DNA of 64,000 nt from positions 186,001 through 250,000 of the forward strand of contig VLTN01000029.1 in assembly GCA_008330645.1 (NCBI GenBank), given 5' to 3'. The stretch is from Cafeteria roenbergensis. Its lineage: Eukaryota; Sar; Bigyra; Bicosoecida; Cafeteriaceae. The translations under genes and the position numbers were made by a program. This document shows, piece by piece, positions 1 through 64,000 of the stretch (its first letter is position 1; the number at the start of each line of letters is the position of its first letter). The notes under the pieces are model-generated. The model did not search any database. It saw only the letters and a program-made list of their open reading frames with translations, and was not told the origin of the DNA.

Positions 1-1
1 A

Positions 2-3000
2 ATGGTGCGGCGATCGCGCCTGCCGGCGTCGACTCCCGACCTGGACTCGGACATCGGCCACCTCATCGACGCGACGGCGGCCGACTCCGCGTCGGTGGAC
101 GACGCCGTGGGGGACCTCAACGGGGACCAGCCGTCGCCTCGGCGGCATGAGCCGCTCCCGCCGCGGAGGTCCCCCGACCGCGGCGGTGCAGCTCCGCGGG
201 CGTCTCTTGACAGCTTTGCGTCTCTCGGCAGCGAGCAGCGCAGCCCCCAGCGCGCTGCGATGCACACTCCCGCGATCCTGTCAGACGGCTACGAGGCCCC
301 CCCCGGGGCCCCCCTGTCGCACCTGTGCCTGCTGTCGTTCTCCCTGGCAACGGTCCGCAACCTCAGCGCGGAGCACGGGTACCAGGCGAGGCTTTTGGCG
401 GCTGGCTGCCTGCCCAGGGTGCTGGAGGTGTTGCAGCCGCACCTGCGCCCGGGGCAGGACGCCGCCACGCTTGCCGCCGCCGCCGCAACCACCGCGGCGA
501 CTGCGGGGCCCGCGGCCAGGGCCCGTGCCCGCCGAGGGCAGGCGGGGCCCTCTGCCGCCGAGGAGCGGGCCCGCTGGGACTGCCCCTACCCGCTCCACTG
601 CGTGGCCGACGCCATCCACGCCCTCGCGAACCTCGCTCACGACCCGAGCTGCAGAGTCGAAATCGCAAAGGGCGGCTCGCTGGCGGCGCTTGTGCCCGTG
701 GCGGAGGACGCGCCCAACAGCGTGCTGGCCGTGGCCCTGGTCCGAGCGCAGAAGGAGGCCGTGGCGGCGTACAGGGCCCGCGCCGACGCCGAGCGGCGGG
801 CGCGAGAGGCCACGGAGCACGCTGCCCGGCTGGTGGCGGAGTACGACGCCGGTGCAATGACCCGGGAGGAGCGGGAGGAGGTCAGGCGGCTGGCCGGCGG
901 GGACGCCGGACGGGCCGGGTCGGCAGCCTCGTCCAGCGACGACGCCGCGGGGCTGGGCGGCGACGCTGGCGCCGGCGGCGGCGCGGGCGGCGGCGCGGGC
1001 GGCGGGCCGCTCCGTCGCAAGGCTTCGCGCCCGGCCATGGGATTCGCCGTTGTGCGGGGCCCCCCTCGCCAGCCTCCGTCGTACAGCGGCTTCGCGCATG
1101 ACGGTGGCGCTGCCGCTGGCTCTGCCGCTGGCTCTGCTGCTGCTGCTGCGTCCGGCGCGGGGGCGGGGGCGGGGGCGGATCAGGCCTCGCCCGCGGCCTC
1201 CAGCTACTCGTCGGTGTCCCACGGCGGCGGCAGGCGGGCGGGGAGCAGTTCCAGGCGTGACTCGGGACGGTCCGTCCACGGAGATGGACGGACGTCCTCG
1301 CTGCCGGCCGCCCGGTCGCGCGCCAACCTGGGGCGCGTGGGGTCGCGCGCCAAGTCTGCGCCCGTCGTCGACCAGACTGACGTGATCGACGCGGCCACGG
1401 AGCTGCGGGTGCGCGCGCTGGTGGCGACGGCGTTTGAGGCGCGCACCCAGTGCGCGCTGGCTCTCTCCACCATCGTGTGCGCGGAGGACGGGGTGCGGCT
1501 TGCTGGAAGCGACGCCACGGACGCTGCCGCCGCCGACGAGTTCCTGGGCATGGGGGTGCTGGATGCGCTCAACGCCCTTTGCAAGTTCGGGAGCGACGGC
1601 GACGCCATCCGGGGCCAGGTGGTCGGGGCCATGCGCTCCCTCTCCCGCTTCGAGGGCGTCGCCGCGTCCATGCTGCACCGGCGGAACCTCCTGGATACGC
1701 TGGTTCGGATGCTGAGTTCCAGCGTCGACTCGGCGCGCCGTGAGGCCGTTGCCGTCATCTGCAACCTGAGCCAAGTCTCGGGTCTCGAGATGCGTCTCGT
1801 GGAGGCCGACGTGGTGCCCGCCCTCATGGTGGCGGCCCTGCTGCGAACCCACGACCCCATCACCCAGGCCCGCTGCATCCAGTCGCTCCACAACCTGCTG
1901 GCGTCGTCGGAGGCGCGGGTCAGCGTGCTGGGCGAAGGCGTCATCTGGGCGCTGCAGCGGCTGGCGCTCAGCACGGACCGTACCACCCAGCGCTGCTGCG
2001 CCGTCACGCTGCACCGGCTTGCAACGGACAGGGACGCGCAGAGCGTGCTGGTGCGAGAGGGGGGCGTTCGCTCCGTGATCAGCGTGCTGCTGGCGGCCCA
2101 CGGCGAGGACGAGGACGGTGACGGCGGCCCGGCCAACGGGCCTGCGGGCGCGGTGGCGGGCGCGGGGGCCGGGGCTCGCCCAAGGCCTGGGCAGCGCAGC
2201 GCGGCGGCGATTGAGCTGAGCTTGTCACCGTCCCCGCCCGGCTCTGCCAGCACCGCGGCGACGTCGGCCGCGGCTGGAGGCTTCCGCCCCACGGCGCCCC
2301 CGGGCGCGCCGCCGCTCGGTGCCGCATCGCTCGTGGCCCAGCCGCGCGCGGCCGGGGAGCTGGAGCAGCTGCGAGTGATGGACGTTCTCAACGGCGCGCG
2401 GCGCCCTCGTGGCCGGCGCGTCAGGCCGCTGGCGCCTGCGGCTGGGGCAGTGCGGCCGTCGTCATCGGCCTCGGCCGCTGCAGCCACCGCCGCGGCACAG
2501 AGCCGCCGGAAGCCCGCCAAGGGTGGCCTCGGTCCGGACATCAGCGCGGCGCCGGAGGCCCTGGCGGCCGCCGCCCGAGCCGGCAGCGGCGGCGTCGGCG
2601 GCAGCTCCACCGCCGCTGCCGGCACCGGCTTCGGAACTGACGACGAGGAGATGAACGCGGCCGAGGCGGCGGGGTCGGACCCCGTCGTGGGAGCCCACTT
2701 TGCGGGCGTGCTTGCGGCGGTTTCGCGGGAGCCCGGCAACGAGGCCAAGCTGGTCGCGGAGGGCGCGGTCGAGGCGCTGGTGCTGCTGTGCGAGGCATCC
2801 TTCCGAGGCAGCCTCGGCGGCGTCACGCCCAACGCCAGCGCAGGCGCCGGCGGCGGCATTGATGCCGGCGCAGCGACGTCCGCGGCCGCGGCCTCGCCGG
2901 CCGCGGAGCACGATGAGTCGCTGGCCGGGGTCAGTGCGTCCATCACCAGCCCGTCAATGACTGACCTCCGGCCGTCGTGCGCAGTGGGGCTGTTCAACCT

Positions 3001-6000
3001 TAGCGCCACGCCAAGCCCGTCCACCCGCGCCCGCGTCATCGCCGGCGGCACTCCCGGCGTGTTTGTGCGTCTGGCGCTCACGCCCCTCGAGGATGACACC
3101 ACCCGCCGGCTGAGCGTTCTAGGGCTCATCGGCCTGCTGTGGGACACGGGGCGGCGGGCAGCGGAGCACGGCGCGGCCGTGCTGGACGCCGGTGCGGTTC
3201 ACGCGCTCGTCGCGATGGCGGTGGGGGCGTCGCGGCTGGCACCGTCGCCCAGCGAGTCAGACGTCAGGGCGGCAGCGGCCGCGGCCCCGTCCAGCTCGGG
3301 GCCGGAGCGCTTTGCCGCCGCCGCCGCTCTTCACTTCCTCTCTCTGGTGCCCGAGGCTGCGGCGTATCTATGCGACCCCGCCGCGGGGGCGGTGGAGGCG
3401 CTGTGTTGGCTGACGTCGGGAGTGCGCGCTGCAGCGCAGCCATGGTCGTCGTCCTCCGCGGCGCCAGCAGCGGCTACAGCTGCAGCAGGCCGGTCGGAAC
3501 AGGGTGTCGGTGGCTCCGGGATGCAGGGCGTAGCCTCGCGGGGCGGCCGGCCGCTCGACGCAACGCTTCAGCTCGAAGCCGCAGCAATGGCCGCTCACGC
3601 TCTGGCTAACCTCAGCGCCCTGCCGGGCTGCAGCGCGCGTGTGCTTGCCGCGATGCCAGACCCCCCCGTCCTCGTCTGCAGCTGCGGCAGCGCCTCCAGC
3701 GAGCCCTCCAACACCGGCGCCGGCGCCGGCGCCAACGGCGGCGCCGCACCGGGCGCCGGGACGACTGCCACTCAGCCCTGGTGCGCGCTTCCGCCCGCCC
3801 TTGCGTCGGGTCCCCCGCCCTCGAGGCACCGGGCAGCGAGCGGCGAAGCGGAGGATTCCTGGAAACTTCCCGTCGCTGCGGTCCTGCCGGCGGGCGTCGC
3901 AGCGGGGGAGTCGACTGCGGAGCCCGGGCGCGGCACCGCCGGCAAGCACGGAGCGTCGCGCGTTCCAGGAGCCGTGGCCGCCGTGGTGGCCGCGGGGCTT
4001 ATGGCGGGCAGACTGCTCTCCAGCGGCAGAGCTGCCGCCGCCTCGTCCCCGGGGTCGGGCCCTGCCCGCCCGATGACGTCATCGGCCAGCGCGACCCGCG
4101 GCGGCGCCGCGTCAGGCCTTCCCGCCATCGACACGGGCTCGGCCGGCGACAGCCCCTCGAGGCAGCAGCCCGACCGCTCGACGGAGGCAGCGGCCGTGCT
4201 GGGCCCGGCAACGCTCCGCGCGCTGCTGCTTCCGGCGTCGTTGCACGCGCGGCTAGGGCGCGGCGCCTGCGTCGCCCAGCAAATTCAGGCGCTGGTGGGC
4301 CCGTGGCGCGTTGAGATGGCGGCTTGCGGCGAGGCCGCCCACGGCGGGAACGCGCGCGACCCGCTGGTGATGCCTCTCTCGTCAGTGGAGGACGCAACGG
4401 CGGCCAGCGCCGACGCAGAGACGCTTCAGCAAATCGTTGACGCCACGTCGACGGTGGTGGCGTGCGTGGCCGGGAACGCCGCCGTGGGCGCTCGGCGGGC
4501 GGCAGAGCTGGATGGGCTCCGGGCAGAGGCCGACGAGGAGGACGAGGCCGGCGATGGTGCCACAGTGCGGGTGGGCGGCCGCCTGTGCGCCCCACCCTAC
4601 AACCCAGCACCAGTGGCGACGACGGCAACTGCGACTGCGGCGAGCGTGGGGCTGGGACAGCCCGCGACCGCCGCGACGGGACTCCAGACGGTGTCGGCTA
4701 GCCGAGCGACGCCCTTCCGGCGAGACTATCCCTCCGGCGACGGCGGGTCTGCTGTGGGCGGCGCCTACGGGGCAGTCGGCCCCACGGCAGCGGGCAGCGG
4801 CCTCGCGGGCGCTCGGTCCGTTGCTGCGTCGGGCTCTGCCGCAAGCATTCCCCGCCTCATCGCGTCACCGGCGGCCGGTGCTGGCGTCAGGGGGAGTGGC
4901 GCGGCCTCCGCGATGCCGGCGCTGGGCGGCATTGCCACCGCCGGGGGCCGCGGACGGGCGGCTGGGAGGGCGGGCTGGGTGGCGCGAACCCCGCGCGAGC
5001 GCCGGGCGGAGCACGAACGTCTGGCAAAGGCGAGGGCGGCAGAGGCGGCGACGGCGGCGCGATCGGCAGCTTCCAAGGCTGCCGCCAGCGCCGCTGGCGG
5101 CGGCGGCGGCGGCGGCGGAGGTGGAGGCGGATCCGCGGCTGGTGCTGGTGCTGGTGCTGGCGGCGCGGCTGGTGGCGCCGGCGGCGCAGCGGCGGGAAGC
5201 TCTGCCGGCGGCTCTGAGATGGCTGGGCCCGGCGGCGCTGCGGCCGCTGGCGGGAGCGCCGCGGGCGCCAACGCGGCGGCCACCCGGGCATCGGCCGCTG
5301 ACGCTGCTGCCGCGGCGGCCAGCGCGGCGGAGGCGGGCCGCTTCCTCGTCCGCGGCGACTGGGTCGGTCTGGCCTCTCTCGGCTGCAGGGGCGAGGCCGC
5401 CGTCTACCCCACGCGGGGCCCCATGGGCCTGTGGGACCCCGCGGGGGCCCCCCTCGGGGCGAGTGAGGCCCCCCCGGCCGATGTGGACCGGTCCCAGGGC
5501 CCCGTGACGTGGGAAGAGTGCGCGGTTTCGCCGCGCTGGGTCACTGAGCTCGGTGCAGCAGCGGTTTCGGCAAAGCTCGCGGGCGTTGGCGCCGTTTCGC
5601 TCCTCGGAATGGCGCTGTCTCCCAAACTGGGCCTCAGCCGCGTCGCTCGGCTGCGAGCTGCGGTGGGACTGCGCTTCCTTGTGGCGGTTTCGCCGCTCGC
5701 CATCGCTGCGTTTGTTGGGGCGCGCGGCGGCGAGGCCGTCAGGGCGGCTGTGGAGGCCAGTGCCGTCGTTTCCGCGGAGTGCAGAGCCACCGACGTGGCG
5801 GCGCTGGGGGCGGTCGCGGCTTCGGCCGCCAGCGTCGAGATGGCCCTTGAAGGCGCCCTGCAGCTGGAGGAGGAGTCGGCAGGTGCGGCCGGCGGCGGCC
5901 CCCGGCGGGGCGGCTCTGCCGGGTCCGACGACGAGGACGCGGGTGCGTCAGCTGACGCCTGCGAGGGCTCCGGCACCGGCCGCAGCGCCGGCGGCGGCGC

Positions 6001-7309
6001 GAGCGGTCCGTCGCTCGGCGGGTCGCTGGCATCGCTTTTCAACACTGTTGGGGCCCAGGCTGCCGTGACAGCGGCGCTGCAGTCTGCGCGGCTACAGTCC
6101 GCCGCCATGCCCGGAAGCCGTGACGCTGCCGCCCAGCTCGAGGCCGTGAAGGCGGCGGCGGACGAGGTGAGGCGCCGGCTGGCCCAGCTGGCAGAGCCGC
6201 CCGCGGCTGCAGGCCTGTGGGGGCTGGCAGAGCCGACGTTGCTCGAGGCGACGCGGCGAGTGACCCGCCCCGCCGAGGAGCCGGCACCGATTCCGACGGC
6301 CAGAGAGGGCTGGGACGGATCGCCGGACGCCCTGGGAACGATGTCCTCGGCCAGGGGGTCGTCGTCGTCACCGCGCAGCAGGCCGGGCACCAGCGGCGGC
6401 GCGCCGCTGCTGAGCGGCACCGCCTCGGGCCAGAACGGCGGCGGCGGCGGCAGCGCCAGCAGCGCCAGCGGCGGTGGTGGCGCAGGCGGCGGCTCTGCCG
6501 GCAGCGTGCGTCTGTCCTCGGCGGTGGGCCTGGGCGCCTCTGCGGGACGGCGTCCGGCGGCGCCGCTCGCCACGGCTCTGCTGGCAGAGGCTGAGGCCGG
6601 AAGAGCCATCACCGAAACCGCGCGGTTGCGTGAAGAGCTCGTGCTTTTGCTGGCCGCGGCGGCTGAGGAGAGCGCATGCCGCTCGGCGCTGGTGCTGGCA
6701 GGCGCAGGTGGCGCGCTCATCGCGCTGGGAGCCGTTCACGACGACGAGGGGCGAGGGCGGGGGCCGCTGGTGCCGGTGGGCGTGGCGGCGGCCGACGCGC
6801 TTGCGTCTCTGCGGTCGGGCAGCCCGCTGCTGCGGATGCCGTCTGCCGCTCTGGTGGACGAGCGGATTCAGCGGGCCGCGCTGCGAGGGCTCTGCAACAT
6901 GGCTATTGCGTCGGACGCGGCGCTGCAGGACGCCGGCAGCAAGCGCGTCACTGCCGCCGCGCTGGCGGCGTCCGCGATGCGGGACGGTGGCGTTCGCACC
7001 CAGGTGCGCAAACTCATCGGTCAGCGGCTGCGCCGTATGCGGCGCGGGGGGATGGCGTCTGCGGCCGCGCCCGACGACGCCGCGCTCGGCGGCCACGACG
7101 CGTGGGGACCGGGTGAAACCGCGCAAGGGGCCGCTGCCAGCGGGGCAGCCAGCAGCGGCGCGCACGCGGTGTTCACGACCTGCGGGCAACGCAGCCTCCA
7201 CGCCGCGGCGCGCGAGTCTGGCGACGCCACCCTGCTGCAGCGGGGCCCGGGAGCCGGCATCCCGCCCCTGGATGACGTGGCAACCGTCGCTGGGCCGAGC
7301 GTGGGAAGC

Positions 7310-7348
<39 letters not shown>

Positions 7349-10300
7349 GCTGCGTCCCGCACAGCGTCGGGCCGCGCCGGTGACTTGCTCGCCGACGCGA
7401 CGGCGGTGCACGGCTCTGCCCAGAACCCGTCGTATGAGGAGTCGACCGGCGGCTCCACGGGCGGCGCCGTGGCCGCGCTCATCGCCGTCATGGGCGCCGG
7501 CGAGGCCGAGTACGACCGGACGATCGACCAAGAACGCACGGTAGCCGACGCCATCGACCCGTGCGGCCCGCTTGCAAGGCTTCGTGCCGCCGGGGTGGCA
7601 GTGCCGCTTCCGCCCCCCGTGCTGATGGCTGGCGCTGCCGACGGAAGGCCCTTCGCGGGGGGCGCTGCCGACGCCGTTCCAGACCCGGACGGGATGCTGC
7701 AGCTGGCGCTGTCTCTGGAGCCGCCTCGGAGCTGCTCGGCGCTCTTCCCCTGCCTGGCGCCGCACCGGCGCCTGGGTGGCGTGCCCTCTCCAGCCGCCCT
7801 CTCGCGGGCAGAGGCGGGCTGGGCAGCGGCGACGTCCGACGGCTCTGCCGGTGGCTCTGCAGGGACCTCCGTCCCCCTTCGAGGCGGCCACTGGTTCAAC
7901 GGCACGCCGCTGAGGCTCCTTCACCCGCTACTCGCGGCAGTGGTGGCTTGCCCGGCAGAGCTGCGGTCGGCGCTGTCGCAGGCGGCGGCCCCTGCGGGGG
8001 GCGGGAGGCAGTCTGCGGCCGGGTCGCAGGGCCTGGCAGGGGTGGAGGAGGGCTCTGCCGACGGCGACGGCTTCGCGTCCGCGGCCTCGCCGCTACGGTC
8101 CAGCCGTCCGGGGGGCTTCGGAGGGCTGTCATCGTCGTCGTCGTCGTCATCGGTGCGGATGCAGGGCAGAGCTGGCCGCCGTGGCGGTGAGGGCGCCGGC
8201 TCTTCCGCTGGCCGCAGGCTCGGCAGGGGCGGCGGGGGCGGCGGCAACGCCTCCGTGTCTGGCGGCAGCGGCTTTGGCGGCAGCGGTTCTGGCGGCGACG
8301 GCGGTCCATCGTCAGCGGTTTCGGCCGCAGTGGCCTCCCTCGGGGCGTCTGCCGGCTGGCACCCCACGCTGGAACGCACTCTCTCCCTCGTGGCCTATGA
8401 GGGGGGGCCGTCGGCGGCGCTGGGCACGGCCGCCTGGATCATGCGTCTGGCAGGATCCGGGGCTCTGCCGGCGCCCCTGCCGCTGGCTGTTCCGTACCCG
8501 TCGGTGTGCGTAGCGGCCGCAGCCGGCTTCGGCGTTCCCATCGATGTGACGCCTGTGAGCGGCGCGGCGGCCGCCGCGTACGGCGGTGGAGCGGTGGTCG
8601 ATGCCGCGGAGGCTGCAGGGGGCGGAATGGAAGGATCCGCGGCTCTTCCCCCAAGAACGGTGGCACGCTTCCGCAGCCCGGCCGTGTCGCTAGCGTTCCG
8701 CGCGGACTCGTCGCGGCGAGCGGCAGCGGAGGCGGAGGCCACCGCCGCCGCCCGCATCGAGTACAGGCTTGGGCTAGCAGAGGCGGAGGCGGCGCTGGCG
8801 TCGGCGCCGCCGCTGCTCGCCTGCATGGTGGAGCCGGCGGTGGCTGCGACCGCGATGGAGGCGAGGCAGGCCTTGGCGGCAAAGGCGGCGCTGGACGCTG
8901 CTGACGCGGCGCAAGCGGCATCGGGCGGCGCCAGCGCCGGCGCTGGCGCTGGCGCCGGCTCAGCGTCTGGGCGGGGCCATGCGGCCGCCGCCGGTCAAGA
9001 CCCGGTCGCCTCGGCATCACCGTGGGACGCGGCCGTGACTGCGACAGCGCCTCCGGGAGTGCTCTCCGGGCTGCCGACGTCAGCCGACCCCTCGTGGCCG
9101 CGTCGCTCCGTCCTCGGCAGCCTCGCGCCGGCGCTCAGCCCGGCGGCCACGGCGGCCCGCCCGGGACCCACCCCTGGCCGGTTCGAGGCGCCCGCTCGAT
9201 CGGCCGTCCGCGGCACGCCGCCGCAAGCGGCCGCCTCTCCCGACGCCCGGCGCGACGATGCGGCGCCGGCCGGGCAGGGCAACCGGGACGGCAAGCCCGC
9301 CGCGGAGGACTGGCCCAAGGCGGCCTCCGCCATCGGCGAAGCCCCTGCGGCGAGCCCAGGCGAGGCTGAGCGCCAGGCAGGCGCGGACCTCTCCCGGCGC
9401 GTGCAGACGGCGTCGCCTCCCCGGGGCAGCAGGCGCCGCTCCAGCGGCTTCGGCGTCGCGACTGCCGCTCTGGCGGCCGCAGCCACGGGGGCAGGGGCGG
9501 CCTCGCCGCTGCTGGCGGAGGACCAGGCACAGCTGCTGGCCGGCAGAGCCAGCGCCTCCGTGGGGGCGGGCGGCGACCCCAACGCCGCCGCCGTGGCCAC
9601 TCTCTACGCTGCGTCTGGCGGGTCAGCTGACAGCGAGCTGCCCGACCTCCTGGCCTCTCTCCACCACTCCGTGCACGACAGAGCAGTCTCCGGGCAGAGC
9701 TGGTCCGGATCGGCTCTGCCGGACGCGCTGGGCACGGTGCTGCCGTCTGGCGTGCTGGCAGACGGAGTCGGCCTGGACGACAGCGAGTATGCAGCAGATC
9801 GCGCGGCGGCCGAGGAGGCGGATGACGTGGACGAGGGGGTGCGCGACGGATGGGGCCGGCGACACGGGGCCACGGCCGCGGCGGCCACGGCAGCGGCGGC
9901 AGGCCGAAGCGCCGACGCAGCCGGCGGCCACGCTGCTGCTGCCGCTGCTACCGCCGCGGGGGGCGTGGCCGCGGCGTCGCTCTCCCCAACCCGGCACGCG
10001 TCGGAGCGCTGGGAGGTGGCCTTCCCGCGTCTGGTAGAGCCGGTCGCGTGGCGCACGGCCGTCAATCGCATGGCTCTGCTCGGGGCTCTGCATGCAGCGG
10101 CAGAGCCGCTCGCGGCGTTCTCGTCGGCGGCCCTGTCCGCGTCGGCCAGGCGAGGGGCGGCTGCTGACTTTGACCGTCTGCCCGGCCACGGCCACGGCCG
10201 CAGCCGCAGCAGCGGCGCCAGCGCTCTGATGCTGGCGGTGTCTGCGGCCAGGGTGCGGCTGCTTGCAGAGCACGCCCACCTGTGCGCGCTGAGCCGCGCC

Positions 10301-11782
10301 GTCGTGATGGAGGCGGACCTGACCGGCGGAGGCGGCAGCTCGCCGCTGGCCGGCCGCGGGTACGACCACGGGTACGACGAGGGCGAATCAGAGGCTGGTC
10401 GACCCGGGGAGGCGGAGGAGGAGGCCGCTGCCGCGCCCCGCAACACAGTCGTCGTCGGCGGCATCGCCAGCGGCCGCCAGTCCGCAGGGGGGGCGAGCGG
10501 GGTGGCTCCCGTCCCTGCGGCTGCCGGATCGGGCGCCGCCGCCGCTGGCAGCCTTCTCCGCGGCAGCGCAGTGCTGGCGCCGTCAAGCTGGCTCTCGGGC
10601 GTGACTGACGACGAGCACGGGGGCGATGACGTCATCGACCGCGACAACGACGAGGGAAGCGACGATGGCTCGTTGCTTGTCACGCCCACGGCGCCAGTGG
10701 CAGCGGCCAGACGCGGTGGTGCGGCCGATGCGCCTGGCACCAGCGCGGGCAGCGGCGGCCGGGGCGATCACCACGCACGCCTCGCCGCGGCCAGGCGCTG
10801 GCTGGGTCCGGGGGCGGCCGCGCTGCTGGCCGCTCGGCGGTTGCTGAGAGGAGGGCTGCTGGCCGGCACAGTCATCGCCCTGCACGCGCACTGCGGCGCC
10901 ACCGTGGACCGCCTGGGCCGGCGTATGGTGGCGGTCGCGGGCGGGCCAGAGTCGTTTGTGGGGCTCTCCGGGGCAGGGGGCGCGGCGGATGCCGGCCGAG
11001 GTGACGGGATGTCAGCTGCAGCGTCCATCGCCGCGGCATCAGTCGCAGCCGTCGCGCCGGGCCTCCGCTTCGTAGCTCTCAGCGTCGTGATGCGGTCGCT
11101 GCAGCTGCAACGACCAGCGTCGCCGGGAGGGCCGCCCCTCCTCGTCCAGGGCGAGGCCCCGCCGCCGGCTGCTCGGCCCGGCAGGCACGTCCGCCCGCGC
11201 GGCGCCGCGCCCCACTCCGGCCGCCGGACGGCCGAGCCGCGCCCTCATGGCGCCAGAGCGCCGGCTCCCGGAAAGGGCCTCGACTCGCGCAGGCCGGCCT
11301 CCTCGGCCAGGCTGGGCGCTCACTCCCGCCCCGCGCTGCACAGCCCCGGGTCGGGCAGGGGCGGCGCTGGGTCGCGCTCGGGGACGGCGGGGTCCACGTC
11401 AGCTCTGCCGTCGCTTCAGTCCAGCGGCAGAGCCGTGTCGGGCCACAGCGCGCCTGGGGCGGTGGCGTCCGGGGGCGGGCCCGGCCTCGCGGGCCACGCC
11501 GACGAGCACGGCGGTGCGGCCGTCGTGGGGCCGCGCGAGGCCGAGGAGCGCAAGGAGGAGAGCCGACCGGGGGCGCCGCGGCGGCCGAGGGGGGAGCCCA
11601 AGCGACAGGGCGGTCGGTCGGCTGCACCGGCTCGAACTGGCGCCGCGGCCACGTCGCTCGCCATGCGGTCGCTGACGACGGAGACGGTGGCGCAGCGGCT
11701 CCGCGCGCAGGAGAACAGAGCCAGGGTGCAGGCGCGCAGGGAGCAGGCCGAGGCGGCCAGGGCCAAGCGCAGCAGGGGCTGA
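2..11782 (+). CDS. Giant armadillo-like repeat protein, 5' end possibly outside window
   Basis: About 3926 residues in one uninterrupted frame ending TGA at 11780-11782. The first ATG is at base 2, so the true start may lie outside the window. Helical repeats of armadillo/HEAT type are visible at about residues 105-240, 465-700 (motifs such as AVAVICNLSQ, ARCIQSLHNLL and CAVTLHRLAT), 890-1140 (AVGLFNLSA, AHALANLSALP) and 2200-2345 (RAALRGLCNMAIA). They are separated by long Ala/Gly/Ser-rich spacers, including poly-Gly near residue 1700 and a 12-plus residue poly-Ala run near 2440. The last 35 residues form a basic, Arg/Gln/Ala-rich helix. There is no signal peptide or obvious membrane segment. 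Armadillo proteins serve as binding scaffolds, often in cilia or at the cytoskeleton; a scaffold role here is inference. The gene is dense in the words GGCTCTGCC/GGCAGAGCC. The fold is fairly sure, the function is unknown. Confidence 0.82.
7314..7342. repeat. (GGC)n microsatellite encoding poly-Ala
   Basis: A GCG/GGC trinucleotide run inside the armadillo-like gene, read as poly-alanine in the coding frame. Likely length-variable. Confidence 0.8.
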
Positions 11783-12201
11783 GGTGCGCGCGGCTTGGGT
11801 GTTGACGTGAGGCGTGCGGGGCGTGGCGCGCCGCGGACTGGGTGGGCGGCGCGCGCGGGGGGTGTTTTGATTGCAGGGGCGTGTGTGCGAGCGACCGAGT
11901 GTGCGCAGGCGGGCCCGGACAGTGACCGGTGTTGCGGCGGCGCCACCGCCACCATCGGCGAGCCGGGTCGTTCGGAACCGCGAAGTGGCGGGGGTGCGAG
12001 CTTGCGGCTGTCACACGAAGAACAGACGCGCCCGCAGCAGTTGGGGCCACGCGCCGCGGCCGCGAGTGCGCTCTGCCAGTGACGTCCGCTGGTGGGCGAC
12101 TGGCTCTGTCGGGCACACGCAGCGCCAGAGGCCGGATGCTGAGCCCTCGGCCGCGACGGCTGGATGCCGGGTCACCAGCACAATGCGGACGGGCGCTCGG
12201 C
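11783..12201. other. Spacer between convergent genes
   Basis: A 419-base GC-rich spacer between two gene 3' ends. No conserved protein-like segment, RNA gene or clear polyadenylation signal was seen. Confidence 0.6.
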
Positions 12202-15090
12202 TCAGACGCCCTGCCCGCCGGTCGACGTGCCGGCCTCGCTCCGCAGCGCGGCGGCTCCGGGCGCCGCTGCGCCCCCGCCTGGGCCGTGGCTCTGGATCGC
12301 CGCGTCCGTGCCCGCGCCGCCCCTGGCTGGATGGCCGGGCGAGCGCCGCCTCGCGCTGGACTGCTGGTTCATCAGCCAGAACACGCCACCCACCACCAGC
12401 GCCGCCCCCGCCACGGATGCCACGACCACCACCGGCGACGTCTCCCCGGCGCTCGCCTGCGTACCGTCCTGGCGGCTTGCGTCGCCGCTGCCGGCGGCCC
12501 CGAGTCCCTGGCTGGGCGAAGACGAGGGGCTGCTGGACGGAGACGACGAGGGCGTGGGCGAAGGGGTCGTCGAGGGCGTGTTGGATGGGGACGGGGTGGC
12601 GGTGAGGGTGGTGGTCGGGGACGGGGTGGCGGTGAGGGTGGTGGTCGGGGACGGGGTGGCGGTGAGGGTGGTGGTCGGGGACGGGGTGGCGGTGAGGGTG
12701 GTCGTCGGGGAGGCACTGACCGAGGGCGAGGCGCTGACCGAGGGCGAGGCGCTGACCGAGGGCGAGGCGCTGACCGAGGGCGAGGCGCTGACCGAGGGCG
12801 AGGCGCTGACCGAGGGCGAGGCGCTGACCGACGGGGAGGCGCTGACCGAGGGCGAGACACTGACCGAGGGCGAGGCGCTGACCGAGGGCGAGGCGCTGAC
12901 TGACGGCGAGGCGCTGACTGACGGCGAGGCGCTGACCGACGGCGATGCCGACACCGAGCTGGAGGGGCTACTGCTCGGTGATGGCGAGGCTGTCATCGAT
13001 GTCATGGCGATTGCGTACAGCTCGTTGCCCAGCTCCTCGGCTACCGCGAGGCTGGCAAAGAAGAGTCTGCCCTCGAACTCAATGAAATGCTCTTGCTTCT
13101 CAAAGTCAGGGACCGTCACATCGATGCCTGGGGCTCCGTCCCGGAGCTTTTCTTCGGAGTCCATGATGAACAGCTGGCCATTCCCGCTGATTCCTTGCGC
13201 TTGTATTGCAAGGGTGCCCTGGTATGGGAAGAGGGAGCCCAGCGTGGACACTTCGGGCGTCGCCACCTGATGAATCTCGTCTGTAGCGAGCGTGTACCGG
13301 TACATCCCCTTCTCGTATGTCATGGTGTCCGTGACGGCCAGGAAGTACAGCACTTCGCCCACCGCCACAAGGTTGGACGGGGACGACGAAGTGCTTCCAG
13401 GCTCGATGTCCTTCACCAGGGATGCGCCGGCCCCCGGCGTGTGCTTGAACAGCTCCTCCCCGTAGTCTGTACTGTCAGCACTGAAGTAGACGCTGCTTCC
13501 CATTGCCGTCAAGAACGTGGGCGCTGGCCCGTTGAATGTTCCCGCTAGCTCGTCGACCTTCGTCACGCCACCGCCTGGTGTGTAGTAGTACAGGAAGTAC
13601 TTATACTCGCCCGGTGTCGCCGAGAAGTACAGCACGTCGCCCACGGCGCACAAATATGAGGGGCTGGACGAGTCCAGTCCCACTCGAATGTCCTGCAGCA
13701 GCACATACTCCGACGTGGCCGGGTTGTACTGAGTCAGCTCGTCTCCCTTGTCGAGGTAGGTGCGGCCCATGGCGAGGGAGCCATTGAAGCTGGCCATGCT
13801 GATGATCCAGGTCTCTTCCTGGCCGTGCGAGAGGTCCGCCACCAGCATCGCGCCGTGCGTGGAGTTGTACTTCCACAGCTCGTCGCCATGCGTCCCGTCG
13901 TCGGCGGTGAAGTACAGCTCCCCGTCGTGGACGGCGAACGCGTGCGGGGACGAGCTTGCGACTTCGTCGTTCAGGTCGTGGACCAGCTCGATGGCGTCCC
14001 CGCTGGCCGAGAGGCGGTGCAGCTCCCAGCCGAGCGTCTGGGTGTAGTACGGCATGTACAGCACGCCGCTCAGCGTGGCCATGAGCCCGAACACGCCGCT
14101 GCCAGCGCCGGGCACCGAGTCCGCCACCAGCACCGCCGTCGTGCCGTCGAGGCGGAAGAGCTCCCGGCCCGTGTCGGGCCTGACCGCCGTGAAGTGGAGC
14201 TTGCTGTCGAACTCGATGAGCCACTCCGGGAAGGAGCCCTCCGCGCCGGGGTTGATGTCGGCCACGCGCGTGGGCGCGTTGGAGCCGTCGTACTTCCACA
14301 GCTCCTGGCCCGCGCCGTCTCCGCCGTCGGCGCTCATGTAGAGCTCGCTGTCGAAGACGCAGAGGTGCGACACATTGCTGCTTGCGCCGCCCGGGTTGAT
14401 GTTGAATGCCAGAGACACCGAGCCCTGCTTCAAGACGAAGAGCTCAACGCCGACGTCAGCGTCGTGGGAGTTGGCCTGCATGAAGAGCTTGCCATCGAAC
14501 TCAACGAGGTACTTTGGGTCGCCGCCCTTGCCCGCTTCGGTGCTGAACTCGTGCTTCAGCTCCACCATGGTTGCTCCGCTCATTTCATAAAGTTCCCTTC
14601 CCTGGCTAGCGGCTTCTTCAGCGGCGAAGTACATGTGGTCATTGTGGGCTGTCAAGAACGTTGGAAACGAGCCTGGGGAGCCTGGATGCAGATTGCTGAG
14701 TCTGAATGTGCTGCCATCATGGGATTCCAGACGCGCTGGCTCCACTCCGCTTCCACTGATGTATACACCCATGAATTTGTCTCCCGCAAATTTGCAGATG
14801 TAAATATCCTCGCTCTTCGCCGCTATGGGAAGGTTCGTCGTTTGCTGTTCGAGACCCGTTGTCGGATCAAACGAGAAAACTTCAACGTTTGGGTTTCCGC
14901 TGTCGCCACCACCCTGGTCGCCGCTGAAATACAGCTTGCCGTCGATTGCGAAGAGCCGCAGCACACCGCCGTCGCCGCCGAGCGGGCTGATGTCCTTGAT
15001 CAGCTCAGGCGTGACCTGCGCGCCCGCCGCAAGTGACATGAGCCCGGCTGACAGCAGCGCCAGCGCTTGCACTGGTGAGTGCCGAATCAT
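12202..15090 (-). CDS. Type I surface protein with ELWxxDGT-type propeller repeats and SPT-rich stalk
   Basis: 962 residues. The ATG at 15090 is chosen because it opens a clear signal peptide (MIRHSPVQALALLSAGLMSL...AAGAQ); the frame extends upstream without a better start. Residues about 25-700 hold some ten degenerate repeats of the form [EL]-[WF]-x-x-[DN]-G-[TS] followed by VADI.PG and L.x.ld..LYF.A, for example ELWKYDG, ELFRLDGT, ELWKYNST and ELFKHTPG. These are the hallmark of ELWxxDGT beta-propeller-like repeats, best known from bacterial secreted proteins. A Ser/Pro/Thr/Val stalk follows (about 715-880), built of TATPSPTTTL decapeptides and SVSASP hexapeptides and likely O-glycosylated. 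A single membrane helix (about 882-905, VVVVASVAGAALVVGGVFWL) and a short basic tail end the protein. The predicted topology is outside-facing. A role in adhesion or as a surface receptor is inference. Confidence 0.85.
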   Translation of the reverse strand: MIRHSPVQALALLSAGLMSLAAGAQVTPELIKDISPLGGDGGVLRLFAIDGKLYFSGDQGGGDSGNPNVEVFSFDPTTGLEQQTTNLPIAAKSEDIYICKFAGDKFMGVYISGSGVEPARLESHDGSTFRLSNLHPGSPGSFPTFLTAHNDHMYFAAEEAASQGRELYEMSGATMVELKHEFSTEAGKGGDPKYLVEFDGKLFMQANSHDADVGVELFVLKQGSVSLAFNINPGGASSNVSHLCVFDSELYMSADGGDGAGQELWKYDGSNAPTRVADINPGAEGSFPEWLIEFDSKLHFTAVRPDTGRELFRLDGTTAVLVADSVPGAGSGVFGLMATLSGVLYMPYYTQTLGWELHRLSASGDAIELVHDLNDEVASSSPHAFAVHDGELYFTADDGTHGDELWKYNSTHGAMLVADLSHGQEETWIISMASFNGSLAMGRTYLDKGDELTQYNPATSEYVLLQDIRVGLDSSSPSYLCAVGDVLYFSATPGEYKYFLYYYTPGGGVTKVDELAGTFNGPAPTFLTAMGSSVYFSADSTDYGEELFKHTPGAGASLVKDIEPGSTSSSPSNLVAVGEVLYFLAVTDTMTYEKGMYRYTLATDEIHQVATPEVSTLGSLFPYQGTLAIQAQGISGNGQLFIMDSEEKLRDGAPGIDVTVPDFEKQEHFIEFEGRLFFASLAVAEELGNELYAIAMTSMTASPSPSSSPSSSVSASPSVSASPSVSASPSVSASPSVSASPSVSVSPSVSASPSVSASPSVSASPSVSASPSVSASPSVSASPSVSASPSVSASPTTTLTATPSPTTTLTATPSPTTTLTATPSPTTTLTATPSPSNTPSTTPSPTPSSSPSSSPSSSPSQGLGAAGSGDASRQDGTQASAGETSPVVVVASVAGAALVVGGVFWLMNQQSSARRRSPGHPARGGAGTDAAIQSHGPGGGAAAPGAAALRSEAGTSTGGQGV
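12591..12710. repeat. 30-bp tandem repeat, four units
   Basis: Four 30-base units, three identical and the fourth with one change. They encode the TATPSPTTTL decapeptides of the surface-protein stalk on the minus strand. Near-identity of units points to recent expansion or homogenisation. Confidence 0.9.
12711..12944. repeat. 18-bp tandem repeat, 13 units
   Basis: Thirteen 18-base units of the type AGGCGCTGACCGAGGGCG. They encode SVSASP hexapeptides of the stalk. Units differ by a few substitutions, mainly GAG/GAC and GGC/GGG. Confidence 0.9.
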
Positions 15091-16175
15091 CCTGATTGGC
15101 AATGGGTTGGCCTGCGCGCAGCAAGGGCTGGCGCGGAAGGCGAGGAGTGGGTGAATGCGAGGTGACACGGTCCGACGGCAGGGTTCGCTGCTCGCGCCGG
15201 CCACAGTCGAGGCCGACCCGCCTGCTGACCGCCGCTCCATGCATTGAGTGCTTCCAAACAAGCTTACCTCGGACGCGTGCCGCCTGGCGCGCCGGAGAGA
15301 CGGTGCGCGCTGCTCGATGCCGCGCGGAAGAGTGCTGATGTCTCCGGCGCTTCGAGCTCACGGGGCTGCCTCTGCCCGGGGAAAAGTGCCGCCGAATGGC
15401 CTCTCTCGTGCCGGCATGCCGTGCAGGCTGCCCAGCTGCCAGCGTGGGGAATGCCCAGCGCGTTCGCTTCGGGTGGGCGCAGTGGGCGCGCGGCGCGCGA
15501 TTCGCTTGGTGACCTGCCAAGCCGGCCTCGCAACCGAAAGGCGTGCTGTCGCCGCGCCGAGTCGCCAACGCGCTCCGCAAGTGGCAGACCCCCGCTGGGC
15601 CGCCACGCCCGGGCGCTTGGCGTCAGGCCCTCCGACCACCCTCCGACTGTGTCGGTCTAGACTGGACACCGATGATGTGTTGCGGGCCCGGGACTGGAGG
15701 CGAGGGAGTCGCGTGCAAAGTCTCAGGCACCAGCTGCAGACCGCATGGGCACCCCCGGACCACTGCGGACGGGAGAGCCGACAAGTCCCCACTCCACGCC
15801 CAAGCTGCAGCCACTGGCAGCGCATGCGCGCGCGCGATGTCGCCTGGCCCGTGCCGCCCAAGCGTGGCGCTGCGCTGCAAGGGGCCGAACAAGCTCGACC
15901 CAAATGCAACCCAGCGCTCTCGACACCGCACACGATTGCGCTCGCTGCAACACCTGACTCGACCGCGCCGAGTCGCGGCATGGATCAGACGCCCGCGTGA
16001 GACATGGGTGCGTGTCCGACTCGCTTCAACTCGGCGGCAGGCGTCAGAGAGTGCAGCGCAAAGCATCTCAGTTTCACAATGCAAAAGCCACGCACCACGA
16101 CACCTCGCCCAGCGCTCCCAGCACCGGCGCCAGCCGCGGGCAAGGGGCAAGGGGCAAATGGTGGCGACCAGCGCC
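15091..16175. other. Spacer upstream of the surface-protein gene
   Basis: About 1.1 kb between the signal-peptide ATG of the propeller gene and the stop of the small secreted gene. It should hold the promoter and 5' leader of the propeller gene. Open frames exist on both strands but none shows a conserved motif, signal peptide or convincing exon structure. Confidence 0.5.
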
Positions 16176-16843
16176 TCACACCTTGGAGCCCGCCTTGAAC
16201 ACGGGCACGCCCGCCAGGACCGCGCCGAGCGTCTGGCGGAACTTGGGGGGCGCGTCCTTGCCGGCAGCGGCTGAGTGGCCCTGCGGCACCTCCACCTTGC
16301 CGTCGTACGAGGGCGGGGCCATCACGTTGGTGCCGTCGCAGTTGGCCTCGTCCGAGACCTCGGTGCCGTCGGCGCAGCGGCCCTTGGCGGACGAGACGAC
16401 GGTGGCCTTGCTGGAGAAGGCGACGCGGCCGCCGGCGGGGCAGTTGAGCGGGTCGGCGCGCAGCTCGCCGGTGGAGCATCGGAACATACCGTCCGGGACG
16501 GGGTCCTCCTGGGCCGTGGACTGCGCGCGGAGGCTCGGGGGAGGGGGGGGGAAGGGGGGATGGCGGCCAAAATGCAATCAGGGCCGGTACCCCACTGGCC
16601 GGCGACAGCCGCGCGCGCCACATGCCCACTTTGCCGGCCACCGCCAGAAACTTCGCAGGCCAGCGCGGACGCGCGGCGGTGGCCTGGAGCTCGAGCCTGA
16701 CGCTCTGGCGGACCAGCGGGCCCGATGGAGCGAGCCTGCGCCGCGCCCGAGCCGCCTCTGCTTCTCACCCGGAGGGACGCGCTGGCGGACGCCGCCATGG
16801 CCGCGACTGAGAGCGCAATGGCCAGAAGCTTGGTCACGAGCAT
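16176..16843 (-). CDS. Small secreted protein with duplicated Cys motif (two exons)
   Basis: Model: complement join of 16176-16520 and 16769-16843, giving 139 residues. Exon 1 (25 codons) is exactly a signal peptide, MLVTKLLAIALSVAAMAASA and five further residues. The donor is GTGAGA; the acceptor lies behind a long C/T tract (RC of 16521-16560) and both splice in phase 0. The mature part carries two copies of a C-x2-G-x7-N-C motif (RCSTGELRADPLNC and RCADGTEVSDEANC), suggesting two small disulphide loops, then a Pro/Lys/Ala tail ending FKAGSKV. I do not recognise a family. It lies between two other secreted-protein genes on the same strand, 219 bases downstream of the GH28-like stop. Function is unknown; an extracellular peptide or matrix component is possible. 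Confidence 0.7.
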
Positions 16844-17062
16844 GGCGCGGTCTTCCTGCGATGCGGCAGGTGGGCCGCTCGCCAAGGCGTCTTGCCGCTC
16901 GCTGCGGCTCTCGACGTCGCTCTGCCCGAAAACAGCGAGTGAATGTTTGCGACCGCTATACATTCGAGCTCGAGCATGATGTTCAGCAAGCTGACCCGCT
17001 TCAGCAGGGCGCGCCGTGCACACCACGGCACACAATCGCTGCAACGAGGACAGGCGGAGCGC

Positions 17063-17938
17063 TCAAGGCTGCGTGCGGGAAGCGGGCCCGTTCTTGCAGG
17101 AGGGCAGCGGCACCAACCCGTCAAACGCGCCGTAGGTCTGGTCGCACACCCACTGGAAGGTGCTCGCGTTCCACAGGCTCGAAGAGAGCGTCACATCGTG
17201 CATGTCGATGCCCCTGCACGGGTTGGTGACGTTGCAGCGCAGGACGCCAGGCTGGGGCCACAGAACATCTTCCATCTGGATGTTGCTGAAGGTGATGTTG
17301 CCCACCGTGATGCGCGGCTGGGTTGGCGGCCACCAGCCGTCGCCGCCGCCGTTGGGCTCCTTTTGCTGCTGCGGGCCCACATAGACGGGGTACCAGAACC
17401 CGTCCTTTGCGTGAATGTCGCTGTAGTGGACGTTTTCGATGATGCCAGTTCCCTTGTCGCCGCCGTTGGTCTTGACGTACAGGGTCTTGGTCGGCGCGGT
17501 GAAGCTGATGTTTCGGACGGTGACGTCACGGATGCAGTTGACAGTGAGGTGCGGGGGCACAGACCCCATCGACGCGCCCACCCCAAAAAGCACGATGCTG
17601 TCCTCGATGGTGATGTTCTGAGAGCACCCGATGGACCCGCCTCCGGTGAGCGTTTGCGGCTGCGGCAGACAAAGCGGCAGCAGAGCGCAATTCGCCGTGA
17701 ACGCAGGTGACGATACTCATGTGCCGTCGTGGCGCTGGCAAACCAACTGCCCACGGCGGCTTGCTCGCCCTTCCACAGGCTGAACCAAGCACCCCACTCT
17801 CTTCCCGAAGCCGCTGCCCCGCCCTCCTGCCACCGCGGCTTCTTGGCTCTCACCTTGACACAGTACGAGTCGTCCCAGTTGGTCACGTTGCAGTCGTGAA
17901 TCCAGATTCCTTGGCCGGCCACGTCTACCCCACTGCGC

Positions 17939-17974
<36 letters not shown>

Positions 17975-19130
17975 GGGCGCGGGCGAGGGCAGTCACGCCT
18001 GCAGCTGAAACCCCTGGGACTCGCATGCGTGCGCCGCGCGAGGCAGCGGCTCAAGCGAGCCGGGGCGGCCCCTCTGCTCCTTGGCTCCCACCCCTTGACT
18101 CCCAACGGCGCGGGAGCCTGGCTGGCCGCATCGCTCACTCGGTGTTCAGAGGGTACATTGGGATGCCTGGGAAGGGAATCGCGTCGCTCGACTCCGCGGC
18201 CATCATGCGGACGGTGAGCGACGCGGCGTGCCACGCGCCCGAGATGCCCGACGAGGCGACGCCGTCGATCCACGCGTCCACAGCTGCCAGCGCGGCCTCA
18301 CGAGGCGCGTCCGTTTCGGCGGCCATTCGGTCCGCAACAAGGCCGCGCGCGTCGCTGTGGCTGACTGTGAGGCGGCCGGTGCGTTCGAGGGCACCCACGG
18401 CGCCCCCCCAGTCCGTCCAGATGTGCACCCGCTCCACCTCCAGGGCCCGCTGCTGCTCGAGGTAAAAATTGAATCGCGGGCTGTTGCTGGTGCGGACGCC
18501 AGAGACCAGAGTGCCCTCGCAATGGCTTGCGTACACCAGGGTCGGCGTCTCTGCGTCGACGATGTTGAGAACTCGGACCCACCACCACTCGAGCCCGTGG
18601 CCCTCGATGAGCGACTCCTCCGTGCCAAGGAGCGCAAACCCCGTGGACTGCGACAGGCTGATGACCGGCTTGAACGCCCCAGGGTGCTGCAGCGGCCAAG
18701 CAGAGATGTTTTGGTGAACGGAAAGCGTGCCCTCAATGAGCAGCGAGGCATCCGTCAGGTTGGCAAGTTCGACCGGGAGAATGTCATACTCAAAGCCTGC
18801 CGGGACCACGGCCACTCCGGCGCTGCCCGCCGAAGCGCGGACCGCGGCCTCGATGGCGCGCGCGTTTGCGAGGGCTGCGCCGGTTGAACTGTCGCCGGCG
18901 ATGGCGCCAAACTCGTCGATGGAGATGCGAGGAAGCGCCTCCACCGCGGAGCGGCTTGGAACAATGCCAAGAGACGTGTACGGGGCCGGCTTGCGGCGCG
19001 CGTTCACCCCTGGGCCGGTGCCGGCGCTTCGAACAAACTGCGCGCCCGCGCTGCCAAGTCCGCCGGCCGACGTTGCCGCGCCCGCGGCGCAGAGCGCGAG
19101 GGCGAGGACGAGACCACAGTGAGGCACCAT
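17063..19130 (-). CDS. Secreted GH28-like (polygalacturonase-fold) protein, three exons
   Basis: Model: complement join of 17063-17659, 17854-17932 and 18139-19130, giving 555 residues. The ATG at 19130 starts a signal peptide (MVPHCGLVLALALCAAGAAT). The introns (206 and 194 bases) are GTGAG...CAG. GH28 landmarks are NTD at 329-331 (LNTDGVDV, with the Asp codon split by intron 1), the DD pair at 351-352 (NWDDSYCVK), and parallel-helix coils such as GCSQNITIEDS. The canonical GHG motif reads GVG (383-385) and the usual RIK reads YVK (in LYVKTN). The downstream block GTGIIENVHYSDIH, YVGPQQQK and CNVTNPCRG resembles a GH28-related subfamily that, as I recall it, shares GVG and YVK. The family acts on galacturonan-type chains; the substrate here is uncertain. 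The exon 3 acceptor at 17660 is the least certain boundary. Divergent from the 19404 gene. Confidence 0.83.
17942..17971. repeat. (GA)n microsatellite inside intron 1 of the GH28-like gene
   Basis: A 30-base GA run. On the coding strand it is a CT tract directly before the TTGCGCAG acceptor, so it serves as an extended polypyrimidine tract. Confidence 0.85.
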
Positions 19131-19403
19131 GCAGGCAGCCTGGCTACGGCTGCGGGGATGAGGCGAATCCAGGAAACGCCGCTGGTGGCGCTCCTTGTGC
19201 AAGCGGCGCCAGACACGTCTCCGGCACAAATCGCATATTGGCCACTACGCAAGGATACGTGCCGCAGCCCGTCACACTGCGCCCCGCTTGGCCCAGTCTG
19301 CAGCACTCGCCCAGGAGACGCCAAGCACAGTGTTCTCTTGCCTCAGGCCAAGCCCCAGGCTGGCAGGAGGCGCGGCGGTGGGGCTGCTGACGCAAGCAGG
19401 GCT
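19131..19403. promoter_or_regulatory. Shared divergent promoter region
   Basis: 273 bases separate the ATGs of two divergent signal-peptide genes, the GH28-like gene (minus) and the 2175-residue gene (plus). It includes a relatively AT-rich patch near 19225-19255 (CGCATATTGGCC). No named promoter element is certain; the shared-promoter role is inferred from the layout. Confidence 0.45.
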
Positions 19404-22400
19404 ATGCGAGGCTGCTGGGGCCAAGCGGCCTGCTTTGCAGCGGTGCTCGGAGCCGCCGCAGTTGCCACACCAGGGGCCTCTGCGCCCCATGCACTAGGGT
19501 CGTTTGCTTGGGCTGGTGGGACTGGCAGTCGCGCCCCTCGTGCCGCAGAACACGAGGAGTTCGCGGTTTCGGCCCTCCGCGCCGCAGCCGCGCACGCCCT
19601 CTCCCCGCGCTTCTGCGGCATTGCTGCCATGGCGCTGGGAATTCACAATCACGTGCATGCCCCCCGTGAGCTCCCGCGCGCACCTCCAGTCACCGAGCGC
19701 GCCTGTGCCGTGCGGGTCGCATACTCGGCCTCGGGCCCTCACCACTTGCTGCTGGCCTCTCGATCGCCGCACCGCCGTCCTCTTGCAGGAAGGGCAGAGC
19801 AGCAGATTCACAAAGCGGTTGCAGGCCTGTGCCACGAGCACCTGGGCGAGCATGCCGGCGCGGCTCTGCTTCAGATGTTCCCCGCAAGAGTCTCCGCTGT
19901 TGAGCTCCCGGTGGCAGCGACGCTACGGAGAGCCCAGGCAGCCCGCCAGCTGGCACAAGCTACTTTCAACAGTGGCGACGGAAGCGTGGGTGCTGGCTCG
20001 GTGAAGCGCCTGAGCCGTGCTCAGGCGGCGCGTGCGATTGTCGAGGCCGACGCTCGGGCGACTGCCCTCGCGCAAGCGCGGAGCCGGCTCCCTGGCTCGC
20101 CGCTGGACCAGAGAGACACAAATCTGTCAATTTCAGCACGCACGCATGCTGTTGAGGCGTGGCTGGAGGCTGGACCCTCCGGAGCGACAGTCGCCACAAC
20201 GATCAATGCCACGGGCAGCCATCGCAGCTCGCTGGCCAGCGGCGGCACGGCCTCGGCATCGCACCTTTCGTTCATCAAGTCCGCATTCGTCGCAACATGG
20301 TTTCACGCGCTCCAGGCGCACGAAACCGAGGCTGAGGGAAGAGTCATCTCAGCCGACCTTGCGCTTGCCAAGTGCAACGAAACGTTGGCCCGCCTCTCAG
20401 AGGCCCTGAAGCGGGAGGCGTCGGCTGGTGGGAAAACCCACTGGTTCGTGGCCGCGCGACTTCGGGGCGGATCAAAGGAGCTGAGCGACGCGCGCTCGGC
20501 GGGTGCATCCCTTGCGCAGCAGCTGGACCTGGAAGAAGCGAGGTGTGCCAAGCTCCGCCAAGCTGAGCAGCAAGCCCGTCGAGACTTGGCCGATATCCGC
20601 TCCGAGCGAAGCAAGTGGAAGCTGGCGCTGCACGACTTGCACGCCGAGCTCGTCCGGCGTCGCCCTCGCGAGGTCAACACGTCGCTGCTGGGTCCGGCAC
20701 GAAGGCTCGTCAGCCTGGTTGCAGGATTGGAGGAGGCGGTGGCTGCGGCTGCAAAGATGGGCTCTGGCCCATCAGGAGACGTCGCTGGCATGCTTGCAGC
20801 GGCTTTCCGCCTTGGCGGCGGATCTGACGCCACGCAGCGAGCCTTGGCCATTGCGCTCAAGGCGCAGACGCAGAGCAAGCCAGACGCCGAGGTCATGCGG
20901 GACAAGGTTGATACTGCCCTTGGGCTCGTCGGCCACCCTGAGCTTGCCAGACTGGCTGCAGACGATTGGGAGGGGGATCCCAGAGAGCTTGTGGGAGGGG
21001 CTGAGGCGACATTCCAGCAGTCGGGAGGGCTCGAAGAAGACAGGGCTGGCAGCGCTGGGATATCGGCTGCCCTGGGGGCGCTGGGCTTCGGCGCAGGGCC
21101 GCTGTCGGGCTTCAGCGCCGGTCGGCGGCCTGGTGTGCCGAGCGGCGCCCAAAGTGGCAGCGCAGCGGACGGGGAAACGGGGCAGAGGAGCACGCGCAGC
21201 GGTGCCAAAAACCCATCGTCAAACGGGGGGGGGGGAGGCGCCAGTGAGCTCGGCCAGGACTACTCCGTCCCAGACAAGACATGTTTCACACTCCCAGAGT
21301 GTCGGATCAAGGTTGCTTTGTTTGGGGCGCAAATGACCAGACGGTTTGCGCACGCCGCAGCAGCCGCCCAAGTCGGTCGTGCCTTTGCTGCCTTGGGAAA
21401 GGTAGAAACGCACGCAGCCTACATCCCCATGTACCTCGGGAAGGCACTGCGAAGCATCATCCCCAAGGTTATTGGACCGGTGCTGACCGGGTTCGACGGC
21501 GAGACGTGCAGGGTCGCGGGAGCAAGTGCGCACATCTTGTGCGACTTTCAGGATTTGGACATGAAGAGCGACTGCGTTTTGAAAATGAGCAACGCGTTTC
21601 AGGACTTGACGTCGTCGTCTGCGGGCAAGGTGGTCTCGTGCTACGCGCTCGCGCTCTCACGGTTCGGCCAGCAGATTTTTCCAGGGGCTCTGGGCCTCGA
21701 GTGCATGAAAGTTCTGAGCGCTCCGCAAAAGGTGGCCGACCAGCAGGTCAAGGCGATGGAAGGCTTCCTCAAGTCTCGCCTGGAGCAAATCATCTCGCGA
21801 GTCGACATGATTATTTCGACCGTGGTGGGCTTCGCGGACAGCTTTGTCAAAGGGCTCATCACTATGGCGCTCTCAGCCGCCCCTTTTGGCCCTCCCACCT
21901 CGCCTGCTCAAGCCGCGCGCCTCGCAACAGAGCGAGTGAGGCTCGCGAGGGACGCGAAGCTTGCGCTGGGGCTTGCCAACCAGAGCTACTGGGCAATCAA
22001 GATGGAGCGGTTTGCCTCCAAAGTTGGCTTCAACCTCAAGGATGTGGTGGATGGCAAGGGCTACGTCGGGGCAATCCAAGACATGGCGACGATGCGCTCC
22101 CTGCACGCCGCTTGGCTAGCGGCGCGAAACTTCGTTGCGTTTGCCAGAGACGAGCTGGGCAAAGCGGAGGATTCCCACGACACGGCCTTGGGACATAGAG
22201 AACCAGACGGGGGCGGTTGCCTGCCCCTCCGCTGTCCCTTGCCCGGGGGCCCGTTTGCCGAGTTAGGCAATCGAATCGCCAAGCTGGCGGACACAATCAA
22301 GGACGGCCTCCAAATGGCCTCTGTCCCAGACCCGCCCCTGCCGGGGCTGGACGCCGACGTGCCCAACTTTGATTTGTCCTTCTCCCTTCCGCCCTTGCCG

Positions 22401-25400
22401 ACGAAGCCAAGCATGGACTTCGGCGTACCACCATTGCCAGCAGACCAGCAGCTTGACGCGCAAGGCACGCTCAGCGCATCCGGCAGCGGCAGAGCTGCTG
22501 CTGCCGGGGACGCTCTTTCGGGGTCGAGCAAAACCGGCGGCAGGAGCAGAAACGAGGGCCATGGGGAGCACGATGCAGCTCCAGCAACCGACTCGCCGCG
22601 TGGGTTGGGATTGCATGGCCAGGCAAGCGCCGGCATCGCCAATGGGGCAGAGTGGCCACGGGCGTCTGTGGAATTCCCCGCGAAGCCGGACGATGGCACG
22701 ACCCCGCAGCCCGACGGAGATGTCGGCGAAGTTGGCACTGTCGCGAAGGGAACAGCTCCAGCGGAAGGCACAGATGCCAGCCGCGAGCTCGCGCCAAGAG
22801 TTGGGGACGGTGCCAGCGATGTGGAAACCGTGGCAGCAATGGCCCAGCCCCCTCGCCACGTCCTTTCGCCCGCGGAGTTTGGGCTGCCCGATCCCGACTC
22901 GTCAAGCGACTCGGAAGGGGCCCGAGAGGTTGCCGCCTCGGTGTCCAGCCAGCGCCCGCTCGAAAGCATTCTGCTTCGGCCCGATCAGGGTGGTTCAGAG
23001 TGGGGCTTGATGCTTCAGCAGCGCAGCAGCAGCAGACAAAAATACCGCGCAGCTCGACGGGGCCGGCGGCCAAGCATGGGTGGCAGCGACGCTGCCGGTC
23101 GGGTGCTCGCTGCTGCCGACGCTGCCGGTGCTGGCGCTGCCGCTTTCGACTCCCAACGATTTCGGCAACACTCTGACCGAGCATCGCAGCCTGGTCCCGT
23201 GCCCGACATTCAAGTTCCGGATGTTCCGGTCAGCAGCGTTCCGTCCGTGCCTCCAATGCCAACGATGCCCAATCTGGACGACATTGACTTGCCCGTTCAA
23301 GACTTCGGAGGCGAGCAGTCGCCGGCGCCATCGCCCGCTCCCATTGAAAGTCTGGCAAGCTCGACAGGGGGCGGAATCGAGCAGCCACTTCGCGCCCTGG
23401 AGGACAAGGACCTGTCGCCACTCGCGCGAGCGGCTGAAGTGGAGCTCATCCTGGCAGCAGAGGCTGACAGCCTTGCTGAGCTGCACGCAACTGCAGCGCG
23501 GCTGGCCTTTCGCTGTTCCAGAGCAAAGCGCACGGGGGAACAGAGGGCATACTGCCAAGCGGCTCCGAGGCGCGCAGCCGAGCACGCCCGCCGGATGGCT
23601 CGGCTTGTGGCAGAAACGGCCAAAAACACTGCGACCCGCATTGCCATCAAGGCCAAAGAGACAGCAAAGCGAGCAGCCGCGGCTGCAAAGGACACTGCTG
23701 TGGCCACTGCCCAGGCGGCCGCCTTCACGGCCCTGTCAGCAGGGATTCTGCCGGCCAAACAAATTCCGGAGGTCCAGGTTGCTAAAAGGACGATTGCCAA
23801 GCTCAAGGCCAAAATGTTCAAGGCCGCCGATGCGGCGACCGCGGCGATGGATTCCTGCCGTGCAAGAACGCTGGCGCTCGTAAAGCAGGCGAACACGGAA
23901 CTGGAGGCGGCCTCACGGGCGGTGGCCAAAACCGAGTCGCAACTCAAGCGCCTCGGCAGCGCGGACGCGCTTCGCGACAGCATCAGCGCGAAGCGCGCGC
24001 TCCTGGACCAAAGCAAGGCAAAGGTTGCCCAGGCCCGAGCTGCCATCAGTGACGTCATGCGCGCCTCCCGCCGCAGCACCAAGGAGCGCCAAAAGGCAGT
24101 GGCCTGGGCAAAGGCAGACATGTCCAGGGCTGCCATTCTTGCGGACGAGCAGGAGCTGCAGCTTCTCGACGCAGGACTCAGCTTGAAGGAGCACGCCCGC
24201 CTTGAGCGCGTCTTGGCACGGCAGAGTGCGGCCCTGGATGCATGCAAGGTGTCTCTGAAGTTGGCCGAAAGAGAGGATTTTGTCGTCGCCAAGCTTTCCG
24301 CGACGATTGCAAAAACCGTAGCCATCCCCGATGACACCGACTGCTTCGGGACGATGGTGTTGGTTTCGAAAGCATCCTCGTCTAGGAGTGGGCCGGAGCC
24401 GGCCGGGACACCCTCGGCGAGCGAGGACAAGACAGCTTGCGGGTTCATGAGCGCCATCTGCCCCGTGAGACGCGTTTTCGGCGTGAAAGCGACGGCTCGT
24501 GCTGGGGAGGAGGCCTTCATCAATGCCTTCCGGGTCAATGCGCCGTCGCAGCCGGCCTCCGAGTTGCTGCAATTGCGCGGCGACCCTGCCACAAGTCGGC
24601 GATTGAAGCACGGGGGGCAGATCGGATCGCTCTCCTTCAGCAACAGGCACGGGAGCCTAGGCCAGCTGGGGGCGAAGGCGCCGATTTCCCGCGTTGCCGA
24701 GCAACTGGGCGTCGGCAAGCGCGACCTGCACGCTGCGCTGCTGCACGCTCTGGCACCAGGGCACCTTCACGCTGCAGCATTTGCCGAGTCGGTGGACGCA
24801 TTCGCGCTCAGGCAAGGGCTGCTTCCGCTGTTCGGGCAGGCGACGAGCCCGCAAAGCGCTCCTTCCAACGGTTCCGTCTCGGCAGCGCCTGCATCGATGT
24901 TGCAGAGAGCTGCCACAGCGCCCCATGCCTCCAGCGCCGACCCAGACGACGCTCGCGATGACGTTGACTCCGTCGTGTGGGCTGCTCCAAGGGACAGCGG
25001 ACTCCGTGAGGGTCCGGCCAGCCGGCGCGGGTTTCCAGACTTGTGGGAGCCAGGGACAGCCAGAGGGGAACCCACCGGAGCAGGCGAATTCGTCGATCCC
25101 GCTGGCTGGAAGGCGCCGCCTGGCTTCGACTCCGACAGCTCCGGGCTTGGCATGGCAACCAGCGCGCGCGGTGAGGTGGCTTCTTCCGAATCGGACGCGT
25201 CCGCTCGAGCTCGAGCCAGAGCGGCAAAGCTGGTCTCCAGCGCACCGGACCCTAGCGAATCGGTCCCGCTGCCGGCAGCTGACGTGCCAACAGGCTCTAT
25301 CCCGGGGTCCTCGCCTCAAGAAAAGCCCAAAGGCAAGTTCGACATCGGCGACCGCGTCGATGCGGCCACAGCAAGAGGATGGGTTGCTGGCCGCGTCTCA

Positions 25401-25931
25401 GGTCAGCTTCCCTGGAGTGACGGACAAGTGAAACTCTACTCTGTCGTGTTGGACACCGGGAAGCTGCTTGAGAGCGAGGCAGAGAGTCGCTTGCGTTGGC
25501 ACCTGGAACAGAAGTGCTCTCCGTCTCACGTTGGAATGACATTTCCGCCTGGCCTGCACATCGGGGGCCAGGTAAATCCCGCTGCCGCAACCGCGTTCGG
25601 CACAGCCAACCAAATGTATTCGCCCGACCCAGTCAACATGCCATTTCAGGCCTCCGTCGGCCTGTACTTCATCCCCAAGCCGTGGCTCGAGCAAGCCTCG
25701 GGCGACACCTGCTCCTGCCCCTGCCCTGTCCCCGGGCACTCCCGCCTTGACCTGCAAGACTGCATTGACCTGGCCAAGCAGCAGCAAGAGGAGCGAGACT
25801 TGGACGGCGCGGACCGGAGGGCAGGGGCCAAGGAAATGGACATGATGTCGCTCTACTACGCGGCAAAAGGCAACTTCGACGCCGCAATGCTGGTATTCGA
25901 GCCAATCCCGCCCCCGATAGTGACCGAGTGA
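19404..25931 (+). CDS. Very long secreted protein of unknown function
   Basis: 2175 residues. The ATG at 19404 is chosen because it begins a signal peptide (MRGCWGQAACFAAVLGAAAV) with an A-x-A type cleavage region; the frame is open upstream only through a GTG. I do not recognise a full-length family. Visible parts: helical, Ala/Arg-rich segments (residues about 60-520), a conserved-looking Cys-containing block from about 619 (DKTCFTLPECRIKVALFGAQ) to about 960, low-complexity acidic and Pro spacers, a long Ala/Lys coiled-coil-like stretch (about 1380-1640), and near 1979 a segment FDIGDRVDA...GWVAGRV...YSVVLDTG that resembles a Tudor/SH3-like barrel. A CSCPCPVPG cluster lies near the C terminus. 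Codons are less GC-rich than in the flanking giants. A role as an extracellular structural or effector protein is possible but unsupported. Confidence 0.75.
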   Translation: MRGCWGQAACFAAVLGAAAVATPGASAPHALGSFAWAGGTGSRAPRAAEHEEFAVSALRAAAAHALSPRFCGIAAMALGIHNHVHAPRELPRAPPVTERACAVRVAYSASGPHHLLLASRSPHRRPLAGRAEQQIHKAVAGLCHEHLGEHAGAALLQMFPARVSAVELPVAATLRRAQAARQLAQATFNSGDGSVGAGSVKRLSRAQAARAIVEADARATALAQARSRLPGSPLDQRDTNLSISARTHAVEAWLEAGPSGATVATTINATGSHRSSLASGGTASASHLSFIKSAFVATWFHALQAHETEAEGRVISADLALAKCNETLARLSEALKREASAGGKTHWFVAARLRGGSKELSDARSAGASLAQQLDLEEARCAKLRQAEQQARRDLADIRSERSKWKLALHDLHAELVRRRPREVNTSLLGPARRLVSLVAGLEEAVAAAAKMGSGPSGDVAGMLAAAFRLGGGSDATQRALAIALKAQTQSKPDAEVMRDKVDTALGLVGHPELARLAADDWEGDPRELVGGAEATFQQSGGLEEDRAGSAGISAALGALGFGAGPLSGFSAGRRPGVPSGAQSGSAADGETGQRSTRSGAKNPSSNGGGGGASELGQDYSVPDKTCFTLPECRIKVALFGAQMTRRFAHAAAAAQVGRAFAALGKVETHAAYIPMYLGKALRSIIPKVIGPVLTGFDGETCRVAGASAHILCDFQDLDMKSDCVLKMSNAFQDLTSSSAGKVVSCYALALSRFGQQIFPGALGLECMKVLSAPQKVADQQVKAMEGFLKSRLEQIISRVDMIISTVVGFADSFVKGLITMALSAAPFGPPTSPAQAARLATERVRLARDAKLALGLANQSYWAIKMERFASKVGFNLKDVVDGKGYVGAIQDMATMRSLHAAWLAARNFVAFARDELGKAEDSHDTALGHREPDGGGCLPLRCPLPGGPFAELGNRIAKLADTIKDGLQMASVPDPPLPGLDADVPNFDLSFSLPPLPTKPSMDFGVPPLPADQQLDAQGTLSASGSGRAAAAGDALSGSSKTGGRSRNEGHGEHDAAPATDSPRGLGLHGQASAGIANGAEWPRASVEFPAKPDDGTTPQPDGDVGEVGTVAKGTAPAEGTDASRELAPRVGDGASDVETVAAMAQPPRHVLSPAEFGLPDPDSSSDSEGAREVAASVSSQRPLESILLRPDQGGSEWGLMLQQRSSSRQKYRAARRGRRPSMGGSDAAGRVLAAADAAGAGAAAFDSQRFRQHSDRASQPGPVPDIQVPDVPVSSVPSVPPMPTMPNLDDIDLPVQDFGGEQSPAPSPAPIESLASSTGGGIEQPLRALEDKDLSPLARAAEVELILAAEADSLAELHATAARLAFRCSRAKRTGEQRAYCQAAPRRAAEHARRMARLVAETAKNTATRIAIKAKETAKRAAAAAKDTAVATAQAAAFTALSAGILPAKQIPEVQVAKRTIAKLKAKMFKAADAATAAMDSCRARTLALVKQANTELEAASRAVAKTESQLKRLGSADALRDSISAKRALLDQSKAKVAQARAAISDVMRASRRSTKERQKAVAWAKADMSRAAILADEQELQLLDAGLSLKEHARLERVLARQSAALDACKVSLKLAEREDFVVAKLSATIAKTVAIPDDTDCFGTMVLVSKASSSRSGPEPAGTPSASEDKTACGFMSAICPVRRVFGVKATARAGEEAFINAFRVNAPSQPASELLQLRGDPATSRRLKHGGQIGSLSFSNRHGSLGQLGAKAPISRVAEQLGVGKRDLHAALLHALAPGHLHAAAFAESVDAFALRQGLLPLFGQATSPQSAPSNGSVSAAPASMLQRAATAPHASSADPDDARDDVDSVVWAAPRDSGLREGPASRRGFPDLWEPGTARGEPTGAGEFVDPAGWKAPPGFDSDSSGLGMATSARGEVASSESDASARARARAAKLVSSAPDPSESVPLPAADVPTGSIPGSSPQEKPKGKFDIGDRVDAATARGWVAGRVSGQLPWSDGQVKLYSVVLDTGKLLESEAESRLRWHLEQKCSPSHVGMTFPPGLHIGGQVNPAAATAFGTANQMYSPDPVNMPFQASVGLYFIPKPWLEQASGDTCSCPCPVPGHSRLDLQDCIDLAKQQQEERDLDGADRRAGAKEMDMMSLYYAAKGNFDAAMLVFEPIPPPIVTE

Positions 25932-26169
25932 CGAGCGGTCGAATTCTCTTTCACTCGAGCGGAGGCAGCAGGGGCGTGCGCGGAATGTGGTGCTGCTCCC
26001 TTGCACAACCTCAACTGCGACGACGGGCCCAATGCAGCCGTGGTTGGTCCGCGCGATTCGAGTCCAGAATGTTTGCACTTCCCGACGCGACTGGACCCAT
26101 GGCGTGAGATGCCAAGCCGAAGGGCGGGAGGTAGGGGCGACGCATGCCAAACTGATAAAATTTCGCAAA

Positions 26170-27110
26170 GCTATGACAACGAGTCCACTCTCGCAGTCGT
26201 CATGCCCGAACCACCGACCGCTTCCAGCCAACAAGACTGTGCCGCCGGTGCCACCGCCGAATTGGCTCCACGTGGTGCAGCAGATGCCGCAAGCATAGCA
26301 GCCTGGAGCAAACGCTCAGCAAAGTGTGGCCGTCCTGCGCCTCGGCACGGACACTTGGCATCAAAATCGGCGCTGACGAAACTTGACAACCAGAGCCCAG
26401 ACGGAACCGTGAGAGGCACGCCGTTTCAGAGCGCCGCAGCGGCCAGTGACGGGGAGAGGCGGAGCCTGGGGCCAGCGAGTGACTGTGGCCAGAAGCAGGG
26501 GCGCCAGACTCACCTCGCCCTTGGAATCAACCTCAGCACCCTTGTCCAGCAAGAGACGAACGATTTCCACCCTGCCGTTGGCGGCAGCATGGTTGAGTAC
26601 CGTCCTGCCCGCCTGCGCGGCAATGAAAGCGGCCACACCGACGATGTGGATTGCCGCCCGCATTCCGGGCCCTCGAACACGCCCTGCCTGCCCCCATTCA
26701 CCTCAACACACAGGGTGGCTTGTGTGACACTTGCCGGCGACGGTGCACACAGCCCGGGTCAAGCTTGCGAACAGCGCTGCCCAGTTCATCGATGGGCATG
26801 GTGCGTTCGCCCGGATCGTGGCGCCCACACTCGCTCAGCTGACACGTCGCCTTGCCTCCCTATTCGCGCCCAGGTCCAGGAGCAAGCTGACGGCACGGTG
26901 AATTCCTTTGGCCGTGGCCGCGAAGAGAGCGGTGTTGCCTCTCTGCGGAGTGTCGCGCTATTGCAACCGGAGCAGCAGCGGGCTGTCAGCCCTCGCCACC
27001 GCAACGCAACAGAGAGGCAGACACGGACAATGGATGCCCAGTTTCTCCAGCTGCTGAACCCACTCCGAGTCAAGCTCATGCCTCAGCTTGCCACCGGACA
27101 CTGCTGCGGG
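26170..27110 (-). pseudogene. Broken ankyrin-repeat gene fragment
   Basis: Minus-strand pieces read as ankyrin repeats. One exon (about 27105-27025) gives HELDSEWVQQLEKLGIHCP. A candidate GT-AG intron of about 80 bases then joins in phase to 26942-26835, which gives GNTALFAATAKGIHRAVSLL, then LDLGANREAR, before a stop. A third piece (26612-26514, possibly starting further upstream) gives TVLNHAAANGRVEIVRLLLD and GAEVDSKGE ending at a good donor, GAG|GTGAGT. Between pieces two and three the frame that looks like coding (GERTMPIDELGSAVRKLD) is shifted by one base relative to the ankyrin frame. There is no convincing 5' exon: the dispersed repeat at 27127 and then the kinesin 3' end take its place. 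The most likely reading is a truncated relic; a live multi-exon gene with unusual splicing is the alternative. Confidence 0.55.
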
Positions 27111-27126
27111 GTGGGCGGGCCTGTTT

Positions 27127-27464
27127 GTGATGTAAATCTTGTGCTGCTGTCCCCTCGAGTTGAGCGGCCGCCGCCCTCTGACACCGGAGACAACCCCGGG
27201 CCCGCTCTGCCCCACGGCAGACGCGGGCCATCCGACCCGCTCTGCCTCACAGCAAGCGCGGACCATCCGACCCGCTCGCAAGCTCGCCCTCTGTGCGGGC
27301 ACACCGGTTCGATCCCGCGTGGGGCTCACCGGCCGCACCCGTACCCGCCGCACGCACGCGCCCCGAGTGGTGTGTGTGTGCTATATTCGATCGTTTGAAC
27401 CCTCTCTCCCGTCCCTCGGGCGACCCCGTGTGGTCCCCGCCACGCCGAACTTTAGCCATTCAGG
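27127..27464 (+). repeat. Dispersed repeat, copy 1
   Basis: A 338-base unit whose reverse complement recurs at 55548-55852 with high identity. It begins GTGATGTAAATCTTGTGCTG and ends near GAACTTTAGCCATTCAGG. It contains GGTTCGATCCC (27302-27312), which resembles a pol III B box, but no matching A box or tRNA fold was found. There is no coding potential and no target-site duplication is obvious. It lies between the ankyrin relic and the kinesin 3' end. The family is unknown; a non-autonomous SINE-like or MITE-like element is possible. Confidence 0.75.
27201..27270 (+). repeat. 35-bp tandem duplication inside dispersed repeat copy 1
   Basis: Two head-to-tail 35-base units starting CCCGCTCTGCC that differ at five positions. 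Copy 2 of the dispersed repeat has a single unit (55744-55778), so the unit number is variable between copies. Confidence 0.85.
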
Positions 27465-27505
27465 TCAACGGGCTCGCCTTCGTGTTCAGGCCTGATCCGC
27501 TCAGA

Positions 27506-28759
27506 CTAAATTGCAGCCCAGCGCGTGCCCGAAGGCAGCCGCCGGCCCCTCGGGGTGAGCTTGCTCGCTTGGCGGTGCTGGCCTCCCGCGGGTGCGTTCC
27601 CAGCCAGCAGGCTCAACGGGCTTGCCGGGGCTGCTGGCGCTACCCGCGGCCGAGGCGCGAGAGAAGGCGCCGCGACGCTGGGAATCTTCGGAGGGACGTC
27701 TTCTGAAAGTTGCGACGGTGCTGACTGGCGGTTCACAGCGTCAGCTTTGCGCCTTTGCTCGAGCCATCGAATTCGTCGCCGCTGCGACTCCATCACGGCC
27801 TGTTGCGACCGAATGAGAGTCTGAAGCGCCGCAATCGCGGCGCTGTCGGGGGATTCCGAATCTGCTGCGCCCGCGGCTGCGGCCTCGTGCGGAGGCCCTG
27901 GGTGCGACCCTCCGAGTGATACCGCTTGGGCCGCAGCTGCTGTCCGACTGCAAGGCTCTGCAGCCCGCGCCCGGACTGCTGGCCTGGGCTGATTCGCTTC
28001 AGGGCCCGTTGTGGCGCCGCGAGGGCGATTCGGTGCCGATGCAGGCTTGCCCTGGCCTTGTCCGTCCCAGGCCGGCGAGAGCGCCACCGTGCCTGCAACG
28101 GACGCGCCGTCGTCGTCGTCGTCTTCATCGCTGCCCGCTTGCCCGCCGTGGCAGTGGGGGCTTCGCGGGGCGGCCGTGCCTGAACGCACGCTCACCGCAA
28201 GCGCACAGGCGCTTTGCTCGCCTGCCCTCACATTCCCGGGTTGGGCTCGAGCCCCTGCCGCAGCTATGTCAACGAGCGCCCTCCGGCCATCGGGCGGGCC
28301 GCCCACAGCACTGGCCTCCGTCTGTGCTGTCCCGCAGCCGGCGCGCTGGCGCCTGGACACGCACAGCACCACGCCGTCGACCAGCTTGGCTGGACGGCCG
28401 GCACCACCCCCGCGAGCAAGGTCTCGCGGTTTCGCCGTCGAGAGACGCGGTGCAGCGCCTCCCCCGCCTGTGGCAAGTCCGGTGGACGTTGTTCGGCCGC
28501 GTGCGGCGCCCAGCGCGAAGCCGCCCTTCAAGCAGCATGCCGTGCCAGCTGCGGCTTGGGCGGCGGCGGTCTCGTCCCCGGCGCGCTTCGTGCCACCGGC
28601 TGTGCAGCCGCCAGCGCAACCAGCAGCAGCTGCCGAAGCAACAAACGTGCGGGCAGCAGCAGCGGCATCGCTACCGACGCCAGCAGCAGCGGATCGGCAA
28701 ACGTCGTCGCATTCGCCCACTGTGGCGGCATCGTCATCGTCATCATCATCGTCATCGTT

Positions 28760-28792
<33 letters not shown>

Positions 28793-31625
28793 CTCCTCCT
28801 CCTCGGAGTCCCCCCACAGCTGTCGCGCTCTTGCGGTGGCAGCCGCCAGAGCAGCCGTCTGCCCAACGCCGCTCCAGCTGCCCCGCCTGCCCCGCCTCGA
28901 CGACAGGCCCGCCAAGCTGCCGGCAGGCCTTTCTGTTTCCCCCCCGTCGGCGCCCAGCGGCCGGCCGCCACTCCCGACGCCTAGCCCGCTGTCGAGGCCA
29001 CGCGCAGCACCGGCAGACGGGGTTGAGTCCGCCGCTGACGCTTGCCGCGCCGACGCTGTGGCGTAGCCGCCACCGGCCCCGCTAGGAAGGCGCCCGGCGA
29101 AGCTGTTCCTCCGTGGCTGGCGCGACCCGCGGCGCGACGTTGCTGACAGGCGACACAACGCTGCGCTGCGAGCCCGGGCTGCTACCCGTCGGGCGGCGGC
29201 AGCCGATGCACCGCGGCTGCGGGCTTGCCGAGCCGCCGCTTCCGCCGCCGCCTCCGCTTCCGATTCCGCCACAACGGTTGCGGTTGCATTCTCGACACCT
29301 GCAGCGGTGGACCGACGCCGATTGTTCAACCGTCGACGCTGCTGCAGTTTCGCCCGTTGGCACTGCTGTTGCAGTTGTAGTTGCTGTCGCTGTTGGTCCA
29401 CGACCAGGTCCATCGCTGAAATGTCAACCTCCTCTCGCACCCGCTGCCGCCGGAGCTTCTGTTTCACCGTCGCCGCCCGAGCACCAAACTCAAGTGTGGC
29501 GGCGGTTTCACCCGCAGCAGCTGCTCCCGGGCTCAGACACAGGATGAGCGACACCGTGGCACCGTCGCTCATCAGGGGACGGAGCAACTCCGTGAGCGGG
29601 TCGTCCCGCCAAGGCACGTGCCTGTCGCCACGGGCGAGCGCGCCGACCACGTTGCCCAGCGCAGAGACTCCCCTGTTGATCGATCGCGCCTCCGCCGACC
29701 TGGCGGACTTGGCAGAGCCGCAGTGCCCCGAGGAGGCGGCAGCGCGCTCCGACCCGGCCAGGTCCACAATGGCCAGCCGGCCCACAGTGCGCTCCCCAAC
29801 GCACACCCCGGCTGGCTCAGGCCTGCCTGCAGAGCCGACAGATCGCGTCACCTCCACCGTCAGCTGGGCAACGCAGTGACTCCGAGACGACTGGGCGTTG
29901 ACGGAGGTCGACGCAGTCGCCCGAGCGGCAGCGCCGGCAGCAAAGATACGCAAGGCATCCTCCCATCGCGAAACCGCCACTTCCGTGACTGCTGCGGGTT
30001 GGGCTTCAGGCGCAGCCTGCGCACGAGACCCGCTCAGTGGCCCCCGCCCTCCGCGCGACGTTGACGTTGACGTTGACGTTGACGAGGGTGGGGACAGTGG
30101 CGCAAGGCGGCGCCGCCGGCCGAGCGACGCTGTGCCCTGCCTGGCCACGCTGGCGTTCGGCTGCGCACAGGCAGCCCCTGCCGATGCCTGGGACGCCAGG
30201 GAGGACACCGACGCGTTCAGCGACCCCCTAGCCCCCCTGGGAAGGATCGAATCCCCAGGCCGAGCTCGCACCCGCACGCCACAGCCCAGGTCAGCTGACG
30301 CCAGCCGGGTGCCGGCTGCGAGACCCCGCGCCCGGCGCCTCGCCTCGACACTGCCGGAGCCGGAGCCGGAGCCATCACCGGCTGCTGCGCCCCGCCCACC
30401 TCGGCCCAGGCCCCGGCCGGAACTCCCCGCTCCGGCGGGAGCGAGCAGGTCAAGGGCTCTGCCGCGGTAGAGCTGGACCATGCTAACGGACACCCGCCAC
30501 CACATCCGGCCGCCGCCTTCCGTTGCAGGCTCTGCCGACCCTTCCGGATGTGATGGCTCTGCCGCGCGCTGCTCGTCCTCCAGGGCCCGAAACAGCTGCC
30601 GGACCGCTCTCGGCAGCACCCCCTCCAGCAGCCGACAGGACTGCCCGCCTGTGTCGGCAGCGCCCATGACGGTGTGGGTCTTTCCACTTCCCGTCTGGCC
30701 GTAGGCGATGACGGTGCCGCTCTGGCCTCGCAGGCAGGCCGCCACGGCGGGCGCGCCCGTGGCTTCAAAAGTCTCTTGCTGCGAAGCCGCCGGACCCAGC
30801 ACCGCGTGAAAGCCGTGCGCGGTGCGCTTGCCGCCAAGCGGCCTGTCAACCTGCACCGACCACGTTCCGTCAGGCCCCCTGGTCGCCGCATCGGGGCGGA
30901 GGCAGAGACGGGCCGCGCAATCGAGCGCGTGCGACGCGCCAGGGGCCTCTGTTCGGGCTGTTCGCCCGCAGGTGCACCGGTCGGGCCGCAGGGCCAACGA
31001 GGCGGCGAGCTGTGCCTGAGCAGACTCCGAGGCGCAGTCAGATGCCACGGTGGGGCGCACCCGCACCACCACTGCGGGAAGCGCAAGGCAAACAGCGGGG
31101 GCAGCGACCGCGCACCGAACAACATGCTTCGACAGGAAACAGCGGGCGGGATGGAACGCCCGAGGAAAGTGCCTGGCGGCCGCATTGCCACGAGTGAGCT
31201 GCAAGCAAGTGCCGCACGGGGGCAAGCGGGCTGATGAGCGCCAGCAGGCGGGCGACGGGCTTGTCGCTGCTGCACACGCCCGCGCTGCCGCTCGAGGGTC
31301 GACGCCGCCCTGCCGCACCTCGAATCTTTTGGTCCGGCATGAGAATGCGAGCCGAGCCGCCGCCTCCCCCTGCTTCGACCAGCGCCGGTTTGGGTGTGGC
31401 AGCGCGCGTGCGGATGCTGCGCACGGCAAACGGGTCGCAGAGCCGGAGCCAGCGTGCGCAACCGTGCCGCCGTGCCGCAGGCGCTTCCACAAAAGGCAGC
31501 TCACCCCGGCAGGGCAGCCCGCTTGCGTGGCTGCACCGCTGTGCATCGCGCGAAAGGAGGGCTCGGCGGGCGTGAGCTGGGCCGCGGCACCCGGCTCCCC
31601 CCTCTCGGCAATCGGCAACTGACAT
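27506..31625 (-). CDS. Kinesin motor protein, two exons, acidic low-complexity tail
   Basis: Model: complement join of 27506-31071 and 31505-31625, giving 1228 residues. Exon 1 opens MSVADCREGG and ends at GG|GTGAGC in phase 1. Exon 2 follows a TTCCCGCAG acceptor and restores VVVRVRP, the usual first strand of a kinesin head. This start is preferred to an unspliced in-frame ATG at 31546, which would add a long non-kinesin leader. Motifs: P loop GQTGSGKTHTVMG (about 160-172), switch I NAQSSRSH (about 429), switch II DLAGSE (about 473), and the head ends near 570 at LEFGARAA. P loop to switch I is some 140 residues longer than usual because of a Ser/Gly/Arg insertion. The tail has a poly-Asp/Glu tract (about 797-820) and a C-terminal helix (ESQRRRIRWLEQRR). 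It should be a microtubule motor; its class is not determined. Confidence 0.85.
28733..28806. repeat. (GTC/ATC)n microsatellite encoding an acidic tract
   Basis: A trinucleotide run inside the kinesin gene, read on the minus strand as a stretch of Asp with a few Glu and Asn. Confidence 0.88.
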
Positions 31626-31717
31626 TGGGTAGTCTACTCTGTTATTTGCACGAATGGAAACATCGAATGTGGAACAACAGTTCTGCGCGGCACTCAGGAC
31701 GCCGAGACGCGTCTGCG
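31626..31717. promoter_or_regulatory. Compact divergent promoter, kinesin/GH27
   Basis: Only 92 bases lie between the kinesin ATG (minus, 31625) and the GH27 ATG (plus, 31718). The first 60 bases (31626-31685) are conspicuously AT-richer than anything nearby (TCTACTCTGTTATTTGCACG). No TATA box is certain. Its role as a bidirectional promoter is inferred from position and base composition. Confidence 0.5.
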
Positions 31718-33771
31718 ATGCGGTCCTTGATCGTCGCGCTCGCGGCGTCGGCCGTGGCCGTCCGCGCGTATGACAACAACGCGCCGTACAGCAAGCTTCC
31801 GCCCATGGGGTGGTCGTCGTGGGTCGCGCTTGGCCCGGGCGCAGACCACCCCGTGTTCGACTTCTGCGACGAGGGCTCGGTGCGGCGCGCAATCGATGCC
31901 TTCGTCTCTGACGACCTGGGGCTCTATGCCGCCGGCTACCGCCACTTCCACCTCGACGATTGCTGGGCCAACCACGAGCGCACGCCCGCGGGCGACCTCA
32001 TCCCCGACACCACGAACTTTCCGAACGGGCTCACCCCAGTGATCGACTATGCGCACTCCAAGGGCCTGGCGTTCGGCCTCTACACCTCGGGTGAGTGCTC
32101 CCCGGCGCCGGCCAGGTGCCTCGAACTGCGCTGACTGCTGCCCTAGGCCCGGCGCTCCCGCTCTCGCCGAGCAGGCGACAAGTCACGGTCTTGCGCCTGC
32201 GCCGTTCCCGCCCGCCCCCCGCCCCGCTGCAGGCGGCATCTTCACGTGCGTGGGCCTGCGCCCCGGCAGCGAGGGCCACTGGTCACAGGACGCAGACTCC
32301 TTCGCCTCCTGGGGCGTCGACTGGGTCAAGGTGAGGGCGCCCCGAGCCGCACGCGGGCAGCCGAGGCTTGCAGAATCCCGACGCGCTGAATGCCGCTGCG
32401 CGACACATCCCGGCCGACGGCAACAGACTTCTGCTGGGAGGCTACTGCGCCCTGGGCGCCACTGCCCCTGGCCCCACGCTGCTGCTGGTGCTCCCCTTCC
32501 CCCCACCGCACGGGCCTGCGCACGCCAGCAGCCGCAAGCGCGCGTCACCAGCCTCGTTTGTTTCGGCGCGCGCGTGTCCCCCCGACTCCCGCAGATGGAC
32601 TGGTGCAACCACGGCTTCGAAGACCCGAAGACCACCTACCCCCTCATGTCCAAGGCGCTCAACGCCAGCAAGCGGCACATCCACTTCAACATGTGCGAGT
32701 GGGGCGACGAGAACCCGTGGGAGTGGGGCGACCCCATCGCGCAATCGTGGCGCATGCACGGCGATCACGTCGGGACCTGGGAGAGCACCGCAAAAGTGAT
32801 TGCCGCGTCCGCGGCGATTCCCCGCCAGTATAGCGGCCGCCCGTACGGCTGGAACGACATGGACATGCTCGAGGTGAGTCGCGACACAGCAGCCCGCTCC
32901 CCGCCGCCACCGGCAGCCGACGACAGCGAGCTCACGAGCCACAGTGCGAAGCCGTTTCTGCAGTTTTTGCTGCAGCTCTTAAGTTGTTGTGTTTGTTGCT
33001 GCTTTTGCCGTTTGCTGCTGCTGCTGCTGCCATCGCCGCTGCTCGTCGCTCCTCGCCTGCTTGCAGACTGGCAACGGCCTTCGCGCTGCGCACGCAAACG
33101 GCAAGGAGTCGAACATGACCGACGACGAGTGGCGCACCGAGTTTTCCATGTGGGCGATCAGCGCGTCCCCGCTCGTGGTCACCACGCCCATCATGAACTG
33201 CACCAACGAGAGCCCCCACCCCGCAAACTACTGCAACGTCTCCCTCGTCCAGCAGGAGTCCCTCTCGCCTTGCATTGAGGGCTACAGCTTTGGCTGCAAC
33301 CTCAACGGCTCGATGTGGACTAGCGAGGGCTGCCGCGGCGAGTTCACGTGCAACGGCTACTCCACCCTCTGCGACCAGGACGGCAGCGGCCAGCACCTGT
33401 GCGAGTGCGGCAACGTCACCAAGTGCGTGCCGTACATCACCCCTCTTCAGAGGGAGATCCTGCTCAACACGGAGGTCATCGCCGTCAACCAGGACGTCAC
33501 CCCGCAAGGCGCCCCCGTCACCCCGGGGGACTTGTCCATCTGGGCTCGCAACCTCACCGGCGGTGACATCGCCGTGGCGCTGTACAACCCCCAGGCCGCC
33601 GCGGTCAACATGACCGTCAGCTTTGCCGCGCTTGGCTGGACCACCGGCGCCACGGTGTCCGTGCGCGACCTCTGGAAGCACGCCGACATGGGCTACTTCA
33701 AGGGCAGCTACGGCCCTGTCTCTGTGCCCACGCACGCGACCGTGATGCTTCGCTTGACGCAGCACTCGTGA
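31718..33771 (+). CDS. Secreted GH27 alpha-galactosidase-like enzyme with EGF-like insertion, four exons
   Basis: Model: join of 31718-32090, 32233-32330, 32595-32873 and 33067-33771, giving 484 residues; all introns are GT-AG and the frame is restored at each junction. A signal peptide (MRSLIVALAASAVAVRA) precedes PPMGWSSW, the usual GH27 N terminus. Catalytic candidates are the nucleophile Asp159 in KMDWCN and the acid/base Asp214 in WRMHGD. WNDMDML (243-249) stands where the family usually has WNDPDML, and LNTEVIAVNQD (384-394) starts the C-terminal part. GH27 enzymes hydrolyse terminal alpha-galactosides or alpha-N-acetylgalactosaminides. Residues about 294-370 are an insertion with ten cysteines; the last six (339, 345, 352, 362, 364, 370) have EGF-like spacing with a C-x-C. 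A C-terminal beta domain follows. Secretion or lysosomal targeting is expected. Divergent from the kinesin. Confidence 0.93.
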
Positions 33772-34436
33772 GTGCCACCCGCTCCCTCGTCCAGCGCTCT
33801 TCCGCAAATGCGTTCGGACCCGCTGTGGGCTCGGCCGGGCGCTGATGCTGCGGCGCCTGTGCCTTGCTTTCGGCCATCGCCGGGTCCGCGCGTGACGCCG
33901 CGGCCGCAGTTGCCTGCACGCATCACACCGCTTCTTCACACGCGGCCGTTGAGATCTTGCTGGCAAGCGCCTCATCCGCCTGCCTGGCCTCGCCTAGGCC
34001 CTCCGCAACCTCTTGTCCGAGCTGCACGAGCAACACGCGAGCACACCTGGCGAGCGCAGGCCTGCGCGGATTCTCCCAGGCACATCCGCGTCGTGCTCTC
34101 TGGGCCTTGTGCTGCGGTGCCGGCTGCGCCGACCGTGAGCGGATCTGTTCGCCACCAGAGCAGTTGCCTTCCCCAGTTGGCGGAACACTGAGTGTTAATC
34201 GACGAACAACCGACATCTAGGGCGGGAGACAGTCTAGCTTGCGCGAGCAAGGAAGTTTCTGTTGTGCATGTGCATGTGCATGTGCATGTGCGTGTGCTGG
34301 CACATGTGCTGGCGCATGTGATTCGCTCGGCTTGACTCGCCAAAATGGAATTGGAACCAAGAACCACGCTTGAACGCACAGCGATTCCCACCAACTGGCA
34401 GCAGAGGACGCACGGCCCCTGAATCGCCGCCAGCTC
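33772..34436. other. Spacer between convergent GH27 and giant gene
   Basis: 665 bases holding both gene 3' flanks. Apart from the TGCATG microsatellite no feature was recognised. Confidence 0.5.
34264..34320. repeat. (TGCATG)n microsatellite
   Basis: Imperfect hexamer run TGCATGTGCATG passing into CACATGTGCTGGC variants, in the spacer 3' of two convergent genes. Confidence 0.8.
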
Positions 34437-37400
34437 TCACCCGCGACGCAGCCACTGCCCCGTGGCTGCAGTCGATCGCGTCGCAAGCCGATCAAATTCT
34501 GTGGCAGAGGCGTCGCTGCCGCGGCCTGATGCTTCCACGGGGAACGCCACCTGTCGCCCGGAAGCACCGGCTGCGCCGCCCAGCGCAAGCGGCTTGCCGC
34601 CCGCAGGTGCCCTGGGCCGCCGCGCCGCTGGCGCGAAGCGACTGGCCTCGGACACGGAGGAATCCTTGCTCTCCGAGTGAGAGACGCGCGCCTGGCGCGG
34701 GCTGACGCCCTGGCGGCCAGCGGTGGCGGCGCCTGCCGCCTTGCCGCCCCTCGAGCCGACCCCCAGTCCGCTCGGCGCGCGCTCCACAAGCCGCGGCCGC
34801 ACCACTGATCGTCCGGCAGCGGCGCCCGCGCCGGCAGAGCTTGCGGGGAGGGAAGGCCGGTGCGGCCGCGGCCGATCCTCGCCAGCGGCGGCCCCGGCAG
34901 CAGCCTCAGGCGCCGCCCCGGCAGCGGCCTTGCCGGGCTCTGCCGCAGTAACCCCCCGTGCAGCCTGTCTCCGAGCGGCCCGGCACTCCGCCACGAATTG
35001 CTCCAAGCGCCGCCGCGCCCGCGCCCGGTCCGCCGGCCGCAGGTGCGGGTTGTGCGCTCGGAGGTGGAGCGACAGGAACGCGAGCGCGCTTGACCGGGTG
35101 TTGATGCTCGGGTGACGCAGCGATGACCGGACCTCGGCGTAGGCCTCAAGGGCGGCACTCACCGCTGTGCCGGTCGTGGCCTCCGCCAGGCCGGCCAGAC
35201 CAGACAGGCCGACGGGGGCAGGATCAGCGGCGCTGCTGGCAGAGCCGGCAACCGACGGGCGCGAAACCGCTGCGCCGGGGTTCAGGGAGGGAACCCGTTT
35301 CCGGTCAGGCGGCAGTCCGACCGGAGTCACCGCAGCAGCGGGGTGCGTCACGAACGACTCCGCGTCCCTCACGAAGCGCGAAACCGCCGCCCGAGACGAC
35401 AGCCACCACAACCGCCGCAGACCCGTGCTGGCGTCCCGACCAAACGCCACAGCAAACGCTGGCCTCCCGGCAGAGCCCCCCCGCTGCCAGCCCGCCGTGC
35501 CAAGCGCTCGCCGCCAAGCGTCCACCAGCTCTACCGGGCAGGCACCGCCCAGCGCCAGCTGCAGGCCGGGCCGAAGCCGCTGCAGAGGCTGCCCACCGGC
35601 CGGCAGGGCCGCCACTCCGGCCGGCAGGGCCGCCAATCCGGCCGCCTTTGCTGCGGCTGCGATGAGCGACGGCGGCGCCACCGGTGCGTTGTCGCCTGGA
35701 CCCACGCGAAGCCCGGCGGGGCTCTCAGCCAGCAGCGCGTCGCCCGGAATGGGCTCCTGGACCACCATCGGGAGGGCCTGCGGCAGGACGGCCCCCGGAC
35801 CGCTCAGGTACGAAGTGGGAGTCGCTGCGAGAAGAGCCCCCAGGGAGGACGTCGACGCGAATAAGGCTCTGCCACGGAACAGCACCAGACCCTGCCGTCT
35901 GGCAGAGGCTGCCTGGACGCGAGCCAGCGCCATCCTGCCGGCAGAGCCCTCCCTGCCAGCGCCAGGGAACGATGGCTCTGCCGAGTAAACGACGCCGCGT
36001 CGCTCCTCCCACTGGACGGGACACGCGCTCTGGAGTGCGGCCGACGCGAGCAGAGCCAGCTCTGCCGAGGCGAGAGGCAGGAGCGACGCGGCAAGGGCTG
36101 CAGAGCCGCACGCAAGCGCAATGGCCGTTGCCGACACGGACCGTGCGGCAGCGGCAGCCACTTCGGTGGCAGAGCCGGAACCCGCCGACGTCCCGTTCGG
36201 GCCCACCACGCTGACGGGCAGTCCCCTCCTCGACAGCTCTGCCAGCAGAGCCGCTTCGGCGATTCTGTAGCGCTGGAGCGCGATGGTGGTCCACGCCCGC
36301 CCGAGGGACGGGTCTACCGGCCAGCTGCCTGAGAGGGCGGTTGCAACGCCGTCGTGGAAGGCCCTGGGCGGGACCCCCAGCGGGGTCAGACCCCCAGGCA
36401 GGCCGAGCGGGGCCCCTTCCAGAGCGGGTCCGGGTCCGCTGCTCGCGCTGCCACCGTCGGCAGCTGAATCCGGGCCCGCTGGCGGTTTCGCCGCGACTGT
36501 TGCCAGTGTCGTCACGATGTCACCGCCACGTTCGCGCGCCACAACATCGGCCAGGCATGGCTCTGCCACCCACTTCGCACCCACTCGGCGCCAAGACTGC
36601 AGGGCAGAGCCCGACCCTGCAGACGGAAGCGTCAGGCCCGGCAGAGCCGTGCCTGCCTCCAGCGCCGCCTCGTCCGCCTCCGCCACGGCGGCAGCGTCGT
36701 CCGCGGCGGCAGCTGCCCCAGTCGCAGCCGCGGCGGCAGCAGCAGCGCCCCCCGCACCAGCGGCGGCCGAGTCCTCGCTCTCCTCAAAGGCACGGCCGGC
36801 CAAACCCCACGCCCCGGACCGGAACACTCCGCAGGCGGCAAGCCCGCCGATCGGCAGAGCCGTGAAACCGCCGCGAGGGCCGATCCACACAGCGCCGCCT
36901 CCGACCCCGCCAACGTCACCGGCAGCTGGAAGGATCCGGAACCCGGATCCTGCCGTCACGCTCTCTCCAGCACCGGACGCGGCTGCCGCTGCCGCTGCGG
37001 CCTCGGCGTCTGTTTCGTCGTCGGCGTCATTGTCGTCGTCGTCATCAGCGGCGGCGAGCACCGCAATCGGCTCGGCAGTCGCGTCCCAGCCCCGCAGGCC
37101 GAACGCGGCGTCGGATGCCGATCCTTCCACAGATCCTGCCATCCACCGTTTGACCGCTCCGCGATTGCCCAGAGCTGCGACGCAGGCGGCGCTGAACGCC
37201 CCGCCAGACAACGTCAGCTCTGCAGCGGTTTCACCGGTAACCCCTGCGAGAGACGCGTCGGCCCAGGGCAGGTCAGCGGCCGCTCTTGCCGCTGCGACCA
37301 TCACCGCCCGGGCGCCTGCCGCCGCGGCGCTGGCTGCAGTTGCGCGCCCGCTGGCGGTGACAGACGCGTTGTCCCTAGCCGCAGCCGCAGCCGCGGTGGC

Positions 37401-40400
37401 GTCGTCGACGTCGTCGACGTCGTCTTCGTCATCCGCCTGGTAATCTGGCAGAGCCACGGACGACAGAGCTGCCTCCATCGCCTCGGCATCAACTCCTGCC
37501 ACTGGGGCGGCGCAACGGCTATATGCCACTGCTCCGCCTTGTTCGCGCGCACGCGCAACCGCAGCCGAAACCGCAGCCCTGCGTACCGGCTTGGACATGC
37601 CTGAAGTGGCGTCCAACGACGCCAGCTCTGCCAGACGGATGTGCTCTGCAGCCCCGAGAGTTGGCGGGCAGAGCTGTCGATCCAGCTGAAAGGATGTGGC
37701 GTCCGATGCGTCGACGTCCGCTTCGCCGTCGTCGTCTGGCGCGAAGCCGCCGCCAGCCGCAGCCTCCAGCGCCGCGCCCCCGACAAGTCGGCGCAGGGCT
37801 GCAGCCGGCAGAGCCGGGCGGAGCACGCCTGGTGGCCGCGCGCGAGTGCGCGGCGCCCCTCTGCCAGCCAGCAGAGCCCCGTGGCTCTGCAGGTCTCTCT
37901 GTTGCTGGTCGACGCACTGCCGGTCTGACATTCGAACGACGATGGTTGATGCCGGCCGAACGTTCCACCGGCTCCGAAGCCGATCCAAGATGGCGGTGAG
38001 CGACGCAGCGTCGCTCACCGCCACCGCACAGGCCGTGATGCCTGCCACAGCGGCGGAACCCGCCCCAGACGAGCCGGACCCACTCCACACCGCGGACGCC
38101 GCTGCGGCGGCAAGCCCGCTCGCTGGCCGCACCGCCGCGCCTGTGAGACGGAGACCGATGGCATCGGCCTCAAGTTCCGCCGAAAGCGTGGCCGCTGCGG
38201 ACGCGCCGCTCCCGCTCCCGCTCCCGGGCGCACTGGCGGGTGCCGAGGCCGAGGACGGCGCCGATGCCGGTCCGGAGGCCGGTGTTGCGCTGCGCGCCGT
38301 TGGTGGTTCAGGACCACCGACCTGCAGAGCCTCCCACGCTCCGCGCGGGACGAGTCCGGCTGCCGCTGCAGCCCCGATGCCGGCGAGCGCCGGCACGCTG
38401 GATCGGGCAAACGTTCCACCGCGCCCGGCAAAGGTCGCCGGCTCAACTGACCAAGGGAGCTCTCCCAGCAGAAGAGCCCTCCTGACGCGCCGGCGCAGCG
38501 CGCAGTCCCGAACAGCGGCCGACCGTGCCACCCACAGCAGCGCCGACGAGCCCTCCATCACCATCGCATCAGACGTCGGCGCGTCGCCCGGTCCGGCGGC
38601 AGCGCCGCGAGCGGCTCTGCCCGCGGCGGCCAAGACGCCCGACCCGGGAGGTCCTGCCACCAGGGCCGCGATGGCTCTGCCGGCGCGAGTTGCGCCGTCG
38701 CCGGCCCAGCCAACGGCAGCGGCCGCAGCGGCCATGGAGGCTGGTGCGGCCAGGAACGGCCAAGGGTTGGCGGCGAAACGTTTGGCCGCTTCCGGCCCGG
38801 ACAAACAAAACGCCGTTCGCCCAACGACCACGACAAGCGACGCGTCGCCCAGCGGACGGGCTGCAGAGCCGGCCTGCGATGCAAGCAGAGCCGAGCTGGC
38901 CCGGGCGGCCACGGCGCTGTCGCTGCCAGCGACGCTGGGTGCGGTCCGACGCGGGACAGAGCCACGGCCGGCCTCACCCCCGCCCGAGGCCGCCCGGGCC
39001 AGAGCCGCACCCGACGCCACCGCTGCCCCACCCGCCGTCGCCGAAACCGCCGCCGCCGCCGCCTGCACCGGGCAGGCGAGCCCCCAGGGCCCGAGCCGAA
39101 TCCGCCCCGCGCGCCAGAGCCGCAGCGCGACCCACGGCGGCAGCACGGCTCCGGCCCACGACCCGGCAGAGCTGGCCCCGGGGCCCTTGCCGAACAGCAC
39201 ATTGGAACCACCGGCAGAGCCGCATGCCACGGCCCCGGCCGCAGCAGCCATGTTGGCAGAGCCGCCCCCCTCGGCGAAGGCCGCAGCCTGCAGAGCCGAG
39301 GAAAGCCGGTGAGAGGCCTCCACCCACAGAGCGCGGAACGCCCGGCGCGACGTCGACCGCCTCATTGGCTCTGCCGGTAGAGCTGCCCGAATGACCCTTC
39401 CCATTGGAACGCCCGCTGCGGCCAACGCGTTGACGGCTCTGCTGGCCTCCGTCCACGCCGACGTCGCCGCCCGCTTCGCTTCTGCCAGCGCCCACCCGAG
39501 CAAAGCCGGCGACGGGCGTGACGGGACGTCGGCGGGCAGAGCCGCAGCGACTGCACGCGCCGTCCACGCGCGCGTGACGTCATCGATGCCTCCCTTCCCG
39601 CGAAGGACCACCACTCTGGACGGCGGAACTCTGAGCCGAATCAGCTCAAGCGCTAGCGACGCGTCGAGGGGTCGGTGCAGACTCGACGCGGAGACCACGC
39701 ATCCGGAAGGATTCGCGGAAAACTCCGCACGAAGAGCCGCTCGCAGCGTTGCCGGGGCAGGGAACCACGACGACCGCCACTCCACGCTCGCGCTTGCGAA
39801 ACCGCCCTGCCCTTCGTCGATCGCACACCTCCCGGCATCTGCCTCACGAAGCGCCAGCATCGCGGCGCTTTCCGGGATGTCTCCTGAACCGGCGGCCGCA
39901 CTCCCGCCACCCTCGCCACAGGGGGTGTGCAGAGCCTCGCCTGAGAGGTCGCTTGCACGCACACTGACCGCCCTGCCGCGTCGCAGGGCCGCTTCCGCCG
40001 CGGCCAGCCGCCGCGCGGATGACGTGGCGGCTGCGGCGTCGGCGGCCGCGGCGCTGAGGGCCAGAGCGAGGCGAACGTCTGGCTCTACCTCAGCTCTTTC
40101 GGCAGAGCTCAATCCTTCCATTCCCTTTCCGTCGCCAGTCGCGCCCCGGCCGGAAGCGTTTCTGCGGCGGCCGCGGGCAGCCAGCGTGGCAGCTGCCTGC
40201 TCCTCCCCCTCGCCCTCCTCCTCCTCCTCCTCCGCCATCTCGTCGGCCTGCTGCCGGCGGGCCCGCTCCAGAGCGCGGAGGGCTTTGCGCAGCTGCTTGC
40301 AGACGCGGACGGCTCTGCGGCTCTGCCTGACAGCGCGCTGGAGCGACGCGTGAAGCAACGCGTCGAGTCGCTCCGAGCGAGCAAACTCCGCGTCCAAACT

Positions 40401-43400
40401 CCGCATGCGACCCACAACGTCAGCGACGCCGAGCCCAGCCTCACCAGCGGCCCTGCGAACCGCGACGTCAGCCGCAGCAGCATCGGCAGAGCCCTGCACC
40501 ACCACCAGCACGCGCGCGCCCGGCAGAGCCGCGAACTGGCCCGTGGAGTCAGACACTGCACCAACACCAAGCGTGGCACCGCCCACGCCAGCGCCAGCGC
40601 CAGCGCCAACGCCAGCGCCGGCCGCTGCCACCGGACGAGAGAGTCCCGGCAGAGCTGGCCGCAGCCGGGCGCAGCGAGCCGCCGCCCACCACCGTGACGA
40701 CGGATGGGACGTCGACCATGCAAGGTCCGGCAGAGCCGATCCTTCCGCCATAACGAAGAGCCTGGATATGAAGTGCGCAGGGCAGAGCGCGAACCGTGCC
40801 GCAGCGGCCGGCCCCGCACACCGGAACAGCCACCCGCCCACTGACACGGTGTGGCGCCCGCTGCCGGGAACCCGCACGCCCTCCTCCGCGAGCGCCACGG
40901 GGCAGCAGCGCCCGCACACTGGCGGCTCTGCCAGCAGAGCCAGGACTGCCTCCCCGCGAGGCGCAATCGCCTCCACGTCGCCCAGTGACACGCCGGCGGC
41001 CCATTCGCCCGCTGAGTCGGCGGCTGCCTCCTCGCCGTCCACCAGCGCGTCAGCTGCGCCGTCGGGCAGCTCCGCCGCTTCGAGAGCCGGTACGAGCGGT
41101 TTTGCGGGGTTGCCTGCCAGCGCCGCTCCGGGCGCCGCAGGGGCCCCGACGTCTTCCTCGCTGATGCCGGAGGCGGCGTGGGCGGCTGCGGACGCCTCGT
41201 CGATCGCAGCGTTCACACGTGAAACCGCGTCGGCCGACGCCTCTGCTGCCGCAGCCATCGCTGCGGCTAGGGCAGCATCCACGTCAGCTCCCGATGCGTC
41301 CCACGCCGCCTGAACGTCAGCTGACTCCTCCGCCTCCGCTCCCCCGACAGCACCCGCAACCGTTCCAGCCGAAACTGCAACTGCAAGCGCTGAGGCAGAG
41401 CTGCGTGCTGCACTCACGGCCAGTCGAAGTGAGTCAACCCTGGCAGAGCCAAGAGCAGAGCGACGCGCGGACGCCGCCTCGGCAGCAGCCCCGTCCTCCT
41501 CCTCCTCCGCCGCCGCCGCGCCGTCAGGCTGCGTCAGCCACGAGAAGGCGGCACCGCCTGCCAGGAGCGCGTCCGCGTCAAAGCCACCGGCCGCAGCGGA
41601 GGCCGCGTCCCCAGAGGCCCCAGCACTGGCGGGGGCGGCTCTGCCGGCGGAGGCGTCGCCGTCGCTGTCGCCAAGCGCAGCGGCAGCAGCGGCAGTAGCC
41701 TCCTCCGCCGCTGCCGCCGCAGCCGTCTCGAGATCGACGGCTCTGCCGGCAGAGCCGTCGATCTCACCGTCGTACCCGGCCGCACTGGCCCCTGCGCCAG
41801 AGTTTCCGGGCTCGTTGGTGTCCGCGAAACCGCCCACTTCGTCGGGGTCGTCGTCCTCGTCAGCGTCGACCCCTGCGGCCGGGGCACCAGCCACCGAGCT
41901 GGCGGCCAATTGATACGCCGCGGCGCCCGCGGCCGCCGCGGCCCGATCGCCTTCCTGCTCCAGGGCAGCGGCGGCCCCGCCCGCCTCCGCGGCCGCTAGG
42001 GCCACCCTCGCCTCAGGCAGCAGGCCGCACGCAGCCGCCGTCACGCTGGCCTGCACCGGCGGGCTGGCCGCGGCCAAACCGCCGTCGGGCTCCCTATCCG
42101 CGCCGCCCGTTGCCGCGCCGGCGCCGGCGCCGACGCCCCCGGAGGCGAGCGCGACCGCTCCCAACGCCGCCCCTGCCCCTGGAGCGAGCAGTTGCGCGGC
42201 CGGGTTGCCGGGCAGCATCAGCGACGGCTCTGCGGAGAGCGACGCTGCGCCTGCTCCGATGGGGTCCACGGCGGCAGCTGCGGCCAGAGCTGCGTCAGCG
42301 AATAGAATACCCGGTCCGCACGGCACGCGCACGACGTCGACGCCGTATCGGCTCAGAAGTCGCTCAACGCGGCTCACTTCGTGGCGCCACAGACGCAGAG
42401 CGGCCGAGGACGGCGAAACCACCCCGCGCTGCGGCTCTGCGGGGCGAAGGGACGCGACGTCGCTCAACGGGCCCCGCTGCTCCCCTGTCGCAGCGTCAGC
42501 TGACCCGTCAGCTGACCCGTCAGCTGATCCGCCAGCGGCAGCGGCGGCAGCCGATCCGTCGCCGGAGCCACCGCGGAGTGACGCGGCCGCCGCCGTCACC
42601 CCGAGCGACGATGCCACGACGAAGGCATGACGGGACAGCGCGGTTTCGCCTGCCGCAGCGACCGCTGCCCCGGAGCGGAGCGCGAACTCGCGAGAGCGGC
42701 TCTGCCCCGTTCCCGCCGCCCAGCGCCGTTCAGCCACGCGGCTCCCGGCAGAGCCGACAGCGTCCGCGTCGTCATCCTCCCCGCCTTGGTCGATCGCCGG
42801 CGAACGCGGGCCCCACGCTTCAGCATCACGCTCCAGTCGCCACGAAACCGCCGGCGGTCGCACGTCGTCCTCGGCCCACCCACCAGCCTTGTCGGTCCTC
42901 CCGGAAGGATCCGACGGAAGGATCCCCCCCGCCACCGGCCCAAACGCGCGCGTCAGCGACGAAACCGCTGCCACTGCATGGTGGTCCTCCTCGTCTTCGG
43001 CGTCGACGTCCTTGCCTGCTCCGGCGGTTTCACCTTCGTCGTCGTCACCATCGCCAGCCGTGCCCACGGAAGCCAGTCGCCCAGTGAGCGCAGCGCTCGG
43101 AGCATCGCCCACAGATGTGGCTCTGCCGGCAGAGCCGTCGGACCATGGCCATTCGGATTGAAGCTCTGCCCGAGCGAGCGGGTCCCACACGCTGACCATG
43201 GATCCGTTGGAGGCGGCTGTTTCACGCAGCGCTGTGTGCAGAGCCGGTGTCGCGCTCTGCCCGGGGGCGGCGGCGTCCCAGGACCGCGGCAGGCTTGGCA
43301 CCGGCGTTGACAGGGCCCTTGCGACAGGTCCCCCCGCCTCGACGTCGTCGGGGTCCTCGCCCGAGGCCCCGGCCCGGTTGCCGCCGCCGAAACCCTCGCC

Positions 43401-46400
43401 GATGTCGTCGTCGTCCTCTTCCCCCTCCTCCTCCTCGCTGGGGTCAGGGTTGCCGAAACCGCCGGCCCCACCAGCGTGGCCTGAGGGGCTTCGCTCAACG
43501 CCGCCCCGAGGCAGCTCTGCCACGGCCGCCGACGCAAGCGACCACCACTCCGCGTCGTCATCCGCACCAGCGTCCACACCGTCGGGCGGAAGTGCCGTGC
43601 CGCCGACCCTGGCCCGGCAGTCGAAGCGGGACGCCCGCAGCCATGCACGGCGTGACCGCGCGTGCGGGGTCAGACCCCTGGCTGACAGGTCCCCCTCTGG
43701 GGCCCCCATGCCAATCGTGGGGTCCAGAAGCACCACTCGATCCGGCACAATGCCTGTTCGCAGAACCGCCCGCCAGGCGGACGCCGTGGCCGGCACCCCA
43801 GTCAACACCCAGCCGCCGCCGCCGCCGCCGCCGCCAGCGCCGCTCTCAGCGCCGCTCTCAGCGCCGCTCTCAGCGCCAGCGCCAGCAGCTTCACGGGCAC
43901 TGTTGCTGCCGCTGCCAGCGCTGCCGACGCCTCCAAGGCGCCCTCCGGCACCCGAAATGGCAGCTTCTCCGCCCCCGACGGGTGCAGTCACAGGGCCCTG
44001 TCCCGGAAGGGCCCAGACGGGTCCCTCGGGGCCCTCCTCCACTGCCTCCAGAAGGGCCCAGGCCCGGTCTGCGGCGAGTCGCTCGAACCGGTTCCACGCT
44101 TCGATGACGTCAGCACGGGCCTGGTCACGCGCAACAGCCACGCGGCAGCGTTTGGCCCCGCGTCGCTCAGTGAGCTCTGCAACTCGTCGGTCCACTTCGT
44201 CGTCGCTCTGCTTCTGCTCTGCCAGCGCGGCAGCCGCCGCTGCAATCCGCGCCTCGATGCCCGATGATGGTCCACGGGTCAGGACCCCATCACCGGCGGG
44301 CCCTGCCGTGGCCGCGTGCCGGCCCTGCACGGCGGAAAGATGCGCCGCCAGAACGGCAGCAACGACCCCGTCGGCGGCCGCACCCCCATTCCTCGTCAGC
44401 TGGTCTCGTAGCAAAGCAACCACAGGATCCAGCGAAGCGTCTGACACGGCAGAGCCGGCAGAGCCGGCAGAGCCTTGAGACCGCCCTTCAACGGCGGAGC
44501 GAACCGCGCCAACAGCATCGACCATCGGCCACGCCTCTGCCACGTGGGCAGAGCCAGCATTGGTCGATCGCAAAACGTCCAGGCTGTGGGCGTCTCCGGC
44601 AGCCGCTCGCGCGGCCACTCCGGCAGAGCCACTTCCGGCGACAGCCGACGTCCGCGCAGCAGCTGCCCGAAGGCTCGCGACCGCCTGGGCCGCCAGCCCG
44701 TCGACCAGCGGCCCCACCGGCCCGCTCACAGCCACGCGCGCTCCCAGCGGCATCGCGGCCGCACGGCTCATCCACGCGGCGGGGTTGCGCAGCAGAGCCT
44801 CCAGACGAAGTGGGGTCGAGCAGAGCACCACACTTCCCTTCCACTCTGCCGCAAGCCGCACGTGGCCCCGCACCAGCCGCCCCTCCGTCGCCAGCGCCAC
44901 CGGGCAAAAGCGCCCGAACGACGACCAGTGGCGGCGGCAGAGCCACGAAGTGTGTTCCTTGGCTCTGCGGCGAAGAGCTCTGCCGGCCACACCAGGGCAG
45001 CCAGCGGCGCGCACAAAAGCAGGGACGACTCTGCCGCGAGAGTCAGCTGACGATCCCGCCTGCGCACCGGCTCCAATGCTGGCGTTCACGCCTGTGACGG
45101 CTCTCCCGGGAACCCTCACGGACCCTGCCAGCGACAGAGCCGCTGCCCGCGTCTCCCCCTGAACGGCAGAGCCGAGATCGCTCCACGCAGAGGCCGCGCC
45201 GCTCCAGACGGCCAACTGGTCCGACCCCTCCCCCAGCTCTACCGGCGCTGGCCAGAAGCTGGCCGGCTCGTCGGTCTCGTCCTCCGCCTCTGCAAGGGCG
45301 GTCGCTGCCGCCCAAAGGTCCGCCCCGCCGAAGCGCGCGTCGTCGGCACCGGCTTTGCCGCCCGCGTCTGCGTCTGCGTGTGCGCCGGTGCGAGCGCTGG
45401 CCGCTGCGACGTCCTCGCGCTCCATCACCAGCGCATCAAGCTCCGCGTCGGCTCCAGTTGCGTCGGCAGCGTCAGCTGACATGGACGTCGACGCCCACTC
45501 CGTACCCGGAAGCGGCAGCTCTGCCCCGGAAACGGACGAATCCTGCCAAGCAGCGCCGGCCTTCACGGCGCCCGGTCCCGCCGCCATCACGGCCCTCGCA
45601 GAACCCAGTCGCGACCCCATCACGGCCTGCCCGGTGACGCCGCCCAGCACGAGCGCCGCCGCCTCCGCGCCCTCCCACGGGCTCTGCACGGCGCAGGGCC
45701 CCGACAGGCCCCCTGCCGCAACCGCCGCGGCGACAGCGCGGGCCCGTGGCGGGAAGGCGATGACGGGGGCACCCTCTCCCCCCGCCGCCCAGCCGTCGCC
45801 GCCTGCCGCCGACGTCGTCCCGGACACCAGCGCAGCCGATCCTGCCAGGGCCGCAGCGCCAGTGACCCCGACGATCGACGAAGCGATGCCGTGAAAGGCC
45901 CCTCCTTCGGCAAACGCCTGCAAGACACGTCTCGCACGCGAAACCGCTGCCTCCTGCGCGGGCCGCGCCGCCTCCGCCGCACGCTTCTGCTTAGCCGTCT
46001 TAGCGCGGGGTCCGGCCAGACGCCGCTCCGCCTCGGCGCCCACAGCAGCGGCAGCCACCGCCGCGGCGACGCGCTGCCCAAGGCTCCGCGCCGCGGATGC
46101 ACCGGCAGAGCTCCAGGGGCTTGCGATCGACGAAAGAAATCCACGCAGGCAAGCGGAGGACGCTTCGGCAGACCCGGACAGCGCCCGAGCAGCGAGATGC
46201 GTTGAACGGCGCCACTGCTCGGACTCCGGCGACGGCGTCGTGTCCCCATCACCGCCTGGCCCTCGCAACGGCCCAAGCAGCTGCCGCGAAACCGCTTCGT
46301 TCGCGATGGCTGCGGCCTGCATACGCGCGACGGCTGACGCCCGGGAGACTGCGGCCCCGTCCGCGGCAGAGCGTCCCGACGCCGACGCCTCCCCGTCCTC

Positions 46401-49400
46401 GTCCGCACCGGAGTCTCGCGAAACCGCAGCTCTGCCGCGCCTGCGCCGTCTCTCGTCCGCCCTCGCGGAAGCAAATGCGCCGAGCACCAGCGTCATTCCG
46501 GCACGCGAAACCGCAACTGGGGTCTCGCACCACCCAGCCACTTTGCACTTGGGCAGAGCCGGCAGAGCCACCACCGGCCAGGACCCTTCCTCCTCTTCCT
46601 CCTCCTCTTCCTCGTCGCCAAATGGCTCTGCCGCATCTGCCGCGAAGGCTTCCCCGGCTGCGGCGCCGATGCCACCCACGGCGAATCGGCGGCCAGGCCG
46701 AGGCGGCTTGGAGCTGGCTCTGCCACTGACGTCAGACTGATAGGGCCATGACGCTGCCAGTGACCCCCAGCCGTCAATCTGACCAGCGTCGTCCGAGTCG
46801 TCACCAACGCCGTCGTCGCCGTCGTCGTCTCCGTCCCCGTCGCCGTTGTCGCCGTAGCCGGGGCCAGCGGCGCCGCGGAGCACCGCTGCTGCCAGCTCTG
46901 CCGCTGCCGACGTTGACGGCTGTGCGGCGAGCGTTCGGCTGGCAGCGGCTGCGGCAGAGCTGGCCTCCACGGCAGAGCCAAGCATGTCCGTTGCAGCCAT
47001 ATCATCAGCACTCGGGCCGAAACCGCTGCCGGCGTCAGCATCGTCGACGTCCATCGGTGCGGGCGGGAGCAGAGCCGGAAGCGGTCCCGGGCGCGCCGAA
47101 ACCGCCAGCACGCCACTGAAGGGCACTTGGCGAAGCGGAGCCGGCGCGACGCCCCCGCACGCACTCCGCACCACCCCGTGCGTGACCGGCTCTCCCCAGC
47201 GCAGGGCCCCGTCCCGCTCAAGGGGCCACCCCCTGGGGATCCACGACTGGGCGGTGGCGGACACCGCGGCCAGGCCAGGGTCGCTCAGCGACTCCGCGAG
47301 ATCGAGAAGCGACTGGCGGATGATGGACGCGTGATTGGACTCGTCTGCAGAGGAAGCCGCTGCGCTAGCGGCTTCGCCCGCGCCACTGGCAGCGTCGTCG
47401 TCGCCGATCAGCGCTGCCGCCAGGCGCGCCAGCCAACGCACGGCGCTGAGCGAAGTGCCGATGCTGACGCTCGCAGCCCACCCCGTGGCTCTGCCGGCCT
47501 TGACTGCACGCAGCGCCCTCGAGAGCGACGCCAGAGCGACGGCCTCGTCCGCCGCCTCTTCCTCGTCCTCCTCCTCCTGCGAGGGCCCTGCACCGTCACG
47601 GTCGACGTCCCCGTCGACGTCCCCGTCGACGTCTCCGTCGACGTCTCCGTCGACGCGGTGGCCATCGGGCCCGCTTGGCTCGCCTTCCCCGCCAGCACGG
47701 TGCGCAGCGGTTTCGCCGTCGGCGGATTCACGGGCTCGTACGCGCTCTGCCGCCGCGGCTGTGGCAGCCTCCACCGCGAACGCCGCCGCCAGGCGCGCCG
47801 CCCCACCAGCAGCGCGCCCCGCAGAAGAAACCGCGGCAGAGCCGACGTCGCTCGATCCTGCCAGCAGAAGGAAGCGAGTGGCGGTCACTTCGCTCGTCAG
47901 CTCACGGACAGCCTTGGCCGCGGCAGAGCCAGAAGCAGACCCACTTCGTCGGTCGAGGCCGTCCTGCAGCAGCCGAGCAACGACGTCGCTGCCCGCCAGC
48001 GCGGATGGAGCGATGAGCGATTCCCACGACGCCGGCTGGGCGCCGAGGCGCGGCTGCGGCGGCGCTTGCTTCGGCGCCCTCGCCGCCGACGCCACCGGCT
48101 TGCGCGCGAGGCCCTTGAAGCCCGCCTCGGCGGCAGATGCCGCCTGCCGCAGCGCGCGGAGCCGCGGGCCCAGCACGCCGACACCATCCTCCTCGTCGTC
48201 CTCGCCGTCACCGTCTTCGCCGTCGTCACCGGCGTTGCCGCTGCCGCTGCCTCTGCCGGCTCTTCCGCTACCGCTCGACGCTTCCAGCTGATCCAAGTCC
48301 GCGTCGTCCCACACGCCGGCACCGTCGCCGCCGTCACCGTCACCTGGATCAGCTGACGAGGTCTTCCCTGCAGCACGAAGTGCCGCCAGCAGAGCCACTT
48401 CGACCCACCGGCTCTCCTCAGCGAGCTCTGCCGCATCGCGCCGCCCAGCCAGCACCAGCCGGGCGGAACGAGGCAGCAGCCTTGCGGCGTTGACGACCAT
48501 TGACGGCGGCAGAGCCAGCCGCCTCGACCCGGCGGCCGACGTGTGAGCGAACTCCACCGCCGCGGTGACACACTGCTGATAGGTGGCGGACAGTGCCGAC
48601 GCGGAGCCATCGCACACCAGCGAAGCTGGCGAAACCGCTGAGCGGAGAAGTGAGCCCGGCAGGGGCAGAGCCAGCCGCGAGGCGAGCTCCAGCACCACGT
48701 GCGACGTCGTCATGCGGCCGTCGACGACGGACGCTCGCAGCCACGCCAGCGGGGCTAGCGCTGCCCCGGACGGGAGCGACCCTGGGGCGCGCGCTCCTGC
48801 AGGGAGTCGCTCAGAGGCATCCTTATGCTCGACAGTTGCAGTTGCAGTTGCAGATACAGTTGTGTTGTCTGCATCGGAGTCTGTGGTCGACGTCTGCTGT
48901 CCAGATGCCCCTCGCAAACTCCGCATCCGCATGTCGTCCGCCTCGCTCTGAGCGATGGCACTTGCTCTCCGGCCGCCGCCGCCCCCGCTGCCACCGGCGG
49001 CGACAGAACCCGCAGCCGCAGCCGACGCCGTCGACGACTTTGCCGCCGCCTCCGCCTTGGCAATGGCCTCCGCCTCCGCCTCCGCCTCCGCACGTTCGAA
49101 TCGCTCCAGTCCGCGCGCCACTGCGCCGGGCGCCGAGGGACGATCGGTCATCGACGCGGCAGAGCTCTGCATCGCACGAAACGCCACTGATGCAGCGCTG
49201 ATGGGGTCGCTGTCCGCGACCGCGGCAGCGCGCCACGCACGCCAGCCAGCGAGGTCCTTCCCAAAGACATCGGCAGAGCCGTTGAAGTCGCTCGTTGACA
49301 CGACAGCAACCGCTCGGCGAAGCACTGACACAGGCACACCAGCCACCGTCACAGGACCGCTGCCGCTGCCACTGCCGCTGCCGCTGCCGCTGCCGCTACG

Positions 49401-52400
49401 GGCCGCACCGGTCATCCCGACGTCCGCCATGTCCGGCAGAGCCACCAGCACCCGCGGCACAACCATTCCCTGCGCGGTGCCAGCCCGCAGCAGGGCCGCC
49501 GCCGCCGACAGCCGCGCCCGCAGCGTGCGCGCGATGAGGCCTGGGCTGGAGCCCAGCGCCGCGTCAGCCAGCGCCGCCACGGCAGAGCCGCGGACCGACG
49601 CTGGGGAGCCGGCTGCGGGGCCGATTTCGCCGGCTGACGCGTGAGCGGCGAACGGCTCCGCCGCCGAAGCGACGTCGAGCGCCCACGCGCCGCCTGACTC
49701 GGCGATGGCCTGGTGACTCGCAGCTGATGCCGCGCTGATGGCGCCGCTGCCAACCAGGCGGAAGAGGGCCGCAGCACGAGCTTCACGAAACCGCTGAGAA
49801 AGTGCCTGTGAGCGACGCTCAGAGCCCGCGGCAGCATCACCGCCAGGCATCGCACGGTTCGCACCAGCAGCATCGCCGTCGGCATCGCCGGCTGCCGCCT
49901 CCGCCTCCGCCTCCGCCTCCGCCTCCGCCTCCGCCTCCGCCTCCGCCTCCGCCTCCGCCTCCGCCTCCGCCGCCTCGCGGCGAAGCAAGTCTGACAGCAC
50001 CGGGCCCAGCACGCGGCCCGCAATAGCTCTGCCGGTCACTTCGTCCCGAGTGAGCGAGGCAAAGCCACCGTCATCGTGCGTCGGCTGGCGCCGCAGCAGC
50101 TGCCCCAGCAGCTCTGCCGCGGCGCTGTTGTCATCCAGCTCTTCAGCAGAGCCGTCTGAGCCTTCGGCCGCAAGCAGCCACCGTCGGGCGCCCATCACAA
50201 GTGCATCATCTGCCAGGCTGATGCCAGTCACGCTGCCATCAACCGTGCGTCGTGCCACCATCTCGTGAAGCGTCCGCTGGCCGGCAAAGGGCTGCAGCAG
50301 CGGGACAAGCGACGCCGCGGCGGCGGCCGAGGCCGCGGCTCCCTCGCCGTGCAGAGCCGCCCCGGATACGCCCAGAGAAGGACCATCACTCGCGGCCAGC
50401 GGCGGCACCGGCCATCCCTGCCCGGCGCGAAGAGAGCCTCGCCGCAGCGACGCCGCGTCGCCCCTTCCCACCCCCGGCAGAGCTCCTGGCAGAGCTCCCG
50501 GCAGAGCCCTCCAGCCGAACTCGCGTCGCGTCGCAGGGGCTGGTGGGGCGACCAGGCCTCTTCGGAGGGCCTCTGCGAGCTCTGCAGGAGTCCATCGCCG
50601 GCCAGTCACTGGGTCAAGCAAGGGCCTGCCGCCGCCGTCAGCCAGCGGTGGCGTCGTCGACGTCGCTGACGTGATCGGTGAAGACGGTGGCGGGGTTCCA
50701 GGGACAGCGGGCCCCTTGGGGACTGATGGGGCCGTGATGTCTTCGCGCGAAACCGCCACACCAGCAACCGCGTTGGGCATCACATGCCACCAGTATCGCC
50801 GACCAGCAGCCTGCGAAACAGCTGTGGCCGCGCTGATGTCGGCTCTGCTGAGCGTCCGGTGGCGGCCCGGCACAGGCCAGGCGGACCAGTCGGCGGCCGA
50901 CGCCGCTGCGGCCGCCGCTGCAGACGACGACGACGACGACGACGATGACGACGATGACGATGATGACGGCGTTGGGGCTGACTGTGTGCCGGCTGCGGCT
51001 GCGGGCTCTGGGCTGGGAGCGCCTGCTGCCGGCATCAGCTCGCCATCAGCGCTCAGCTCCCACCGCGGCTCTGCCAGGTCCGCTCGCGAGACAACTGGCC
51101 GAGTTGCCGTCGTCGCCGCCACGCCGGCTCTGCCGGCCTGTTTCCGCGCCAGCAGCTCCGACACCGCCACGCGAAGTGACCAGGCCTCTTTCGCGGCAGA
51201 GCCGTCACCCGCCTCGGGGGCGCCGTCGTCGTCGCACGCCCAGCCCTGCAGCACGAAACCGCTCCCCTCCTCCACTGCGCGGAGCGCCTCGCTGGCCAGA
51301 AGCGGGGCAACTCGCTCTGCCGGCAGAGCTCCGCCGCGCAGCAGCACGGCAGCAGCGGTTTCGCCTGCGGTCTGGGGGGCTGGGCCTGGCTTTCCCGACG
51401 GAAGGATCCACTCCGGTCCCTTGTCCATCTCCGAGACATCACGGCACGGCGCGGGCCAGGCACCAGGCGCCTTGAGCCCCTCAGCGGGAGACGCCCTCGC
51501 CGACGACACGGCGGCGGCGCGCGCGCAGGATGCCGCCTCCAGGTCGGATTGCGCGGTTTCGGCTGCCGCTTCCGCACGGCTGAGGGCCGCCTTTGCAGCG
51601 GCGACCGCTTTGGACCGCGGAGTCTTCCGCTGCTGCTCCGCGAGCAGCTTGGCAGCCGCGGAGGCTCTCTCGGCTTCGGCGGAACGAATCGCCGAAACGG
51701 CTCCCTGCACGCGAGCCTGCGCCTCAGCCGCCTCCACTGCCGCGTCGCACGCCATCGCGTGCCTGTCTGCCACCCATCGCTCGCGCCTCAGCCGCCAGTC
51801 AGCGATGCTTGCAGAGACAGCATCTGCCAGCACCTCCTCCGGCCGAAGCAGCCGGGCGCCGGCAGCCCGGGCCAGGCCAGCCGCAACGGCTGCCGTGCGC
51901 GCGGCTGACGAAACCGATGTCCGCAGCGCGTCTGCAGGCAGCGCGGCTCTGCCCTCGTCGTCCGCGGCTCTGCCCTCGTCGTCCGCGGCCCGTCTGCCGT
52001 CGGCGCCGCCATCGCCGCCGCAGACCGATTCAGTGACCCAAAGTCGCACGGGCAGCCCGCTGTTCGCGGTGTCGGCCTCCAGCGGCGTCCGGGCGGCAAG
52101 GCCCTCCTCCATGCTCCCCGCCAGCGCCTGGGCGGCGCGGTCAGCGTCGCACCGAAGAGCAGCGACCACAGCCGCGGGGCCATCGGCGTCGGCGTCGGCG
52201 CCGTCGCTGGCGCCGCGTGAGGCTGCCCCGGCAGCCGGCAGCGCCGCCTCGGGCCTGTCGTCCAGGGGAAGGGTCGGCAGAGCCGCAGCCGCGGCTGACG
52301 CCCGCACGCTGGCGGCAGCACCCCCCGGCGCCGCGGCGTCCGCCACCACGCCACCCAGCGCCGCGGCCATGGCCCCCGCTGCGCCGCCGTCGCTGGAAGG

Positions 52401-54806
52401 GTCAACCACCACTGGCAGGCCGGGCCCGGACGGGAAGTCGGGGGGAGGGGCGGCGGTTTCGCGGGAGTCACTCTCCGAGTCGGATGATGCATCCACCATC
52501 GCGTCCGCGTCCGAGTCAGTCACGTCCGCATCGATTTCCTTGTCACAGTCGACCAGGAGACTGGCCGGTGACTCGCGCGTGACTGCACCAGCGTGCCCCA
52601 TTGCCATCAGCGCCCGCAGGCCCTCCCTGCGATCGACCAAGGCATCCTGCAGCGAAGACGCAGCTGACGGCCCGGCCGGCGAAACCGCCAGCATGCCGCT
52701 GCGCGGCTGAGCGGTTCCCGCCCGGGGGGCGCGCCCGACGGCAAGCAGAGCCGCCGCGCCGACGCTGGAGACACTTCCCTCGGCCATACACTTCGCGAGG
52801 GCTCTGCCGACCAGCTCCACCGGGAGCGACCCCAGCGTTGAGGCAGGGTCCAGGCCCAGCGAGGCCGCGCCGACGGCGGCAGGCACGGGGCTTCCCGCCA
52901 TGGAAAGGGCACCCGAGAAGGCGACGTCAGCGGCCGGAAGGCAGGGGTGGCTCGCGGGGCTCGCGGCGGGGGACAGCTCTGCCCCCGGCCCCAGCCCGCC
53001 AGCCGGCGGGTGGGCCAGCGTCGCGCCGTCACTTGCCAACAACGGCAGAGCGGGGACGCCCCGGCGTGACCGCACGGCGCTGGGCTCTGCCGCGTCGCTC
53101 CCCGAGTCGCTCCCCGCCCTTTCGGCAGAGCTCTCTGGTCTCAAATCCTGTCCTTCGAGGGCCTTGAGTGACTCCGCCGCACGCACGATTGCCTCTGCGG
53201 TTTCGCGAACGAGGGTCGCTCTGGCTTCAGCAACCTCGTCGCCCGTCGCCCAGGCAGCGCCGCCAAAGGGCGTGGTTGGCGGCCACGGGTCCTCGCCACC
53301 CGCAGCCGGCTGACCGGAGGCTCTGCGGTGGCGGCTGGTGGTGCCGGTAGCGTTGCCGCTCGAGGCGCTCGAGGGCTTGACCCTTCGGAAGGATCGGACC
53401 TGCTTGAACTGCGTAACCGCTCGAAGTGTGGCAACGGCTCTGTCGGGACCCCGCAGGACAGCAACGGCGCCGCTGCCCGCCACCCCCACGGCGTCGATGC
53501 GCGCGGCCCAGGCAGCGTGGCCCGCGGAAAGCGGGCGGTCCGTGCCAGCCGCGGTGGCGGCGTCAGACGAGGCGTCGGTTGCGGCACTGCCGCCCGGCGG
53601 CGGCGGCGCCATCCCCACGGGCCGCGCCAGTCGTGTGGGCACTGCCCGCGGGGCAATCACGGGAGGCAGGAGCGACCCGTGACGCGACCGTTCGGGGGTG
53701 CCGCCGCGGCCGCTCGTGACGCTGTCCTTGGAGCTAAACTGGAACTTTCCCGGAACGCTCGCTCCCGCCGCGGCCGCACCAGAAGCCGCCGCGGGCGCGG
53801 CGGGGGGCGCCGCCATTGGGCGAAGGGGGCGGGGCGCAGCGGAACCCTTCGGCGTCAGGGCCTTGTCGGCTTCCGCGGCGGCATGCATGGCCGAGGACAA
53901 GGCCTGCCCGGTAATGCCCGACGCCGCAAGCTTGGCGGTCATGGCCACTGCGTGCGAGCGGGAGCGGCCAGCACCGTGCCGCCGGGAGGCCGGGGACAGG
54001 GCCACGCTGAGGGTGGGCGGCGGCGCGCGAACGCGACTCATTCGAGGCCCGGCCCTCGATTCCGCAAGCCCGTCCTCGTCATCAGCGCCTGCAGGGCCCA
54101 CGCCCGCCGCAGCCTCGAGCGAGTCTTCGCTCGGGCCCTCGAGCTGGTCGTCGGCTGCGCTGACGACGTCGGCCTCGGCGTCGCTGCCGGCCTCGCCACC
54201 GCCGCCGTCGGTTGCAATGCGCACGCGCGCGAGCCTCCCGCTCCCGCGGCCGCTGGAGCCGCTGCCGGATGGAGCCTCGCCCTCCCACACGTGCGGCATT
54301 GCCTGCACGCATGCCTTTGGGGCGCGCGTGCCGGCGGCATCGTCTGCTGCTGGCTTGGGCGCCGCCAGGAGCGCCTTGGCAACTGCCCGCGCAGCGGCGC
54401 TCAAGTCGCCCTCGGCGCTCGCGGCGGACCCGACGCATAGACACCGCAGCACGCCCTGCACCGCTGTGAGGGCCTCCGATGCCGGAAGGGCCGCGTCGGT
54501 CGCGCGCGCGCACGGCCAGGCTGCCTCGGACAGCGGCAACGCGCTCGCCCGCTCGTCGGCGCCAAAAATCAGCGAGTGGACGCCAGTTGCGAAGCGAACA
54601 TATTCGGCGCGGGGCACCCCCAGGCCGGGGCCGGTCCGCAGCGATGACGCCAGCGCCTCCTGCGGGCGGGCAGATGCACGTCGGCTGGCGGCGGGGTCGG
54701 GGGCACGGCTGGAGGGAGAGGACCGTTCACTTGGCAAACAACGGAGCGCGGCAGTGCGTCCGCTCACAACGGCACCGAGGTCGTCCACGAGAGGCGCGTC
54801 CGCCAT
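34437..54806 (-). CDS. Giant adenylate-kinase-like/CPV-module protein (AK9/CPC1-like architecture, degenerate)
   Basis: 6789 residues in a single 20.4-kb exon. The ATG at 54806 (context GCGATGG, MADAPLVDDLG) is preferred to an in-frame ATG at 55025 in weaker context. Most of the chain is Ala/Ser/Gly-rich spacer. Recurring islands are recognisable. Adenylate-kinase-like segments lie at about 1155-1188 (LPAERVAPLLASEAL, GSGFVLQGW), 3666-3693 (GWVLTGVPATASAW, GIVPDRVVLLD), 5035-5070 (VPPSRVVVLR) and 5590-5626. CPV modules lie at about 3300 (FCPVALATEGRLVRG), 4634 (CCPVALAEEGVRVPG), 5244 (ACPVQ), 6261 (ACPVQW) and 6421 (ACPVEL), each followed by an F/L-C...RF..NP-like end. From memory, this combination is seen in AK9 and the ciliary central-apparatus protein CPC1. 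No intact GxPGSGKGT loop was found, so kinase activity is doubtful. An axonemal structural role is inference. Confidence 0.72.
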   Translation of the reverse strand: MADAPLVDDLGAVVSGRTAALRCLPSERSSPSSRAPDPAASRRASARPQEALASSLRTGPGLGVPRAEYVRFATGVHSLIFGADERASALPLSEAAWPCARATDAALPASEALTAVQGVLRCLCVGSAASAEGDLSAAARAVAKALLAAPKPAADDAAGTRAPKACVQAMPHVWEGEAPSGSGSSGRGSGRLARVRIATDGGGGEAGSDAEADVVSAADDQLEGPSEDSLEAAAGVGPAGADDEDGLAESRAGPRMSRVRAPPPTLSVALSPASRRHGAGRSRSHAVAMTAKLAASGITGQALSSAMHAAAEADKALTPKGSAAPRPLRPMAAPPAAPAAASGAAAAGASVPGKFQFSSKDSVTSGRGGTPERSRHGSLLPPVIAPRAVPTRLARPVGMAPPPPGGSAATDASSDAATAAGTDRPLSAGHAAWAARIDAVGVAGSGAVAVLRGPDRAVATLRAVTQFKQVRSFRRVKPSSASSGNATGTTSRHRRASGQPAAGGEDPWPPTTPFGGAAWATGDEVAEARATLVRETAEAIVRAAESLKALEGQDLRPESSAERAGSDSGSDAAEPSAVRSRRGVPALPLLASDGATLAHPPAGGLGPGAELSPAASPASHPCLPAADVAFSGALSMAGSPVPAAVGAASLGLDPASTLGSLPVELVGRALAKCMAEGSVSSVGAAALLAVGRAPRAGTAQPRSGMLAVSPAGPSAASSLQDALVDRREGLRALMAMGHAGAVTRESPASLLVDCDKEIDADVTDSDADAMVDASSDSESDSRETAAPPPDFPSGPGLPVVVDPSSDGGAAGAMAAALGGVVADAAAPGGAAASVRASAAAAALPTLPLDDRPEAALPAAGAASRGASDGADADADGPAAVVAALRCDADRAAQALAGSMEEGLAARTPLEADTANSGLPVRLWVTESVCGGDGGADGRRAADDEGRAADDEGRAALPADALRTSVSSAARTAAVAAGLARAAGARLLRPEEVLADAVSASIADWRLRRERWVADRHAMACDAAVEAAEAQARVQGAVSAIRSAEAERASAAAKLLAEQQRKTPRSKAVAAAKAALSRAEAAAETAQSDLEAASCARAAAVSSARASPAEGLKAPGAWPAPCRDVSEMDKGPEWILPSGKPGPAPQTAGETAAAVLLRGGALPAERVAPLLASEALRAVEEGSGFVLQGWACDDDGAPEAGDGSAAKEAWSLRVAVSELLARKQAGRAGVAATTATRPVVSRADLAEPRWELSADGELMPAAGAPSPEPAAAAGTQSAPTPSSSSSSSSSSSSSSSAAAAAAASAADWSAWPVPGRHRTLSRADISAATAVSQAAGRRYWWHVMPNAVAGVAVSREDITAPSVPKGPAVPGTPPPSSPITSATSTTPPLADGGGRPLLDPVTGRRWTPAELAEALRRGLVAPPAPATRREFGWRALPGALPGALPGVGRGDAASLRRGSLRAGQGWPVPPLAASDGPSLGVSGAALHGEGAAASAAAAASLVPLLQPFAGQRTLHEMVARRTVDGSVTGISLADDALVMGARRWLLAAEGSDGSAEELDDNSAAAELLGQLLRRQPTHDDGGFASLTRDEVTGRAIAGRVLGPVLSDLLRREAAEAEAEAEAEAEAEAEAEAEAEAEAAAGDADGDAAGANRAMPGGDAAAGSERRSQALSQRFREARAAALFRLVGSGAISAASAASHQAIAESGGAWALDVASAAEPFAAHASAGEIGPAAGSPASVRGSAVAALADAALGSSPGLIARTLRARLSAAAALLRAGTAQGMVVPRVLVALPDMADVGMTGAARSGSGSGSGSGSGSGPVTVAGVPVSVLRRAVAVVSTSDFNGSADVFGKDLAGWRAWRAAAVADSDPISAASVAFRAMQSSAASMTDRPSAPGAVARGLERFERAEAEAEAEAIAKAEAAAKSSTASAAAAGSVAAGGSGGGGGRRASAIAQSEADDMRMRSLRGASGQQTSTTDSDADNTTVSATATATVEHKDASERLPAGARAPGSLPSGAALAPLAWLRASVVDGRMTTSHVVLELASRLALPLPGSLLRSAVSPASLVCDGSASALSATYQQCVTAAVEFAHTSAAGSRRLALPPSMVVNAARLLPRSARLVLAGRRDAAELAEESRWVEVALLAALRAAGKTSSADPGDGDGGDGAGVWDDADLDQLEASSGSGRAGRGSGSGNAGDDGEDGDGEDDEEDGVGVLGPRLRALRQAASAAEAGFKGLARKPVASAARAPKQAPPQPRLGAQPASWESLIAPSALAGSDVVARLLQDGLDRRSGSASGSAAAKAVRELTSEVTATRFLLLAGSSDVGSAAVSSAGRAAGGAARLAAAFAVEAATAAAAERVRARESADGETAAHRAGGEGEPSGPDGHRVDGDVDGDVDGDVDGDVDRDGAGPSQEEEDEEEAADEAVALASLSRALRAVKAGRATGWAASVSIGTSLSAVRWLARLAAALIGDDDAASGAGEAASAAASSADESNHASIIRQSLLDLAESLSDPGLAAVSATAQSWIPRGWPLERDGALRWGEPVTHGVVRSACGGVAPAPLRQVPFSGVLAVSARPGPLPALLPPAPMDVDDADAGSGFGPSADDMAATDMLGSAVEASSAAAAASRTLAAQPSTSAAAELAAAVLRGAAGPGYGDNGDGDGDDDGDDGVGDDSDDAGQIDGWGSLAASWPYQSDVSGRASSKPPRPGRRFAVGGIGAAAGEAFAADAAEPFGDEEEEEEEEEGSWPVVALPALPKCKVAGWCETPVAVSRAGMTLVLGAFASARADERRRRRGRAAVSRDSGADEDGEASASGRSAADGAAVSRASAVARMQAAAIANEAVSRQLLGPLRGPGGDGDTTPSPESEQWRRSTHLAARALSGSAEASSACLRGFLSSIASPWSSAGASAARSLGQRVAAAVAAAAVGAEAERRLAGPRAKTAKQKRAAEAARPAQEAAVSRARRVLQAFAEGGAFHGIASSIVGVTGAAALAGSAALVSGTTSAAGGDGWAAGGEGAPVIAFPPRARAVAAAVAAGGLSGPCAVQSPWEGAEAAALVLGGVTGQAVMGSRLGSARAVMAAGPGAVKAGAAWQDSSVSGAELPLPGTEWASTSMSADAADATGADAELDALVMEREDVAAASARTGAHADADAGGKAGADDARFGGADLWAAATALAEAEDETDEPASFWPAPVELGEGSDQLAVWSGAASAWSDLGSAVQGETRAAALSLAGSVRVPGRAVTGVNASIGAGAQAGSSADSRGRVVPAFVRAAGCPGVAGRALRRRAKEHTSWLCRRHWSSFGRFCPVALATEGRLVRGHVRLAAEWKGSVVLCSTPLRLEALLRNPAAWMSRAAAMPLGARVAVSGPVGPLVDGLAAQAVASLRAAAARTSAVAGSGSAGVAARAAAGDAHSLDVLRSTNAGSAHVAEAWPMVDAVGAVRSAVEGRSQGSAGSAGSAVSDASLDPVVALLRDQLTRNGGAAADGVVAAVLAAHLSAVQGRHAATAGPAGDGVLTRGPSSGIEARIAAAAAALAEQKQSDDEVDRRVAELTERRGAKRCRVAVARDQARADVIEAWNRFERLAADRAWALLEAVEEGPEGPVWALPGQGPVTAPVGGGEAAISGAGGRLGGVGSAGSGSNSAREAAGAGAESGAESGAESGAGGGGGGGGWVLTGVPATASAWRAVLRTGIVPDRVVLLDPTIGMGAPEGDLSARGLTPHARSRRAWLRASRFDCRARVGGTALPPDGVDAGADDDAEWWSLASAAVAELPRGGVERSPSGHAGGAGGFGNPDPSEEEEGEEDDDDIGEGFGGGNRAGASGEDPDDVEAGGPVARALSTPVPSLPRSWDAAAPGQSATPALHTALRETAASNGSMVSVWDPLARAELQSEWPWSDGSAGRATSVGDAPSAALTGRLASVGTAGDGDDDEGETAGAGKDVDAEDEEDHHAVAAVSSLTRAFGPVAGGILPSDPSGRTDKAGGWAEDDVRPPAVSWRLERDAEAWGPRSPAIDQGGEDDDADAVGSAGSRVAERRWAAGTGQSRSREFALRSGAAVAAAGETALSRHAFVVASSLGVTAAAASLRGGSGDGSAAAAAAGGSADGSADGSADAATGEQRGPLSDVASLRPAEPQRGVVSPSSAALRLWRHEVSRVERLLSRYGVDVVRVPCGPGILFADAALAAAAAVDPIGAGAASLSAEPSLMLPGNPAAQLLAPGAGAALGAVALASGGVGAGAGAATGGADREPDGGLAAASPPVQASVTAAACGLLPEARVALAAAEAGGAAAALEQEGDRAAAAAGAAAYQLAASSVAGAPAAGVDADEDDDPDEVGGFADTNEPGNSGAGASAAGYDGEIDGSAGRAVDLETAAAAAAEEATAAAAAALGDSDGDASAGRAAPASAGASGDAASAAAGGFDADALLAGGAAFSWLTQPDGAAAAEEEEDGAAAEAASARRSALGSARVDSLRLAVSAARSSASALAVAVSAGTVAGAVGGAEAEESADVQAAWDASGADVDAALAAAMAAAAEASADAVSRVNAAIDEASAAAHAASGISEEDVGAPAAPGAALAGNPAKPLVPALEAAELPDGAADALVDGEEAAADSAGEWAAGVSLGDVEAIAPRGEAVLALLAEPPVCGRCCPVALAEEGVRVPGSGRHTVSVGGWLFRCAGPAAAARFALCPAHFISRLFVMAEGSALPDLAWSTSHPSSRWWAAARCARLRPALPGLSRPVAAAGAGVGAGAGAGVGGATLGVGAVSDSTGQFAALPGARVLVVVQGSADAAAADVAVRRAAGEAGLGVADVVGRMRSLDAEFARSERLDALLHASLQRAVRQSRRAVRVCKQLRKALRALERARRQQADEMAEEEEEEGEGEEQAAATLAARGRRRNASGRGATGDGKGMEGLSSAERAEVEPDVRLALALSAAAADAAAATSSARRLAAAEAALRRGRAVSVRASDLSGEALHTPCGEGGGSAAAGSGDIPESAAMLALREADAGRCAIDEGQGGFASASVEWRSSWFPAPATLRAALRAEFSANPSGCVVSASSLHRPLDASLALELIRLRVPPSRVVVLRGKGGIDDVTRAWTARAVAAALPADVPSRPSPALLGWALAEAKRAATSAWTEASRAVNALAAAGVPMGRVIRAALPAEPMRRSTSRRAFRALWVEASHRLSSALQAAAFAEGGGSANMAAAAGAVACGSAGGSNVLFGKGPGASSAGSWAGAVLPPWVALRLWRAGRIRLGPWGLACPVQAAAAAVSATAGGAAVASGAALARAASGGGEAGRGSVPRRTAPSVAGSDSAVAARASSALLASQAGSAARPLGDASLVVVVGRTAFCLSGPEAAKRFAANPWPFLAAPASMAAAAAAVGWAGDGATRAGRAIAALVAGPPGSGVLAAAGRAARGAAAGPGDAPTSDAMVMEGSSALLWVARSAAVRDCALRRRVRRALLLGELPWSVEPATFAGRGGTFARSSVPALAGIGAAAAAGLVPRGAWEALQVGGPEPPTARSATPASGPASAPSSASAPASAPGSGSGSGASAAATLSAELEADAIGLRLTGAAVRPASGLAAAAASAVWSGSGSSGAGSAAVAGITACAVAVSDAASLTAILDRLRSRWNVRPASTIVVRMSDRQCVDQQQRDLQSHGALLAGRGAPRTRARPPGVLRPALPAAALRRLVGGAALEAAAGGGFAPDDDGEADVDASDATSFQLDRQLCPPTLGAAEHIRLAELASLDATSGMSKPVRRAAVSAAVARAREQGGAVAYSRCAAPVAGVDAEAMEAALSSVALPDYQADDEDDVDDVDDATAAAAAARDNASVTASGRATAASAAAAGARAVMVAAARAAADLPWADASLAGVTGETAAELTLSGGAFSAACVAALGNRGAVKRWMAGSVEGSASDAAFGLRGWDATAEPIAVLAAADDDDDNDADDETDAEAAAAAAAASGAGESVTAGSGFRILPAAGDVGGVGGGAVWIGPRGGFTALPIGGLAACGVFRSGAWGLAGRAFEESEDSAAAGAGGAAAAAAAATGAAAAADDAAAVAEADEAALEAGTALPGLTLPSAGSGSALQSWRRVGAKWVAEPCLADVVARERGGDIVTTLATVAAKPPAGPDSAADGGSASSGPGPALEGAPLGLPGGLTPLGVPPRAFHDGVATALSGSWPVDPSLGRAWTTIALQRYRIAEAALLAELSRRGLPVSVVGPNGTSAGSGSATEVAAAAARSVSATAIALACGSAALAASLLPLASAELALLASAALQSACPVQWEERRGVVYSAEPSFPGAGREGSAGRMALARVQAASARRQGLVLFRGRALFASTSSLGALLAATPTSYLSGPGAVLPQALPMVVQEPIPGDALLAESPAGLRVGPGDNAPVAPPSLIAAAAKAAGLAALPAGVAALPAGGQPLQRLRPGLQLALGGACPVELVDAWRRALGTAGWQRGGSAGRPAFAVAFGRDASTGLRRLWWLSSRAAVSRFVRDAESFVTHPAAAVTPVGLPPDRKRVPSLNPGAAVSRPSVAGSASSAADPAPVGLSGLAGLAEATTGTAVSAALEAYAEVRSSLRHPSINTRSSALAFLSLHLRAHNPHLRPADRARARRRLEQFVAECRAARRQAARGVTAAEPGKAAAGAAPEAAAGAAAGEDRPRPHRPSLPASSAGAGAAAGRSVVRPRLVERAPSGLGVGSRGGKAAGAATAGRQGVSPRQARVSHSESKDSSVSEASRFAPAARRPRAPAGGKPLALGGAAGASGRQVAFPVEASGRGSDASATEFDRLATRSTAATGQWLRRG
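41730..41765. repeat. 36-bp perfect palindrome in coding sequence
   Basis: GAGATCGACGGCTCTGCC followed immediately by its exact reverse complement. It is built around two facing copies of the window-wide word GGCTCTGCC and encodes EIDGSAGRAVDL in the giant protein. Confidence 0.95.
47602..47658. repeat. 12-bp tandem repeat (GTCGACGTCCCC type)
   Basis: About five units inside the giant gene, read on the minus strand as repeated DVDG tetrapeptides. Confidence 0.85.
49894..49972. repeat. (GCCTCC)n microsatellite encoding Glu-Ala dipeptides
   Basis: About thirteen hexamer units inside the giant gene, read as an (EA)n helix on the minus strand, followed by a Gly/Asp-rich segment. Confidence 0.9.
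50923..50968. repeat. (GAC/GAT)n microsatellite encoding poly-Ser
   Basis: A trinucleotide run inside the giant gene, read as poly-serine on the minus strand. The same trinucleotide class encodes poly-Asp in the kinesin, where the other register is used. Confidence 0.88.
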
Positions 54807-55491
54807 CGCGCTCCAAGCTGTGCACAAGGGTGCGCCTGCGGGAGTCGGGGAGCGGGTCTCGGCGCGGACGATTCTGCTGCTCGTGGGCGGGGGGGGCGGG
54901 CGCGCTCGAGCCGAACGGCAACGGCAGCAGCGGCCCCTTCCCGCTACCCGCTCCTCGCTGGGCGCGCAGCGCGCTCTGCTGCGCCTGCCACTCAGCTGGC
55001 CAGCAGCACCACTGCCTGTTCCCATGCGCTCCGGCTGCCAGCCAGCCCGCCCGAGCCGGCGCGCCGCAGGCAACCATGTTCACAGTTGGCTGGCCCGAGC
55101 GCCGCCCCGCTGCTCTCCCGAGCTGGGCCCACCGGGCCCGAGATGCCACGCAGGTGCAAGGCTTGCTCACTGTTGCTGCCGGGCTCGCTGCAGCCGCGCC
55201 GCTCCTCAACGCACTGCCTAGGCCAGTGCTTGCGTCGCGATGATCTAGTTCGCGCGCGCAGATTCGGAGGCTGAGCAGAGTAACTGTGCGTGCGCAACTC
55301 TGGCCTGACACCGCAGGCACCGCGCGGCCAGCAACGCCCGAATCCAGCGGCGCAGCGGCCTAATGCGGTAACCAACGAGCTGACAAGGACCAAGCTAGCG
55401 CACCGCACAGCGGGTGCGGCAGTGAGGGTGCCGTCGGTGCCAGGGCATGCGCTCGCGACCTCAGGGACGCGCCAGTAGGGCCACCAAACAC

Positions 55492-55563
55492 CTGCTGACC
55501 TGTGTGGACGTTGAGAGGCCGTGTGCGGGTGCAAGACTGATGTATACCAAATGGCTCGAGGTT
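55492..55563 (+). repeat. Left arm of an imperfect inverted repeat
   Basis: Starts CTGCTGACCTGTGTGGACGT and matches the reverse complement of 56200-56270 at roughly three positions in four, sharing GACGTTGAGAGGCCG-type sequence. It overlaps the end of dispersed repeat copy 2. Confidence 0.65.
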
Positions 55564-55852
55564 CGGCGCGGCGGGGACCACACGGGGTCGCCCGAGGGAC
55601 GGGAGAGAGGGTTCAAACGATCGAATCGAGCACACGCACTCTCCACTCGGGGGCGCGTGCGGGCGGCGGGTGCGGGTGCGGCCGGTGAGCCCCACGCGGG
55701 CCTGAACCGGTGTGCCCGCCCAGAGGGCGAGCTTGCGAGCGGGTCGGATGGCCCGCGTCTGCCGTGGGGCAGAGCGGGCCCGGGGTTGTCTCCGGTGTCA
55801 GAGGGCGGCGGCCGCTCAACTCGAGGGGACAGCAGCACAAGATTTTCATCAC
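55548..55852 (-). repeat. Dispersed repeat, copy 2 (inverted relative to copy 1)
   Basis: A 305-base reverse-complement match to 27127-27464, about 28 kb away. It has one 35-base unit instead of two, and GGTTCAGGCCC where copy 1 has GGTTCGATCCC. Shared boundaries are the GTGATG(T/A)AAATC start and the GCCGAAC..AGCCATT end. Confidence 0.78.
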
Positions 55853-56199
55853 TTGCCCGCTTCGCTTGCATTCGAGCTGTGGCTTGCTTCGGTGCTCTCG
55901 CTGTCGGTTGCGAACGTGAGGAAGACTTGGAGGAGGCTTCAATCTTTTCCATGCCAAAGCTCGAGGGTTCCTCCTCGCAGCACCGTGAATCCCTTTTCCA
56001 AGCCTGTCACATGACGGTGCAGAACCGCTCTATATGGCTTCGGGCGGTCGGACTTCCGTTGGGAGAGAGAGAGGGGCAGCAGTCTGGAATGAGCAGCCTC
56101 CATGCAACGCTGCGGCGCACACGCTGTCGCTGCGTCAGCATTGCTTGCAAAGGTTTCGGGGCGAGCATGCGCTCTGCCTTGGCTCGAGCCAGCGAGCGC

Positions 56200-56270
56200 A
56201 ACTTGAGCCACTCGGTCAATATCGGTCCTTCACCAGCACGCGGCCTCTCAACGTACACACGGGTCAGCAG
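56200..56270 (-). repeat. Right arm of the imperfect inverted repeat, overlapping a gene 3' end
   Basis: Its reverse complement reads CTGCTGACCCGTGTGTACGT and so on, the counterpart of 55492-55563. It covers the last codons and the stop of the CLU/TPR gene (56248-56250). Confidence 0.65.
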
Positions 56271-59200
56271 CTATAGAACCTTCCTGCAGCTCCATGCCCT
56301 CGTCATTGGGCCGCGGGGACTTCCGCTTGGCGGACGTGGCCAATGCTGGCCTGGCGGCGTCGTTGACTCTTGCTCGCTCTCCGGTCCCGGTGCGTGCACC
56401 TGGCAGCCCGGAAGCCTCGCCACTGGCGCTTTTGACACCCATGCACCGCGACAAGGTGGCTTGCGTGCTGCGCACCCGCGGGTGATCGTCACCAAACGCA
56501 CCACGCTCGATGCGCAAGCACCGTTGCAACAGCTCCAGCGCCGATTCGGCCTCGCCCTTTTGCATGTGACACCGCGCCATTGTGAAGAGGGTATTCGCAA
56601 ACGACGGGTGGTCCTCGCCCAAAGACGTTGCGTAGCCAGCCTTGCAAGTCTCCAGCAGATCCAGTGCAGCGTCGTACTCGCCCATCTGCAGTCGGCACTG
56701 CGCCATCGCATAAAGCGCACGCACCGTCGTTGGGTGAGTTGAGCCCAGCGACAAGCCGTAAGTTGTGGAGCACTTGCCCAACAGAATCAACGCCGCATCG
56801 TAGGCGCCCTTGGCACGATGGCTGAGTGCCATGGCAAAAAGAGTAGCTGCCCTGCTTGGGTGCAGTTCACCAAGCGACGAGGCCTGGATGCCCTCACACC
56901 GTTCCAACACCTCCAGCGCAGCGTCGTGCTCGTCTTGAGCTTGCAGGCATTGGGCCGTTGCGAAGAGCGAGCGGCCAAACTCAGGATGGCGCTCGCCGAG
57001 CGACGACGCGCTCACGTCGCTGCAGTGCCTGAGAAGTCGGAGGGCCAAGTCGAAGCTTCGGCATTGCATATGACACTGCGCCATTGTGTACAGCGTGCGT
57101 GCATATCCAGGGTGGCCCTCCCCCAGTGCCGAGGCCTGAATGTCCCTGCACCGCTCCAGCAGGCCAAGCGCTGCATCGTACTCCCCCTTGTGCATGCGAC
57201 ACTGCGCCATCGTGTACAGCGTGCTTGCGAAGGTCGGGTGCTCCTCGCCCAGCGACCAGGCCTGGATGTCCCTGCACCGCTCCAACAGCACCAGCGCTGC
57301 ATCGTGCTCGCCCTTGTTTCGTCGGCACTGCGCCATCGTGTACAGCGTGTTCGCGAAGCTCGGGTGGTCCTCGCCCAGAGCCGAGGCGTAGATGTCCCTG
57401 CACCGCTCCAGCAGGCCAAGCGCCGCATCGTACTCCCCCTTGTTTCGTCGGCACTGCGCCATTGTGTACAGCGTGCTTGCGAAGCTCGGGTGCTCCTCGC
57501 CCAGCGACCAGGCCTGGATGTCCCTGCACCGCTCCAGCAGCTCCAGTGCCGCATCGTACTCGCCCTTTTGCATGTGACACTGCGCTATCGTGGCCAGCGT
57601 GTTCGCGAAGCTCGGGTGCTCCTCGCCCAGCGACCAGGCCTGAATGTCCCTGCACCGCTCCAGCAGGCCAAGCGCCGCATCATATTCACCCTTGTCCATC
57701 CGACACTGCGCCATTGTGGCCAGCGTGCTTGCGAAGCTCGGGTGCTCCTCGCCCAGCGACGAGGCCTGAATGTCCCTGCACCGCTCCAGCAGGCCAAGCG
57801 CCGCATCCCACTCCCCCTTGTGCATGCGACACTGCGCCATCGTGAACAGCGTGCCCGCGAAGCTCGGGTGGTCCTCGCCCAGTGTCGAGGCGTAGATGTC
57901 CCTGCACCGCTCCAGCAGCTCCAGCGCCGCATCATACTCGCCCTTGTCCATCCGACACTGCGCCATTGTGAAGAGCGTATTCGCGAAGCTTGGGTGGTCC
58001 TCGCCCAGTGTCGAGGCGTAGATGTGCCTGCACCGCTCCAGCAGCTCCAGTGCCGCATCACACTCCCCCTTGTCCATCCGACACTGCGCCATTGTGAAGA
58101 GCGTATTCGCGAAGCTTGGGTGGTCCTCGCCCAGTGTCGAGGCGTAGATGTGCCTGCTCCGCTCCAGCAGCTCCAGTGCCGCATCATACTCGCCGCGCTC
58201 CAACAGGCGAGAGGCACTTCCGCTTAGCCTCGAGCCCAGTGCATTGCCCCCCTCCGCTCCCTCGCTCAGCCCCGCCGCCACCAACAAGCATAACACCTCC
58301 AAGGCCCCATCCGAAGACGCCCGAGCGCAGGTCTCCGACAGCGAATACAACGCGCTACCTCGATGGTGCCGCCACGCCTCGCCGCTCAGTCGCTCGCACA
58401 GCCTCAAACCGCGCAGCTGCGACGCGATCATGCGCTCTGCCAGTCCCGCTGAGTCGTTTCCGAACGACAGTGCAGTGCCTCGCCGCTCGCTCTGCGCGCC
58501 GGACCCAGACACCTTCACGCGCCGCCCGCACTCCCGCTGCATGGCCGCCCACGCCTGTGCGACAGCACACCCGCTAGCGGCCGCTTCACAGCCTACCAGC
58601 ACCGCCGTCGCCATCGGCACGCCGCGCCCCCTGGCTGCCACGCCTCGGGCCACGCAGCACGCCAGCAGCCAGTCCGCATCCGCGTCGGCGCCGCCCGCAG
58701 CTCCCTCTGACACCAGACACTCCAGCGCCGCCGCGCCGCTCGACCCGGGACTCGGCAGGCCGGCGCACGCCGCAGCGGCGCGCAGCACCGATGGAGGCAG
58801 CCCCACACCACTGGGCTCCCCTGCTCGGCTCAGCATCGCGCCCAGCACCCGCCACGCGTGTCGCAGCCCCAGCCCGCGGGTGTGAAGGCCGGCCTTGACC
58901 GCTCGCCGCACCGAGGCCACGTCGTCGCCCTGCCCCGCTCGCCCGCATGCGGCGAGCTGCTCCTGCACCGCGTCCGCCGCCCGGCCCACGTTGTCGGCGC
59001 CCAGCAACACCCCGCCCGCCGCCACAAGCCTGTCCATCGCGTGACCCTCTGCAACCGCGCCACGGGCCAGCACGACATCGGGTGACACCGGCTCCGCCCC
59101 CGCCTCCCGCAGCACGGCCGCCGCCTCGGGACGGAACAGCGCCGTCAGGTGATCCGCGCGCCAGCGCTGCTCGGGCCGCGGCAGGAGCACTCGAATCGCC

Positions 59201-60879
59201 CCGTCGCTCGACTGCATCACCGCCACCCTGCAGCACGACGCCAGCGGGCCCAGCTCAACCTCGTTCCACGCCGGAGCGGTGCCACCGGTCAGGAGCCCAG
59301 CCTCCCGAGCGGCCAGCGTGGCCAGGGCAGCGTCAGCCGAGCCGCCCTCCGGCAGCCCCACCACTCGCAGCACCGGCGAGGACGAGGTCGAATCATCCAC
59401 AGCTGTGCCGCCACATTCGCCATCAGCGCCAGACAGGGCCCCAGGCGCAGCGGCCCACACGACCGCAACCTGGCCACCCGCCGCCTCACCGCCGCCGGTC
59501 ACGTCGGGGATGCACAGCCGATGCGTGTCCAGCAGCACCACCTCGCCCCACGGCAGCGCGTGCAGTTCCACGTCGAACGGCAGACGACTCGGCACCCCAC
59601 CGGCATCTCTGGCCACAGTGGCGCTGTGCTCCGCGTGCACCGGCCGCAGCGGGTCCAGCACCACGCCGTGCTCCGCCTCCACCTGCGCGCACACACCCGA
59701 GCTCTCGGCCGCATGCCGGCCCGCCCCCACGCTCTCCAGCAGCGCGTCCGTGGCCGGGCCCAGCTGCGGGAAACTGTCCGGGTCTCTGTCGCCCCGCACC
59801 CTCCGGTACTCATGCCGGGTGAACAAACCTGAGCTGGGAGTCATCAGACTCGGGGCCAGGTGCAGCCCCGCCGCCAGCTCCTCCGCCACGCCGTCCAGCT
59901 CCGTGCACACGTGTGTTGTCCTCCCGCCGTCGCCCGACCCCACCCGCAGCGTGTCGCCGCCGACCGCGTGCCGCGAGAAGCCCTGCACGCGGTAAACTCG
60001 CTCCGGCCGACCAGCCGCGTCGCGCACCGTCACGTCCACGCACGACGCCAGCGGCACCGTCAGCAGCCGCGCCGCGTCCGCCTCGTGGAGGTGCGTGAGC
60101 ATGGCCAGCTCGTGCTTGGCCGGCTTGTCCGCCATCACTGAGGAGCCCTTGAAGATGCCCACCGTGTCCTCGGCGATCTTGAAAAAGGCCCCCGTGCTGG
60201 GGTCGGCCACCTTGACGCCGCCCGCGATGCCTTCGTTCACCACTCGGAGATTCTCGCCGCCCCGCAAGCGGCCCACGCACTCCTGCGTGATGGCCTGAAG
60301 CGTCCTGGCGTCGCCACAGCGCTTGCGCTGCTTGGCGTCGTGGAAGGCCCAGGCGATGGCGTCGGCGGCGCCCTCGGTGATGCGCTGGAAGGCCTGTCTC
60401 ACACCAGCCAGCTCCTCCAGGCGCTCCTGGTGGCCGTGTGCGGTGAGCGTGGGCTTGTTGCGGAGGCGCGCGACCTTGTCGCCCATTGACTCACGAGAGG
60501 GCATCTCTGAAGCGGTGGGACCAAGTGCGGCTGCCTGGTGTCCAGTAGACACCTCTGGGTACCGGCCTGCGTGCTGCTCGAGCGCGCGGCCCGAGCAGCA
60601 AGCATCGCAGACGCTGGCCAGGGCCGCCTGGCTTGCCTCGCCACTGGCCGTGGCCTTGTACGGTCTAGCACAGCGCCTATCGCACCCGTCGCGCCCAGTG
60701 GGAACGTAGACGTGCTGCCGTGCGCTTGGCCGCCCAGCGGGAAAGCGAGACTCGCTGGGCGCAACAGCGCCTGTCGAGGCCATGGGCGCCCCATCCGGAG
60801 AGCATTCCGGTCTGCCTGGGTTTGCCGACCAAGCAGTACGATCTGAGCACGGTGCTACGCCAGGCCCAGCCCCGTCCAT
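56248..60879 (-). CDS. CLU-like domain protein with 14 kinesin-light-chain-type TPRs
   Basis: 1543 residues. The ATG at 60879 is chosen for its strong context, GCCATGG; an in-frame ATG at 61002 would add 41 residues. The region at about 255-460 resembles the CLU domain: KHELAMLTHL, then VPLASCVDV, TLRVGSGDGGRTTHV (about 308) and LLDTHRLCIPDV (about 447). A later GLGLRHAWRVLG (about 667) recalls the H.RGINVRYLG motif of CLU proteins. Residues about 896-1483 are fourteen tandem 42-residue TPRs of the type GEYDAALELLERC, with ...LGEDHPSFANTL in the second helix. CLU/FRIENDLY proteins bind mRNA and govern mitochondrial distribution, and they end in such TPRs. Assignment to that family rather than to a generic TPR scaffold is inference. 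The C-terminal residues IAADPCVR fall in a repeat arm. Confidence 0.85.
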   Translation of the reverse strand: MDGAGPGVAPCSDRTAWSANPGRPECSPDGAPMASTGAVAPSESRFPAGRPSARQHVYVPTGRDGCDRRCARPYKATASGEASQAALASVCDACCSGRALEQHAGRYPEVSTGHQAAALGPTASEMPSRESMGDKVARLRNKPTLTAHGHQERLEELAGVRQAFQRITEGAADAIAWAFHDAKQRKRCGDARTLQAITQECVGRLRGGENLRVVNEGIAGGVKVADPSTGAFFKIAEDTVGIFKGSSVMADKPAKHELAMLTHLHEADAARLLTVPLASCVDVTVRDAAGRPERVYRVQGFSRHAVGGDTLRVGSGDGGRTTHVCTELDGVAEELAAGLHLAPSLMTPSSGLFTRHEYRRVRGDRDPDSFPQLGPATDALLESVGAGRHAAESSGVCAQVEAEHGVVLDPLRPVHAEHSATVARDAGGVPSRLPFDVELHALPWGEVVLLDTHRLCIPDVTGGGEAAGGQVAVVWAAAPGALSGADGECGGTAVDDSTSSSPVLRVVGLPEGGSADAALATLAAREAGLLTGGTAPAWNEVELGPLASCCRVAVMQSSDGAIRVLLPRPEQRWRADHLTALFRPEAAAVLREAGAEPVSPDVVLARGAVAEGHAMDRLVAAGGVLLGADNVGRAADAVQEQLAACGRAGQGDDVASVRRAVKAGLHTRGLGLRHAWRVLGAMLSRAGEPSGVGLPPSVLRAAAACAGLPSPGSSGAAALECLVSEGAAGGADADADWLLACCVARGVAARGRGVPMATAVLVGCEAAASGCAVAQAWAAMQRECGRRVKVSGSGAQSERRGTALSFGNDSAGLAERMIASQLRGLRLCERLSGEAWRHHRGSALYSLSETCARASSDGALEVLCLLVAAGLSEGAEGGNALGSRLSGSASRLLERGEYDAALELLERSRHIYASTLGEDHPSFANTLFTMAQCRMDKGECDAALELLERCRHIYASTLGEDHPSFANTLFTMAQCRMDKGEYDAALELLERCRDIYASTLGEDHPSFAGTLFTMAQCRMHKGEWDAALGLLERCRDIQASSLGEEHPSFASTLATMAQCRMDKGEYDAALGLLERCRDIQAWSLGEEHPSFANTLATIAQCHMQKGEYDAALELLERCRDIQAWSLGEEHPSFASTLYTMAQCRRNKGEYDAALGLLERCRDIYASALGEDHPSFANTLYTMAQCRRNKGEHDAALVLLERCRDIQAWSLGEEHPTFASTLYTMAQCRMHKGEYDAALGLLERCRDIQASALGEGHPGYARTLYTMAQCHMQCRSFDLALRLLRHCSDVSASSLGERHPEFGRSLFATAQCLQAQDEHDAALEVLERCEGIQASSLGELHPSRAATLFAMALSHRAKGAYDAALILLGKCSTTYGLSLGSTHPTTVRALYAMAQCRLQMGEYDAALDLLETCKAGYATSLGEDHPSFANTLFTMARCHMQKGEAESALELLQRCLRIERGAFGDDHPRVRSTQATLSRCMGVKSASGEASGLPGARTGTGERARVNDAARPALATSAKRKSPRPNDEGMELQEGSIAADPCVR
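56431..58194 (-). repeat. Fourteen 126-bp tandem TPR units
   Basis: Each unit encodes one 42-residue TPR. Units 1-9 (58194 down to about 57060) are near-identical at DNA level, while units 10-14 are clearly diverged. This pattern suggests recent expansion or gene conversion within the upstream block. Confidence 0.92.
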
Positions 60880-61275
60880 GGCGCCCGGGCGCACGCAAGT
60901 GCTGCAGAATGTCCCCACGCGCGAATGGAATTCAGAGTTGAGACGAGTGAGGTGAGAATTGCCGCCCCTATTCGAGACACAAACCTGAGGGCGGACTTGC
61001 ATGACCGTCACTCCCCGGCAGCAAGCCAAGCCGGTGCACCCCAGCGGCTTGGTGCACGGGGATGCGAGCTGTGTGGTGGCTGGCTCGGTGAGCCATGAGG
61101 CGAGGCCCGCAAAGGGTTGCTGCGCACCATATCGAAAAACGCGCGCGCGCAGCTTCAAAGCTCCACACAAGGCAAGCAAGCTTTGGCGCGCCGAGGCACG
61201 TACGAGGGCGGGGGGCGAACATCCTAGCGCACACCAAGACCATGCGTCCCCGTCGTGGTCCGATCACAGTCTCAT
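60880..61275. other. Spacer upstream of the CLU/TPR gene
   Basis: 396 bases between two minus-strand genes. It should hold the CLU/TPR promoter and the 3' flank of the coiled-coil gene. No distinct element was recognised. Confidence 0.5.
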
Positions 61276-64000
61276 TCAGCGCGACCGCCCCAGTGCAGGC
61301 GAGTGGCGCTGGCCCGCCCTCTCGGGTGAGGGTCCTTCCCGCATGCTCCCGGGGCTGTGGCGAGCGCTCGCCGACCGCCTTGAAATGCTCGTGGCAGTGT
61401 CCTGGAGGTACCCGGTCTGCAGGCGGCGAGCCAAATGCGCCGGGAGCGGCGCTTGCGTGGCGTGGGCCGATCGCTGCCGACCCTCGCTGCGGACGTGAGC
61501 GCGTGCCCCAGCAAGCAGCCTGGCCGATCGCTGCGAGGACTCCCCTCCTCCCCCGCCACTGCCACTGCCACTGCCACTGCCGCGGACGCCACCGGCCCTT
61601 CGCACACCTCCTGGCAAGCTCTCGGCGGCAGTGGCGCCAGCCTGGTCTGGCGCGCGTCGCCTGCCACCGCCGACCCTGGCAGCTCGACCAGCCGGCGATC
61701 CGGCAGCGGCTGCCAAGGGCCCGGCCGGGGAGCTGGCCGGAGCACGGCGAGCGAGGGCAGCGCGGCCGTCATGGCCGGCTGCTGGCTCTCCGGCTGGCCG
61801 CCACGTCCGGTCATCGTCGTCGCCAGCGGCCCACGCCGCAAGCCCAGTGGCGCCGCCGCGCTGCGCCTCGTCGATCGCCTCGAAGGCGTCCAGAGGCGTC
61901 ACGCCGCGGCTCGCGGCTCTGCCGAGCATGCCGCTTCCCAGGGCCAGCGCGGCGTCTTCTGCTGCGGCTGCGGCCGCCCCGGCGCTCGGCAGCGGCTTCG
62001 CCCTGGACAACATGGTACGGAGCGCCGTCGCCTGCTCTGCACGAGAGGACGGCTGCAGCGCTGGCGCCACCAGCAGGAGCCGCGCCAGCTCGCTCTCCAT
62101 CGCGCTCTCCAGGCGCTGAGCAGCGGACAGCTCCCAGAGCCGCAGTCGCAGGCTGGCCGGCGACGGCATCGCCACACGCAGCAGACGAGCAGCCTGCTCC
62201 GCTGACCGGGGCGTGACCGGGTCGGGCCTCCGGCCAGAGCCGCTGGGCGGGTCTGTGGGCGAGCGCTGCACAATTCGCTCAAGCGCTGGCGCCGGCACCA
62301 TGCCCGCGCAGACGGCTGAGAGGTCATCCGGAGCCACGTCCAGCGCGGCGAGGGCGTTTCCTGAGAGCTGGAGCAGCAGGAGCGGCTCTGCATCCACGCC
62401 GCTCGGCTGGCGGTGGCCGCCCCTCGCCGCGGCACCAGCCGCGACGTCGCGCCCGCCAGCGCCGCCGCCCAATGGTTGCGGCTCGCTGGCATCGACCAGG
62501 CCGTCGGCGTCGCCCTCCTCCTCGTCCTCCGCGCTGAGCGGCAGGCGCAGCTCTCCAGCCCCAGCCGCCTCGTCGGAGAACCCCTCCGCCTCCCTGGCCG
62601 CGGCTTCGCTGCCGGGGGTGGCGGCGGAGGGTGCCCCGGCCCCTGCAGCAGCCCCGAAAGCGCCGCCCCCGACGCCGATGCCGATGCTGAAGTGCCGGCG
62701 GAACGCGGTCGCTGCCGCGGCATCCTCGGCCTCTGTCGGCTCTGCCATGAGCTGCGAGGACCACCACCCGACGACGTCGTCCACCGCCGTGAGGGCCGTC
62801 GAGCGACCCTCGTCCCCGCCCTCGGAGGCGGCCGCCGCGACGAACTCAGCCAGCCCGGAGCGCAGGTCACGCCCGCGGCCGGAACCGGTCGGCGCTGCAC
62901 CCGCCCCCTTGCCCGCACGGGCAGGCGGCCGTCGCCTCGGCGCAGAGCCACCGGCTCTCACGGCGTCGAGCCACGCGTCGATGGCGAGACCCGTCGCGCC
63001 AGGCATGGCCGCCGCCTGCTCCTCAGCCGCCACTGCCACTGCGAGGGCGGCGTTTCCGGCCACCGTGTCGTCGAGCCTGGACCGCGCCTTGTCCAGTCGG
63101 CGGGCAGCCGACGCCCTGTCGATGGCTGCCCGGGCCGCCTCCCGCTCCCGCTCCGCGCGCAGCGGCGCCAGCTGCTCTGCCGCAGCCGCGCGCAGCGTAG
63201 GCGCCACGCCTTCGAACCGGGAACGCACGTTGCTCCGCGCCTCCTCCACCGCCCGCTCTGCCTCGATGCGGGCGGCTTCCACAGCGGCCCTGCCGAGGGC
63301 TCTGCCGGCAGAGCGGCCCCGGGCTTCGGCCTCCTGCTTGCCGTCAGCAAGCGCCACGTCTGCGGCGTGCGCGGCTCGGCTGAGAGTTGCCCGAGCGGCG
63401 TCGCGTCGCTCAATCGCGGCGGACACAAGGGCCGCGTCGACGTCCCTCTGCCGCGCCAGCGCCGCGTGCAGCTCTGCCAGCGTTGCCTCCGCGTCCTCCG
63501 CCTGAAGGGTGAATAGGGAGGCCTCGTCGTCGGCCTGCTGCAGCTCTGCCTGCAGCGCGGACACGCGCGCTCGAACAAAGCCCGCCGCCCGCCTCGCCCT
63601 GGCCAGCAGCGCACCGTACCCCAGCGTGGCGGCATCGAGCGACGCCTCTGAGCGACGCCTCGACGCTGCGTCTTCGAGCACGGCCCCCTGGCGCAGCCGG
63701 GTCGTCTGCGCGCGGACCACGGCCAGCGCCATGGGGGACACCACCCTCGGCTCCATAATGGCAACTTCCGCTGCGGCGCGGCGCGCCAGCAGCGCGGCCT
63801 TGTCGGCCTCCGCTCGCAGCACTGACGCCCGCACGCCCGTTGGAAGCATGTGTGCTGGCAGAGCGCGCCGCGACGCCGCCGCCGCCGCCAGTTGCTGCTG
63901 GTGCTGGTGCTGGTGCTGGCGCTGCTGATAGCTGGGGCTCTCGCCGTCCTCGCCGTCCTCGCCGTCCTCGTCCGGGGTCCAAGCTGCCCGGGGTCTGACC
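61276..64000 (-). CDS. Coiled-coil protein, open at the right edge of the window
   Basis: The frame stays open from the TGA at 61276-61278 to the window edge. The first ATG inside is at 63849, but upstream codons still look coding (WTPDEDGEDGEDGESPSY, then a Gln/His run), so the start probably lies outside. From the internal ATG there are 857 residues. The first 270 or so are highly helical, Ala/Arg/Glu/Gln-rich and coiled-coil in character (ALLARARRAAGFVRARVSAL, AARIEAERAVEEARSNVRSR). The middle and end are low-complexity with a Gly/Ser run and a basic Arg/Ser-rich tail. No enzymatic motif, signal peptide or membrane segment is visible and no family is recognised. A cytoskeletal or ciliary structural role would fit the neighbouring giants but is only inference. 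The gene contains several GGCTCTGCC/GGCAGAGC words. Confidence 0.72.
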   Translation of the reverse strand, partial: VRPRAAWTPDEDGEDGEDGESPSYQQRQHQHQHQQQLAAAAASRRALPAHMLPTGVRASVLRAEADKAALLARRAAAEVAIMEPRVVSPMALAVVRAQTTRLRQGAVLEDAASRRRSEASLDAATLGYGALLARARRAAGFVRARVSALQAELQQADDEASLFTLQAEDAEATLAELHAALARQRDVDAALVSAAIERRDAARATLSRAAHAADVALADGKQEAEARGRSAGRALGRAAVEAARIEAERAVEEARSNVRSRFEGVAPTLRAAAAEQLAPLRAEREREAARAAIDRASAARRLDKARSRLDDTVAGNAALAVAVAAEEQAAAMPGATGLAIDAWLDAVRAGGSAPRRRPPARAGKGAGAAPTGSGRGRDLRSGLAEFVAAAASEGGDEGRSTALTAVDDVVGWWSSQLMAEPTEAEDAAAATAFRRHFSIGIGVGGGAFGAAAGAGAPSAATPGSEAAAREAEGFSDEAAGAGELRLPLSAEDEEEGDADGLVDASEPQPLGGGAGGRDVAAGAAARGGHRQPSGVDAEPLLLLQLSGNALAALDVAPDDLSAVCAGMVPAPALERIVQRSPTDPPSGSGRRPDPVTPRSAEQAARLLRVAMPSPASLRLRLWELSAAQRLESAMESELARLLLVAPALQPSSRAEQATALRTMLSRAKPLPSAGAAAAAAEDAALALGSGMLGRAASRGVTPLDAFEAIDEAQRGGATGLAAWAAGDDDDRTWRPAGEPAAGHDGRAALARRAPASSPAGPLAAAAGSPAGRAARVGGGRRRAPDQAGATAAESLPGGVRRAGGVRGSGSGSGSGGGGGESSQRSARLLAGARAHVRSEGRQRSAHATQAPLPAHLARRLQTGYLQDTATSISRRSASARHSPGSMREGPSPERAGQRHSPALGRSR

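Follow-up and report, generated by a model that had tools for sequence, protein, structure and literature searches.

A highly iterated word in the window and in the genome

The question raised by this locus is at which level, protein or DNA, a short word that returns throughout several of its long genes is kept, and by what. The window, by which we mean the whole stretch of 64 kb that was analysed, belongs to Cafeteria roenbergensis (a marine flagellate that later papers name C. burkhardae) and has a GC content of 70.9%. The four strains that have been sequenced share about 99% identity (PMC6972860). The core word GCAGAGC/GCTCTGC was found in 100 + 94 copies (194), against 28.3 expected from an order-2 Markov model for whose training the core word had been masked, and GGCAGAGCC/GGCTCTGCC in 45 + 38 copies (83), against 2.8. 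In 200 kb drawn from 20 contigs, GGCAGAGCC occurs 68 times versus 8.9 expected from the Markov model, and counts covering 36,303,456 bases in 167 contigs rendered 10,998 copies versus 994 for the same letters reversed, an imperfect control in that it holds two CpGs. The highly iterated word of the preliminary description is therefore real, and commoner than claimed, but it does not stand as the sole word, GCAGAGC being one of several. The letters read for this analysis, about 324 kb of one genome, comprise the window and three partly overlapping sets of fetched stretches, among which L021-L033 were picked for word pairs.

Among the titles and abstracts listed in literature searches, which did not extend to subscription papers, there was no clear precedent for such iterated words, and among papers pairing GCAGAGC with Cafeteria none was, by title, on the flagellate. 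The motif passages of PMC8547959 concern virophage promoters and a recombinase motif.

Word-rich and word-poor genes of the window

ORFs were taken as stop-to-stop frames and not from gene models, and each was compared with 200 synonymous-codon shuffles that preserve the protein and its codon counts and ignore codon-pair preferences. Among the ten ORFs of the window shuffled in this way, four lie above chance and six near it. The richest is a giant ORF of 6,878 aa (34437..55073, minus strand) with 130 GCAGAGC (shuffle mean 19.1±4.0, maximum 30), 61 GGCAGAGCC, 27 GCGGTTTCG and 7 TCAGCTGA. Searched in three pieces, it matched no Pfam family at E <= 0.01, which leaves the 'AK-like' label given to it earlier unsupported. 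It includes the cluster at 35865..36252, where exactly the nine core copies previously counted are present. The armadillo-like ORF (2..11782, plus strand), whose ARMC5-type ARM match is weak (34.0 bits, below the curated cut-off of 79.9), holds 31 GCAGAGC (mean 6.9, maximum 15), 15 GGCAGAGCC, 6 GCGGTTTCG and 2 TCAGCTGA, and an ORF with no Pfam match (61276..63849, minus strand) holds 11 (mean 1.5, maximum 5). In the kinesin gene (27506..31618, minus strand), correctly so named (Kinesin, E = 4.5e-64), word content is moderate, with 7 copies versus 2.0 expected, and the enrichment is borderline because the shuffle maximum is also 7. In the rich genes the counts fall far beyond the codon-shuffled controls.

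The remaining ORFs carry few words or none: 0 versus about 0.3-0.4 at 12202..15261 (minus strand), 1 versus 0.2 at 15997-17229, 2 versus 0.5 at 26001-27398, and 2 versus about 1.5-1.7 in the TPR/NPHP3-like ORF adjoining the giant gene (56248..61179, minus strand). The GH27-type (Melibiase_2) ORF (32049..33278, plus strand; 0 versus 0.3) and the long ORF at 19119..25931 (plus strand; 4 versus 3.3) are as sparse as had been described for the GH27 gene and for 19404-25931.

A word at the DNA level and not a protein repeat

In the giant gene, GCAGAGC occupies 130 of the 268 places at which the amino acids permit it, far beyond codon shuffles, and each of the six frame/strand classes is filled at 40-80% of its permitted places. 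The armadillo-like gene has 31 of 111 permissive places filled, and across ORFs the fill grades from 0.57 to 0, other rich ORFs reaching down to about 0.25. Expressed as log odds per permissive place (natural log), the preference is about 2.5 in the giant gene, 2.9 in an ORC2-like gene fragment and 1.8 in the armadillo-like gene; in two word-poor ORFs it is 0.2 and -0.95. Codon choice changes with the flanks: in 19 rich ORFs (89,958 bp), 83 of 188 AGA and 125 of 352 TCT codons stand between word flanks, versus 1-4% of the other Arg and Ser codons. Sense and antisense copies number 193 and 193 in 76 sampled ORFs, and in 12 rich genes the strand balance fits a binomial (p = 0.40).

These results uphold the view of a DNA-level word, read in differing frames and orientations, and refute a protein repeat, which would use a single frame and strand. 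Each of the eight coordinates earlier quoted for such readings has, within 12 bases, a word that is read as stated; the quoted position is displaced by 0-3 bases in six cases and by 7-8 bases at 6199 and 9706. Nevertheless, the protein seems to be affected as well. In the giant gene the tripeptides ALP (29 versus 8.3) and GSA (45 versus 19.7) are in excess in the order in which the word encodes them, and permutations of the word-encoded tripeptides are mostly lower; in the armadillo-like gene the excess is weak (GSA 22 versus 12.9, ALP 6 versus 5.1). Since it is the written order that is enriched, the influence of the word in the richest genes seems to extend beyond codon choice to the protein.

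Several words share the same genes

Sixteen rich ORFs (77,136 bp, 60 shuffles; trinucleotide-periodic words, and with them simple repeats, were skipped in the shuffle scans) were searched for strand-symmetric words, and the search gave GGCAGAGC (274 versus 24.8), GCGGTTTC (65 versus 5.2), GAGCGACGC (41 versus 5.8), GGAAGGAT (21 versus 1.4), CACTTCG (34 versus 10.4), GTCAGCTGA and some weaker words. GTCAGCTGA is a near-palindrome, so that its counts of 14 and 14 correspond to about 14 sites (summed expectation 1.4). The words were then counted in six stretches outside this discovery set, four of them on contig C12, a contig picked for the density of its word pairs, and two drawn from the 200-kb sample and themselves GCAGAGC-rich. 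Recurrence was seen for GCAGAGC 87 versus 17.5, GCGGTTTC 19 versus 1.85, GAGCGACGC 14 versus 2.18, TCAGCTGA 4 versus 0.75, GGAAGGAT 3 versus 0.23 and CACTTCG 11 versus 3.71. TGACGTCA (0 versus 0.21 in these stretches) was dropped, and TTGCAGTT was discarded as a tandem repeat. In L002 little was enriched apart from GCAGAGC and GAGCGACGC (2 versus 0.54). GCAGAGC reaches only 3 versus 1.2 in the 5' part of the ORC2-like gene.

Genome counts, which cover GGCAGAGCC, GCGGTTTCGC and GTCAGCTGAC, gave 2,499 copies of GCGGTTTCGC versus 249 reversed and 428 sites of GTCAGCTGAC versus 43. Among 76 ORFs of at least 300 codons in the window and the 200-kb sample, nine, seven of which belonged to the discovery set, are significantly GCAGAGC-rich (249 versus 42.2); four other words reach 101 versus 11.0 in the same nine, and 42 versus 5.4 without the giant gene. 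The remaining 67 ORFs still show a mild excess, both of GCAGAGC (137 versus 72.4) and of the four other words (38 versus 17.1). The lexicon thus comprises at least four or five words: GGYAGAGCY, GCGGTTTCRY, GTCAGCTGAC, GAGCGACGC and GGAAGGATC. In the 200-kb sample (L001-L020), TGTCGGAAA was also counted 16 times versus 0.5 expected, and CCCATCACA 15 times versus 0.7.

The first three words are sharp. One-letter variants of GGCAGAGC, GCGGTTTC and GTCAGCTGAC are mostly close to the shuffle expectation or under it, and the clear exceptions (GGTAGAGC 8.3x, GCAGAGCT 6.6x, TGCAGAGC 4.6x, GGTTTCAC 10.6x and GGTTTCGT 10.0x, those of GTCAGCTGAC resting on 1-3 copies) look like tolerated letters. For GGCAGAGC/GCAGAGCC tolerance is found at the ends (first base A or T, 3.3x and 4.6x; last base T, 6.6x), inner positions staying at or below 2.5x except for the third base (T 6.0-8.3x, A 2.2-3.2x). 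A looser pattern holds for GAGCGACGC and GGAAGGATC, of which several variants are enriched 3-8x.

Pair arrangement

Two cores of the main word show a preference for lying head to head across a 2-bp gap: GCTCTGC-NN-GCAGAGC was found at 202 sites, versus 23 for the opposite order with an equal gap, and the full 18-bp palindrome GGCTCTGCCGGCAGAGCC at 36 sites, versus 0 for its reversal. Among the sites listed the centre is mostly CG, CA or TG, so that a perfect palindrome is not required. In the window, such pairs lie at 36236..36251 and 40925..40940 (centre CA), at 51314..51329 and 63299..63314 (centre CG), and inside the 18-bp palindrome at 41740..41755 and 43120..43135; GCAGAGC-CA-GCTCTGC at 36050..36065 is the sole pair in the opposite order at that spacing. 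The fetched stretches other than L021-L030 hold 10 head-to-head pairs, two of them in L031, which was taken from a pair-rich contig, versus the usual 1-3 at other short distances. A head-to-head arrangement at fixed spacing would be expected from a DNA-binding protein that acts as a dimer.

At distances up to 30 bp, pairs in direct orientation are about three times as common as inverted ones (636 versus 92 + 117), and small local duplications therefore add some copies. Nucleosomal, helical or wider periodicity was not seen, the number of pairs per 25-bp bin declining gradually, from 63 to about 40 over 1.2 kb, and all 25 of the periodogram values listed lie at the long-period limit. A palindrome with any centre (GGCNNNGCC) was rejected as a model, the other GGCNNNGCC words reaching a ratio of at most 3.1 in the window and 1.7 in the 200-kb sample (2 copies each) versus 30.1 and 7.6 for GGCAGAGCC. 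So was a link to the letters of the tRNA D-arm, to which the word bears some likeness: neither a tRNA nor any Rfam match at gathering score was found in the window.

Word density from gene to gene

Density shifts abruptly between genes a few hundred bases apart. The ORC2-like gene on C12 has 26 GCAGAGC in 4.3 kb, and the nearest long ORFs on its two sides (511-1572 and 7202-10000) have 0 and 0, with 0.85 and 1.94 expected; a 522-base ORF just before it has 1. A CDT1-like gene carries 28 and a Rad4/XPC-like gene 9. Words lie within conserved domains too: density in the RecA-like range of ORC2, widened by 110 residues, is 6.0/kb versus 6.1 outside, in the CDT1 domain 7.9/kb versus 6.8, and in the ORC2 winged-helix and kinesin motor ranges above that of the rest, while the Rad4 domain range is poorer (1.6/kb versus 4.2). 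The three Pfam-nameable word-rich genes of L031-L033, ORC2, CDT1 and Rad4/XPC (L032:5459-9448, L031:2550-6812, L033:4100-7048), all serve replication or repair; other word-rich genes encode a kinesin, a PHD-finger and a MINDY-type protein, and the replication/repair set is too small to be tested as a class.

Long ORFs (228.6 kb) hold 385 GCAGAGC and the remaining 35.4 kb, which take in short exons and introns, 30, a twofold difference (1.68 versus 0.85/kb); for GGCAGAGCC the counts are 144 and 7. In L033, the 1,111 bases that belong to no ORF of 150 codons or more contain 4 GCAGAGC. Regions differ as well: among 100 direct pairs listed for contigs C1-C14, C12 has 22 and C2-C4 together have 7, and 13 of the 15 GTCAGCTGAC sites of contig C5 fall within its 663-882-kb stretch. 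The HSP70 matches on contig C154 include three that each contain one in-frame TGA.

GC3 was rejected as a cause of richness (rho -0.06 over 86 ORFs), and so were gene-end effects, there being only mild thinning at both ends. When the 86 ORFs were compared all against all, the matches were one pair of tandem paralogues and one case of overlapping loci; the rich genes are therefore not one family. The paralogues (L012:4303-5466 and L012:7774-9030) are about 82% identical in aligned DNA. They hold 2 words and 0, too few for an estimate of turnover, and one GCTCTGC corresponds to ACTCTGC in the other copy, a one-base difference that is too little to decide on an origin by substitution.

What could keep the words

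The words are enriched, strand-symmetric and shared by the same genes. We tentatively favour, at somewhat less than an even chance, their being a recognition lexicon for putative sequence-specific DNA-binding proteins on gene bodies, held by a weak directional force. Each word would be the binding site of such a protein, GGCAGAGCC being probably bound as a dimer, and the proteins may act on gene bodies in chromatin or in gene regulation. Weak selection for binding, with log odds of about 1.8-2.9 in three rich genes, would keep the words against mutation and override the choice of codons as well as, in the richest genes, some of the amino acids. Several results speak for such a lexicon: the enrichment over shuffles and reversed words with about half of the permissive places filled in the richest genes, the other words and their recurrence in the validation stretches, the head-to-head pairs and their palindrome, the mostly unenriched near-misses of the three main words, the contrast between the ORC2-like gene and its neighbours, and a density in the conserved ORC2 and CDT1 domains on the whole no lower than outside. 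Against it count the tens of copies per gene, far beyond the need of ordinary regulation, the mild excess in the 67 other ORFs with its graded fill, the words outside ORFs, the poorer Rad4 domain and the copies added by local duplication. It is also possible, with a lower probability, that the lexicon amounts to a second code, symmetric between the strands and written into the bodies of chosen genes of a eukaryote, which is read in the DNA, is dense enough to shape protein, and marks the gene for a shared chromatin, replication or repair state.

The chief alternative is a drive, along the lines of Elhai's mismatch-repair model for HIP sequences, in which gene conversion or mismatch repair is biased by a sequence-specific protein in favour of word-bearing alleles; the words are then a by-product from which no benefit is needed. 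We consider this rather unlikely, though well ahead of the explanations below. It agrees with the directionality of the words, most near-misses being without excess, with their spread into tripeptides in the richest genes, with one-off tolerance mainly at the ends, as in HIP1, and with the regional differences. Such a bias would have to differ sharply between neighbouring genes, however, and to act through several unrelated words on the same genes. The PF01555 methyltransferase family, the only one searched for, gave 0 matches in the genome and was found in 11 of 14 control genomes, which makes a methylation-based origin somewhat less likely. Selection for binding and biased conversion or repair predict the same static pattern and are inseparable with one genome; selection is slightly preferred on the ground that the densities of several words vary together from gene to gene.

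Context-dependent mutation that creates the words directly is improbable. It would account for the strand symmetry, but it needs raised mutation toward several 8-10-mers from their one-off neighbours, and mainly in some genes, and it would not easily produce the head-to-head preference.

Still less probable is a signal in the RNA, with sense and antisense words pairing within the mRNA. The higher density in long ORFs and the gene specificity would fit, as would the enrichment of GGTAGAGC and GCAGAGCT, C-to-T changes that retain a G-U pair. Yet the A-to-G wobble variants GGCGGAGC (27 versus 38.9) and GGCAGGGC (28 versus 29.3) are unenriched, and GGTAGAGC and its complement GCTCTACC, of which only the former makes a G-U pair with the main word, are balanced on the sense strand (8 and 6). 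Moreover, per-gene strand counts fit independent draws, and the orientation-specific pairs with a 2-bp gap are left unexplained.

Dispersed short insertions or decayed repeats have very little to recommend them. There are some in-frame direct tandem copies, and a few near-misses are enriched by the cruder Markov control (GGCAGAGGC, 35 versus 9.0 in the 200-kb sample), but against synonymous shuffles the near-miss GCAGAGGC reaches 33 versus 25.6. Neither homology beyond the word nor decayed copies were found; conservation is slight past about two bases on each side of the seven-base core, and words sit within conserved domains. Most near-misses are unenriched, and neutral decay of inserted copies would enrich them broadly, which argues against this origin. 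Finally, a protein repeat, codon usage or base composition can practically be dismissed: words do favour alanine/glycine-rich contexts and their 1-kb counts rise with GC (Spearman 0.33), but all six frame/strand classes are used, the excess persists against codon- and composition-preserving controls, codon shuffles refute it for the rich genes, and word-poor ORFs have a GC3 similar to that of rich ones.

Comparison with known systems

HIP1 and similar iterated words occur in bacteria, and what purpose they serve is still under debate. HIP1 (GCGATCGC) and the alternate HIPs of cyanobacteria are described in PMC4390886 as a short GC-rich word iterated genome-wide with one-off variants tolerated mainly at the ends, and both likenesses hold here. 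A directional origin without function has been put forward for HIP1, with mismatch repair as the mechanism in Elhai's model (PMC4390886). The comparison with HIP1 made at the outset is therefore a fair analogy, up to a point: here several unrelated words share genes, density goes gene by gene and the host is a eukaryote. GGCAGAGCC, GCGGTTTCGC and GTCAGCTGAC are all far above chance genome-wide, and deviations in GGCAGAGC/GCAGAGCC are concentrated at the word ends, the third base excepted; GTCAGCTGAC is a palindrome, and GGCAGAGCC and GCGGTTTCGC are not, in a 36.3-Mb genome with kinesin, ORC2 and CDT1 genes. Membership in the HIP class thus fails on palindromy and host; the words may work in a HIP-like manner.

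The purpose of iterated words becomes testable in a eukaryote that has several of them, with densities differing from gene to gene and a dimer-like arrangement; since word-rich genes adjoin word-free ones, a single genome allows them to be compared in binding, modification, recombination and expression. Such a case would also demonstrate a force at the DNA level of sufficient strength to extend into conserved protein domains. DNA uptake sequences (DUS/USS) and Chi are further short iterated words of bacteria, Chi being strand-biased; the words described here resemble them in being short and iterated, but are strand-balanced and gene-specific. Duons, or exonic transcription-factor sites, are DNA-binding sites that constrain codon choice within coding sequence, and codon choice is shaped by a DNA word here too, as the AGA and TCT codons between word flanks indicate. 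Unlike in duons, a small number of words is repeated tens of times in a gene, about half of the permitted places of the main word are filled in the richest genes, and strings of amino acids are enriched along with the codons; the occupancy by protein, which defines the sites in duons, is here putative.
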